From Candidatus Poribacteria bacterium (GTDB lineage Bacteria; Abyssobacteria; SURF-5): DNA of 44,863 nucleotides. A program made the translations under genes and the position numbers. The notes beneath the pieces are model-generated. The model had not been told where the DNA came from. It did no database searches and saw only the letters and a program-made list of their open reading frames with translations. The stretch's first letter is position 1. Each line of letters begins with the position of its first letter. Below are positions 1 through 44,863 of the stretch, one piece after another. The DNA lies in NCBI GenBank assembly GCA_016215705.1, contig JACRIR010000047.1, positions 1 through 44,863 of the forward strand, read 5' to 3'.

Positions 1-1788
1 AACGTGCACGATGACACCAATAGACCCTTCCTGCGCGACGATATCGATGTGCTATGCGCCAGGTGTCACACCGAGAGGCAGTTTGTGAACGGGGTGGAGC
101 AGGCTGTCCAGGGCGACTGGGGTTCAGCCTACTACGGCACGGGCAACCCGGGATCTCACCCCATGGGAACCGACGTTTACAATGACAGAGACACTCCCGA
201 AGATTCTCCTGTAAACCTGACTGCGGCAGGCGTGTTCACTTACTCATATGGCGCGACAGGGGCCTACAATCTGGGTGGTCACCTGACTGACGGAGGCACG
301 ACTCCCGGATCGGGCAGCGGCGTCACCTGTGTAACCTGTCATGCGGTCCACGGCGTGCAACCTGATTCAGATCCTCCCGCCGGGGGAACACCACCCGTAC
401 CCAATCTGTTGACAATCGCGCAGCCGACTGCGGGTGGCGCTTATGGCGGAAGCGTGTACGACGGCAATGGGGACCCGCGTAATGCGCTATGTGAGGGTTG
501 CCATAATGAGGGCACTGCAACCACGATTGATCCGGCCACGGGCCTTACATACAGCGGCTCGTATAATCCGAACCCCGGCGCGCAGGGCTATACGCATCCA
601 TGCGATGACCTCGGCGCTTCAGGTTCGGCCGGTGTAGCCGCTTTCCCCACAGATTGGCCCGAGGGTTCTTCGCCGGGCGCAAATGTTGATCCGGGTCCTA
701 TTTGCGAAACCTGTCATACTCCGCATCCAAACCATAATGAGCCGTATCGTCCCACCATATTGAGCGCTAGCGGCTCTCCTATTCTCAGGGCGACGGATGT
801 CTGCGGACAATGTCATGGCGGCGGAGCCGGCAGTCATCATCCCGCAGGAGTCTCCATGGGCTCCCTGTCCGATTCGGCCATCGAAAATGGCGATGGCATT
901 CTTAACTGCGGCGATTGTCACGGCGGGGCGCAGCAGAGCGCGCATAATTGGCAGCAACCAGGCTCGTTCAACCTGGACCCCGACTGGGAACCCAACACGA
1001 CCGGCGGAACGAATTACTCGGACAACGGTCGGACCTATGAGGAGACCACCAACAAGCGCTTTGTGCCCGGTTCATCCAAAGAGTGCGCGGATTGTCACCT
1101 TTCGGCAAGCCCCAATCCTGCTCCTTATGCCCATCATGCGACCGGCAGTGAAACCGAGTACGGAGAATATCAGGATACGGGCACAGCGAGTCATTACCTC
1201 GGCGACACCAATGCAGGCGCTCTCAACTACGCCAACGGGAATTGTCCCGACGGGACCGCTTTCAACGCCACGACAATGGATTGGCCTGGTGGTGGATGGT
1301 CGCGCTTCGACGCCAACGGCGTAAACCGGATAGTCTGCGAATCGTGCCACGACGTCCAGAGTTCAAAAAACGTTCCCGGAACGGCTTTGCTCCTTCACCG
1401 GTACGTCGAAGGCGACACCGATTTCACCAGTACGGGCTATTCGTATGCCTCGGAGCTTTGCGAGGGCTGCCACGGACAGAATCCGTCCGGGAAAACGCAT
1501 CCATTGACGGGGGATATCGTTGATAGCACGGGATTGCCTTTGGATTCCATCAATAACAATCCTCCGGCGGCCAACCCTCCGAACGGAAACGCCACGTATC
1601 CCGGCGGCACGTCGAGGGATTCGATGAATTGCGACAGTTGTCATCAGCCCCACGACGCCGATACCAACGGCGGCACATACATCCTCGAGGATAATGTGAC
1701 CGGCACTGCCACAGGTAACACCCGTGGCGCGAGTATCCCGGATTTGAGATACAACACTTTTTGCAAGGAATGCCACACAGACTACTAG
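1..1788 (+). CDS. Multiheme c-type cytochrome, at least 11 hemes (5'-partial)
   Basis: The reading frame is open from the first base, so the start, signal peptide and possibly more hemes lie outside the window. The visible 595 residues contain 11 CXXCH heme c attachment motifs (CARCH, CVTCH, CEGCH, CETCH, CGQCH, CGDCH, CADCH, CESCH, CEGCH, CDSCH, CKECH), the last only three residues from the C-terminus. Several motifs are followed by a further His (for example CETCHTPH, CDSCHQPH), as in doubled-CXXCH domains with bis-His ligation. The spacers are Gly/Asn/Asp/Pro/Thr rich and acidic, typical of secreted or surface cytochromes. It lies upstream of a 37-residue membrane microprotein and the rest of the electron-transfer island. 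The multiheme assignment is certain from sequence; an extracellular terminal-reductase role is inferred from context. Confidence 0.95.
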   Translation, partial: NVHDDTNRPFLRDDIDVLCARCHTERQFVNGVEQAVQGDWGSAYYGTGNPGSHPMGTDVYNDRDTPEDSPVNLTAAGVFTYSYGATGAYNLGGHLTDGGTTPGSGSGVTCVTCHAVHGVQPDSDPPAGGTPPVPNLLTIAQPTAGGAYGGSVYDGNGDPRNALCEGCHNEGTATTIDPATGLTYSGSYNPNPGAQGYTHPCDDLGASGSAGVAAFPTDWPEGSSPGANVDPGPICETCHTPHPNHNEPYRPTILSASGSPILRATDVCGQCHGGGAGSHHPAGVSMGSLSDSAIENGDGILNCGDCHGGAQQSAHNWQQPGSFNLDPDWEPNTTGGTNYSDNGRTYEETTNKRFVPGSSKECADCHLSASPNPAPYAHHATGSETEYGEYQDTGTASHYLGDTNAGALNYANGNCPDGTAFNATTMDWPGGGWSRFDANGVNRIVCESCHDVQSSKNVPGTALLLHRYVEGDTDFTSTGYSYASELCEGCHGQNPSGKTHPLTGDIVDSTGLPLDSINNNPPAANPPNGNATYPGGTSRDSMNCDSCHQPHDADTNGGTYILEDNVTGTATGNTRGASIPDLRYNTFCKECHTDY

Positions 1789-1915
1789 GAGCGCTGTCGA
1801 AACGAGTGTCTCCTTACGGGCTGCAAGAACCATTGGGGGAGGTGAAAGCCTTCGCGAGGCGGTCTCGCAATTGGACGAATCGGCATAGGCTTCCTCCAAT
1901 ACGAGGGCAAATCTC

Positions 1916-2029
1916 ATGCGGTCAAGAACTGTCGTGATTTTGAGCGCGGCTGGTTTCGTTGCGCTTGTGGTTTTTGGATTGTACCGCCAGGAGTTTGGCG
2001 AAGTTCTGCTCAACGCGACTTTACTCTGA
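1916..2029 (+). CDS. Small single-TM membrane protein (37 aa), unrecognised family
   Basis: ATG at 1916 opens a 37-codon frame that ends in TGA at 2027-2029. The product starts with MRSR, has one hydrophobic helix at about residues 6-22, and then a short amphipathic tail (YRQEFGEV) ending in TLL. A GAGGG stretch about 10 nt upstream could serve as ribosome binding site. It fills the 411-nt gap between the 11-heme cytochrome and the NapH-like gene, on the same strand, which is where an accessory microprotein would be expected. I do not recognise the family. A helix with an N-in positive charge and a short tail fits an inner-membrane partner or assembly factor, but this is inference from shape and location only. 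The rest of the gap (1789-1915, 2030-2199) shows no convincing gene. Confidence 0.5.
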   Translation: MRSRTVVILSAAGFVALVVFGLYRQEFGEVLLNATLL

Positions 2030-2199
2030 CTTTCCTGCATCGGGATAGGGTAGGGTACCCTTGAAAATGGCGGCGGTCAACTATGAAGGGGATTGAGGGG
2101 TGGGCGATTATTGGCGCTCATGCGAGCGTACTCTGCGAACTAACTTTTTACAGGGATACTCATGCCGGATCAGGCTTTGGCCGGCGGTAAGTTTCTAAC

Positions 2200-3000
2200 G
2201 TGAAAAGGAGAGTCTTTCAGATCGTCAGCGTAGCGCTGGTGAACTCCTATTTGACCGCCCCGTTCACAAAAGGGCTCTGCTTTCCAGTACTCAACTGTTA
2301 TGCGTGTCCTTTGGCAGCCGTCGCCTGTCCGATAGGGAGTCTTCAGCACTTCTCGGCGATTCATGTATTCCCCTTCTACGTAGTGGGAGTGCTCGGAATG
2401 GTCGGCATCGTTGTCGGCCGGATGACGTGCGGATGGCTGTGCCCTTTTGGGTTTTTGCAGGACCTGTTTTTCAAAATGCATTCGGTCAAATGCAGGCTGC
2501 CACAACGGCTGAACTACTTAAAGTATATCCTGCTCGTTGCACTGGTTATTGCAGTGCCGTACTTTACCGGCGAGCCCTGGTTCAGCAAGCTTTGTCCAGC
2601 CGGTGTCCTGGAGGCCGGCATTCCGCTTGCCATGCTCGACGAACAGGTCAGGAGGCAGCTTGGAGGAATGTTTTGGTTCAAGATAGGGATATTGTCGGGA
2701 TTCCTTGTCTCCTTCACGTTCATAAAGCGGCCGTTTTGCAGAGCCATATGTCCGCTCGGGGCCATATTCTCTCCTTTCAACGCCCACAGCGCTTACAGAC
2801 TGGAATTCGACGAGAAGGAGTGCATTCACTGTGACAAATGCTACAGGAAATGTCCCGTCGACATCAAGGTATATGAGAGTCCGAATTCCGCTGACTGCAT
2901 CCGGTGCCTGGAATGCACCGACTGTGCGTGCATAAGAATAACGAATATTCTCCGGGCTTCGGAAGCGCGACAGAAATCGCAAACAGGGGAGGCAAAGTGA
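2200..3000 (+). CDS. NapH/NosR/YccM-like polytopic membrane protein with 4Fe-4S clusters
   Basis: This 266-residue protein begins at GTG 2200. It has several transmembrane helices carrying paired cysteine motifs typical of the NapH/NosR/YccM family: CGWLCPFG at about residue 77 and CRAICPLGA at about 181. An extra Cys-rich N-terminal segment (CFPVLNCYACP, about 27-37) and a CPAG at about 132 are also present. The C-terminal soluble part holds one canonical 4Fe-4S motif (CIHCDKCYRKCP, about 207-218) and a second, compressed one (CIRCLECTDCAC). Family members pass electrons between membrane quinol or flavin and periplasmic partners. Here it likely connects the membrane to periplasmic redox proteins, possibly the TlpA protein encoded next with a 1-nt stop/start overlap (TGATG). 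That overlap indicates translational coupling. The exact electron donor and acceptor are unknown. Confidence 0.88.
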   Translation: MKRRVFQIVSVALVNSYLTAPFTKGLCFPVLNCYACPLAAVACPIGSLQHFSAIHVFPFYVVGVLGMVGIVVGRMTCGWLCPFGFLQDLFFKMHSVKCRLPQRLNYLKYILLVALVIAVPYFTGEPWFSKLCPAGVLEAGIPLAMLDEQVRRQLGGMFWFKIGILSGFLVSFTFIKRPFCRAICPLGAIFSPFNAHSAYRLEFDEKECIHCDKCYRKCPVDIKVYESPNSADCIRCLECTDCACIRITNILRASEARQKSQTGEAK

Positions 3001-3611
3001 TGCGGAAGTTGCAGTTGAACGCTGCTACCCTCTTGATACTCATTCTTGTCCTTGTTCCATCATGTGCGACCAGTGATGACTTGTCCGGGACCGGCAATAT
3101 GAAGGCGGCGACTCCGCCCGCGCAGGCGCAAACGCTTCGAAAGCTTGTGGTCGGCGACTTGGCGCCCCCCTTCGCAATCAACACGCTCGACGGAAGATCA
3201 TACGACCTCAAGAAGGAGACAGAAGGCAAAGTCGTGTCTATCGTGTTTTGGTCCATTTTCTGCGCGCCTTGCCGGAGGTCCATTCCGATTATGAATGACA
3301 TCTATAAAGAGCTGCGAGACAGACAATTCGAGCTTGTGGCAGTGAATATGGACGGGAAGAAAATGATCGAGGGAGTTAAAGCGTATGTGGCGGAAGAAGG
3401 CATTGTGTTTCCGGTTCTGATGGACGAGCTTGTAGACGATTCGCTCAAGGTCGCAGACCCTTACGGAGTGCAAGGAACTCCAATGCTCTTTCTCATAGAT
3501 AAGCGTGGTTACATCACATTTTCCAAGGCGGGTGACCTGGAACGCGACGAGCTGCGGGCGATGATTCTGTCGGAAATGGGGGGGTCTGCTTCCGTCAGCG
3601 ACAAGAAATAA
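3000..3611 (+). CDS. TlpA/ResA-type thioredoxin lipoprotein
   Basis: The 203-residue product has a lipoprotein-type signal peptide (hydrophobic stretch ending in LVPSC, lipid Cys near residue 22) and a TlpA-like thioredoxin fold. The redox motif is FWSIFCAPC (Cys88/Cys91), with a cis-proline GTP segment near residue 158 followed by a FLIDKRG strand. TlpA/ResA/CcmG proteins reduce disulfides outside the cytoplasm, classically the CXXCH cysteines of apocytochromes before heme attachment. That job fits a cluster encoding at least 85 such motifs. The ATG at 3000 is preceded by an AGGGGAGG Shine-Dalgarno and overlaps the stop of the NapH-like gene by one base; an in-frame GTG at 2997 is a minor alternative. 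The NapH-like neighbour may supply its electrons (inference). Confidence 0.9.
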   Translation: MRKLQLNAATLLILILVLVPSCATSDDLSGTGNMKAATPPAQAQTLRKLVVGDLAPPFAINTLDGRSYDLKKETEGKVVSIVFWSIFCAPCRRSIPIMNDIYKELRDRQFELVAVNMDGKKMIEGVKAYVAEEGIVFPVLMDELVDDSLKVADPYGVQGTPMLFLIDKRGYITFSKAGDLERDELRAMILSEMGGSASVSDKK

Positions 3612-3681
3612 CGTTGGGGGGCGCTTGATTCAGCCCGCAATTCTGGGCCGGAGTTGGAGATGCGCTGAAGTGCGTTGCCGT

Positions 3682-4677
3682 ATGGGCGGGAAAGCCGCCG
3701 GAATATTATTGCTTATGGCTGTCTCTTTTGCTTGCGGGTGCGCCGCCACGCCGCCGGTGACGGAGCAGGTATGGCCGCCGTCGCCTGCGCGGGCGCGGAT
3801 ACGTTACGTTCGCAGCATCTACGACGATAGCGAAGTCAAAGGGGCCGCTTTCAAGCGGTGGGTATCGCGATCTTCACCGATGCAGATAAAGAAACCTTAT
3901 GGTGTTTTCTCCGATGATAGGGGAAGAGTCTACGTCGCGGATACCGCATGGGGATTGATTCTCGTCCTTGACTACACACAGGGCAGGTCCTTCTTTATTG
4001 GAGGCGAAAATGGAAACGGCCGGCTTGCCAAGCCGGTGAACGTAATCGCCGATGGAAGCGGCAATGTCTACGTTGTAGATGCGCTTCAAAAGCGACTGGT
4101 GATCTACGACGCAAATGGGAAATTCCTCAACGCCATCGGCAGACAAGGCGAGTTCGAGAGGCCGACTGGAATCGCGCTGGACGAGGAAAAGAGCAGAATC
4201 TATGTGAGCGACACGCTTCGGCATGTCGTTAGAGCCTATGATGCAGGGGGAAAGTTTCAATTCGAGTTTCGCGGCGACTCCGACCAGAATGTCACATTTC
4301 ATGATCCGACAAACATCTGGGTGGACAAGGCGGGAAGCGTCTATGTGACGGACTCGATGAATTTCCGGATTCTTGTTTTCGACGCAGACGGAAGGTACAT
4401 CAAGAAGATAGGCAGAATCGGCGTTCTTCCCGGCATGTTTGCCCGGCCTCGAGGCGTGGCGGTTGATAGTGAGGGGCATATCTACGTGGTGGACGCCATG
4501 TTTCACAATGTCCAGATATTCGACCAGGAGGGAAGGCTTCTGCTCGGTCTTGGCAAGTTCGGTTCCGGCGCCGGTGAGTTTTGGCTTCCCGCCGGTATAT
4601 GTATAGATCGAGAAGACTTCATCTACGTTTCCGATTCTCTCAACCATCGGATACAGGTGTTTCAGTATTTGCATTGA
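3682..4677 (+). CDS. NHL-repeat (six-bladed beta-propeller) lipoprotein 1
   Basis: About 331 residues. The chosen ATG gives a clean lipoprotein signal peptide (MGGKAAGILLL...ACGC). An in-frame TTG at 3625 has a better Shine-Dalgarno (GGGGGG) but would put 19 odd residues before the signal. After the lipid Cys comes a conserved block with VWPP and IRYVRSI, shared with the propellers at 5529 and 10863. NHL repeats follow, each with a variant of GVAVDSEGHIYVVDA and a following VQIFD strand; about six can be counted. NHL propellers act as docking or scaffold modules. Pairing with the tetraheme cytochrome 66 nt downstream suggests a role in cytochrome export, surface anchoring or filament assembly. 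That role is inference. Confidence 0.88.
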   Translation: MGGKAAGILLLMAVSFACGCAATPPVTEQVWPPSPARARIRYVRSIYDDSEVKGAAFKRWVSRSSPMQIKKPYGVFSDDRGRVYVADTAWGLILVLDYTQGRSFFIGGENGNGRLAKPVNVIADGSGNVYVVDALQKRLVIYDANGKFLNAIGRQGEFERPTGIALDEEKSRIYVSDTLRHVVRAYDAGGKFQFEFRGDSDQNVTFHDPTNIWVDKAGSVYVTDSMNFRILVFDADGRYIKKIGRIGVLPGMFARPRGVAVDSEGHIYVVDAMFHNVQIFDQEGRLLLGLGKFGSGAGEFWLPAGICIDREDFIYVSDSLNHRIQVFQYLH

Positions 4678-4743
4678 GTGATCCCGGCAAGTTGTCCGGT
4701 CTCTCCGTCCCCGGGGACGGCGGACAACAAGGGAGAGAGCGAT

Positions 4744-5502
4744 ATGAAGACCAGAATAACATCTCTGACCATAAGCATCCTGGCTCTTGCTATGCTGCCG
4801 TGCGCGGCGACTGCGGCAGGCGTAGCCGGAACGGCGCACGATCTCAATTACACGAGCAACCGCGTATACTTCAGCGGCTCGACGTGCGATACCTGCGCGT
4901 ATTGCCACACGCCGCACGGCGCCCTCACGTTTAATGAGTATGTTGGCCCTCTTTGGAATCAGCAAAACACGGAAACAAGCGTTGAAAACAACGGTGTCCT
5001 TTACAGCAGCGACACCATCGATATGGTCACACAGGGGTTCAACCCGGACACTTTCTACGGAATCGCCGGGCCGAGCAACGCCTGTCTTTCGTGTCACGAT
5101 GGTGTGCAGGCAATGGATACTCTTGCCAACGGAATGAGCCCGGCGGGGGCTAGTGGGCACGGAACTGATACCGATGAGAGTATTATCGATTCAGGCGGTT
5201 CAGACGTTGGCGCCGGCCCGGCAGGACCGGCATCCGCCACGGGAGTCGTGAACCTCAGCGACGACCACCCTGTGGCGATCATATATGACACCGGAAGGGA
5301 CACCGCGTTCAACGCCAATCCGATGGATGCCGGCGGAAGGAGTCTCTTGCATCCACCCGACAACACCGTGGAATGCACCTCATGCCACAACCCGCACGAG
5401 GCGGATATCAACGGCGATGGACTTAACGTTGGGACGGACAGACCGTTCCTGCGGGTAGCAAACACTAACAGCAACCTATGTTCCAAGTGCCACAAGAAAT
5501 AG
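4744..5502 (+). CDS. OmcE-like tetraheme c-type cytochrome 1
   Basis: The 252-residue protein begins at ATG 4744 behind a GGGAGAGAG ribosome site and has a Sec signal peptide ending near AATAAG. It has four CXXCH motifs (CAYCH, CLSCH, CTSCH, CSKCH). The non-heme histidines shared with its paralogs are in AHDLN, CHTPH, DDHP and CHNPH, so conserved distal His and hemes match in number, as expected for bis-His ligation. The layout HDL / CxxCHTPH / PLWN / CLSCHDG / DDHP / CxSCHxPH / C-terminal CXXCH is what I associate with OmcE-type tetraheme cytochromes that polymerise into extracellular filaments. Filament formation here is inference. An extra Cys pair (CDTC) just before the first motif is distinctive. 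It is flanked by NHL lipoprotein genes on both sides. Confidence 0.9.
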   Translation: MKTRITSLTISILALAMLPCAATAAGVAGTAHDLNYTSNRVYFSGSTCDTCAYCHTPHGALTFNEYVGPLWNQQNTETSVENNGVLYSSDTIDMVTQGFNPDTFYGIAGPSNACLSCHDGVQAMDTLANGMSPAGASGHGTDTDESIIDSGGSDVGAGPAGPASATGVVNLSDDHPVAIIYDTGRDTAFNANPMDAGGRSLLHPPDNTVECTSCHNPHEADINGDGLNVGTDRPFLRVANTNSNLCSKCHKK

Positions 5503-5528
5503 CTCCGCACCTATTGAAGAGACGCGGA

Positions 5529-6629
5529 ATGTCCGGCAGAAAAATGCGAAAGTCGGCAATCATCTTCGTGTTGGCGGCGACGATAGGCGGATGCGCCGCG
5601 CGGCCGAGGCAGGTTGACCTCGTGTGGCCGCCTGCGCCGGAGATACCGAGGATCAGGTACGTGCGCAGTATCTCGACGCTGCCGGACCTGGAGCGTTCCG
5701 GGTGGACACATTTCAAGGACGTCATGTTCGGAGCCGAAGCGTCCGAGACGCTGATCAAACCCTACGGGGTGGCCGTTGATTCACGCGGCACGTTGTATGT
5801 TTCAGATACCGGTTTCGGACTCGTTTTCGTCTTCAACCTCGCAACAAAAGGCGGCGCGGAGAAACTCTCTCTCATCGGGATGAAAAAGCCCGGACAGCTT
5901 GCCAGACCCATAGGATTGGCTGTTGACGCGCATGATAATCTCTATGTGAGCGATGCACTGGGAAAAAGGGTGGTGGTCTACGGGCCGGACCACGAGTTCC
6001 TTGCAGCGATAGGCCAGGAAGGCGGAATGGAGCGTCCGGCAGGGATCGCGGTCGACAACGCGCGACAACGTCTGTACGTGGTAGATGTCTCCACGCACAG
6101 CGTGAAAGTCTACGCTCTTGACGGTCGGTTCTTGTTCTCGTTCGGCGCACGCGGCATGGAGGACGGCCAATTCAATTTTCCTACGAATGTGGCTGTCGAT
6201 AAGTCCGGCAATATCTTTGTCGTTGACAGTATGAACAACAGGGTCGCCATTTTCGACAGCGAGGGACGATTTGTCAGAAAGTTCGGCGAAGCCGGTGCGG
6301 TTTCGGGCTCCTTCGCTCGGCCGAAGGGTATTGCGCTGGACAGCGATGGACACGTCTACGTCGTGGACGCAGCTTTCGACAACGTCCAGATCTTTTCACA
6401 TGACGGGCAGATTCTCTTGAGTTTCGGCGAATTCGGCTCGGGGCCAGGAGAGTTTCAGTTGCCGGCCGGCATTTGTATCGATAAGCAGGATGCGGTATTC
6501 GTGACTGATCAATACAACAAGCGGATTCAGGTTTTCCAGTATATCAAAGAAACGGCCGGGGACTCAGCGCCGCCTGTTCCCAACGAATCTCATGAGCGGC
6601 AAGCGGAGGTGGGACAAGGTGCGAAGTAA
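5529..6629 (+). CDS. NHL-repeat lipoprotein 2
   Basis: The product is about 366 residues from ATG 5529 (an internal ATG at 5544 is equally possible). The signal peptide ends at a lipobox (IGGC near residue 24), followed by the same VWPPAPEIPRIRYVRS block as NHL protein 1, then about six NHL repeats such as GIALDSDGHVYVVDA and GIAVDNARQRLYVVD. The C-terminal repeat ends RIQVFQY, as in the paralogs at 3682 and 10863, followed by an extra polar tail. It starts 26 nt after the tetraheme gene and overlaps the next cytochrome by 11 nt, so it is translated as part of the same transcript. It is a paralog of the preceding propeller, and the pair NHL plus tetraheme cytochrome is repeated as a cassette. 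Periplasmic-face or surface attachment through lipid is inferred. Confidence 0.88.
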   Translation: MSGRKMRKSAIIFVLAATIGGCAARPRQVDLVWPPAPEIPRIRYVRSISTLPDLERSGWTHFKDVMFGAEASETLIKPYGVAVDSRGTLYVSDTGFGLVFVFNLATKGGAEKLSLIGMKKPGQLARPIGLAVDAHDNLYVSDALGKRVVVYGPDHEFLAAIGQEGGMERPAGIAVDNARQRLYVVDVSTHSVKVYALDGRFLFSFGARGMEDGQFNFPTNVAVDKSGNIFVVDSMNNRVAIFDSEGRFVRKFGEAGAVSGSFARPKGIALDSDGHVYVVDAAFDNVQIFSHDGQILLSFGEFGSGPGEFQLPAGICIDKQDAVFVTDQYNKRIQVFQYIKETAGDSAPPVPNESHERQAEVGQGAK

Positions 6630-7368
6630 TCATCATGCGGCTACATCCATATGCCTGTTTATGGCGGCTCTGCTCTTTTCGCACACCGCCTTTGCGGGAA
6701 CTGTCTTCGGCTCAAAACACGATCTTTCAACAACCGGGGGAATCACCAATAAATCAACCAATGAGACCCAGGTGTGCATTTTCTGTCACACGCCGCACAG
6801 CGCGCGACCATCCGTTCCACTGTGGAATCGGGTCATCTCGTCCTCGAGCATGTCGTACACGTTGTATAGCAGCCCTACACTGAATGCCTCTCCCGCATTT
6901 CAGGATACAGGCAGCCCCGGCAGTTCCGAGTTGCTGGGCGGTCCTTCCCGACTGTGCCTGAGCTGTCACGACGGCACAATCAGTGTGAGCAACATTATCA
7001 ATAGATTCCCCGACGATCAGGACCCGCTCATGGGCTCCGGCACGGAACTCGACCTCGACGGCAGCCTGCGAGAGAGCAGACTATCCAACCTGGGCGGCGC
7101 CACCCTCGGCGGCTCGGTGGCCGATCTCAGCAATGATCATCCGATCTCTTTTGAATACTCCAGTCAATTGGCCTCCGCCGACGGCGAAATCTATGACCCG
7201 GCCGACCCGGCTCATTCTGAAATCCAGCAATTGCTCAAGAACTATTCGGGGGGGAGAGGAAATTTCGAATGTTCTTCGTGCCATGATCCGCACAATCCGG
7301 ACTTTAAGCCTTTCTTGGTGAAGAACAACAATATGAGTGCGCTTTGCCTCACCTGTCATATCAAATGA
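6619..7368 (+). CDS. OmcE-like tetraheme c-type cytochrome 2
   Basis: I place the start at GTG 6619 because GGAGGT lies 8 nt upstream and the resulting 249-residue product begins with a compact signal peptide ending HTAFA. An ATG at 6592 would add nine polar residues. There are four CXXCH motifs (CIFCH, CLSCH, CSSCH, CLTCH), with CLTCH at the extreme C-terminus. The paralog-shared histidines are KHDLS, CHTPH, NDHP and CHDPH. Shared landmarks with the cytochromes at 4744, 10020 and 11984 include PLWN, TLYSSPTLN, RLCLSCHDGTI and SALCLTCH. The gene overlaps the upstream propeller gene by 11 nt. It likely encodes a secreted, possibly polymerising tetraheme electron carrier; homopolymer formation would need structural support. 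Confidence 0.92.
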   Translation: MRSNHHAATSICLFMAALLFSHTAFAGTVFGSKHDLSTTGGITNKSTNETQVCIFCHTPHSARPSVPLWNRVISSSSMSYTLYSSPTLNASPAFQDTGSPGSSELLGGPSRLCLSCHDGTISVSNIINRFPDDQDPLMGSGTELDLDGSLRESRLSNLGGATLGGSVADLSNDHPISFEYSSQLASADGEIYDPADPAHSEIQQLLKNYSGGRGNFECSSCHDPHNPDFKPFLVKNNNMSALCLTCHIK

Positions 7369-7546
7369 GGAGGTTGATGCACATCGGTCCTGACGCGCGG
7401 CTGGTCGTGGGCCGGCTGAAGGGACTTGTCGAAGGACCATGCCATGAGCGATGTTTCGAGGCGGAACGATCAGGATGAGCTAACAGAAGCAGGCCACCTG
7501 CTCGACTTGATGGCACGCGCGGGTCTTCGGGGAGAAGATAGCAAAA

Positions 7547-9967
7547 TTGGGGAGCAAGTTGTGGAGGATAGGCTCGGCTACGGGATTGGTGTTTCTGCTT
7601 GCTTTCTTTGTCAAGCAGAAAGCTGCCGCAGCGGCTGATTTCAGGCCATACGGCTCCGTGAGGCTCGAATACGAAGTTGAAAAGGAAAAGACGGGCGATG
7701 AGACCGTTGACCGGACGACATTTACGCAGGAATACAAGCTGCAGTTCGACGGATATATCTGGAGGCGCGACTTCGTAACGTTTCAGACTTACTTCTCCTA
7801 TGATGATTCAATGGAGGACGACTCGGACAAGGGCGAAAGCCGTGACCGCGACATCAATCTTTATGAGATAACGGCAAATGTGATGCCGGAATGGCCGACA
7901 CCCTTGACGCTTTATACCAAGAAACATCTGATCCTGTTGGATTCGGAGCAATCAGCCAACACGGAAACAGTGGAAGATACTTACAGGATCAATTGGCGAA
8001 TATTGCATGAGAAGCTGCCCGAGATGCAGTTTGAATTCGAGCGAATACTGGAAACAACGGAAGATACCGACGCCGGCGTGGAGACAACCGATGCCCGACA
8101 CGACAATTTCCTCTTCAACGCCACAAGAACTTTCGCAGGGAGGACGTCATTGAAGTTCGAATACCAGGACGAGAGAGATTCCAACGCCATCGATGACACC
8201 GAGGATATTCGGCAAACTTATGTCCTCTCGGGAACCTCGGAGCCTGTGTCGAATCTTCGAATTGAGGCAAGAGCCGAGTTCATTGATGAGACGAAGGAGT
8301 CCGCCAGCGTGGTTACCAGTCTGGCCGTCAGAGAAGACGTAGATGCCATTACACAGGTCACTTTCTTCGACGCTACGGCCAATAATATCGGGGATCACAT
8401 AGCGGTTCCGCTGACCGCTCTGGGTGATCCGGACTTCTCTGATTGGGTTCTTTCCACCTTCTCCAGTAACGTTGAGTTGGTCAATAATAATGAGATAAAG
8501 TTCGTCGTGGCGCCCCGCGATGACGTCGTTGTCGTGATTGAGTACGAGACACAGGACGGACAACAGTATTTCGATATCTATCTGGGGGACGGCACAACGC
8601 AAACATTCGCGCTGACCGTCACGAAAGTGATAGTATCGACTGTAACAGATGACTTCATGGTTTTCGCCGACTATTTCAATATTTCCGGCGGGCAGGTAAC
8701 CCTCGATTTCAGCGGAGTGACTCAACCCGAGCCTATCGCCACGGGGCCATTCCCCATACAGGACGTTGATGTTACGATTGCATACAACACGAGGTCGGGC
8801 AATCATTTCGAGGACGAATTCCTCAATGTTGACATCCAGCAAACCGGGACAACTTTCGACCTTACCAGGATCAGCCCCGGCGAAGGCCAAAGCATCCTCG
8901 CCGAAATGGAGATTACTTACTTGCCGATTCCCTCCGTGGAGCAGAAACTCAGATATGAATTCGACGGTACCAGCGAAAGCGACAAGGACACAACCGACCA
9001 CCTTATAAAATCAACGACCAAGTGTATTCTGGCCAAGGGATTGATCAATACGACAGAGCTATCCTATGAACAAGATGTGACCAACTTTGAACGTCTCCCT
9101 GACGTGGTCGGAGACCCGGCAGACCTCGTCGACAGGACCGAAATGGTCGAATGGAACTTCTCAAACGAGGTCGAATACACCCGTCTATTGAGTTGGGCCA
9201 CCCTCGAGGTAGACCATACACTTGATTTGGAAACTCGTGAAGAAAAAGCAACCCGACAGACGGATACGATAAACAACGCTCTCGATCTCTCCCTCCTTAT
9301 GGGTCGAACGAAGCTCACGAACAAGATCGAATACGACGTGGAGAACACCGATGAACAAACGCAGACGCCCGATTCCAAGAAGCGGCAATTCACTTATGAC
9401 CTAAAGGCGGAAAACAGACAGGCTTTTCGGGGAGCTGCATTGGACACGACCCTCGAGTACAAGTTCGAGCTCGACAGGAATTCGGGTGAAGACGACAACA
9501 CGAGGCATAACTATCTTTTCGAAGAAGAGGTGAAATACAAAGCGATCTCGTTCGAGACGTCGCTGGAGTATGAAGACGAGAGCCAGGGCGATAAGTTCAC
9601 CAAGGAACTGGAATCGGACTCGGAACTGAGATACAAACCACTTAGATGGCTTGAACTCAAGTCCGGCCTTGATTGGATCAATACGAGGACCGAACAGGAC
9701 AACGGTTCAGAGACCACCTATTTTCTTGAAGGTGACGTGAACTACGCGCTTGGACGCGCGGCCCGCTTCGAGTTGGGCGCCCGCCAGGAATGGGTGAAAG
9801 ACGAATTAGGGGAAAACGAAGACACTCTCGAACTCGATGCTCGCGTTTCATACATTTATGCAAAAGCGAAAGCAACTCTCGAGATAGATTACGACAGAAC
9901 AGATTTCGAGGAAACGGATGACAAGGAGGACCTGAGCGTAAAGCTGACTGTTGAAAGATCGTTCTAG
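7547..9967 (+). CDS. Large outer-membrane beta-barrel (putative porin of a porin-cytochrome conduit)
   Basis: The 806-residue product has a signal peptide (hydrophobic core LVFLLAFF, cleavage near AAAA|ADF). It contains dozens of alternating polar/hydrophobic strands of about 10 residues with acidic turns and ends in the outer-membrane signature VKLTVERSF (terminal Phe). The only workable starts are TTG codons (7547 or 7559), preceded by GGGGAG. Residues of about 250-430 interrupt the barrel pattern with a more globular, beta-rich insert containing repeated IEYET and TIAYNT strands. There is no TonB-box/plug signature of a TonB-dependent receptor. Its place between tetra- and pentaheme cytochrome genes suggests the barrel sheath that lets a multiheme cytochrome cross the outer membrane, as in MtrAB/Ext-type conduits. 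The family was not identified by name, so the conduit role is inference. Confidence 0.8.
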   Translation: MGSKLWRIGSATGLVFLLAFFVKQKAAAAADFRPYGSVRLEYEVEKEKTGDETVDRTTFTQEYKLQFDGYIWRRDFVTFQTYFSYDDSMEDDSDKGESRDRDINLYEITANVMPEWPTPLTLYTKKHLILLDSEQSANTETVEDTYRINWRILHEKLPEMQFEFERILETTEDTDAGVETTDARHDNFLFNATRTFAGRTSLKFEYQDERDSNAIDDTEDIRQTYVLSGTSEPVSNLRIEARAEFIDETKESASVVTSLAVREDVDAITQVTFFDATANNIGDHIAVPLTALGDPDFSDWVLSTFSSNVELVNNNEIKFVVAPRDDVVVVIEYETQDGQQYFDIYLGDGTTQTFALTVTKVIVSTVTDDFMVFADYFNISGGQVTLDFSGVTQPEPIATGPFPIQDVDVTIAYNTRSGNHFEDEFLNVDIQQTGTTFDLTRISPGEGQSILAEMEITYLPIPSVEQKLRYEFDGTSESDKDTTDHLIKSTTKCILAKGLINTTELSYEQDVTNFERLPDVVGDPADLVDRTEMVEWNFSNEVEYTRLLSWATLEVDHTLDLETREEKATRQTDTINNALDLSLLMGRTKLTNKIEYDVENTDEQTQTPDSKKRQFTYDLKAENRQAFRGAALDTTLEYKFELDRNSGEDDNTRHNYLFEEEVKYKAISFETSLEYEDESQGDKFTKELESDSELRYKPLRWLELKSGLDWINTRTEQDNGSETTYFLEGDVNYALGRAARFELGARQEWVKDELGENEDTLELDARVSYIYAKAKATLEIDYDRTDFEETDDKEDLSVKLTVERSF

Positions 9968-10019
9968 AGGCAGGGGAATCAGTCAATGTCCTCAGATCAT
10001 CGAGGCGGTGGGGTCTTTT

Positions 10020-10784
10020 ATGGATTCTAGAGCAGCAACAAAGAGATTTGCGGTTGTCATATTTCTCATTGTGGCGCTTGCTGCGGGAACGGCGCGCAGC
10101 GGCACGATCATGGGATCGGACCATGATTTGACCAGTCTGAAGCCTCCCAAACTTACTCGCCAGCATCCTGGCCAGTTTTATAACGACTACGCTGATGCAT
10201 GCGTCTACTGTCACACGCCTCATGGCGCCAATCCCGCCGTCCCCCTGTGGAACCGCCTGACAAACCAAGGGAACTATACCCTTTACAGCAGTTCCACATT
10301 GAACGCGACAATGGAGCAGCCCGCGCTTGGCGGAGTCACCCGGCTTTGTCTCAGTTGCCATGACGGCACTATAGCCGTGGACACTTTGGTGAACTACCCG
10401 AACAAGACTTATACTGTGTCAACAAGTCACTATAAAATGGCAAAGACTGACAATCCGCACGGTGGATCATGTGGGTTCTGTCACATGTGGTTCTATGAAA
10501 ACCCGCCCGCGCGAGACGTGAAGCCCAGCTTCATGACGACATCCTTGGCCGACGACCACCCGGTTTCCTTTGTTTACAATGACAGTCTGGCGCAGGCTGA
10601 CGGGACTCTTGAAAGCCCGTCTTCGACGCCGAGCGGCCTCGGTGGAACTATCCGGCAGGACATGCTCGTCAACGACCGGATAGAGTGCTCCTCTTGCCAT
10701 GACGTCCACAACCCGGACATATTTCCGTTTCTCATAAAGTCGAACGATAACAGCGCGCTTTGTTATACGTGTCATATTCGGTAG
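10020..10784 (+). CDS. OmcE-like pentaheme c-type cytochrome
   Basis: The 254-residue protein starts at ATG 10020 (GGTGGGG upstream) with a signal peptide ending near GTARSG. It carries five CXXCH motifs: CVYCH, CLSCH, CGFCH, CSSCH, CYTCH. Four align with the tetraheme paralogs at 4744 and 6619. The extra one (CGFCHMWF, about residue 157) lies in an insertion of roughly 40 residues between the CLSCHDGT and DDHP blocks. That insertion also brings new histidines (TSHYK, NPHGGS) that could serve as the fifth distal ligand. The gene follows the beta-barrel gene by 52 nt and precedes an NHL lipoprotein gene. It is probably a secreted electron carrier of the same fold with an added branch heme. Confidence 0.92.
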   Translation: MDSRAATKRFAVVIFLIVALAAGTARSGTIMGSDHDLTSLKPPKLTRQHPGQFYNDYADACVYCHTPHGANPAVPLWNRLTNQGNYTLYSSSTLNATMEQPALGGVTRLCLSCHDGTIAVDTLVNYPNKTYTVSTSHYKMAKTDNPHGGSCGFCHMWFYENPPARDVKPSFMTTSLADDHPVSFVYNDSLAQADGTLESPSSTPSGLGGTIRQDMLVNDRIECSSCHDVHNPDIFPFLIKSNDNSALCYTCHIR

Positions 10785-10862
10785 AAAGGAAACGGCAAAT
10801 TGATAAGACGGGAATCGTCCGGCGGTGAGTGACGTTCGGCCCTGTGTCAGTCTCGAGGGAAG

Positions 10863-11981
10863 ATGCAGAAGCGCACGCACAAACTTGTTCTCTTCGGCCT
10901 CGCGATGGTCGGATTGATTCTCGCCGGATGCGCATCAACAAGAACGGCGAGCGCGGCAAAACCGATTGAACTTGTCTGGCCCGATCCGCCGCAAGTTCCG
11001 AGAATCAAGTATGTTCGGAGTATACGGTACATGGAGGACGTGCGCGGAGAGCCGTCATGGATCGGCAAGATTGTGCGGAGTATCTTGGGGCGTTCACGCG
11101 AGAAACTCCTTAAGCCCTATGGCATAGCAACCGACGGCGCCGGAAGAATATATGCTGCCGATACTGCCAAGAGGATGATCTACAGGTTCGATCTCGAAAA
11201 ACGGCAAATATACAGGTACGAAGAGTTCCAACCGTGTGGAGGAGGTAACCGAAAGAATAGGCGCTCTTTCGTGAGCCGGTTGCTTTCGGGGCAAGAAGAG
11301 ATGGCGCTCCTAAGTCCCATCGGAGTCGCTATGGACCGGTCCGGCAACCTCTACGTCGCCGATTCTGTTCGACGAAGAGTCTATGTCTTCGATGAAAAAG
11401 GGCAATGCCTGCGCGAGATAGGCTCAGACGAAGAACTCGAACGGCCTTCGGGCATAGCAATCAGCAGGAAGACGGGAAGGCTATATGTCACCGACACCGC
11501 CGGGCACAAGATAGTCGTATACGATACCGATGGAAGCCGGGTTTTTGAATTCGGGCGTCGGGGTGATAAACCCGGAGAATTCAATTTTCCGACGAACATC
11601 TTCGTCGACACAAACGACCGCATATATGTGATGGATTCCCTGAATTTCAGGGTGGAAGTGTTTACAAGCGAAGGGGAGCTTCTCTCATATTTCGGACAAC
11701 TGGGAAAAGTGTCGGGGACGTTCAATAAACCGAAGGGCATCGCGGTGGACAGCGAAGGACATATCTACGTGGTGGATGCCCTCTTTGACGCTGTCCAGAT
11801 TTTCGACGGCAGCGGACGGCTGCTCCTGGCTTTCGGAGAGTCGGGAGCCGGCGAGGGTGAATTCTGGCTTCCCAGCGGCATCCACATAGATGAAAAGGAT
11901 ACGATTTATGTTTCAGACTCCTATAACACGAGAGTTCAGATATTTCAGTACTTGAAGCAACATCCTGTAGGAGAGCCCTGA
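10863..11981 (+). CDS. NHL-repeat lipoprotein 3
   Basis: The 372-residue product starts at ATG 10863 (GAGGGAAG upstream). The signal peptide ends in a good lipobox (LILAGC near residue 22), followed by the LVWPDPPQVPRIKYVRSI block conserved in propellers 1 and 2. Repeats include GIATDGAGRIYAADT, GVAMDRSGNLYVADS and GIAVDSEGHIYVVDA, ending RVQIFQY. Compared with its paralogs it has an insertion of about 25 basic residues after the second blade (around GGGNRKNRRSF). The next cytochrome gene begins only 2 nt after its stop, which indicates co-translation. Function is inferred as in the other propellers: docking, anchoring or assembly of its cytochrome partners outside the inner membrane. Confidence 0.88.
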   Translation: MQKRTHKLVLFGLAMVGLILAGCASTRTASAAKPIELVWPDPPQVPRIKYVRSIRYMEDVRGEPSWIGKIVRSILGRSREKLLKPYGIATDGAGRIYAADTAKRMIYRFDLEKRQIYRYEEFQPCGGGNRKNRRSFVSRLLSGQEEMALLSPIGVAMDRSGNLYVADSVRRRVYVFDEKGQCLREIGSDEELERPSGIAISRKTGRLYVTDTAGHKIVVYDTDGSRVFEFGRRGDKPGEFNFPTNIFVDTNDRIYVMDSLNFRVEVFTSEGELLSYFGQLGKVSGTFNKPKGIAVDSEGHIYVVDALFDAVQIFDGSGRLLLAFGESGAGEGEFWLPSGIHIDEKDTIYVSDSYNTRVQIFQYLKQHPVGEP

Positions 11982-11983
11982 CA

Positions 11984-14017
11984 ATGAGAGCGATTGGCGA
12001 CAAAGAGCGACCAAGTCAGAAGCGCGATGGCTTGCGACTCATGAGGGTCGCAGCCCCCAAGGGTTTCATCGCGGCCGTCTGCAATTACTTGATCAAACGC
12101 AGGCCGGCTCTTCTCGGTCTGGTGTCTCTGCTTGCGCTGATGGGTTGGCTTGGAGAAACACAAGCAGGCTATGCCCCGCAGGGATTGCATACATCAAAGC
12201 ACAATCTTTCGGTCTCCGGTCCCGGGCCGATAAAGGCCACAAGCATGACAGAGGAATGCGTTTTCTGTCATACGCCGCATAACGCCAATGTCGCGGTCCC
12301 CCTTTGGGGCCACCAGATGTCCGCGGTGACGAACTACACGCTTTACACAAGCACCACATTGAAGACCACGACCATCGGCCAACCCACCGGCGCATCAAGA
12401 TTGTGCCTCAGTTGCCACGATGGCTCGATAGCGGTCGGGGCCGCCGGCCCGGACCGACCTGCCTTCGGTCCGCCTTACCAACAGATGGTTTTCAGCATGG
12501 TCGATGACGGCGTTCCGATAACAACTATGCCCGTTGACCATGCCTCGAACCTCCAGACTGATCTTTCGGACGATCATCCGATTTCTTTTTCATATGACAG
12601 CACCCTATACACAGCTTCCAACGGGCAACTAGCGGACCCCTCCACGTTGACGGGCGATGTGAAACTCTCCAGCGGAAAGATTGAGTGCACGTCTTGTCAT
12701 GATCCGCATACGGACGCGTATGGCAAGTTCCTGGTGGTGAGCAACTCAGACTCCGCGCTCTGCCTCACCTGTCATACAATGGACTACTGGACCACGAAAC
12801 CTGACCCGCCGACATTCACTGCGCACAAGACGTTAACCAGCACATGGAACGGTGTCGGTCAGAACCCATGGCCTCACACGTCCTACCTCGTGCAACCGCC
12901 GAATCCGGCGGGAAGCCTTACGGTCAAATTGAATGCATGCGAAAACTGCCACAAGCCGCATACCGCGGGCGGCAGTGAGCGTCTTCTGAACGATCTGTCC
13001 GAGGAGAACAACTGCTTGCCCTGTCACAATGGCAACGTGGTTTCAGAGAACATCGAGGCTGTTTTTGCGAAGACATTCAGCCACCCGATCTACGACACAA
13101 CCGGCGTGCATGATCCCACAGAGGATCTCGGCACGGCCCAGCGTCATGTGGAGTGCGTGGACTGCCACAACCAGCATGCCGCGCAGGCCGGCACGCACCG
13201 ACGGGCCCTTGACGAGAACCTGGCTTCCAAATCGTTGGAAGGCGTCTGGGGAGTTGAGCCAAGCTACTCGACGCCGCCTGCGCCCGCCCCCGGCACGGAA
13301 ACATTCAGTACGCCCTCATACACGATTGTAAATTCCGTAGACAAAGAGTACCAGATTTGTCTCAAGTGTCACTCGTCATATGCCTACGGCAGTTCACCTC
13401 CATCGGGACAGACCGATCAAGGTCAAGAGTTCAACCCTAATAACTTCTCTTATCATCCGGTAGTAGCGCCCGGAACCAACCCCCACTGTAACTCGACAAC
13501 TATGCTCCCGCGATGGAACGAATCCCCCGGCGAGCACAACACCATGTATTGCAGCGACTGTCACACCAATGATGCGGGAGCGCAGCCGGTGGGCCCGCAT
13601 GGTTCAAACGTCGATTATCTTCTGATAGCCCGGAGTGATCAACAGCTCTGTCTCAGGTGTCATAATGTAAACGTGTACAGAGGCGGGTCCAGTGGGAGTG
13701 CCTTTAACAAACATAGTCTGTCTGATCATCTCTTTGGCTACAACCAATCTCTGGGCTGTGTGGCATGTCATGGCGGAGGCTATTTGGGTTACGGGAGTTA
13801 CAACGGCAGACTCGGAAACATTCATGGCAGCAATTACCGCTGGGCAGATCGCGATGGTTTCCCGGGCAGACCCTCGGCGCATTTCATCGTAGGCGGGTAC
13901 ATTACCGGCTATGTTGACATAGGAGGAGGCCAGTTCAGATGCTATGCAGACCCGAATGCTGCATCTCCTGCTGCCCGTCAATGTCATCCGGGTGGAGAAG
14001 ACTACACTCCACAGTAA
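11984..14017 (+). CDS. Undecaheme c-type cytochrome with an additional CX13CH motif
   Basis: 677 residues from ATG 11984. The N-terminus is unusually long before a hydrophobic segment (about residues 43-57, ending ETQAG). Eleven CXXCH motifs are present: CVFCH, CLSCH, CTSCH, CLTCH, CENCH, CLPCH, CVDCH, CLKCH, CSDCH, CLRCH, CVACH. Residues of about 60-265 reproduce the OmcE-like tetraheme module (KHNLS, CHTPH, DDHPISF, CHDPH, LCLTCH); the rest adds seven hemes. Near the C-terminus a Cys and a CH pair are separated by 13 residues (C-Y-A-D ... R-Q-C-H-P-G-G). This resembles the long-spaced CX14CH heme site of Geobacter OmcZ, so a twelfth heme is possible. It follows NHL protein 3 by 2 nt and precedes another propeller. 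It is probably a surface or filament-associated electron carrier. Confidence 0.92.
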   Translation: MRAIGDKERPSQKRDGLRLMRVAAPKGFIAAVCNYLIKRRPALLGLVSLLALMGWLGETQAGYAPQGLHTSKHNLSVSGPGPIKATSMTEECVFCHTPHNANVAVPLWGHQMSAVTNYTLYTSTTLKTTTIGQPTGASRLCLSCHDGSIAVGAAGPDRPAFGPPYQQMVFSMVDDGVPITTMPVDHASNLQTDLSDDHPISFSYDSTLYTASNGQLADPSTLTGDVKLSSGKIECTSCHDPHTDAYGKFLVVSNSDSALCLTCHTMDYWTTKPDPPTFTAHKTLTSTWNGVGQNPWPHTSYLVQPPNPAGSLTVKLNACENCHKPHTAGGSERLLNDLSEENNCLPCHNGNVVSENIEAVFAKTFSHPIYDTTGVHDPTEDLGTAQRHVECVDCHNQHAAQAGTHRRALDENLASKSLEGVWGVEPSYSTPPAPAPGTETFSTPSYTIVNSVDKEYQICLKCHSSYAYGSSPPSGQTDQGQEFNPNNFSYHPVVAPGTNPHCNSTTMLPRWNESPGEHNTMYCSDCHTNDAGAQPVGPHGSNVDYLLIARSDQQLCLRCHNVNVYRGGSSGSAFNKHSLSDHLFGYNQSLGCVACHGGGYLGYGSYNGRLGNIHGSNYRWADRDGFPGRPSAHFIVGGYITGYVDIGGGQFRCYADPNAASPAARQCHPGGEDYTPQ

Positions 14018-14034
14018 GGGGGAACCGATAAGTC

Positions 14035-14979
14035 GTGAGTACCAGTAATAGACGATGTTTGACCATAGGTTGTCTTTTGGCATGCCTGGCGGCCGCCTTC
14101 CTCTTTCTTTGCGGATGCAATCGCGGAAGCGCCGAAGGGAGCACATCTCCGGCATTGGATGTTTCCCCCAAATTCGCATACAGCATACCTGTTCCTCGAG
14201 CTGTCCCTCAGGGAATAGCGCTTTATTCGGGACGCATTTATCTTTCCTATAACAACGTAAATATGATCGACGTCTTTGACCAGCAGGGCGTGATGGTGGA
14301 CTCCTTCATTCCATTTCCAGGTCCTGAGGCCAATCCTGTCTCTATGACGGCAGACGGGACCGGTAAGATATATATTGCCGACAGTCTCAACAGGATAGTG
14401 CTCGTTTTCAATGGCGGCAAATTCCTATATCCATTTCCACAGAAGAAGGTCGCTGCTCAAGAAGAAAGCTTCATTCACATTCCCTACGCCCTAGCCACAC
14501 GCGACAGACTTGTGTTTGTTGTTGACATAGGCGATAATACAGTGAAGGTGTTTCTTGACAACGGCGAGCCGCTGATGGTAATTGGGGAGTCCGCTGACCA
14601 TAAGCAGATTACTCAACCTCGGGCAATTGCCTTGTGCTCCGACGGAAGGTCACTCATTTCAGACATTGATCTCAAGACTGTGGCTGTCCACGATTGTTCC
14701 GGAAAGTTCGCCCACTATTTCGGCCGGACAAAATGGTCTGAGATGACGTTGCCCATATCCCTTCAGATAGACGGGCTAGGCCGCGTCCATGTGGCCGACG
14801 GGCTCAAGCACAGAATAGCGGTCTACGACAACTATGGCCGGCCGCTCTTCGAGTATGGTGAGTTCGGCGAAAAGCCGTGGCAGATGGCCTTCCCGCGTGG
14901 CATCGCGGTTGACTCTGAGACCAGAAAAATATTCATCTGCGACAGCGGAAACAGCCAGGTAGATGTCTGGCAGTATTGA
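14035..14979 (+). CDS. NHL/six-bladed beta-propeller lipoprotein 4 (divergent)
   Basis: A 314-residue product from GTG 14035, 17 nt after the cytochrome stop, with AGGGGGA upstream. The signal peptide is long and Cys-rich, ending at a lipobox (LFLCGC). The VWPP-IRYVRS block of propellers 1-3 is missing. Repeats are recognisable but more diverged: SMTADGTGKIYIADS, LQIDGLGRVHVADG and GIAVDSETRKIFICDS, with AVYD/VLVF strands. The C-terminus ends QVDVWQY, like the QVFQY ends of its paralogs. Divergence suggests it serves the 11-heme cytochrome specifically rather than the tetraheme proteins; that specificity is inference. Confidence 0.8.
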   Translation: MSTSNRRCLTIGCLLACLAAAFLFLCGCNRGSAEGSTSPALDVSPKFAYSIPVPRAVPQGIALYSGRIYLSYNNVNMIDVFDQQGVMVDSFIPFPGPEANPVSMTADGTGKIYIADSLNRIVLVFNGGKFLYPFPQKKVAAQEESFIHIPYALATRDRLVFVVDIGDNTVKVFLDNGEPLMVIGESADHKQITQPRAIALCSDGRSLISDIDLKTVAVHDCSGKFAHYFGRTKWSEMTLPISLQIDGLGRVHVADGLKHRIAVYDNYGRPLFEYGEFGEKPWQMAFPRGIAVDSETRKIFICDSGNSQVDVWQY

Positions 14980-15045
14980 TCAGGCGCGACAGGATCGAAA
15001 TGAACACATGTCTATGACCTTGAAGAGAGGATGGGAGAACGACAG

Positions 15046-16044
15046 ATGGAAGAGAAAAAGCTGGTGAGAACACTTGGCGCGTTGACAGGGTCAGTAATGG
15101 CTGTCGGTCTCTACATTTCATGCGCAACGACCATAAAGCCGGATGTGCAGGAGGCATACGATTGGAATCAGGCGAGGAGGATATGCGTCATAGGAGTTTC
15201 CGATCTCGACGGAAGCCGTGAAATCAGCAGGGAGCTTACACATCAGTTGTTTGAAAAAGAGTTCCCGGTTGCAAGGAAAGATGCGAGGTCGGTCACTGAG
15301 ATTTACCAGATTGCCGAAGACTGCAACTCCGATGTAATAGCCTACGGGGAGATAACAAGGGTTGAGCTTATCACGAGCACGGCCAATTTGACGCGGATAC
15401 CCACAAAAGAAGTTGAGGTGAGCTTGAGTTTCATAGATGCCTCCAGCCGGCAACGCATATGGAAAGGCTCGGGCACTCTCGTTGACAGCGCGAACGTCAA
15501 GGATGAGTATCTCATAAGCGAATTGCTTCAGAAAATGGTGGCGCAGATTCTGCCCCAACGAACGAAGTCTGCCGCGCCCCCCGGCGAAATCCCTCTCCTC
15601 AAGGCGGGCGAGGAAGCGCCGCTCTTCGATGTGCGGGACGTCAACGGCAACCCCTTCGCTTTGAAAGATCAAGTGAACAAGAATGTCGTCGTCCTCTCAT
15701 TCTGGTCTTTCTTCTGCGGGCCATGCAGGGATGAACTGCGCATGCTGAATGATATCCATGACCGGTATCGCACAAGGGGAGTAACCGTTGCCGCCGTCAA
15801 TCTTGAAGGCGAACCCATGCTGACCCGCATCAAGTCTGTCATCGAGCAAGACAAACTGGAGTTCACGTTCCTTCTGGACGAACCTTCGGGAGTCACGTAC
15901 GAAATCGCGGACCCGTACAAGGTTCCGGGCACTCCGGCATTATACGTGATTGGCAAATCGGGTAGAATCGTTTTCGCGAAGGCCGGCGAGGTGACGCCGC
16001 AAGAGATCAGCACGGTGATCGAATCGGAACTGGCAAAGAAGTAA
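15046..16044 (+). CDS. CsgG/LPP20-like domain fused to TlpA thioredoxin (lipoprotein)
   Basis: About 332 residues from ATG 15046 (GGGAGA 7 nt upstream; ATG 15031 would add five residues). A signal peptide ends in LYISC, a probable lipobox. Residues of about 30-180 have the look of CsgG/LPP20-like or GNA1162-like outer-membrane lipoprotein domains: a strand VCVIGVSDLDG-like at the start, then SDVIAYGEITRVEL and VSLSFIDASSRQRIWKGSG. The C-terminal 150 residues are a TlpA thioredoxin with the redox motif FWSFFCGPC and a cis-Pro GTP segment. The thioredoxin half may reduce apocytochrome thiols. The N-terminal half may tether it to an outer-membrane or secretion assembly. I do not know this fusion from described systems; the domain naming of the first half is tentative. 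Confidence 0.75.
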   Translation: MEEKKLVRTLGALTGSVMAVGLYISCATTIKPDVQEAYDWNQARRICVIGVSDLDGSREISRELTHQLFEKEFPVARKDARSVTEIYQIAEDCNSDVIAYGEITRVELITSTANLTRIPTKEVEVSLSFIDASSRQRIWKGSGTLVDSANVKDEYLISELLQKMVAQILPQRTKSAAPPGEIPLLKAGEEAPLFDVRDVNGNPFALKDQVNKNVVVLSFWSFFCGPCRDELRMLNDIHDRYRTRGVTVAAVNLEGEPMLTRIKSVIEQDKLEFTFLLDEPSGVTYEIADPYKVPGTPALYVIGKSGRIVFAKAGEVTPQEISTVIESELAKK

Positions 16045-16086
16045 CGGCGCTTGACCCTGAGCCCGTACTCAGGAGAACGCATACTC

Positions 16087-16257
16087 ATGGCCGAGACAAA
16101 GGACGCATTGGCGAATAAAGAAACAATGTGGTCTGGCGCTCGCGATTTATTGATAAAATGCTTTTCCGGATCAACATACAGACAATCCCTCGAACGAAGC
16201 GAATGGGGACGCATATGGCGCGTGGCGCTATCCTGCTCCTTGCCGCGCTCATATTGA
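16087..16257 (+). CDS. Possible 56-aa leader ORF overlapping the 12-heme cytochrome start
   Basis: An ATG at 16087 is preceded by a strong AGGAGA Shine-Dalgarno (16071-16076) and opens a 56-codon frame ending at 16257, inside the 5' end of the next cytochrome gene in another frame. The N-terminal part (MAETKDALANKETMW) reads like an ordinary soluble leader, while the end (SCSLPRSY) looks like out-of-frame translation. Two readings are possible. It may be a short coupled ORF that helps translate the cytochrome. Alternatively, a single-base frameshift may separate a cytoplasmic leader from the membrane segment of the cytochrome. Low confidence as a protein-coding gene. Confidence 0.25.
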   Translation: MAETKDALANKETMWSGARDLLIKCFSGSTYRQSLERSEWGRIWRVALSCSLPRSY

Positions 16258-17615
16258 TTTACTCTTCCGCTGTTCTTGCAGAACAGAAAGTGGAAAAAGT
16301 CATCAAAGGTCTGGACGACGTCCACATTCTTAAGTCGCGGGAGGACAGCCACAAGGTCCTGCTCGAAGCCTGCAAAGCCTGTCATCCGGACGCCGACTAC
16401 AAATTTTGGATGCTCGTCTTTGGGAAAGGAGAACCCCGGATCGAGGCGATCACGGAGAGCGGATCTCCTCAGAAGGCGTCCTCGGATGAAGATGCCACGG
16501 CCGGCGAGCGCAGGCCGACTCGAATAGGAACATGGGATTATGCGAATTCACATGACTATTTCCAGTGCGAATTCTGCCACTCGAGCAAGCCAAACCTCGA
16601 CAACAAGAACCCCATGTTCACGATGCCGCCTTCCGATCTCTGTGCTCTCTGCCACACGGGCAAGAATGTGCTGCACCTCTATGAAGCGGGCGGTCAGGGG
16701 CAGACTGTCGAGCTTGCGAAGCTGCTCAAACACGGCCTCCCGACGGACGACGGAAAAGTTGTCTGCCTGACGTGCCATCAAACCCATAATGCGCTTTACT
16801 CCACGCGGCCCGGCTACATCAAAGCTGAAATCGAGGAACGTTCCGTTAATCCTCATGGCGGCAAACTCTATTGTCTCCTCTGCCACGAAGGTAAGCTCGA
16901 CGACGCCTCCAAGGTTTCCTTCAGGAAACAAAACGATTTCATCGCTCTATGCACGGCATGCCATAACATGCAGGAAACCGAAAGCGAGCACCATCAGGTG
17001 GGCGTTCAACCGGGCGAGGATACATGGAAAGTGGGGTTCTCCGGTTTTCCGCTTCAAGCCGGTTCTCTGTCTTGCGTAACGTGTCACGACGAACCATGTC
17101 AACTCCCGCGCGGGCGATCTAATCCCAACTTCCTCCGGGGCGGGCCATACTCATCCGACTCGGAATTCTGCTTTCGTTGCCATGCCGAAGACAAAACTGA
17201 GGCGTTGAACCCACATAAACAAATCAGCGGCCTCGGCATGATTAAGAAGGAGACCTGCACGATCTGTCACTCGGCCGTGCCCGACAAAGGGACGGGACTC
17301 ACCCCGCGAACCGCTCTGAGAGAGGAAACCAATCCCCTTTGTCAGAAGTGTCATATGGACGAAGTCCTGCACCCGGTTGTAAACCACCTCGTTTCTTTGC
17401 CCTCCGAAATGACGGCCATGAAGCTGGCATATGAAGAAAAGCACAAGGTGGTCTTGCCTCTTGAAGGAAACAGCGTAATCACATGCACCACATGTCACAA
17501 CCCGCATGACAAGGGCGTACTGAAAGGTGACATGGGGGTTGGCGCAGGCGAAATCCAGGGCCTCAGACTTCCCGATTTCAGGGAAATTTGCGCCCCCTGC
17601 CACGGGCGTCAATAA
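16215..17615 (+). CDS. Dodecaheme c-type cytochrome, probably periplasmic
   Basis: The chosen ATG (GGGGA six nt upstream) gives a textbook signal peptide, MARGAILLLAALILI then SSAVLA|EQ, and a product of 466 residues. ATGs at 16203 or 16158 are alternatives. Twelve CXXCH motifs are present (CKACH, CEFCH, CALCH, CLTCH, CLLCH, CTACH, CVTCH, CFRCH, CTICH, CQKCH, CTTCH, CAPCH). It lacks the HTPH/PLWN/DDHP landmarks of the OmcE-like set and is richer in Lys and Glu, closer to periplasmic shuttle cytochromes with doubled-CXXCH repeats. An extra cysteine (CHDEPCQ) follows heme 7. The gene sits directly before ExbB-ExbD-TonB, 38 nt away. A periplasmic relay between the inner-membrane cytochrome bc protein and the outer-membrane conduit is inferred. 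Confidence 0.92.
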   Translation: MARGAILLLAALILIYSSAVLAEQKVEKVIKGLDDVHILKSREDSHKVLLEACKACHPDADYKFWMLVFGKGEPRIEAITESGSPQKASSDEDATAGERRPTRIGTWDYANSHDYFQCEFCHSSKPNLDNKNPMFTMPPSDLCALCHTGKNVLHLYEAGGQGQTVELAKLLKHGLPTDDGKVVCLTCHQTHNALYSTRPGYIKAEIEERSVNPHGGKLYCLLCHEGKLDDASKVSFRKQNDFIALCTACHNMQETESEHHQVGVQPGEDTWKVGFSGFPLQAGSLSCVTCHDEPCQLPRGRSNPNFLRGGPYSSDSEFCFRCHAEDKTEALNPHKQISGLGMIKKETCTICHSAVPDKGTGLTPRTALREETNPLCQKCHMDEVLHPVVNHLVSLPSEMTAMKLAYEEKHKVVLPLEGNSVITCTTCHNPHDKGVLKGDMGVGAGEIQGLRLPDFREICAPCHGRQ

Positions 17616-17653
17616 AACACTCCGGCAAGAAAGGATTAGGGGAGAACAAACCG

Positions 17654-18340
17654 ATGATCGACCTCTTTCAAAAGGGCGGAATCGTCATGTATCCGCTTCT
17701 TCTTTGTTCGATAGCGGCTCTCGTGATAGTCCTTTGGAGATTCTTTGAGCTTCACAGGATAAAGACCAACGCCGGCGAATTCATGGAAACAATCAATCAC
17801 CACCTTGGCCGGAATGAAATAGAGGAGGCCATGCGAAGCTGCGAACGATTCGACGGCCCCGTAGTGTCAATTGTCAAGGCAGGCCTCAAGAAATATCGGA
17901 AAGGAAGCGAGGAGATCGCCAAGGCCATCGAAGACGCAGGCTCGATCGAAGTCGCGAAACTCGAACAAGGGATGCTTATCTTGCAGGCTATCGGCAAGGT
18001 TTCTCCGCTGCTCGGCTTTTATGGCACGGTCACCGGAATGATCAAATCCTTCGGCGTAATCGGGCGAGTGGGAATCGAAGACCCGAGGCTCGTCTCGATA
18101 GGAATCTCAGAGGCCTTGATAACGACGGCGGCCGGCCTCACTATTGCCATCCCGGTATACTTTGCCCAATACTACTTCATGGGACGTGTCGGCAGATTCG
18201 TTCGAACCATGCAGGAGAGTTCCATCAAGCTGCTCGACGCGATGGGAGAACTCGAAGAGAAGATCGCGTTGCGGTCGTCACAGTTTGAGGAGATAGGAGG
18301 CGAATATCTTGAGATTCAAGAGCACGATACCAGCGGATGA
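17654..18340 (+). CDS. exbB: ExbB/TolQ/MotA-family proton channel protein
   Basis: The 228-residue protein starts at ATG 17654 (AGGGGAG about 9 nt upstream). It has an N-terminal TM helix (VMYPLLLCSIAALVIVL), a cytoplasmic helical domain, and two C-terminal TM helices with the family signature around GKVSPLLGFYGTVTGMI and ISEALITTAAGLTIAIPVY. ExbB forms the pentameric inner-membrane channel that, with ExbD, converts proton flow into motion of TonB. The gene overlaps exbD by 32 nt and is followed by tonB, forming a complete set. No TonB-dependent receptor is visible in the window, so the system probably energises something specific to this cytochrome island or acts elsewhere. Confidence 0.93.
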   Translation: MIDLFQKGGIVMYPLLLCSIAALVIVLWRFFELHRIKTNAGEFMETINHHLGRNEIEEAMRSCERFDGPVVSIVKAGLKKYRKGSEEIAKAIEDAGSIEVAKLEQGMLILQAIGKVSPLLGFYGTVTGMIKSFGVIGRVGIEDPRLVSIGISEALITTAAGLTIAIPVYFAQYYFMGRVGRFVRTMQESSIKLLDAMGELEEKIALRSSQFEEIGGEYLEIQEHDTSG

Positions 18341-18728
18341 CGAAGGGGTCCCCATGGCCTCCATGGCCGACATCGTATTCCTCCTCGTAACCTTCTTTAT
18401 GGTCACAAGCGTCTTCAACGTCGGCAGGGGAGTCAAGATAGAACTTCCCGAGACTCAGTCCGCAGAGTCCATCTCGATGAAAGACGTCCTTGTCCGAATT
18501 GATGCAGAAGGCAACGTGTACCTGGACGGAAAGAGATCACTGTTGAAAGAAGTCGGGCCATATGTTCTGTCCAAGAGAGCCGAAAACCCGCGAAGAGCTG
18601 TTATCGTGGAAAGCGACAGGACCGCGAAGTACCAATACGTCATGGATGTCCTCGATGAACTCCTTCTCGTGGGCGTAACTGACATCTCCCTTCCCACGCG
18701 GGAAGAGGGGACGGAATCCCCGGGTTGA
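18309..18728 (+). CDS. exbD: ExbD/TolR-family biopolymer transport protein
   Basis: 139 residues from a TTG start at 18309, supported by a perfect TAGGAGG eight bases upstream and by the family-typical N-terminus (RFKSTIPADDEG). A single TM helix follows (MASMADIVFLLVTFFMV) with the conserved membrane aspartate in SMADIVFLL, the proton-carrying residue of ExbD/TolR. A periplasmic domain follows with VLVRIDAEGNVYLDG and a C-terminal VMDVLDELLLVGVTDISL segment, as in typical ExbD. The start lies inside exbB (32-nt overlap) and the stop overlaps the tonB start by one base (TGATG), so the three are translationally coupled. Confidence 0.93.
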   Translation: MRFKSTIPADDEGVPMASMADIVFLLVTFFMVTSVFNVGRGVKIELPETQSAESISMKDVLVRIDAEGNVYLDGKRSLLKEVGPYVLSKRAENPRRAVIVESDRTAKYQYVMDVLDELLLVGVTDISLPTREEGTESPG

Positions 18729-19552
18729 TGATTACCCTCAGCGGCGGAATCAAGATCAAGGATGTTCTCTTTTTCTCCACACTCGTGTTCATATCGTGCG
18801 CTATCCATCTGGTCGTACTCTTTGCCATCAACTTCGACCTCGGACCTTTCAAGAAAATGCCGGATAGGAGGCGACTGATGCAAGCAGGGTTGACCCGGCG
18901 GCAACCCAGAAAATTCACTGCCGCCAGACAGCCTGGCCGGCCCAACATCGCGCAAAGGAGGCCATTAAGCCAGGCAGTCGCGCAACGTCCGCGGATTGGC
19001 CCCAAACGGGTCCTCGAAAATAGCCCTCCTTCAACTTCAGAGTCGGCGGTCGAAGAGCAGGCCAATGACGGAGAAACAGCGCCCGAGGCGTTCTCGCAGT
19101 TCTTGCAGGGATTGGATTCCGCCGGGGTATCATCCAGCCGATCTTTCGGCGGCGATAGCTATGATGCTCTTAAGGACAGTCTCTCGAGTGCGGCAAAGGG
19201 CCAAGGCCCGGCAAAGGCCACCCCCACGGCAACGCGTCATGTACTCGATCCTCGTGTCCAAATGGTGGTCAACAGCTATCCCCCAACATCCATAGAGCGC
19301 AACTACCCACGGGTTCAGTACCCAAGCATCAAGGTTGACAAGAAAGACTACCAGAAGGGCTGGACCTCGGTCTATTTTCAAATCCTGACCAATTCAGACG
19401 GCAGGATAGTCGATATCAACCTTCTCAGACCGGAGAAACCGACCGAATTCGAAAGAGTCTTCGTAGAGGCCGTAAGGTCAACGGTTCAAACATGGAAATT
19501 GGATAGAACCAAGGCTGAGGTACACGTAGACGTTCGATTCTATGTCGAGTAA
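18728..19552 (+). CDS. tonB: TonB-like energy transducer
   Basis: The 274-residue product starts at ATG 18728, overlapping the exbD stop by one base. A cytoplasmic N-terminus of about 12 residues leads into one TM helix (VLFFSTLVFISCAIHLVVLF). A long periplasmic linker follows that is Arg/Gln/Ser rich rather than the usual Pro-Glu/Pro-Lys repeats. The C-terminal 70 residues match the TonB fold (SVYFQILTNSDGRIVDINLL, then a helix FERVFVEAVRSTVQTWK and strand VHVDVRFYVE). TonB normally carries ExbBD-derived energy to outer-membrane receptors. The linker of about 165 residues is long enough to span a periplasm. Its stop overlaps the next cytochrome gene by 11 nt. Its outer-membrane partner is unknown. 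Confidence 0.85.
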   Translation: MITLSGGIKIKDVLFFSTLVFISCAIHLVVLFAINFDLGPFKKMPDRRRLMQAGLTRRQPRKFTAARQPGRPNIAQRRPLSQAVAQRPRIGPKRVLENSPPSTSESAVEEQANDGETAPEAFSQFLQGLDSAGVSSSRSFGGDSYDALKDSLSSAAKGQGPAKATPTATRHVLDPRVQMVVNSYPPTSIERNYPRVQYPSIKVDKKDYQKGWTSVYFQILTNSDGRIVDINLLRPEKPTEFERVFVEAVRSTVQTWKLDRTKAEVHVDVRFYVE

Positions 19553-21494
19553 GATGCCAAAGAACAGATTTAAATCCTCATTGCCGATTCTCATATTGGC
19601 ATGCCTCCTGACGCTCGCATCAGCGTCGGCGTCAGCCATTGACGAGGAAGATTGTCTGCAGTGTCATAAATACAGGGGACTTCGCGCGCAAGGTCAGGCA
19701 GCATCGTTGCGCGACTTCCACGTTGATGAAAACTCATTTAACCAATCGGCTCATGGGACAGTCACCTGCCGCGGTTGCCATATTGATATCCGCCGGACAC
19801 CTCACGAACAGGAGGGAAGCAAAGTTAACTGCGGCATAGCATGTCACTTGTCCGCCGACCTTCGCGGCAAGCAGTCGTCCCACATGAAGCTTTACAATCA
19901 GTATCTTGAAACAGCGCACGGGGAATTAGTCGGAAAGGAGTTGGATTGCCTTTCTTGTCACGTTCGGAACGAAACAAAGGGCTACGCCAGGCGGCATCAC
20001 AAGGAGGTGGAGAGTCTCTGTGAAAAATGTCATCTCAAAGAGCAAGCTTCCTCCGGCGGAATTGCTTCCGGCGGGCCGAAGGTGACAGGCGATGTTTACC
20101 ACCGGCTTTCAGTTCTCCGAAGCCGACCGGACCTGCCCGGTTGTGTTGACTGCCATCCTGTTCACTCCATTTATCCGAAAGAGAATCCCATATCGTCGGT
20201 GAACACGGAGAACTTGCCGAAGACATGTGGCGGAGCCCATAGCCCTCTTCAAAGCTGTCATGTGGCTGCGAGCGCTCGATTCATCGGCACGGAGATTCAT
20301 GACCGCAATCTCGCAGCGAGAAATGGCCGGGCCACCCGAGAGAAGACTCTGTGGCTCGGGATGATGCTGTTGCTGGCGCCACTGGCTCTCCATATGCTTT
20401 TCGATTCTTTCCGATCAGGGCGACTGCGTCATGACGGGACAGAAGATCAAGGAGACTCTCGAGTTTTTGTCAGGATGACGGTGCACCAGAGAGCGCTTCA
20501 TATGTTGCTGATTGTGTTTTTTGCCTTTTCGGCGGCAGGCGGGCTGTCATTGTGGCTGTGCGACCGCAAGCCGGCTGCCGGATTGATCTCCTTTGTGGGC
20601 GGATTCAAGCAAATGAGCAACCTCCATCTCGGAGGGGCTGGAGCTCTTGCCGCGCTCATAGTCTACCACGTCGCTTCCCTTGTCTTTCTTGCTGTAAAAA
20701 GAGATTGGGTCATCAGCGACCTGACACTTCTGCCGCGTCGGAAAGACGTGACGGACCTCCTCCAAAACGCATGGTTCCTGCTCGGAAGAAGTCCGGAGCG
20801 GCCCCGATACGGCAAGTTCAGCTTTGTGCAGAAATTCGATTATCTTGCCGCGCTGCTGGGACTCAGCTTCATGATTGTCACCGGCCTGGCAATCGGATTC
20901 CCTGAGCGTTCGATCTGCGCTGTTTTGCCGGCCCGATGGTTGGGCGATTTGCGAATTGTCCATGTGGCCCTTGGATATGGATTGATCTTTATTTTTCTTG
21001 TCTGGCACGTGGGCAACAATCTGTTCAGCCCGGCTACGTTTCTCCGCAACTGGTCGTGGGTCAACGGGAAGATATCTGAGGACATGATGCGACAGGAACA
21101 CACGCAATACTATGAGGATATGCTCCTCGCGGAGCAGGAAGAGAAACTGAGACGGGAGAGGGCCGTCGAAGAGCGCTCCATGGAAGAGGTCATAAAGAAA
21201 CAGGCCAGGGAACTGGAGGAATATCTGGAAGCGGGGAACCAATACGCAAAGCAGGCGGATTATGCAAAGGCCGTCGAACAATACGAAAAAGCGCTCGGGT
21301 TACTTCCCAATTTCCCTCAAGCCCAATACAATCTCGCGACGGTTTGCCACAAATCAGGGAACATCAAAAGGGCGATCGTTGAATACCGGAAATTCATCGA
21401 GATCGATCCGTTCAATACGGTCGCCGATAAGGTCAGAGCCCTCCTGTCGCAACTGGAGGACTCGCCGGATAGGGGATCTGCCGATGCTCGGTAG
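19542..21494 (+). CDS. CbcL-like multiheme c / diheme b quinol oxidoreductase with C-terminal TPR
   Basis: 650 residues from ATG 19542. After a signal peptide (ends SASA|ID) come five CXXCH motifs (CLQCH, CRGCH, CLSCH, CEKCH, CVDCH), one CX3CH (CGIACH) and one CX9CH candidate (C-GGAHSPLQS-CH). From about residue 265 a cytochrome b561/FdnI-type module with about four TM helices carries heme-b candidate histidines in VHQRALHM, NLHLGG, IVYHVAS, RIVHVAL and LVWHVGN. The closest described architecture is Geobacter CbcL, an inner-membrane quinol oxidoreductase for extracellular respiration with N-terminal c hemes and an FdnI-like b domain. Unlike it, this protein adds a charged coiled coil (about 520-560) and two TPR repeats (QYAKQADYAKAVEQYEKAL and the next). 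It is the likely entry point of electrons from quinol into this island. Confidence 0.87.
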   Translation: MSSKMPKNRFKSSLPILILACLLTLASASASAIDEEDCLQCHKYRGLRAQGQAASLRDFHVDENSFNQSAHGTVTCRGCHIDIRRTPHEQEGSKVNCGIACHLSADLRGKQSSHMKLYNQYLETAHGELVGKELDCLSCHVRNETKGYARRHHKEVESLCEKCHLKEQASSGGIASGGPKVTGDVYHRLSVLRSRPDLPGCVDCHPVHSIYPKENPISSVNTENLPKTCGGAHSPLQSCHVAASARFIGTEIHDRNLAARNGRATREKTLWLGMMLLLAPLALHMLFDSFRSGRLRHDGTEDQGDSRVFVRMTVHQRALHMLLIVFFAFSAAGGLSLWLCDRKPAAGLISFVGGFKQMSNLHLGGAGALAALIVYHVASLVFLAVKRDWVISDLTLLPRRKDVTDLLQNAWFLLGRSPERPRYGKFSFVQKFDYLAALLGLSFMIVTGLAIGFPERSICAVLPARWLGDLRIVHVALGYGLIFIFLVWHVGNNLFSPATFLRNWSWVNGKISEDMMRQEHTQYYEDMLLAEQEEKLRRERAVEERSMEEVIKKQARELEEYLEAGNQYAKQADYAKAVEQYEKALGLLPNFPQAQYNLATVCHKSGNIKRAIVEYRKFIEIDPFNTVADKVRALLSQLEDSPDRGSADAR

Positions 21495-22026
21495 TCACAC
21501 CCGAAGCCGATCCCTCCTGCTTGCGGCCATCTTTATCGGAGTATGGTTTTTCTTCGGGTGGCGCATCCGTCCTCTCGAATTCTCTCCGGAAATCTTGTCC
21601 GCAAAACAGACACCTGAACAGGAGTTCTACCATTCTGCGTCAGAGTCAAACTCTCCCCTTATCCAGGATGTCCCGGCGTGCTCCCCTTGCCACGGCAAAT
21701 ACCCTCACAAAAAGAACCCGTCCAATCGCGCCTTTCTTAACCTGCATCTTGGAAGACTCGATTGCGCCGTTTGTCATCTTGGTGTGGCCGAAGCGCGGAG
21801 GATCGTTCTCGGCAGTCAAGCAGCCGCGGCATATTCCACCGTTTCAGGGGGGAAGCACGAGATTCAGTTTAGAAAGCCATCGTGCAGAGATTGTCATTCG
21901 CCCGAAGGCGTCGCGCGATTCAATGAATCCGGTTATGATCGCGCAAATACGGCAAGATTGAACGAGCTCGACGAACACGTCAGTTCCGCCGTCGAGGGCA
22001 ACGTGTTCTACTACCCGAGATTCTAG
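21484..22026 (+). CDS. Membrane-anchored triheme c-type cytochrome
   Basis: 180 residues from ATG 21484, overlapping the CbcL-like gene by 11 nt. One N-terminal hydrophobic helix (LLLAAIFIGVWFFFGW) without an obvious cleavage site suggests a signal anchor. The periplasmic part carries three CXXCH motifs (CSPCH, CAVCH, CRDCH) and several free histidines (FYHSAS, KYPHKK, LNLHLG, GKHEIQF) as candidate distal ligands. It resembles small NapC/NrfH-side or MacA-side relay cytochromes only in general layout; I do not assign it to a named family. Given tight coupling with the b/c fusion, it probably accepts electrons from it or forms a subunit of the same complex. Confidence 0.85.
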   Translation: MLGSHTRSRSLLLAAIFIGVWFFFGWRIRPLEFSPEILSAKQTPEQEFYHSASESNSPLIQDVPACSPCHGKYPHKKNPSNRAFLNLHLGRLDCAVCHLGVAEARRIVLGSQAAAAYSTVSGGKHEIQFRKPSCRDCHSPEGVARFNESGYDRANTARLNELDEHVSSAVEGNVFYYPRF

Positions 22027-22034
22027 GAGAACAT

Positions 22035-22952
22035 ATGAGGAGAAGATTTTTCTTTCTCGTCTTACTCGCTGCGCTGAGCCTCGGAAGTCAGTGCCTGGCC
22101 TTCGAGGTAATTCGGACCGCGGCCGTCCGGGAAATGCGCGGGTCCGCTTCTTACGCAATGAATCAACCAAGTGATGTCGCAGTCGGACAGCGAGGGGACA
22201 TTTATGTCCTCGACGGGGTCAACGACAGAATTCTCGCTTTTGATCCGACGGGCGGCATCCGGTTCATCCTCTCTCATCTGGGGCGTGAGTACGGCTCATT
22301 CAAATCACCGCTAGGCTTGAATACCGATTCACAGGGCAACCTCCTCGTCGCCGATTCGGCAAATCATCGCATAGTCGTTTTCGACAAGGACGGCAGGCTC
22401 AAGCTTGTATACAACTTGTCGGCCGGAAGTGTCGCGTCGGATCCGACGGATGTTTTCTCCGATCTGGAATACCACTATATCGCGGACAACGACAACCATC
22501 GCATCCTCGTTTACTCTGCAAGTGGAAAATTCGTAAACACATTCGGGCAGGAAGGAGAAGGCGCCGGAGAATTTAAATATCCATTCAAGATCGAAATGGA
22601 CCAACAAAGAAGACTCTACGTCGTCGATGTGCTCAATGGGCGGGTTCAGATATTGACAACAGCGGGTAACTATCTTGGACAGATAGGACGCTTCGGGATA
22701 TCGCCCGGCGCCATGTTCCGGCCTAACGGGATTGCTTTCGACAGGAAGGGACGCATCCTGGTCAGCGATTCATATCTCGGCGTCGTTCAAGTCTTCGAGC
22801 GTGCAGGAAAATTCCTCGGGGTGATCGGAGATCAGGAGGGCAAGGCGCTGCGTTTCAAGAGTCCCACCGGCCTTTCTGTTGATGCTGAGAATCACCTCTA
22901 CGTCGTCGAGATGCCAACCGGAAAAGTGATCGTTCGGGATATCCTGGACTAA
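22035..22952 (+). CDS. NHL-repeat beta-propeller protein 5 (secreted)
   Basis: 305 residues from ATG 22035, eight nt after the triheme stop, with AGGAGA as ribosome site. The signal peptide (MRRRFFFLVLLAALSLGS then CLAFE) has a Cys but no clear lipobox, so cleavage after LA by signal peptidase I is also possible. Repeats include DVAVGQRGDIYVLDG, GLNTDSQGNLLVADS, GIAFDRKGRILVSDS and GLSVDAENHLYVVEM, with ILAFD/IVVFDKDG strands. This is the only propeller in the island placed next to inner-membrane components rather than next to OmcE-like genes. It may organise the CbcL-like/triheme complex (inference). Confidence 0.87.
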   Translation: MRRRFFFLVLLAALSLGSQCLAFEVIRTAAVREMRGSASYAMNQPSDVAVGQRGDIYVLDGVNDRILAFDPTGGIRFILSHLGREYGSFKSPLGLNTDSQGNLLVADSANHRIVVFDKDGRLKLVYNLSAGSVASDPTDVFSDLEYHYIADNDNHRILVYSASGKFVNTFGQEGEGAGEFKYPFKIEMDQQRRLYVVDVLNGRVQILTTAGNYLGQIGRFGISPGAMFRPNGIAFDRKGRILVSDSYLGVVQVFERAGKFLGVIGDQEGKALRFKSPTGLSVDAENHLYVVEMPTGKVIVRDILD

Positions 22953-22964
22953 GGAGGAAGGCGG

Positions 22965-23204
22965 ATGAAGCAGAAACGATGGGAATACGGGCAGGTATTC
23001 GTCAGACGTCCGGAGATTTTTGGAGGCCTGCCCAAGACCGGATTGAACCTCGAGAAAATCAATCGGGCAGGCGATGAAGGATGGGAACTCGTAAATACGA
23101 TCCCATTCACTGTCGCCAATGGAGAGGTCACCGGCGCTTTCTTCATATTCAAGAGAGAGACACTTGAGGGGCAGAAAGACCTCGGCGAGAGTTGCGGTCC
23201 CTGA
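22965..23204 (+). CDS. DUF4177-like small protein
   Basis: 79 residues from ATG 22965, 12 nt after the propeller stop, with AAGGAGGAAGG just upstream. The pattern KRWEYGQVFV, then INRAGDEGWELVNTIPF, then FFIFKRE matches the small DUF4177-type fold (strand, helix with GxEGWELV, two strands, FKR). No signal peptide or TM segment is seen, so the product should be cytoplasmic. The biochemical function of DUF4177 proteins is not known to me. Its position just upstream of the 30-heme cytochrome gene on the same strand suggests co-transcription, with a 94-nt gap containing an interspersed repeat. Confidence 0.7.
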   Translation: MKQKRWEYGQVFVRRPEIFGGLPKTGLNLEKINRAGDEGWELVNTIPFTVANGEVTGAFFIFKRETLEGQKDLGESCGP

Positions 23205-23234
23205 GATGAATCACAATCGTCCGAAACATCCTCT

Positions 23235-23272
23235 GTTCGTCATTCTGAGCGAAGTGAAGAGTCTCCTTAGCG
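23235..23272 (+). repeat. Interspersed repeat of the VILSE type
   Basis: The stretch includes GTCATTCTGAGCGAAGTG followed by AAGAGTCTCC. Copies of this type, whose translation reads VILSEVKSLL or VILSEAKDLL, are scattered through many environmental bacterial genomes and often produce false N-terminal extensions. Here it lies in frame just upstream of the 30-heme cytochrome, which is why I reject the upstream ATG at 23206 and use ATG 23299. Confidence 0.6.
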
Positions 23273-23298
23273 CGAATCCATCTTGTCGGAAAAGACGC

Positions 23299-26200
23299 AT
23301 GAGCCGATGGCGACGTTGCTCTCACGCGGCTGCATTGCTTTCTCTGGTCATTCTCTTGAACTTACTCGGAACCAGCGTTTACGCCGCCGGGGAGGAAATG
23401 GCAAGACGATGCGTTATTTGCCATATAACGCGGAGCCCTGCGCTTGAGGCGGGAGAACAAACACTGTATGTGCCGTCGGGACTCGAGCGTGAAGAGGGCG
23501 CCGACAGCATGTGCTATAGCTGTCATAATGGCTCCGTCTTGGATTCCAGGGAGAAAGTGTGGACGGGTCACCAGCATCCCACCGGGATGACGCCCGGCCC
23601 GCGCGTCCGAATCCCGGAGGATTTTCCTCTCACAAAGAAGAATCAGGTTTTCTGCGGGACGTGCCACTCACCCCATGCGCCTGCCTCTAGGATGGACGGA
23701 CGAACTGTCTCAAACCTCAGGGCGACGGATAGGACGAAGGATTTCTGCCTTGAATGCCATACGGCCATGAGAGAAGGAGCCCATTTCACAGGAAAGATGA
23801 GCAGATCGGTTCCGGCAACGATCAATTCTTCCGGTGGAGGCGCCGGAACGGACAAGAAGAACCCGACGTGTCGCACGTGCCACCTCTCGCACGGCTCTCG
23901 TGAAAAGGAGTTGCTCGTTCAGTCGAAAGAAAACCTCTGCGAAGATTGTCATGGCAATAATCCCAGCCGGCCGGGACGCGGCCCCGGCACGGGAAGCCAC
24001 CCTGTTCGGACTAAAGCGCCCGAAAAACTTCTGCGCGAGACGTGGCCCGGCGGAAAGCAGATTGTTCTGGGAAGAAACGCTGAGATCATTTGCCTTACAT
24101 GTCATTCCATCCACGATGCCGAAGGCGATCATGCCCAGTTGGCTGTCAAGAACAACGCCGGCGAAATCTGCCTCCCCTGTCACGCCGGATACCGGGGGAC
24201 CGGCTCAAAAAAACAAAATAACGGCAACCACCCATCTGTCGAGCAAAAAGAATCAGCCAAAGCCGCCAAAAACGGTTGTAACCTGTGCCACCGGGCGCAT
24301 AACGGCGCGGGCACGCGCCCGGCGCCACAAGGGACATCCAGCCTCCTTTCCGCTCCCGTGAAAAACTCGGAACTGTGCTCGCCATGCCACACGGACTTCG
24401 TCGCCGGCGGAGTCGCCAATGCGCGAACAATGGGCACACATCCCGTCGGCGTTGCGAGTCAATCGAGCGGGGCCGCCCTTTCTCAAACTGAAACCGTGCC
24501 GGATGGAGAGAGCTTGACCTGCATAACCTGCCATCGCTCTCATGGAACGGAACCGGGCTGGAGCAGCCTTCGAGACCATCGGTCTTCTTCTTGTCTGCCC
24601 TGTCATCCGGCTCAAAACTCCTTGGACAACCAACGCAGCGCGCCGGGAAACCACCCGGTTTTTGTAAAGCCGGTCACAGCTTCGATCCCTGCCGAGTTCA
24701 TTTCTTCCGGGGGAGAGGCGGGCGAATATGGAGAATTGGTTTGCAGAACGTGCCACGGAGTGCACAATGCGGTGAAAGGGACGCCGCTTCTTCTGGAACC
24801 CTCAACTCAAAAAGACTTCTGCGACAAATGCCACGCCGCCGAAAAACAAGTCCTGGGAACCAAGCACGACATCAGCGCCTCCTCTCCCGAATCGGCCGAC
24901 AAGGATTCTCGATTGGCTTCTGAAACCGGTCCGTGCGGCGCCTGTCATAGCGCCCATGGTTGGGCCAGAGACACGGACGGCGGCGATGTGATAAGCGGCA
25001 TATGCCTAAGTTGTCATGGCGCCGGAGGCTCAACGAAAAACGGCCCGGGAGCGCACGGTCATCCTATCGACGTCGGCATGTCGGATTCCGGGAATCCTGC
25101 TAATCTGCCTTTGTTCACTGCCGGGGGCAAGAATATCGCAACGGGGTACGTGACCTGCTCGACTTGCCACGACGTTCATCGAGAGAAACTGCCGCGTGTG
25201 ATCCGCCGAAGCAGTGGATCGTCAGAATTCTTTGAGGGCGCTTTCTTGAGAATGCCCTATCAGGGCTCGAACGCGCTTTGCATGAACTGTCACGCGGAGG
25301 AGGGCGCGATAATAGGAACAGACCACGACCTCTATCAGAGCAAAACAAAAGGCCGTGGCGAAAATGCTCCGTCGGAACACGAGAAAGGTCCATGCGCAAC
25401 ATGCCATTCGCCCCATAAGGGTGTTGGCCCCAAAATGTGGACGAGAGAAACACGGAAAGGGAACGACCTGATTTCTGATCTCTGTTCAAGCTGTCATTCA
25501 AAAGAGAATCCGGGTGCGCGAGAATTGCCGCCACATTTACATCCCGCAAATGCGTCCCTGCCGGCTGACAAAACATTGAAACTGCCCCTCTTCGACGCGC
25601 AGGGCAAAAGGACCCCATTGGGCCAAATAACATGTTCGACATGCCATTCCGTTCATGGGTCGAAACCGCTGGGTGGCGCGTCAACCGTTTCCGGTCCGGC
25701 CTCTGAGAAATTTCTCAGACGGGTAGCATTCACGGACGCAACAACATCTGTTGGGGCCGGCGACGCCCTTTGCGTATATTGCCATGAGGAACAAAGGAAT
25801 GTTTTGGGATCCTCTCACGACAAACGCACCGGAACATGCGGTGGATGCCACTCAGCTCACTCTGACAATCAATCCCTCCTTTGGGCGCTTCCTCTTCCAC
25901 AGGGAGATGATGATCTTATTTCAGCCCTGTGCCGAAGCTGCCACGTCTCAATAGTGGCGGGAAAGGGGCAACAACGGAGCGTGAACGGCCATTCCCTCGG
26001 CGTCCGATTTGCCGGGGAAGATTCGGTTGCGCTTCCCCTGTATAACAAACAGGGCAAGAAGGAGGCGAAGGGTACGCTTACATGCGCAACGTGTCATGAC
26101 GTGCATGGGGGAAGCGCCTCGGCGGATGAGCGAGCGACTACAAAAGCCGGTGAATTCCTGCGTGTCGGGGGCCGGCCCGAAAAGCTTTGCGCACAGTGCC

Positions 26201-26946
26201 ACCCGAACAAAATAACCATCAGCGGAACAATTCATGACTTGACGCTTGCTTCTGCCAAAGCTGAAAGCGGGCCGCCTCAAATGACCGCGGCCCGAGGTGT
26301 GTGCGGCATTTGCCACGCTCCTCACTCTGTTAAAGAGCAAAAAGTTCTGGTGACTTCTGACGAAGTCGCCGGCAGCGAAGACCCTCACGAACGTAGTTGT
26401 CTGAGTTGCCACAAAGAGACTGGCCCGGCAGCCAACAAGATTCCCGAATATCTCTCGCATCCTATGACGCGAATACCCGTCGCCAAAGTCTCGCCAATCC
26501 CGGAAGAAAACGACAAGGAGAAATCCTTTGGCAGCGTTTTGAAGGAGATAATCATTGGACCCGAGAACGAAGTGAAGAAGCGAAACGAACCGATTCGGTA
26601 TGCGGAAGCGCCTATGAAATTCGTCGACAGGCTCAGTTTAAGAAGGGACGCGCCGCCTCTCCTGCCTCTGTACGACGATAAGGGCAAGCCTGGAAACTCG
26701 GGAATTCTTACGTGTCCCAGTTGCCATGATATCCATAACAGCGGAGCGGAAATGAGGCTTGCGATTTTCAAGGAAGGGCCGGAGCGAAGCAAACTGGAGC
26801 ACAGCCTTTTGAGAACAACCTTTGTGGATGAGGCAACACGAATATGCGGCGATTGTCACGGACTGCAAAGACAGTCGCTCTTCTGGGATTTTCATACGGC
26901 GCCACGTGGCTCTCACGAGGGCAAACTGCCGGAAAAACACCCTTGA
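23299..26946 (+). CDS. Giant 30-heme c-type cytochrome
   Basis: About 1215 residues from ATG 23299, which gives a direct signal peptide (MSRWRRCSHAAALLSLVILL, cleavage near VYAAG). An in-frame ATG at 23206 would add 31 residues encoded by an interspersed repeat. I count 30 CXXCH motifs, from CVICH near the mature N-terminus to CGDCH near the C-terminus, about one per 40 residues. The second half is built from repeated modules of LPL[FY]..xGK, TCxTCHDVH, FLR, LCxxCH, HD and PCxxCHSPH followed by DLIS.LCxSCH. Linkers are Lys/Glu/Gly/Ser rich. No lipobox, TM tail or S-layer motif is seen, so it is periplasmic or secreted. It probably acts as a long molecular wire or charge reservoir between membranes (inference). 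Confidence 0.93.
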   Translation: MSRWRRCSHAAALLSLVILLNLLGTSVYAAGEEMARRCVICHITRSPALEAGEQTLYVPSGLEREEGADSMCYSCHNGSVLDSREKVWTGHQHPTGMTPGPRVRIPEDFPLTKKNQVFCGTCHSPHAPASRMDGRTVSNLRATDRTKDFCLECHTAMREGAHFTGKMSRSVPATINSSGGGAGTDKKNPTCRTCHLSHGSREKELLVQSKENLCEDCHGNNPSRPGRGPGTGSHPVRTKAPEKLLRETWPGGKQIVLGRNAEIICLTCHSIHDAEGDHAQLAVKNNAGEICLPCHAGYRGTGSKKQNNGNHPSVEQKESAKAAKNGCNLCHRAHNGAGTRPAPQGTSSLLSAPVKNSELCSPCHTDFVAGGVANARTMGTHPVGVASQSSGAALSQTETVPDGESLTCITCHRSHGTEPGWSSLRDHRSSSCLPCHPAQNSLDNQRSAPGNHPVFVKPVTASIPAEFISSGGEAGEYGELVCRTCHGVHNAVKGTPLLLEPSTQKDFCDKCHAAEKQVLGTKHDISASSPESADKDSRLASETGPCGACHSAHGWARDTDGGDVISGICLSCHGAGGSTKNGPGAHGHPIDVGMSDSGNPANLPLFTAGGKNIATGYVTCSTCHDVHREKLPRVIRRSSGSSEFFEGAFLRMPYQGSNALCMNCHAEEGAIIGTDHDLYQSKTKGRGENAPSEHEKGPCATCHSPHKGVGPKMWTRETRKGNDLISDLCSSCHSKENPGARELPPHLHPANASLPADKTLKLPLFDAQGKRTPLGQITCSTCHSVHGSKPLGGASTVSGPASEKFLRRVAFTDATTSVGAGDALCVYCHEEQRNVLGSSHDKRTGTCGGCHSAHSDNQSLLWALPLPQGDDDLISALCRSCHVSIVAGKGQQRSVNGHSLGVRFAGEDSVALPLYNKQGKKEAKGTLTCATCHDVHGGSASADERATTKAGEFLRVGGRPEKLCAQCHPNKITISGTIHDLTLASAKAESGPPQMTAARGVCGICHAPHSVKEQKVLVTSDEVAGSEDPHERSCLSCHKETGPAANKIPEYLSHPMTRIPVAKVSPIPEENDKEKSFGSVLKEIIIGPENEVKKRNEPIRYAEAPMKFVDRLSLRRDAPPLLPLYDDKGKPGNSGILTCPSCHDIHNSGAEMRLAIFKEGPERSKLEHSLLRTTFVDEATRICGDCHGLQRQSLFWDFHTAPRGSHEGKLPEKHP

Positions 26947-28066
26947 GAAAAGCGGCGGTTCTCGCAGCCAACGGCAAGAATTGAGTTGCAGCTTCCTCAA
27001 CGAGCGCAAAGTCGCTGAAAACTGCCGGAAGTGCAGGGGCATGAGCTACCGTTCGGCCTATAGTCACCTTTCCGGGTCAATCGGACTCGCAAGAAATCTA
27101 CAAAGACAATTTCCGCACTAGCCCATCTTCCGCAGTTTGAAAAATTAAGTATAAGCATATCAATGAGTTAGCAATTTCAGAGTGCGATTTGAGGCACTAC
27201 ATTTTGCAATATTTTTGGTCTGTTCGGCAGCAAGAAACAAAGGACTTTAACGATCTGAGGATAATCTTCGGGAAAAGCTATAAGGAAGAGCGCAACTCAC
27301 CGCGCACGCTCTTGTTTGGAAACTGTGCCATCAAGGCAAACCGGCATCTCGACAAAGCCATGAAACTCGAGGGATGCCCGCCCAAGTTCTGGACGTCGTT
27401 CTTCTTTTTGACCGGACAGATGCAGAGCCTGCCGGGCAGAATTGCGTTCTATTGCCGGACGGCGGCGTACCTTCTTAAAGTGAGCATGGGGATCGGGCTG
27501 CTTCCCCTGCCGCGGTTTCAGATTTATAAAGACAACCCGGAGTACCAAATAAAGCACTTCAGGCTCACATGACGAGTTTTCTGTCCGGTTCCAGATATTC
27601 TTTACGTCGAAGTATGCATCATCAGGTCTCATGGCTTTAATAACTCAGTTGGTTTTTGAACATCAGGAGCCTTTCGTAGCCTGACAAGCATCAAGCCCGA
27701 TGAACGTTTCACTTTCTCCCATTCCGTACAGTGAACCTTCTGCCCATCCGATCGTCCAAACATCGCTCCTAGAAAGCGAAGAATTCGTTTTCCATTCTTT
27801 ACGGAATGTGACAACATGGTTCGGCACTTCTTTTAAAATCTCGTGCTGTAAATTAGGGCGGTTTCTTGAACGACGCGGCTCAGGATATAGTTCGGTGATG
27901 CGGCAACCTACGGTATCTTCGGCAATTCTCGAGAACCACTAGAGGAAGCGCGACCATTTGACTACCTGCCGCGCAGTCGAACCGATGGAGCGTGGCCCGG
28001 ATCTACCGCATGATTCTGCTTTCCGTTTCGACTCGCTGGACCGCAGGTCTCGCGAGGAGAACGAAT
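26947..28066. other. Gene-poor spacer after the cytochrome island
   Basis: About 1.1 kb separates the 30-heme gene from the tRNA terminator. Apart from the possible gene remnant at 27189-27572 I see no ORF with a ribosome site and coherent composition on either strand. No obvious transcription terminator follows the island, and no tandem repeats are visible. Confidence 0.5.
27189..27572 (+). pseudogene. Possible 5'-truncated remnant, DUF362/Fe-S-like C-terminus
   Basis: A 127-codon frame opens with TTG and no Shine-Dalgarno. Its middle (RTLLFGNCAIKANRHL, then EGCPPKFW) has protein-like composition and recalls the C-terminal segment of DUF362-type proteins, where a strand ending GDCA/GNCA precedes a GCPP turn. 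The end (PRFQIYKDNPEYQIKHF) is also plausible coding sequence, followed by a stop at 27570. The expected upstream domain is missing. I regard it as the decayed 3' end of a gene rather than an intact one; the family link is a weak visual resemblance. Confidence 0.3.
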
Positions 28067-28098
28067 AAGGCCACTCAGGTATCTTCCCAAGTGGCCTT
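28067..28098 (-). terminator. Hairpin terminator of the tRNA-Ala gene
   Basis: A perfect 9-bp inverted repeat (AAGGCCACT at 28067-28075 and AGTGGCCTT at 28090-28098) encloses a 14-nt loop. Read on the - strand it lies about 20 nt after the tRNA 3' end and is followed by ATTCGTT, a modest T-rich tail. This is the position expected for a factor-independent terminator. Confidence 0.6.
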
Positions 28099-28118
28099 CT
28101 CTCGATCACTTATGTAAG

Positions 28119-28191
28119 TGGAGATGAAGGGAATCGAACCCTCGGCCTTTTGACTGCCAGTCAAACGCTCTCCCAACTGAGCTACATCCCC
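28119..28191 (-). tRNA. tRNA-Ala (anticodon GGC)
   Basis: On the - strand the 73-nt sequence folds as a full cloverleaf. The acceptor stem is GGGGATG/CATCTCC with discriminator A; the D arm includes AGCTCAGTTGGGAGAGC; the anticodon stem is TTTGA/TCAAA around loop CTGGCAG; and the T arm has GGTTCGATTCC. The anticodon is GGC, reading GCC alanine codons. The acceptor stem has the G3-U70 wobble pair, the classic alanine identity element, which supports the assignment. The 3' CCA is not encoded and must be added. A terminator hairpin follows downstream. Confidence 0.95.
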
Positions 28192-28649
28192 ATCACGAAC
28201 GAAAAACCTCTCTTAGTTCCTGCGAGTCCTATTATAAGGGTGCGATACCGCCTTGTCAAGAAACAGAATGAATCAATGAATCCTTTAACTGCAAAGGCGC
28301 AAGAAAGTCGAGTCCGCAGGTTGCGCGGCGTGGCCGGAGTTCGTCAACCGGTTTCTCTTATTCCTCCTATTCGCCTTTTGCCCTTTTCCCCCGATTTTTT
28401 GTGCATTTTCCCCTTTCGCCTGTTTTTCGTTCTCGACGCTCTCGGTGGCAAACAGGAGTCGGCTGGAAGAATCTTCCGCGCGGCCCCTCCTTTCGGCACA
28501 ATCTGCCGGGTTCAAGTCCATAGCATGTTTCGTTTCGGACATCCGGCGATGAGCATAAAGCCAGCAAACTCAGCGAGTTATATCTTTTTCAGGATTGGCG
28601 ACCCAGTTGGCGCGAAAATTGACCTTGAATTCGGACAGAGGCAAATCGA
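28192..28649. other. Non-coding spacer with pyrimidine-rich tract
   Basis: Between the tRNA and the small ORFs I see no convincing gene. Positions 28351-28430 are strongly C/T rich on the + strand (elements such as CGCCTTTTGCCC and CCCCTTTCGCC). This composition recurs at 31977-32068 and 42940-43003 and, as purines, at 34659-34760. It is probably a repeat-derived tract. A 34-codon frame at 28549-28653 overlaps the next ORF by ATGA but lacks a ribosome site. Confidence 0.45.
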
Positions 28650-28769
28650 ATGACAGAAAATCTCAGAAAACAGGACGCGGGAAAGAAAGAACCACTGAGT
28701 ACGTGCGGAAAGGCCGAACCTGTCCGGCCGCCGGTTGAAGTTCCGGCAAGAGAGGAGCGCCAATGGTAG
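28650..28769 (+). CDS. Possible 39-aa charged microprotein
   Basis: ATG 28650 opens 39 codons ending in TAG at 28769, with AGAGG about 10 nt upstream. The product is charged and Pro/Glu/Lys/Arg rich (KQDAGKKEPL, PPVEVPAREER) with one Cys. Its 3' end overlaps the start of the zinc-ribbon gene by 7 nt and actually contains that gene's Shine-Dalgarno. It might therefore be a leader peptide coupled to the next gene, or merely a chance frame. No family is recognised. Confidence 0.3.
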   Translation: MTENLRKQDAGKKEPLSTCGKAEPVRPPVEVPAREERQW

Positions 28770-28918
28770 TTCAATGCTGCGTGTGCCTGAAAGTCCGTCA
28801 GGGTGGAAAATGGGTGGCCGTGACAAAGCCACAAGATGTCATGAGGCATGCCTCACATACTTACTGCCCGCGCTGTCTGAAGGTTTCGTTCAAGTCGCTC
28901 AAGAAATGCCACGCATAA
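28763..28918 (+). CDS. Zinc-ribbon microprotein (51 aa)
   Basis: ATG 28763 has an AGAGGAG Shine-Dalgarno 5-11 nt upstream and opens 51 codons to TAA at 28918. The product reads MVVQCCVCLKVRQGGKWV, a short linker, then SHTYCPRCLKVSFKSL. Two CxxC knuckles (Cys5/Cys8 and CPRC near residues 35-38) separated by about 26 residues, with a preceding His, make a small zinc ribbon. Similar pairs (CxxCKKIR...W and SHxxCPxC) occur as C-terminal or stand-alone modules next to signalling proteins in Proteobacteria. The gene is convergent with dacB (21-nt gap). Function is unknown; a regulatory or protein-binding role is likely. Confidence 0.6.
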   Translation: MVVQCCVCLKVRQGGKWVAVTKPQDVMRHASHTYCPRCLKVSFKSLKKCHA

Positions 28919-28939
28919 AAAAGGAGGCGAAAGGCTTTT

Positions 28940-30553
28940 CTAGTAATTCACCAACTCCTTGCAGATCTTGTTTCTGATTTGCTTTATCCTGAATTGATCT
29001 CCCTTGAAATCGTTCGCGATAATCGAGAAGGCCAACCGCTCAGTTTTTCCATCAGCGTAACCCGACAGCGAAATAGCATTCTTCAATGATCCCGTTTTCG
29101 CAAGTATGCTTCCGTGCGGCACGACGGGCGCAAGTGATCGCACGGTTCTGTCGGTTCCCACAATTGCAAGCGATTCCCTGAATGGCTCGCTCCACGCGCT
29201 CGTATCCATGAACCTCAGCAATTGTACGAATGAGTGGGCGCTCGCGCGATTCTGTGTCGAAAGACCGGAGCCGTCGCAGATGATGACAGAATCGCGATCG
29301 ATGTTGGCCGCACCCACGAAGTTTTCGACCGCGCTTGCGCCACCCTCGAAAGTCGGTCCGAATCTGCTCTGGTAGCCGACTTGTTTGAGAATAAGTTCCG
29401 CATGCAGGTTCTGGCTGCGTTTGTTGACCACTTTGATCATCTCGGAAAGAGGAAGAGACTCATACTCATACACAGGGAGAGCGCCCCTCGGGACGGCTGA
29501 TTTATGGCTCGCGTCGAGAGCCCGCGCCTTTCCGGAAACTTTTATACCCGACCGCGCGAGGGTTTCTTTGAATACCGTGGCCGCATAGAGGCTGGGCGAC
29601 TCAACCGGGAAGAACAGAACCTCGGCCTTTTTCCTCGACCATATTTTTCCCGAGACGACCACTGCCGACCCGTCGCCTCCGGGCGAAATCCAAACCGAAC
29701 CATTCTTGCTGCTTGTCGTTGATGCGTTGTTTATTACGCGCGGATACGAAGTCCACGGCGCCTGGCTGATTCTGGCTTTCTGCCCCGGTTTGCTCGGTGA
29801 AACGCACAAATCCGTGCAGTTGTCGTTGAATGAGAGCGCGCTCACGCGCGCAGCGTACCATTTCCGTGAGTGTTCGGGCGACCACGGCCCATAGTATTGG
29901 GCATCGAAATAGCTGTCGTCACCGATGACATCTCCCTGCACTTGCCGCAAGCCGAGCGATTTGAGCGACGCGGCGGCCTGCTCGAAAATAGTCGTAGGTT
30001 TGTCGGTGAAACGTCCGGATATGTTGGGATCGCCCCGGCCATAGACAATCAGGTTGCCCTTGAGCACGCCCTCCGCGCTGACCGGGCCGTCGTAATAGAA
30101 TGAAGTCCTTGTGGTAAAGCCAGGGCCAAGGTAATATAGGGCCGCAGCCGTCGTGAACAGCTTGATATTGGAAGCGGGTATCATGAGTTGGTGGGGGTTT
30201 TTCTGGTAGAGCGTATCGCCGGTATCAAGCGAAACGACCTCGACCGCCCACTTGGTCTTATCTCCCCGGGCCTGGGCCAGAATGGAATCGATTCGGCGGG
30301 CCAATGCCTCTTTCTTGGAGAGACTCTCGGCCGGCGCCACAGATGAGAGGGCAAGGACTAGGAATAAAGACAATATACCGAAAGGGAATCTGTTCTGTAA
30401 TTGGGCATCTAGGCCTCGCCTCTGTAGGCGCGGATTTACTCGCATTGTTTTTCCAGACTGTTTTCGCAGTGCATATGCGAATGAATTCGCGCCTACATAG
30501 TTGCGGGACAGGTTCTTATTGGATGCTTTCACAAATAATTCCTTCTTGCTCAT
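28940..30553 (-). CDS. dacB: D-alanyl-D-alanine carboxypeptidase/endopeptidase (PBP4, peptidase S13)
   Basis: The start at 30553 forms an ATGA overlap with the mrfB-like stop and has an AGGA ribosome site, giving 537 residues. ATG 30445 (501 residues) is the alternative. All three S13 motifs are present: SNIK at residues 128-131 (catalytic Ser and Lys), SQN in VNKRSQNLHAEL, and KTG in LAKTGSLKNA. A hydrophobic signal segment (FPFGILSLFLVLALSS) lies at about residues 56-71. The enzyme trims or cleaves peptidoglycan peptides in the periplasm. Oddly, about 25 residues before the signal are encoded by an inverted-repeat element (30423-30497), which suggests insertion at the N-terminus. Whether the long start or the repeat-internal start is used is uncertain. 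Confidence 0.92.
   Translation of the reverse strand: MSKKELFVKASNKNLSRNYVGANSFAYALRKQSGKTMRVNPRLQRRGLDAQLQNRFPFGILSLFLVLALSSVAPAESLSKKEALARRIDSILAQARGDKTKWAVEVVSLDTGDTLYQKNPHQLMIPASNIKLFTTAAALYYLGPGFTTRTSFYYDGPVSAEGVLKGNLIVYGRGDPNISGRFTDKPTTIFEQAAASLKSLGLRQVQGDVIGDDSYFDAQYYGPWSPEHSRKWYAARVSALSFNDNCTDLCVSPSKPGQKARISQAPWTSYPRVINNASTTSSKNGSVWISPGGDGSAVVVSGKIWSRKKAEVLFFPVESPSLYAATVFKETLARSGIKVSGKARALDASHKSAVPRGALPVYEYESLPLSEMIKVVNKRSQNLHAELILKQVGYQSRFGPTFEGGASAVENFVGAANIDRDSVIICDGSGLSTQNRASAHSFVQLLRFMDTSAWSEPFRESLAIVGTDRTVRSLAPVVPHGSILAKTGSLKNAISLSGYADGKTERLAFSIIANDFKGDQFRIKQIRNKICKELVNY
30423..30497. repeat. REPIN-like inverted-repeat element inside the dacB 5' end
   Basis: Two 22-nt arms, TGTAGGCGCG... 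at 30423-30444 and its near reverse complement at 30476-30497, match at 19 of 22 positions and flank a 31-nt centre. The arm sequence belongs to the same family as the palindromes at 31844-31891 and 43853-43875 (core GCGAATKAATTCGC). The element is translated in frame as part of the dacB N-terminal extension. Confidence 0.75.
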
Positions 30554-31758
30554 GCTTTCCTGCTCCGGATTTTTTTCTCGATTCTTTTCAGTCTGTACTC
30601 GAAATTCCCAAAATGTCTCGTCAGGTCTGCGCCTCCAATCACCTCCTTTACCTCCAGCATAGCTATCGCGCGGCGGCAAACCTCGCGTGCGGAAACCAGA
30701 TCGCGCCGCCGATGTTCGTAGAATTTCGCGAGCTCTTCGAGCGCGAAGAGCGCGTCTGCGCCATTACCCGCAGCCGAGCTTTCGTTCCAGAGCTCGACGG
30801 CGTTTTCCCATTCGCCCGTTTTCTTGTGCGTGAGCGACAACGATTTCATGCATTGGCGCCTCACATGCTCAGGCGCTCCGACAACCATCGCCCTCTCAAA
30901 ACAGCGGGCGGCTTCCTCCATTCGATAGTGTAGAGCAAACAGTGTGCCAAGTCCATACCAGTCTGCCCCGTGAGTGAACGCAGCCTCATGAGGCGAATCG
31001 AGTGCTGCCAGAACCACATGGCCTATGCACGCGAGCGAGAGGATATCCAGCCTGTTGTGGTGCAAAATGGGCTCCAGCAAATCCCGGTCTCCGCTCCGAA
31101 GATACACGAAAAAGGTCTCCGGTATCAACCAACTTTCAATATCGTTATCGCGAGTGTAGCCAAGCACATGTTCTTCGACCGATTTGAGACTGCAATCAGC
31201 CAGCCGGTGTTTCCAGACGCGTCGCGCCGGATGCAGCAGGTCCAGGTGCGGCAAGCTGCTCAGGTTTTTCCGCAGCCCATTGAGAAGAAGACGCGAGTCG
31301 AGTATCGGGATATCGAACGAGCGCCCGTTATAGCTCGCAATTGTGTCGAACGTCCCCAGTCGTTCGCAGACGCGGCCCAGCATGTCCGGCTCTGTTGGGA
31401 AATCGTTCATCAGAAACTGCTCGACAACAAACCCTTTGGCTGAGTTGTATCCAAGCCCTACCAGGAATGCGCATACACCGCTTCCGCCCGAGAGGCCGGT
31501 TGTCTCGGTGTCAATGAAGGCGATGCGTCCAAAGTCTGTGGTCTCTCCTGCATTGTCTCGAACCAGCATTTGCGGGGCGTTCCGGAAAACGCCGCCAAAT
31601 GAATCCAACTCGAAAATCCCGTGGCGTCGATGCGAAGGGAATACTGTCACGATGTGCTCGCACTCAGCGCGGGAAGTGGTCACGGCGATTTCTCGTGGTG
31701 GCGTTGCATCAAACTTTGATGCCACAAAATATCTGTCGAGCTGATCTCTGATGTTCAT
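30550..31758 (-). CDS. mrfB: MrfB/YprB-like DnaQ-fold 3'-5' exonuclease
   Basis: 402 residues, close to B. subtilis MrfB/YprB (about 410). A DEDD-type RNase H-like nuclease core is visible: FIDTETTGL (first Asp and Glu), SYNGRSFDIP (second Asp) and HHNRLDILSL (last Asp, preceded by His). The C-terminal part has helical TPR-like repeats (EEAARCFERAM, WENAVELWNES). In B. subtilis, MrfA helicase and MrfB exonuclease excise mitomycin C-type DNA adducts independently of UvrABC. The helicase homolog lies just upstream here, which supports the same pairing. The gene ends with a 4-nt overlap with dacB. The gap to the helicase gene (31759-32009) is filled with palindromic repeats, so co-transcription with mrfA is likely but not tightly coupled. 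Confidence 0.88.
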   Translation of the reverse strand: MNIRDQLDRYFVASKFDATPPREIAVTTSRAECEHIVTVFPSHRRHGIFELDSFGGVFRNAPQMLVRDNAGETTDFGRIAFIDTETTGLSGGSGVCAFLVGLGYNSAKGFVVEQFLMNDFPTEPDMLGRVCERLGTFDTIASYNGRSFDIPILDSRLLLNGLRKNLSSLPHLDLLHPARRVWKHRLADCSLKSVEEHVLGYTRDNDIESWLIPETFFVYLRSGDRDLLEPILHHNRLDILSLACIGHVVLAALDSPHEAAFTHGADWYGLGTLFALHYRMEEAARCFERAMVVGAPEHVRRQCMKSLSLTHKKTGEWENAVELWNESSAAGNGADALFALEELAKFYEHRRRDLVSAREVCRRAIAMLEVKEVIGGADLTRHFGNFEYRLKRIEKKIRSRKA

Positions 31759-31778
31759 GGTGTCGCGGTTCTCAATCT

Positions 31779-31812
31779 AAATCCCCCCTGCCCCCTTTGC
31801 AAAGGGGGGATT
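31779..31812. repeat. Palindromic repeat, CCCCCTTTGCAAAGGGGG family
   Basis: The perfect 18-nt palindrome CCCCCTTTGCAAAGGGGG lies at 31791-31808 and is preceded by AAATCCCCCCTG. A second copy in the opposite orientation is at 42664-42693. Such elements are common intergenic repeats. It lies between the mrfA and mrfB genes and could form a stable hairpin in their mRNA. Confidence 0.75.
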
Positions 31813-31843
31813 CTTTCTGAACCCAGCGCCTTGCACAAGAATC

Positions 31844-31891
31844 GTGCGAATGAATTCGCACCCACAAGGGCGCAATGAATTGCGCCCCTAC
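31844..31891. repeat. Pair of adjacent GCGAATGAATTCGC-type palindromes
   Basis: Two neighbouring palindromic units occur: GTGCGAATGAATTCGCAC (31844-31861) with a CCCACA tail, and GGGCGCAATGAATTGCGCCC (31869-31888) with a CTAC tail. They are variants of the same REP-like family seen at 30423-30497 and 43853-43875. Confidence 0.75.
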
Positions 31892-32009
31892 GAGCATGTA
31901 TGCGGATAAACGACATAGAAGCGCAATTCGTCGCGCCCAAGTCCGCATGATCGTCAATGCCCTCTTCAGTTGAGTTGTTCTCTTTTGCTCTTTTTCCTGT
32001 TTCTCCTTT

Positions 32010-34328
32010 TCACCCGGGCGTCAGTCCCGGTTCCTGCTTCGCCTTGCTCCTTTCGCCTTTCGCCTTCGAGAGAGCGATTTCCGTCAGCTTCAGCGCGTTC
32101 TTCTTTCCGGTCTCGCCTACTTCGAGAGAAGGCCCCACGCACGATGGGCATCCGCTTTCGCAGCCACACCCCGAAATGAGTTCGCGCGCCACCTCAAGTA
32201 AGATGTCGTGCATCCTGAAAATCTTCTGACTGAAACCTACGCCCCCCGGATAGTTGTCATAAATGTAGATCGAGGACCGCTGGTTGAACGGCGCTCGTAC
32301 CATGCTGACGGAGCGGATATCGTTCGGGTCGCACATGATGTAGATCGGGACGACGTTCACGAGCACGTTCGCGAGCGCTTTCAGTCCGCCGCCGAGGTCG
32401 GCCTCGGCTATGCCCGCCGCCTCGATCGTGTCGGGCCGGAAATCCATCCAATACGAGGTTGTGTGCATCTCTTGCTCGGGCAGATGAATTCGTCCGCTGC
32501 CGATATTTTCGTGCGTGTGGAATTTGATCTTCTTGTACATCACAGGCAAGGTCGTCACGCTCACCTCGCCGTGCGCCTTGTTCCCATGAGTGAGTTCCGC
32601 CTGCGCCGCTACGTCGAGCACCTTGATGTCGGTCTTCGACTCAGCGTCGGTATAATAGTCCGAGTCGACGGCCCGTCCGTACGCCTTCTTGTTTTCGAAA
32701 TCGAATTTTTCGATCTCGTATTGCCGGCTCTCGTGGATATAAACGGCGCCTTCGTACACCACTAGCGGCGCGCTCTGCTGGTCTATCTCGCCGATGACGC
32801 GCGCGTGATCCGTCACGTCGATTATGACGACATTTTCGGGCGATGCGCTTCGCAGGCTGACGTCTTCGGCGGGATATGCGTCGGCGGTCCAATGCCATCG
32901 GCCGTCAACATGGCGGAGAATGCGGTGCTCCTCCAGAAACTTCAGGATTTCATCGAGTGAATCGACGCCGAACGTCTCGCCGTCGCGAAATGGAAGCTCG
33001 AAAGCCGCGCACTTGATGTGGCTCATGAGGATCACGAGGTTGTTGGGATCAACGATGCCGCTTTCGGGCGGCTGGGCAAAGAAATATTCCGGGTGGTTGA
33101 TAAGATACTGGTCGATGGGCGCGCTGCTGGCCACGAGTATTGCGGCTGATACCTTGCTGCGCCTGCCCGCCCGCCCGGCCTGCTGCCACGTGCCGGCGAT
33201 GTTGCCCGGATAACCTGCCATGATGCTGACATCGAGTTCGCCGATGTCGATCCCCAACTCGAGAGCGTTCGTACTCACGACCGCCATGATTTCCGCATTG
33301 CGCAGGCCGCGCTCGATGTCGCGCCGTTCATTCGGCAAGTAACCGCCGCGATAGCCGCGCACGAGGCGGTCGGATTTGCGCATCTTGCGCACTGCTTCTT
33401 TCAGATAGGTGACCAGAATCTCGACACGCAGCCGGCTGCGCCCGAACACGATTGTCTGTATGTTCTTGTCGAGAAACTTCTGCGCCAGACGGCTCGATTC
33501 CGAGACAACTGAACGTCGAATCCCGAGTTCGCGGTTGACGACCGGCGGATTATACAAGACGAAATGCTTGCGGCCGGAAGGCGCGCCGTTGTTGTCGACG
33601 AGCGAGACAGGCCGCCCAATGATCTTCTCGGCAAGCTCGACAGGATTCGCGATAGTCGCAGAACAGCAGATGAACTGGGGCGAGGAGTTGTAGAACTCGC
33701 ACAGCCGGCTCAGTCGCCTGAGCACATTTGCGACGTGGCTTCCGAAAACGCCGCGGTAGTGATGCAGTTCGTCGACGATAACGTAGCGCAGCTTTTCAAA
33801 TAGTTTGACCCATTTCGTATGGTGGGGAAGTATTCCCGTATGGAGCATATCCGGATTCGTGACCACGACGTGGCCGGAGTGCCTGATAGCCTTGCGGGCT
33901 GATGTGGGTGTGTCGCCGTCATACGTGTACGTTCGGATATCCTCTCCGAGCGCAGTCACAAAAGCGTGCAGTTCCGCCATCTGATCCTGGGAGAGCGCCT
34001 TTGTCGGAAATAGATACAGCGCGCGTGATTCTTTATCGGAAAGGAGTGTGTTGAGGACGGGCAGGTTATAACAAAGCGTTTTGCCCGAGGCCGTCGGCGT
34101 GACGATGACGACGTTTTCGCCGTTCTTGAGGCGGTCAAGCGAGGAGCGCTGGTGCGAGTAGAGTTTTCCGATGCCGCGCCCGCGCAGCACGCGCGTGAGC
34201 CGTTCGTCAATATATTCGGGGAAATCCTCGAGAGCAGGCTCATGCGCCGGAACCTCGCGCCATTCGGTCACGCACTGCATGAATCTATGCGAGTCCCTGA
34301 CGCTATCGAGCACTTGCTCCAGATTCAC
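32010..34328 (-). CDS. mrfA: MrfA/YprA-like DEAD/DEAH-box helicase with DUF1998 domain
   Basis: 772 residues from GTG 34328 (GGGGGGATT upstream); MrfA of B. subtilis has about 750. Two RecA-like domains are evident: Walker A TPTASGKT (residues 77-84), DEAH-type box IVDELHHY, SATIAN (motif III), then helicase C motifs including STNALELGIDIG and QQAGRAGR. The C-terminal DUF1998-like part has the Cys cluster CGCESGCPSC expected to bind zinc. Together with the exonuclease gene 251 nt downstream it forms the MrfA-MrfB DNA-repair pair. The last about 20 codons (SKAKGERSKAKQE...) are encoded by a repetitive pyrimidine/purine tract and are probably an acquired tail rather than part of the fold. Confidence 0.93.
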   Translation of the reverse strand: MNLEQVLDSVRDSHRFMQCVTEWREVPAHEPALEDFPEYIDERLTRVLRGRGIGKLYSHQRSSLDRLKNGENVVIVTPTASGKTLCYNLPVLNTLLSDKESRALYLFPTKALSQDQMAELHAFVTALGEDIRTYTYDGDTPTSARKAIRHSGHVVVTNPDMLHTGILPHHTKWVKLFEKLRYVIVDELHHYRGVFGSHVANVLRRLSRLCEFYNSSPQFICCSATIANPVELAEKIIGRPVSLVDNNGAPSGRKHFVLYNPPVVNRELGIRRSVVSESSRLAQKFLDKNIQTIVFGRSRLRVEILVTYLKEAVRKMRKSDRLVRGYRGGYLPNERRDIERGLRNAEIMAVVSTNALELGIDIGELDVSIMAGYPGNIAGTWQQAGRAGRRSKVSAAILVASSAPIDQYLINHPEYFFAQPPESGIVDPNNLVILMSHIKCAAFELPFRDGETFGVDSLDEILKFLEEHRILRHVDGRWHWTADAYPAEDVSLRSASPENVVIIDVTDHARVIGEIDQQSAPLVVYEGAVYIHESRQYEIEKFDFENKKAYGRAVDSDYYTDAESKTDIKVLDVAAQAELTHGNKAHGEVSVTTLPVMYKKIKFHTHENIGSGRIHLPEQEMHTTSYWMDFRPDTIEAAGIAEADLGGGLKALANVLVNVVPIYIMCDPNDIRSVSMVRAPFNQRSSIYIYDNYPGGVGFSQKIFRMHDILLEVARELISGCGCESGCPSCVGPSLEVGETGKKNALKLTEIALSKAKGERSKAKQEPGLTPG

Positions 34329-34401
34329 GCAATCCCCCCCAAAAACATCGGAACACGAATATCACGAATACAACTCGAATGACACGAATAAAGGCCTATT
34401 T

Positions 34402-34554
34402 AACCGCCGATGGACGCCGACAAACGCCGACAAGTATTGACAAAATCGTAGGATTTCCAAATCACGAAACACAAATGGCGCCCTGTTTGCTTGCAGATTT
34501 CCCAGTTTTTGGCTGACTATCTTCATCGGCGTTTATCGGCGTCCATCGGCGGTT
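34402..34554. repeat. Large imperfect inverted repeat (CGCCGATGGACGCCGA family)
   Basis: AACCGCCGATGGACGCCGA (from 34402, extending with CAAACGCCGA to 34430) is answered by its near reverse complement at 34524-34554, ending GTCCATCGGCGGTT. The arms are about 30 nt with only a couple of mismatches and enclose about 93 nt. Just upstream (34349-34391) are several degenerate ACACGAAT units. The element lies 74 nt upstream of the mrfA start codon. Confidence 0.75.
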
Positions 34555-34555
34555 G

Positions 34556-35460
34556 CCTTTTTCTTTTGCTTCTTGTTCCGATTTTACTCCAATCGTTCCA
34601 TACCGTCAACGAAAAAGTGACGGGAACACGAGCCGCGCGAAGCGCGCGGGGCCAGAAGCGGGGAAAGGAGCACGGGCAAAGGAGAAAGGGGGCCGGAAAG
34701 GAAAGATGAGGGATGAACGATGAATGAAAGAGAAGAAGAAGGAGAAAAGAAGAGATGGAACACGAATGGAACCCGCGAAACGCGGCACGAAGCGCAGGGC
34801 AAATTTCACGAATGCTCTAATGTTGGGTTTTAAAGGGAAAAGAAGAGGCAAAGTGGGTCGCATTTTTCTGTTTTCCTCTGTAACTCTTTGTCTGACAAGG
34901 ATATGACGTAAGGTGACGCAAAGGTGACGCAAGACCTCGAGGAAGGATAAGCAGGCGAAAGGCGGAAGGGCAAAGGCGAAAGGGGAGTTGGAAGTGTGGT
35001 GTTGGTAATGGCTTCTGAAGCCAGAATGGGTAGATCGTGGAGATCTTTTTGGGGCGATTGGTGACGCAGGTGACGCAGTGACGCAGGAATTCGTGTTTCG
35101 TTTGAGAAATTTTTGGACTGGAATGGTCCAAAAGAAAGTGGGAATACGAATGGTGTGAATTCGTGAAGCGCGGAACGAGTGACACGACTCAAGATCTGCA
35201 AGCCACGGGGAACCCGGGGAGTCAGGGGGAAACCAAATAGAAATGATGAATGATGAAAGAAAAGGAGCAGGAGAAAAGAGATGGTCGAGGCATTGCCTTG
35301 TGATGTTCATGATGAGTCCTTTCTCCCGCTTATCCTTTAGGCCGGGGCCAGCGTGCAGTCTGATGTGTATGATACATGCGGGGGGAAAATCGGTCAACGA
35401 ACTTTTTGTTAATTATTGGGACGAAAGTCGGATCACTAAGCGCATGGACGTTCGCAAATG
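34556..35460. other. Gene-free, purine-rich, repeat-laden region
   Basis: I see no credible gene on either strand. 34659-34760 is almost all purine on the + strand (AGAAGAAGAAGGAGAAAAG-like). Around 34904-34932 and 35061-35087 are short tandem GTGACGCA(G) units, three head to tail in the second block. ACACGAATGG and GCGAAACGCGG fragments recur. A second purine block sits at 34945-34990. The region separates mrfA from the Ehr remnants; both flanking loci are on the - strand. Confidence 0.55.
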
Positions 35461-35549
35461 TCATTCCCGTACAGTGGGCCGGCGGGTCGGGTCCGAATGA
35501 TAGGCGGGGGCCGGGAGGCCCAGGAAACGCAGGAGGGCGTCGAAGAGCG

Positions 35550-36266
35550 TTAGAGGGTGGGGCGCGGACAACCGGGCACAAAGAGGTCCACCGGCAGCGC
35601 CGGTTCCGCGCCGCCAGTCACCTCGGGGTTGCCGCCAAACACGCCGCCGCTCAGCGCGCACGCGCCCGATGCGATCACAATCCTCGGCTCGGGAACGGCC
35701 TCATAGGTCTTACGCAGGGCCAGCAGCATATTTTCCGTTACCGGTCCGGTCACCAATAGCCCGTCCGCGTGCCTCGGCGAGGCCACGAACGAGATGCCGA
35801 ATCGGCCCATATCCCAGGCGGGTGTCGAGAGAACGTTGGCGTCAGCCTCGCAGGCGTTGCAGCCGCCGGCGGAAACCTGCCGCAGCTTGAGTGAGCGGCG
35901 GAAAAATTTGCGAGCTATCTCCGATACCGCAGCGGCCCGCTCCAGAGACTTCGGCCCGATGATCAAGTCCTCCCGTTTGGCCGCCGCTAATTGGTGGTTG
36001 GATGTAAACGCGATGCAACCCGACGGGCAAACCCCGACGCAAGACCGGCAGAACAGGCAACGTCCAAGGTCCAGCCGCAATCCCTCCGGTGTCTTCGATA
36101 CGGCATGAGTCGGGCAGGCATCGAGACACAGCCGACACGATTCCCCGCACTGGCCCGTGATGACGGGCCGTCCCGCGAAACGGTCCGGCATCTCCGGGAA
36201 GTTCCCCCGGGGATATTTCATGGTGCGGTGTTTCTGTTGGATTCTCGCTCTTAGAATACGCAGCAT
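35550..36266 (-). CDS. Ehr complex small subunit: 2[4Fe-4S] ferredoxin fused to NuoB/HycG-like (probable frameshift at 3' end)
   Basis: ATG 36266 (GAGGTGGGG upstream) gives 238 residues. Residues of about 40-85 hold two 4Fe-4S motifs (CGESCRLCLDACP and CLFCRSCVGVCP, HycF-like). The rest is a NuoB/HycG-like domain with the proximal-cluster cysteines in GGCNACEAD, SGACALSGG and PGCP. The frame stops right after PGCPRPTL. In the neighbouring frame the expected continuation, PHPLTLFDALLRFLGL, runs on to 35461. Restoring one C near 35563 would give PGCPPPHPLTLFDALL, so a 1-nt deletion (or sequencing error) has cut about 30 residues. It would pass electrons to or from the EhrL-like subunit, whose gene ends 13 nt upstream. 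Confidence 0.85.
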   Translation of the reverse strand: MLRILRARIQQKHRTMKYPRGNFPEMPDRFAGRPVITGQCGESCRLCLDACPTHAVSKTPEGLRLDLGRCLFCRSCVGVCPSGCIAFTSNHQLAAAKREDLIIGPKSLERAAAVSEIARKFFRRSLKLRQVSAGGCNACEADANVLSTPAWDMGRFGISFVASPRHADGLLVTGPVTENMLLALRKTYEAVPEPRIVIASGACALSGGVFGGNPEVTGGAEPALPVDLFVPGCPRPTL

Positions 36267-36279
36267 GGCCCCACCTCAG

Positions 36280-37803
36280 TCACAAATCATGGCCGCAATA
36301 GGAAAGATTGAAACTTTTGTTGCACAAAGGAAAGTCGGAAATCTGCTGGTTCCGCATGGCCAAGGCCAGCCCGAACCAGTTGTGGAACGACGGGTCAACC
36401 ACTTTGTAGAACAGGAACCGCCCGTCCTCGTCCGTGGCGGCGACGTGACAGATTTCCCCGCGCCAACCCTCCGTGAGCGCCACCGCCAGTTGATCAGGGT
36501 CGAGCGCGCCGCAGGGCCGGGTGAGAGGGCCGTCGGTCAGCGACTCGATCAATTGCCTCGTGAGGTGGAACGATCTCTGCACCTCCAGCCAGCGCACGTA
36601 AGCCCGCGCAAAACAATCGCCGGTGTGATAAGTGGAGACCGGCAGTGTGGCGAACCGGTAGGCGCCGTAAGGCAGTTGGGTCCTGACGTCACAGACCAGG
36701 CCGCAGGCCCGCGCCGGGCCACCCACCATGCCAATCCGGCGCGCCAACTCGATGGACAGTGATCCGGTACCCTCCAATCGCGCCAGCACCGAAGGCGCAT
36801 CAAACATCAACGGGATCGCCACCGCAAGGTCGGCTTCAATCGCTTCCAGTCGCGCCATCATCTCGCCCGCTCTGTCGGGATCGAGGTCCCAGGCGACCCC
36901 TCCCGGGACCAGCAGGCCCCGCCCGAAACGGTTGCCGCATAGCAGGGCCGTCAGGTTGAGCACGTCGCCCCTGATCCGCCCGCAGTAATTTTGCGTGGGT
37001 AGGAAGCCCACGTCGCCGGCGAGCGCACCCAGGTCGCCCACATGGTTTGCCACCCGCTCCAGTTCGGCGGCGATGCCCCGTATCATTTGGGCCCGGGCGG
37101 GGACCTGCGTGTGAGTAAGCGACTCTACCAAGCCGCAATAGGCGGTGGCATGGCCGATCGTGGAATCACCGGCAAGCGTTTCCATGAAATGGATCGTCCG
37201 CTTGTCGGGGCCGCCCTGCAGCGCTCGCTCGATGCCCCTGTGCTGATAGCCCAGCGAAATTTCGAGGTGCATCACGTTTTCGCCGTGGCACTGAAAACGA
37301 AAATGGCCCGGCTCGATGACGCCGGCATGCACCGGCCCCACGGCCACCTCATGCGTTTCCTCTCCTTCCACCCGGAAGAAATCCATTACCGAGGGCAGGA
37401 TCGGATCATTGGGACTGCGTCCCCAAGCGTCATGCTCCGGGCGATAGGAATGGTGGAAACGGACTGGCTTGAGCCAGAGATGTCCCTCCGGCCGAACGCC
37501 CCATTGCTCCGCGATTTCCCGCTCGAACCAGTGCGCCTGCACGCAGTCGGGTGTCAGGGCGGGGTAGCGGTCAGTGACGTACGTCGCCAAAATTGACAGT
37601 TCGCCCGAAGGATCATGTACCAGCACGGCATATAACCGTATCGTCCGGGCGGCAACAGGCGACCCGAAAAGACAGGCGATGCGTGCGCCGTCGTTCGCGG
37701 CCTGCACGATGGAGTCGAGGAACAAGCCCGGAGGAACAATGGGAATTTTATTGATTCCGACGGCTTCGCCGTTGTAGACGGGTAGAGGGTTATTCATATT
37801 CAT
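36280..37803 (-). CDS. Ehr complex large subunit (NuoCD/HyfG-like, lacking NiFe-site cysteines)
   Basis: 507 residues from ATG 37803, overlapping the antiporter stop by ATGA. Residues of about 25-130 are a NuoC (30-kDa) domain (CVQAHWFEREIAEQWGV). The remainder is NuoD/hydrogenase-large-subunit-like (HLEISLGYQHRGIE, ELERVANHVGDLGALAGD). Group-4 hydrogenases bind NiFe through two CxxC pairs. Here the first site reads ETLAGDSTIGHATAYC and the second DPSFHNWFGLA, so all four ligand cysteines are missing. This matches Ehr (energy-converting-hydrogenase-related) complexes, the proposed links between complex I and group-4 hydrogenases. It therefore cannot be a hydrogenase; its substrate is unknown. 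The signature NQQISDFPLCNKSFNLSYCGHDL-type C-terminus is intact (ends GHDL). Confidence 0.92.
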   Translation of the reverse strand: MNMNNPLPVYNGEAVGINKIPIVPPGLFLDSIVQAANDGARIACLFGSPVAARTIRLYAVLVHDPSGELSILATYVTDRYPALTPDCVQAHWFEREIAEQWGVRPEGHLWLKPVRFHHSYRPEHDAWGRSPNDPILPSVMDFFRVEGEETHEVAVGPVHAGVIEPGHFRFQCHGENVMHLEISLGYQHRGIERALQGGPDKRTIHFMETLAGDSTIGHATAYCGLVESLTHTQVPARAQMIRGIAAELERVANHVGDLGALAGDVGFLPTQNYCGRIRGDVLNLTALLCGNRFGRGLLVPGGVAWDLDPDRAGEMMARLEAIEADLAVAIPLMFDAPSVLARLEGTGSLSIELARRIGMVGGPARACGLVCDVRTQLPYGAYRFATLPVSTYHTGDCFARAYVRWLEVQRSFHLTRQLIESLTDGPLTRPCGALDPDQLAVALTEGWRGEICHVAATDEDGRFLFYKVVDPSFHNWFGLALAMRNQQISDFPLCNKSFNLSYCGHDL

Positions 37804-39167
37804 GGCGCGCCTTTCACGATGAGAGCGGCGGCCTCGAGCATCTCGCGAAGAGAATCTGGAATCCATAGGCCCAGCAGAAGTAGGGCCGTCATGGGAACGG
37901 CCACGATGGCCTTTTCCACCCAGTCGGCCTGCTCTTGTTCCGGCGTCGCCACTGCATCGCCCCAAGTGATGTTGATGGCGTGCTGCAACGCCCCCACGAA
38001 CACGATGCCTGCTCCCGCCAGGAACAACCCCATCGTCCAATAGGAACCGCTTTGAGCGGCGGCCCGAAGGATCAAGAACTCGCTGATAAACACCGCAAAC
38101 GGCGCCACGCCGATGAGAACCAGCAGACTGCCCAACAAGGCTTTGCCCCAGACCGGCGCTGCCTTGAGCGACCCCGCCATCTTCGGCATATCGTGCGTGC
38201 CATACATTTGGCCGAGCCGGCCCGCCGCGAAGAAGGACAAGGACTTGCACAACGAGTGGTTCAAGGTGTGGAGCAGCGCCGCGAAGATTCCCAGTCCTCC
38301 CAGCCCCAGTCCAACGGCAATGATGCCAAGGTGCTCAACGCTATGGTACGCCAGCAACCGTTTAAGATCGTGCTGGAAGATGATAAACGCCGCCGCCACC
38401 AGGATAGACGCCAATCCGAAGAACTTGAGCAATCGGAGGCTCCATCCAACGTGCCCGGTACAGGCCTCGATAAGCGGCATGTAGCGCATGATGCAATAGA
38501 GCGCGGCATTGAGCATGAACCCCGAAAACAGCGCCGAGACCGGCGCGGGGGCCTGGCTGTGGGCATCGGGCAGCCAACTGTGCATGGGGGCCAAGCCGGC
38601 TTTGGTCCCGTAGCCAACCAGCAGAAAAAGAAAAGCCACCTTGGCGAGAGGAGGATTAAGGAGAACAGCGTCTTGCTGCAAGCGCGTCCAAAGCAGTGCC
38701 TGCGAAGCGGGCAGATCGAGGCCCTTGGCCGCGGCTCCGACCAGGAGCGTACCCATGAAGGCGAAGGCTACTCCGACCGAACAGATAACCAGGTATTTCC
38801 ACGTGGCCTCGACGGAGGCCGGGGAACGATGGACGCTGATGAGGAAGGCGGTCACCAAGGTGGTGGCTTCGATACTCACCCACATGATGCCGATGTTGTT
38901 GGATAGAAGGACCAGCGTCATCGCCGTCAGCGCGCTGAACCAGAGAGCGCCGAACCGGCGGGCGTTTCCCGGCGTCAGCTCACCACTGCGGATTTCATCG
39001 CGAAAGTAGCCGGGCAGGTACACGGAACTGAGCAGGAAAACCGCCATCATCACGGCCAGATGGTAGCCGGAAAGAGCGTCCAAATACAGCCAACCGTAAG
39101 CCGCCGTTATCGTGGCGCCGCCATGAACAGTCCACGCACAGATAAGCGCGGCCACCGTGCTCGCCAA
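37800..39167 (-). CDS. Mrp/HyfF/NuoN-like antiporter subunit, N-terminus clipped
   Basis: A polytopic membrane protein of 455 residues in the visible frame (TTG 39167). It has the proton-conducting-transporter core: GYGTKAGLAPMHSWLPDAHSQ-type signature split here as GTKAGLAPMHSWLPDAH, and later HTLNHSLCKSLSFFAAG. The frame stays open upstream of 39167 through GHPALAAGV before running into the EIIA gene. Compared with typical HyfF/NuoN proteins (about 480-520), the first helix and start region appear absent, and no ribosome site precedes TTG 39167. A deletion joining it to the upstream regulator gene would explain this. In an intact Ehr complex this subunit would couple redox chemistry to ion pumping; here the complex also lacks visible HyfB, HyfC/NuoH and HyfE homologs. 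Confidence 0.82.
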   Translation of the reverse strand: MASTVAALICAWTVHGGATITAAYGWLYLDALSGYHLAVMMAVFLLSSVYLPGYFRDEIRSGELTPGNARRFGALWFSALTAMTLVLLSNNIGIMWVSIEATTLVTAFLISVHRSPASVEATWKYLVICSVGVAFAFMGTLLVGAAAKGLDLPASQALLWTRLQQDAVLLNPPLAKVAFLFLLVGYGTKAGLAPMHSWLPDAHSQAPAPVSALFSGFMLNAALYCIMRYMPLIEACTGHVGWSLRLLKFFGLASILVAAAFIIFQHDLKRLLAYHSVEHLGIIAVGLGLGGLGIFAALLHTLNHSLCKSLSFFAAGRLGQMYGTHDMPKMAGSLKAAPVWGKALLGSLLVLIGVAPFAVFISEFLILRAAAQSGSYWTMGLFLAGAGIVFVGALQHAINITWGDAVATPEQEQADWVEKAIVAVPMTALLLLGLWIPDSLREMLEAAALIVKGAP

Positions 39168-39178
39168 TACGCCCGCCG

Positions 39179-39583
39179 CTAGTGCGGGATGGCCACGCCT
39201 CCCCCAATCCCCGTGGAGCCAAGCGATTCCCGGGCCAATAACACCTCCAGCAGAAAACCCCGATCAACTTCCTCCGGAAGAGGCATGATCTGGACAACCT
39301 CGCGCAGGACTGACGGCTTGTCCTTACCGAATACCCTGTAATAAACGCCGCCCGCCCGCATGGAATCCTCCAGCCCCGGAAGTTCGCCTTGGTCCTCCTC
39401 CTTTAAGATGTCCGCCGAAACAGGAACCCGGCTGGCCGTAGCCCACTCCAGCAATTCCGTCCGGTTGAAACGATATTGCTCGTTGATCCGATGGGCCGGC
39501 AATTTCTTCTGAGCGATCCAGCGATATATGGTCTTCTCGGAAACCTCGAATATCTTCGCAACGTCTTTAACCAGAAGCTTCAT
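39179..39583 (-). CDS. HTH (MerR/excisionase-type) fused to PTS EIIA-like domain, truncated
   Basis: 134 residues from ATG 39583. Residues 1-50 are an excisionase/MerR-type helix-turn-helix (VKDVAKIFEVSEKTIYRWI, then YRFNRTELLEWA). From about residue 80 a PTS EIIA type-2 domain begins (VLREVV, LLARESLGSTGIGGGVAIPH) but stops at the His that would be phosphorylated, which is the last residue. About 100 residues of the EIIA fold are missing. The TAG stop lies 12 nt before the antiporter frame. I interpret this as a gene cut by the same deletion that clipped the antiporter. HTH-EIIA proteins of this kind occur next to Ehr/Hyf-like clusters and presumably regulate them. A strong promoter drives it. 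Confidence 0.8.
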   Translation of the reverse strand: MKLLVKDVAKIFEVSEKTIYRWIAQKKLPAHRINEQYRFNRTELLEWATASRVPVSADILKEEDQGELPGLEDSMRAGGVYYRVFGKDKPSVLREVVQIMPLPEEVDRGFLLEVLLARESLGSTGIGGGVAIPH

Positions 39584-39630
39584 GCCTTGTTTTACCCTTC
39601 TTTCTCATTAATTCTCATTCTAGGACAATA

Positions 39631-39659
39631 TATATACATTATTAGATAGTGATTGTCAA
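39631..39659 (-). promoter_or_regulatory. Sigma70-type promoter of the HTH-EIIA/Ehr operon
   Basis: On the - strand TTGACA (39659-39654) and TATATA (39636-39631) are separated by exactly 17 nt, near-consensus -35 and -10 boxes. Transcription should start near 39624, about 40 nt before the ATG at 39583. Confidence 0.8.
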
Positions 39660-39952
39660 GAGTGGAAATCCGGGAAAAAAGACTCGAACAGTTACTCATC
39701 ACGACTTGGCGCCCCATGACAATATCGAAACAAGGATATCCGCACATTTAATAAAGTCAATGCGTCTTCTGAAGTGATCAGGGGGGCCTTCAGTCCGCTT
39801 CGATGGATTGCATTCAAGGGAGTAAAATCCCGGCTAAATCTGCCCTTGAATTTCTGAGACCCAACAAGTATGATGGTTGCAGGCGTCGCCCGCGAGGAAG
39901 AGGCGAAAGGCTAGAGGCGGAGGGGGGAACCAATCTTTTTGGAGGAAAGATT
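39660..39952. other. Spacer upstream of the flavoprotein gene
   Basis: No gene is supported here. The frame of the downstream flavoprotein is open back to 39803, but that extension (CIQGSKIPAKSALEFLR...) is repeat-like and lacks a ribosome site. A purine block (39894-39930) resembles the tract family described elsewhere. I see no clear promoter on the + strand. Confidence 0.45.
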
Positions 39953-41953
39953 ATGAAGGACCTGATCTTTGAACCGATCCGCATCAATAAGCTTGAGATC
40001 AAGAATCGAATCTATATGCCGGCCATGCATCTGGGAATGGCGGCCGATTTTGAAGTTACCGATCAGATCACGAGTTTCTATGCGGAGAGGGCGCGGGGTG
40101 GCGCAGGCATGATTTGCGTGGGCTATCTCACCGTAGATGAGTATTCCGGCAACACGCAGAACATAGGCGGCCACAAGGACGAATTTATCCCGGGCCTTAC
40201 GCGCCTTGCGAAAGCCATAAAGGAAAACGGCGCGCGGGCCGCTGCGCAAGTCAACCACGCCGGCCGCTACAATCTCTCGTTTTTCCTGGGTGGAAGGCAA
40301 CCGGTGGCGCCTTCGCCGATTGCCTCGCGGATGACGCGGGAGACACCGCGCGAGTTGACGATTGACGAGATCAACCAGACCATCGATGCGTTTGCGCAGG
40401 CCGCGCTGAGAATCAAGAAGGCCGGATTCGACGCAGTGGATGTCCTGAGCGGCACCGGCTACTTGATCAGCGAATTCCTCTCTCCGCTTACGAATCAGCG
40501 GACCGACGAGTACGGCGGCTCCTTGGAGAACCGGATGCGGTTCGGGTTGGAGGTCGTGTGCGCCATCAGGAAGTTGCTGGGCAAGGACTACCCGCTCATA
40601 GTTCGTATGAACGGAAACGATTTCATGGCGGGCGGCCAGGGGCGGCTCGAATTGCAGGAATACGCCGTGGCGCTGGTTCAACACGGAGTGGATGCGCTGT
40701 GCATCAATGTCGGGTGGCACGAGGCCAGAGTCCCGCAGATCGTCTCGTTTGTTCCGAGAGGCGTATTCGGCTATCTGTCCAGAGGAATCAAGGAGAAGGT
40801 AAACGTGCCCGTAATCGCCAGCCACAGGATTAACGACCCGGCCACGGCGCGTCAGATGATAAGCGACGGCATGTGCGATATGGTCGCGATGGGACGGAGC
40901 CTGATTGCCGACCCACACCTACCCGAAAAGATGAAGACCGGCAAGGAAAACGAGATTGTTCACTGTATCGCGTGCGCGCAGGGCTGTTTCGATCACCTCT
41001 TCGAGTTGAAGTCGATCGAGTGCCTCTGCAACCCGAAGGCGGGTCACGAGAACGACCGGAGTATTCAGAGAGTCGAGAAACCCAAAAAGGTAATGGTAAT
41101 CGGCGGCGGTCCCGCCGGCATGAGCGCAGCGCTCGCGGCGCATGAACGGGGCCATTCGGTCACTCTTTATGAGAAAACCGACCGGCTGGGCGGGCAGCTT
41201 TTCCTGGCTTCTTCTCCGCCAGGGCGACAGGAGTTTCTCGAATTGGCCAAGGACCTTGCAAAACAGGTTGCGGTGAAGGGGGTCCGCGTCGCGCTCAATC
41301 GAACAGTGGATGCGGCGCTGATCGAGAAAGAATCGCCCGATGTCGTCATCCTAGCCACAGGTGGAGAGTCGATTACGCCGCCTATCCCGGGCATCAATCG
41401 CCCCAATGTGGTTCAGGCGTGGGACGTCCTGGAAGACAAGGTTGTTACAGGCCGCAAAGTGGTGATTATCGGTGGAGGCGCGGTAGGCGTCGAGACTGCG
41501 CTTTATCTCGCCGACAAAGGCACGCTCTCCGGAGATGCGCTCAAGTTCCTCATGGTCAACAAGGCCGAGACACCCGAAACATTGTTCGAGCTGGCCACTA
41601 AAGGAACGAAGGAAATCGTGTTGCTGGAAATGGTCGATCGGGTGGGCAAAGATATTGGCCGCTCGACGCGCTGGGGCATGTTGCAAGACCTTTCCCGTTT
41701 CGGCGTCAAGACCGATGTCGAGACACGGGCTCTCGAGATAACGGACACCGGAGTGAAGGTGGAGCGGGGTGACGGCACGGAAGAAATTGTTGCCGATACC
41801 GTGGTGATCGCGGCAGGCGCCAGGCCTTTTCATCCCTTGCAGGAAGTGCTTGATAGAAAAGGGGTTCCATGCGAAGTTGTCGGCGACGCCAAGCAGGTGG
41901 CTACCGCATTTGACGCGGTTCACCAGGGATTCCTTGCTGGAAGAGCGGTTTGA
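39953..41953 (+). CDS. FadH/OYE-family iron-sulfur flavoprotein (NAD(P)H:flavin oxidoreductase, enoate reductase type)
   Basis: 666 residues from ATG 39953 with GGAGGAAAG just upstream; E. coli 2,4-dienoyl-CoA reductase FadH has 672. Residues of about 1-330 form the old-yellow-enzyme TIM barrel (FEPIRINKLEIKNRI, QVNHAGRY, TDEYGGSLENRMRF, VAMGRSLIADP). The [4Fe-4S] ligands are in HCIACAQGCF and CLCNP (about 338-358). An FAD-binding GGGPAGMSAA lies near 383 and an NAD(P)H-type GGGAVGVETALYLAD near 506. The enzyme should use NAD(P)H to reduce an activated C=C bond, such as an enoate, dienoyl-CoA or related substrate; which one cannot be told. It stands alone between repeat-rich spacers. Confidence 0.92.
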   Translation: MKDLIFEPIRINKLEIKNRIYMPAMHLGMAADFEVTDQITSFYAERARGGAGMICVGYLTVDEYSGNTQNIGGHKDEFIPGLTRLAKAIKENGARAAAQVNHAGRYNLSFFLGGRQPVAPSPIASRMTRETPRELTIDEINQTIDAFAQAALRIKKAGFDAVDVLSGTGYLISEFLSPLTNQRTDEYGGSLENRMRFGLEVVCAIRKLLGKDYPLIVRMNGNDFMAGGQGRLELQEYAVALVQHGVDALCINVGWHEARVPQIVSFVPRGVFGYLSRGIKEKVNVPVIASHRINDPATARQMISDGMCDMVAMGRSLIADPHLPEKMKTGKENEIVHCIACAQGCFDHLFELKSIECLCNPKAGHENDRSIQRVEKPKKVMVIGGGPAGMSAALAAHERGHSVTLYEKTDRLGGQLFLASSPPGRQEFLELAKDLAKQVAVKGVRVALNRTVDAALIEKESPDVVILATGGESITPPIPGINRPNVVQAWDVLEDKVVTGRKVVIIGGGAVGVETALYLADKGTLSGDALKFLMVNKAETPETLFELATKGTKEIVLLEMVDRVGKDIGRSTRWGMLQDLSRFGVKTDVETRALEITDTGVKVERGDGTEEIVADTVVIAAGARPFHPLQEVLDRKGVPCEVVGDAKQVATAFDAVHQGFLAGRAV

Positions 41954-41960
41954 GCCTGTA

Positions 41961-41982
41961 GGGGCACGGCGCGCCGTGCCCC
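41961..41982. repeat. Perfect 22-nt palindrome after the flavoprotein gene
   Basis: GGGGCACGGC, central GC, then GCCGTGCCCC: a perfect self-complementary 22-mer seven nt after the stop codon, followed by CCTTAAGTT. It begins with the CTGTAGG leader typical of the REP-like family in this window and could also act as a terminator hairpin. A further GC-rich palindromic fragment (GGGGGCGACTTCATTCGCGC) follows near 42034. Confidence 0.7.
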
Positions 41983-42067
41983 CTTAAGTTCGTGATCGAA
42001 TGAATGCGGCCCCGGCGAAATGGGGGCTTGTGGGGGCGACTTCATTCGCGCGCGTGAGCAGCCCCTG

Positions 42068-42096
42068 TTGACCGTATCGGTTTCTTAGGATATAAT
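42068..42096 (+). promoter_or_regulatory. Sigma70-type promoter of the HIRAN-like gene
   Basis: TTGACC (42068-42073) and a perfect TATAAT (42091-42096) are separated by 17 nt. Transcription should begin near 42103, about 60 nt before the ATG at 42162. Confidence 0.8.
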
Positions 42097-42161
42097 TACG
42101 CCCGGATGGTTTTCTTTAGGTTAACCGATCAGCCCGAAACTCTGAAGACGGGAGGCAAGTC

Positions 42162-42479
42162 ATGTTAAGCGCAACAACGCAGTTGGAAATCTACACGGAA
42201 ATCCTGCCGGAGAGCCCTGACGAAGAAAAGGAGCTCAAGCGCTGTCGGCCCGGTGAAAGGCTTGCGCTTTGTTGCCTTTCTGACGCTAAGACGAGCGAAG
42301 GCGCCGTCGGGGTCAAACGCCTTTCGGGAGAAACTATCGGTTGCCTGGAGAAAGGCATTTGCGAGAAGATTTCTCCTATGCTCGGAGAAGGCGAGGTCGG
42401 CGCAATAGTTCTTCTGACTACCGGCGGGGGATTCTTCTCCAAACAGCCCCGGCACTGCTATATCAAGATTACTGCTTGA
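42162..42479 (+). CDS. HIRAN-like small protein
   Basis: 105 residues from ATG 42162 behind a GGGAGG ribosome site. The pattern CRPGERLALCCLSDAKTSEG, AVGVKRLSGETIGCL, ICEKISPMLGEGE and AIVLLTTGG resembles HIRAN domains (RVGDRLxLxREPxNPxDxxAVxVxxxxGxxIGYLPxxxAxxLAPLLDxG). HIRAN domains bind single-stranded 3' DNA ends or recognise damaged DNA and often occur fused to SNF2 helicases; stand-alone versions exist. There is no TM or signal. It has its own promoter 66 nt upstream and no coupled neighbour, so it is probably monocistronic. The similarity is moderate and the function uncertain. Confidence 0.6.
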   Translation: MLSATTQLEIYTEILPESPDEEKELKRCRPGERLALCCLSDAKTSEGAVGVKRLSGETIGCLEKGICEKISPMLGEGEVGAIVLLTTGGGFFSKQPRHCYIKITA

Positions 42480-42790
42480 GGAATGCTGTTTCTGGTTTCA
42501 AGGCTCCGGTTTCCGGTCGAAAATGCGAGTCATGAGCGACGAGCACTCCTTCCACCTTTTCCAAATGCTGTTCTTGACATTCCCACATCTTCCAGTAATT
42601 CGATTCCAAAATTCTCCTAGAGAAATCTTTCTCTTCCCGCCACCGAAAGAAACCCTCCTCTTTCCCCCCTTTGCAAAGGGGGGAGGGGGATTTATTCACC
42701 ATGTTTGCCTGAACCTCTGCTCCTTCCACAATCAACCCCGCGCAACGGGGTCAGGCGCCCGAAACGATGCTGTTTCCGCAAATAAAATGC
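42480..42790. other. Spacer with an inverted copy of the CCCCCTTTGCAAAGGGGG repeat
   Basis: The palindrome CCCCCCTTTGCAAAGGGGGG lies at 42664-42683, followed by AGGGGGATTT, so it is the reverse-oriented counterpart of the copy at 31779-31812. No gene is supported elsewhere in this spacer. Confidence 0.65.
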
Positions 42791-42819
42791 TTGACATCAA
42801 ATTGCAGCCGATATATATT
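42791..42819 (+). promoter_or_regulatory. Sigma70-type promoter of the zinc-binding membrane protein gene
   Basis: TTGACA (42791-42796), 17-nt spacer, TATATT (42814-42819). Transcription from about 42826 would give a 190-nt leader that contains a pyrimidine-rich tract (42940-43003) before the TAGGAGGG ribosome site at the gene. Confidence 0.75.
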
Positions 42820-43015
42820 AGAATATAGACACGCTTTTGCCTATGGGACTCGCGGAGTCGAGACTCACTCATTAGGAGCGCCTGATCACGCCTTTGGCGT
42901 GGTTAATTGTGAAAGAAAGGTAAGACATGGGAACCAGGGACGATTCTTCTTCCTTTTTGCATTTCCCCTTTACCCTTGCTCCTTTCGTCTTTCCCCTTTC
43001 TTAGGAGGGTCTTCG

Positions 43016-43753
43016 ATGAACTGCGCCACGCATCCCGACAAAGCCTCAGTAGGTTACTGCAAGAAATGCGGCAAGTTCGGCTGTGAGGAATGTCTCACCA
43101 AAGTGATCGTGACTGGAACCCCGGGCAAACAAACGCGGCCCACGGAAGCGCTGCTCTGCCACGACTGCCTTGCGAAGATAAGGCCCGATACTCCGGCTCC
43201 GCAAGCCGCAAAAAGCCGGAAATCGAGCGGGGCGCTTGTCGCGCGAAACCGAAAATCGGGAAAACGGCTGGCGCGTCCTCTGGTTGTGGCGTTCGTCGCC
43301 TTCGTAGTCGCCTTCGCACTGTTCATGGTGATTACGTTTATTGTGGGCATCAGCCCTTCCCGCCAACTCATGTCCGCCGACGAAGTCGTTACCGAGGCGC
43401 TTAATGCTCTTGCCACGGGTGACACCGACGACTTCCTCTCATGTGTGGACGTGGAGACCTTCATTTTCAGGATGGATTCCACCGGTCTGACACAAAGGGA
43501 CTACGAACAGGCCCACGGCAAGCAAAAAACAGAGCTCGAGGCCTCGCATAGCGCGTTGCTCGCGAGGGACCTTCTTATCGCTGCGAATCTCCAAAAACAA
43601 TTCGTGGTCAGCGCACAGGATATAAAAGAGAGTTCGGCCTCTTTTACGATCAAACCCTGGATACAGTTCGGAAGCAGACTGTATAAGCAGATACTGCTCG
43701 AGAAGAGAAAAGGCCAATGGAGAATATCCGGCCTCGCCTCGCCGGACTTCTGA
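43016..43753 (+). CDS. B-box-like zinc-binding, single-TM membrane protein
   Basis: 245 residues from ATG 43016, preceded by TAGGAGGG; the frame is open upstream but only through non-coding-like sequence. The N-terminus is a B-box/zinc-finger-like module (CATHPDKASVGYCKKCGKFGCEECL, read as C..H..CxxC..CxxC, with CHDC near residue 50). A basic linker follows, then one TM helix (VVAFVAFVVAFALFMVITFI, about 86-108). The C-terminal domain of about 130 residues (ADEVVTEALNALATGDTDDF ... KRKGQWRISGL) resembles small NTF2-like or DUF4878-type lipid/ligand-binding domains found in membrane-anchored bacterial proteins. Function is unknown. It is convergent with the nitrilase gene, with a strong hairpin between. 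Confidence 0.7.
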   Translation: MNCATHPDKASVGYCKKCGKFGCEECLTKVIVTGTPGKQTRPTEALLCHDCLAKIRPDTPAPQAAKSRKSSGALVARNRKSGKRLARPLVVAFVAFVVAFALFMVITFIVGISPSRQLMSADEVVTEALNALATGDTDDFLSCVDVETFIFRMDSTGLTQRDYEQAHGKQKTELEASHSALLARDLLIAANLQKQFVVSAQDIKESSASFTIKPWIQFGSRLYKQILLEKRKGQWRISGLASPDF

Positions 43754-43798
43754 GCGCGGTTGGCAATCTGACCTATAACCGAAAGCGTGCGAAATAGA

Positions 43799-43835
43799 AA
43801 ATTGGGGACACGATGTGGCATCATGTCCCCAATTT
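43799..43835. terminator. Bidirectional hairpin between convergent genes
   Basis: A 17-nt arm (AAATTGGGGACACGATG, 43799-43815) pairs with 43819-43835 at 16 of 17 positions around a TGG loop, with a T-rich tail on both strands. It sits between two convergent genes. Its AATTGGGGACA core is also a common dispersed repeat, so it may be a repeat serving as terminator. Confidence 0.7.
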
Positions 43836-43852
43836 TCTAGCAGACCCGAAGT

Positions 43853-43875
43853 TGTAGGTGCGAATTTATTCGCAC
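43853..43875. repeat. REP-like palindrome (GTGCGAATTTATTCGCAC)
   Basis: TGTAGG followed by the near-perfect palindrome GTGCGAATTTATTCGCAC, ending two bases before the nitrilase stop. It belongs to the same family as the elements at 30423-30497 and 31844-31891. Confidence 0.7.
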
Positions 43876-43876
43876 A

Positions 43877-44821
43877 TCAAGAGACTGACGCGGTTCTCAA
43901 AAGCCCTGCCTCGTTCACCTTCCGATAATATCTTCCCCCGTGGAAGTTTTGGTAGGTCCAGACAAAGCGGAACAGCCACGGAATATCCGGAATCCAAAAA
44001 CGGTCGGGGATTTTCTCGGTAGGCGCAACACGGCCGGGCATGATCGTGGCGGTTATGACTCCCTCACCATCCTCACACTTGAGTCGCGCCAGAATATTGC
44101 CCGTTCCATCCACGATTTGGGTTTCTCCCAGGAAGCGGGAGTCGTATCGCACACTTGGCAACCACGGTGTGTCGCAGACGAATCTGCCGGCGTGCGAGGC
44201 GTGAATCACCGGCGCGCCCACCATGCGCGCAAACCGTCCGGGCGTCTCATGAAGAATCTGCCTGTTCTTTTCGGATAGAGACGCAGGTATACCCCAACCG
44301 CGCGGGATGTCCCACCAGCACGTGCCGCCGACCACCATCTCGACCTTGCCCACGAGCCGCCGGGCCGTTTGCGCGCGCACATATTCCCAACAGAGCGCAG
44401 CTCCGACCTTTCCCGTCGGTGTATCGAGAATCCCCGCGTCATGGCCGCCGCGATAGTAGCAGTTCTCCCACATCGTGGGAATATCCTTGTCATGGGTTAC
44501 ATAGGCGCCATCCGGAAATACGAGGGCGAACGTATTGAAGCTGTCGTTTTCGCGTCTGCATATGAATGAGCCACCAACTACCGCCGAATATTTTTGGGCC
44601 ATTCTTTTCATCAGCGCAAGAGCAGGCCCCTCAAGAGGCAAAGCCGCTTTCAGTATAAGCGGATGAAACCCGACGCCCGAAGTGAAGAACTCGGGGAGTA
44701 TTGCCCACTTGGCGCCTTGCCTGAAAGCTTCTTCAAGCAATCGCTCTGCCTTGCGAAGATTCTCCGCCACGTTACCCAACTCGGCGCACATCTGAATTGC
44801 GGCGACTTTTATGGAATCCAC
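43877..44821 (-). CDS. Carbon-nitrogen hydrolase (nitrilase superfamily)
   Basis: 314 residues from GTG 44821 (AGGAGGC about 10 nt upstream, on the - strand). The catalytic triad of the superfamily is visible: Glu in WAILPEFF (about residue 44), Lys in THDKDIPT (about 111) and Cys in GAALCWEYVR (about 144). The enzyme hydrolyses a C-N bond of an amide, carbamoyl or nitrile substrate, or transfers an acyl group; the subgroup cannot be told from sequence reading. No signal peptide is seen, so it is cytoplasmic. The C-terminal extension (DIPWLFRFVWTYQNFHGGRYY) is longer than in minimal members. The gene is convergent with the zinc-binding membrane protein and nothing is visible upstream before the window ends. 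Confidence 0.9.
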   Translation of the reverse strand: MDSIKVAAIQMCAELGNVAENLRKAERLLEEAFRQGAKWAILPEFFTSGVGFHPLILKAALPLEGPALALMKRMAQKYSAVVGGSFICRRENDSFNTFALVFPDGAYVTHDKDIPTMWENCYYRGGHDAGILDTPTGKVGAALCWEYVRAQTARRLVGKVEMVVGGTCWWDIPRGWGIPASLSEKNRQILHETPGRFARMVGAPVIHASHAGRFVCDTPWLPSVRYDSRFLGETQIVDGTGNILARLKCEDGEGVITATIMPGRVAPTEKIPDRFWIPDIPWLFRFVWTYQNFHGGRYYRKVNEAGLLRTASVS

Positions 44822-44863
44822 CGTCTATCTGCCTCCTTGCATTTCCACTCGTGAACCTGTCCC

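Follow-up and report, generated by a model that had tools for sequence, protein, structure and literature searches.

To our knowledge, the electron conduits described so far have been treated as passive wires. Geobacter provides two points of comparison for the genes considered here: the OmcE tetraheme nanowire of Geobacter sulfurreducens, the solved structure of which is PDB entry 7tfs, and CbcL, a b/c-type quinol oxidoreductase that carries nine heme c motifs in its N-terminal part. Whole gene clusters offer two more. The Uet (undecaheme electron transfer) complex, which occurs in Tenderiales and Gallionella, is encoded by a cluster that combines 11-heme and tetraheme cytochromes, a beta-barrel, NHL proteins, the peptidyl-prolyl isomerase UetB and three periplasmic trihemes, UetDEG (PMC10734462). 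In Deferribacter, a 19-gene cytochrome cluster (DEFDS_0741-60; FHQ18_02900-02990) is described as encoding cytochromes with 28 and 10 hemes along with a cytochrome b561 (PMC6896113, PMC13186404). The locus analysed here brings together two neighbouring gene sets that, by their predicted products, are devoted to electron export, one like known protein nanowires, the other a little-noticed operon that carries TonB.

The window, that is the whole stretch of 44,863 nucleotides that was analysed, is an entire contig (C215), and all the genes discussed below lie on its forward strand. Positions 1-26946 hold 85 CXXCH motifs, distributed over nine open reading frames (11, 4, 4, 5, 11, 12, 5, 3 and 30), and positions 26947-44863 hold none. 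Shuffling the residues within the same nine frames left a mean of 0.46 motifs and a maximum of 3, against the real 85, and a first-order Markov shuffle of the DNA gave 1.6 over six frames, against 86 observed. The total is a minimum because the first cytochrome, c11a (1-1788, 11 CXXCH), has lost its 5' end at the contig edge; its homologue in genome G290 (40%, 13 CXXCH) lies near homologues of TlpA. There follow a NapH-like membrane polyferredoxin (Fer4_5; 2200-3000), missing from the gene list of the initial annotation, and a TlpA-like thioredoxin-fold protein, probably a lipoprotein (2904-3611). A second TlpA-like thioredoxin-fold lipoprotein is found between the two gene sets (15031-16044), the signals of both being read from the sequence. 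Pfam recognises in this island NHL propellers, AhpC/TSA domains in the TlpA-like proteins, ExbB, ExbD and a cytochrome b561 domain. Much of the initial annotation is borne out: its motif counts are exact (shuffled controls give about 0.5), and the five beta-propeller proteins, the two thiol reductases (both TlpA-like lipoproteins with AhpC/TSA domains) and the b/c quinol oxidoreductase (a multiheme c domain with a Pfam cytochrome b561 domain) that it listed are all present, NHL2 and NHL3 being recognised through homology to the remaining NHL proteins.

Module A, the upstream gene set (3625-14979), is made of NHL, tetraheme, barrel, NHL and undecaheme genes, and we can understand its predicted products as an OmcE/Uet-type outer-membrane and filament cassette. 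Four beta-propeller lipoproteins punctuate it: NHL1 (3625-4677; Pfam), with a 44% homologue in the same position in genome G265, NHL2 (5478-6629), which has a lipobox and syntenic homologues, NHL3 (10863-11981), also with syntenic homologues, and NHL4 (14035-14979; Pfam NHL). The cytochromes c4a (4678-5502) and c4b (6592-7368) are tetraheme proteins of the OmcE family, matching 7tfs with E 5e-14 over residues 31-274 and 5e-31 over residues 19-258, respectively; c5a (9951-10784; E 2e-21) belongs to the same family with a fifth CXXCH. These three are putative surface-filament subunits. The undecaheme cytochrome c11b (11984-14017) joins an OmcE-like N-terminal domain (7tfs, E 2e-24) to a heptaheme domain; it has homologues in other genomes, and at loci L164, L165 and L168 its two domains are separate genes. 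What the initial annotation had called an outer-membrane barrel (7547-9967) we retain as putative. An excess of alternating hydrophobicity (z 3.4, controls being about 0 or negative), a terminal Phe, which is a feature of outer-membrane proteins, weak homology with the barrel that occupies the equivalent position in G265 and the presence of barrel candidates at the same place in conserved Module A loci elsewhere all speak for it; on the other side, Pfam, NCBIfam and PDB gave no match. Its AlphaFold model (pLDDT 34.8) was discarded as unusable, and as a survey query it retrieved only itself.

Downstream, Module B (16128-26946) comprises eight genes, for a 12-heme cytochrome, ExbB, ExbD, TonB, a CbcL-like protein, a triheme cytochrome, an NHL protein and a 30-heme cytochrome. 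The dodecaheme c12 (16128-17615) has homologues (27-42% in local or global alignment) that directly precede ExbB in the remaining genomes with the TonB operon, wherever upstream DNA is at hand. The ExbB-like proton-channel subunit (17588-18340; PF01618, 98.7 bits) scores 45-55% against its operon homologues versus at most 40% against paralogues of the same genome, and in the ExbB tree the operon clade has weak support (42/0). A scan of contigs by ExbB patterns set on variable stretches returned three unrelated ExbB loci. The ExbD-like subunit (18309-18728; PF02472, 95.5 bits) has its transmembrane Asp in MADIVFLLVTFFM, and the channel Thr and Asp positions, read from the sequence, are kept in ExbB and ExbD. 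The TonB-like protein (18725-19552) consists of an N-terminal transmembrane segment, a linker and a divergent C-terminal domain of TonB/TolA type. It matches no Pfam family at E <= 0.01, TonB_C included, and was called by its position, its N-terminal segment and its predicted fold. The single-sequence AF2 model of the C-terminal domain (pLDDT 79.8) aligns with Helicobacter pylori TonB at Z 6.9, the top 17 rows being all TonB, TolA or FusB domains, and Foldseek gave an E of only 0.04; we have moderate confidence that this domain folds like TonB/TolA. It is probably not the housekeeping TonB, since the only one that Pfam recognises in the genome sits on contig C85, with ExbB and a Plug-domain receptor. 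The CbcL-like b/c protein (19542-21494) carries N-terminal hemes, a cytochrome b561-like membrane domain and a C-terminal TPR. Its hemes are probably more than five, because a CX3CH motif, in addition to five CXXCH, is kept in 14/14 homologues. As a survey query this protein mostly brought back paralogues, but it led to genome G052. The operon ends with a membrane-anchored triheme cytochrome, c3 (21484-22026, from a predicted start at 21484), the exported beta-propeller NHL5 (22035-22952; Pfam), which among the five NHL proteins of the window is the closest to every core NHL homologue tested, and the giant c30 (23119-26946), with 30 CXXCH, the homologues of which carry 18-37.

The order of Module B is found in 14 of the 297 genomes of one large phylum, allowing for loci truncated at contig ends and for small genes that match weakly; these loci are all the matches to the profile of the TonB subfamily, and 14/14 lie in the operon. 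In a third phylum two genomes have it: G153, with the order c12-ExbB-ExbD-TonB-CbcL-c3-NHL-giant cytochrome, and G290, where c12-ExbB-ExbD-TonB is seen up to the contig end. Not counting the window, 16 genomes have it in all, with some loci truncated at contig ends, and the TonB-bearing operon is present in at least three bacterial phyla. In a broad survey with TonB, only the matches of G000, G153 and G290 reached past a linker segment of repeat-like character. The idea of an isolated TonB insertion into this one genome was rejected, the same operon TonB being found in other genomes. In the phylum of G269 the c12 profile, run without a positive control, had no match at 1e-60. The core of the operon (CbcL-like protein, c3, NHL5 and giant cytochrome) is present in 15 of the 16 genomes matched by the c3 profile, and its TonB-free version extends to at least five phyla, probably including the Deferribacter 19-gene cluster: locus L100 holds c10, c6, cytochrome b, c3, NHL and c28, no ExbB-ExbD-TonB was seen at L099-L101, and the corresponding genomes would belong to Deferribacterota.

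In many genomes Module A recurs, its gene order kept, with no TonB operon, and it is absent near all 14 TonB-operon loci of the large phylum, within the up to approximately 10 kb fetched. In G052 and G062, Module A-type genes adjoin the TonB-less core, in rotated order, which makes a functional pairing of the two modules plausible. Conservation of the whole 27 kb as one unit was rejected, as the modules are conserved separately. Where the initial annotation saw a single system, the electron-transfer island stands, but synteny splits it into a TonB operon conserved as a unit and an upstream cassette conserved independently; ExbB-ExbD-TonB is confirmed as an integral part, in the same order in the 14 genomes of the large phylum and the two of the third. 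The claim that no described conduit has this gene set is wrong in part: the upstream half matches OmcE in sequence and Uet in gene content, and a cluster similar to the downstream core is described in Deferribacter; the exact combination with TonB, as an ExbBD-TonB-cytochrome operon, had no description in the open-access papers searched.

The most likely function suggested by these sequences is an export of electrons, linked to menaquinol, through a periplasmic wire of cytochromes that has a proton-motive-force transducer of its own; we infer the path, its direction and its acceptor from the genes. The cytochrome b domain of the CbcL-like protein would oxidise (or reduce) the menaquinone pool, and electrons would pass through its periplasmic hemes to the membrane-anchored c3 and on to the long c12 and c30, which would span the periplasm. 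Driven by ExbB-ExbD through the proton motive force, the TonB-like protein would reach the outer membrane, its most likely role being to dock, open or assemble the outer end of the conduit. We favour, at somewhat better than even odds, a conduit of two adjacent modules in which Module A provides that outer end here, with the barrel and c11b, the OmcE-like head of which could seed or contact a surface filament made of the tetraheme subunits, the NHL lipoproteins perhaps acting as assembly or docking factors. It is a more tentative proposal that the motor exerts work where this quinol-linked wire meets the outer membrane, by opening, docking or building that end, and equally tentative that extracellular respiration would thereby be mechanically coupled to inner-membrane energy, a coupling of ExbBD-TonB to an electron conduit that was undescribed in the papers searched.

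Several observations count against this explanation: the modules are mostly found apart, the ExbB clade and the barrel model have the low values given above, the Pfam scan of the island proteins found neither receptor (TonB_dep_Rec) nor Plug domain, and other phyla keep the core without TonB, which is therefore not essential to the core chemistry. The recurrence of A without B, and of B without A within some 10 kb, would suit two independent conduits that merely happen to be neighbours: a filament cassette of OmcE/Uet type and, distinct from it, a respiratory operon whose chain stops in the periplasm or at a different partner in the outer membrane. We consider this a serious contender, a little short of an even chance, against which stand the common strand and mostly short or overlapping junctions of A and B, the rotated arrangement in G052 and G062, and the fact that B alone has no outer-membrane barrel.

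The motor itself might be doing something else. At least one Plug-domain receptor is encoded in each of the six genomes checked, as expected if the TonB system were a nutrient-uptake passenger energising receptors encoded elsewhere (for iron or heme destined to cytochromes, for example) and owing its place among the cytochromes solely to the iron demand of heme synthesis; yet the operon has no receptor, G000, G153 and G290 also possess a Pfam-type TonB elsewhere, and the subfamily was found only in Module B operons, in the large phylum as in the broad survey, and we hold this to be quite improbable. A Tol-like device for envelope tethering or motility (compare TolQRA, or gliding), which would position the conduit and not power transport, is unlikely too, if less so: the C-terminal fold resembles TolA domain III (Z 5.3-5.8) nearly as well as TonB, but the best Z is to TonB and the island has neither Pal nor motility genes. 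Should the motor act on the conduit, cells would draw on the proton motive force for building, gating or positioning their extracellular wiring, and this would give a testable genetic handle on the export of cytochrome filaments and their connection to the periplasm.

Set against known systems, c4a, c4b and c5a align with OmcE near full length or as two long segments and c11b through its N-terminal domain; c4b and c4a combine near full-length homology with four CXXCH, whereas c5a carries an extra heme motif and c11b has a heptaheme domain joined to its OmcE-like part. The likeness to Uet lies in the gene list, an undecaheme, tetrahemes, a barrel and NHL proteins within one cluster (PMC10734462), and neither a UetB-type isomerase nor the three UetDEG trihemes were found among the island's reading frames. 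As for porin-cytochrome conduits of the MtrCAB/DmsE type, c12 (54.8 bits) and c30 (138.3 bits) both fall below the cut-off of the decaheme MtrA/DmsE family (TIGR03508, 192.2). The CbcL-like protein shares with CbcL the fusion of an N-terminal multiheme c domain to a C-terminal cytochrome b membrane domain, but has five CXXCH and a CX3CH against nine hemes, ends in a TPR and, unlike CbcL, has homologues mostly split into separate genes. TonB-ExbB-ExbD is matched by ExbB and ExbD above Pfam cut-offs and by the N-terminal segment and C-terminal fold of TonB, and differs by the unmatched TonB_C, the receptor-less cluster and the setting in a cytochrome operon. This conduit operon with a TonB-type motor of its own is widely distributed, being present in three phyla or more. 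Finally, the 28-heme, 10-heme and cytochrome b genes of Deferribacter are paralleled at L100, and the cross-phylum core (CbcL-like protein, triheme, NHL and 18-37-heme cytochrome) would place that cluster in a family and provides a clear marker of electron exchange in lineages that are still little known.

The island at 1-26946 consists of 21 open reading frames, all on the forward strand, set in a near-continuous row in which many genes overlap; the junctions longer than 100 bp are a 411-bp gap after the first cytochrome, and then only 178 and 166 bp. The 85 CXXCH motifs of the initial annotation are an exact count, carried by nine of these frames against 0.46 expected from residue shuffles, and a minimum, because the first cytochrome is truncated by the contig edge. 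The same annotation treated the island as a single system. The parts are adjacent in the window, but the synteny search shows two modules, each conserved without the other: Module A (3625-14979), with NHL proteins, cytochromes and a barrel, and Module B (16128-26946), which runs from a 12-heme cytochrome (c12) through ExbB, ExbD, a TonB-like protein, a CbcL-like protein, a membrane-anchored triheme cytochrome (c3) and NHL5 to the 30-heme c30. No Module A was present in the flanks of the 14 TonB operons, fetched to at most 10 kb per side, and the Module A loci examined had no TonB operon beside them. In genomes G052 and G062 a TonB-less core of Module B adjoins an NHL-barrel-undecaheme set, in rotated order. 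As the modules are found apart, yet adjacent here and, with a TonB-less core in place of Module B, in these two genomes, the island is best read, from gene order, as two conserved modules able to combine. Counts of co-occurrence refer to sampled genomes, in which draft assembly has broken some loci, and to profiles that are sensitive but not exhaustive; the window is one whole contig (C215, 44,863 bp) of a genome that is itself a draft (5.47 Mb, 92% complete), with two surveyed relatives in its family and otherwise none closer than the domain. Elsewhere (L111, G290:C4), a homologue (40%) of the truncated first cytochrome adjoins a 15-heme cytochrome and TlpA homologues, a neighbourhood hinting at 1-3611 as a possible additional conserved block.

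Judged from its conserved order, Module B is a TonB-coupled cytochrome operon whose TonB part is conserved rather than incidental; the built-in TonB system noticed at the outset is thus borne out for this module, ExbB-ExbD-TonB being conserved between c12 and the CbcL-like protein. In genome G153, homologues of ExbB (52%), ExbD (47%) and TonB (41%) lie between those of c12 and CbcL, the latter with a TPR-like tail as in the window, while in G290, of the same small phylum, c12-ExbB-ExbD-TonB is followed by the contig end. In the broad survey (386 genomes), once brief hits to a repeat-like part of the linker are set aside, the TonB profile found only the window's genome and these two; in the large phylum of G176 (297 genomes) it found 14 genomes of five families. 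All 14 loci there follow the order c12, ExbB, ExbD, TonB, CbcL-like, c3, NHL5 and giant cytochrome (20-34 CXXCH), within contig and sensitivity limits: L194 begins at TonB, and some small genes fall below threshold in single loci. Operon copies of ExbB are 45-55% identical to the window's, against at most 40% for other ExbBs, same-genome paralogues included; on the ExbB tree, where branch support is weak (42/0), the operon label needs one change (0 of 500 shuffles as low). In the window's ExbB the segments LGFYGTVTGM and ITTAAG, with their Thr residues, are kept, as is the membrane Asp in ExbD; we take these to correspond to those of the E. coli counterparts. A Pfam search of the window's TonB gave no match. 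The predicted fold of its C-terminal 111 residues alone (pLDDT 79.8) retrieved TonB/TolA/FusB C-terminal domains in all of the top 17 VIA-align rows (Z 4.0-6.9), with a Foldseek E of only 0.04. The Pfam-type TonB of the same genome is encoded on contig C85, where a further ExbB and a Plug-domain receptor accompany it. The TonB homologues of L102 and L110 contain beta-rich, repeat-like linker segments, presumably similar to PEGA domains, that are absent from the window's TonB.

The c3 profile matches 16 of 386 genomes, and in 15 of these, the window's included, c3 lies within a core of CbcL-like heme domain, cytochrome b, c3, NHL5 and giant cytochrome (18-37 CXXCH). This core spans at least four separately listed phyla (those of the window's genome G000 and of G052, G153 and G269) and at least one more. 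Of the five NHL proteins in the window, NHL5 is the one closest to every NHL5 homologue tested. The CbcL-like protein (19542-21494) and its 13 homologues each have in the N-terminal domain, besides CXXCH, exactly one CX3CH (14/14), often with a CX4CH; the conserved CX3CH could mark a further heme of non-standard attachment. Giants related to c30, of 2427 and 2526 residues with 37 CXXCH, adjoin a 7-heme CbcL-like protein in L105 and L104 (G091:C40, G230:C12).

Module A appears to be a nanowire-type outer-membrane cassette. Its tetraheme cytochromes c4a and c4b, its pentaheme c5a and residues 57-265 of its undecaheme c11b align to OmcE, the Geobacter filament protein of solved structure (7tfs), with E values of 5e-14, 5e-31, 2e-21 and 2e-24, respectively. 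In a sample of 386 genomes from across the bacteria, 26 have c11b homologues (profile, E <= 1e-25), about 16 of them near full-length, and the neighbouring genes repeat much of the set NHL, tetraheme, barrel-sized protein, NHL, undecaheme; the G265 locus has NHL1 (44%), a tetraheme, NHL2 (43%), a barrel, NHL3 (40%) and a 10-heme c11b homologue. In three genomes (L164, L165, L168) the OmcE-like and heptaheme parts are two adjoining separate genes, so that c11b resembles a heptaheme protein fused to a filament-type head. A putative assignment is that of the barrel, for which the indications are its strand pattern, a terminal Phe and a weak, chained homology to equally placed barrels. The window's genome has a second NHL-cytochrome cluster (L166, G000:C145:62000-81900), encoding 9-, 4-, 6-, 16-, 19- and 26-heme proteins and syntenic with L167 (G002:C54) of a related genome.

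From this architecture, and from what is established for b/c quinol oxidoreductases, OmcE filaments and TonB, we may propose an electron path, of which direction (export or uptake), acceptor and TonB target are likewise conjectural. Quinol would be oxidised at the cytochrome b of the CbcL-like protein, electrons being relayed via its hemes and c3, and the periplasm would be crossed along c12 and c30; in the window, exit would follow through barrel and undecaheme to OmcE-like filaments. The NHL proteins, most of which are lipoproteins, probably serve in assembly or docking, and ExbBD-TonB would most probably perform PMF-driven work on the outer-membrane end.

Downstream of the island, a sigma-70 consensus is perfect (12/12) at 28259-28231 on the reverse strand. 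Genes of a group-4 hydrogenase/complex-I-like membrane complex (35550-39167, reverse strand) are possibly related to energy-converting hydrogenases; the large subunit ends PLCNKSFNLSYCGHDL, and therefore its NiFe-binding cysteines look degenerate. An HTH and PTS EIIA-type protein (39179-39583, reverse strand) ends in ...GGGVAIPH and spans no more than positions 15-63 of the 144 in the profile. The adjoining proton-antiporter subunit likewise seems shortened, at its N-terminus, and a deletion or an assembly error may be the cause.

By gene content, which is the basis of comparison here rather than protein sequence, Module A comes nearest to the Uet complex (PMC10734462), from which it differs in having neither prolyl isomerase nor triheme trio. 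For the TonB version of Module B, no description was found in the open-access literature, as incompletely covered. A Deferribacter cluster of 28- and 10-heme cytochromes with cytochrome b561, which was proposed, unproven, to serve Fe(III) reduction or to be left over from a system that did (PMC6896113, PMC13186404), equals the fetched locus L100 in heme counts and is probably the TonB-less core.
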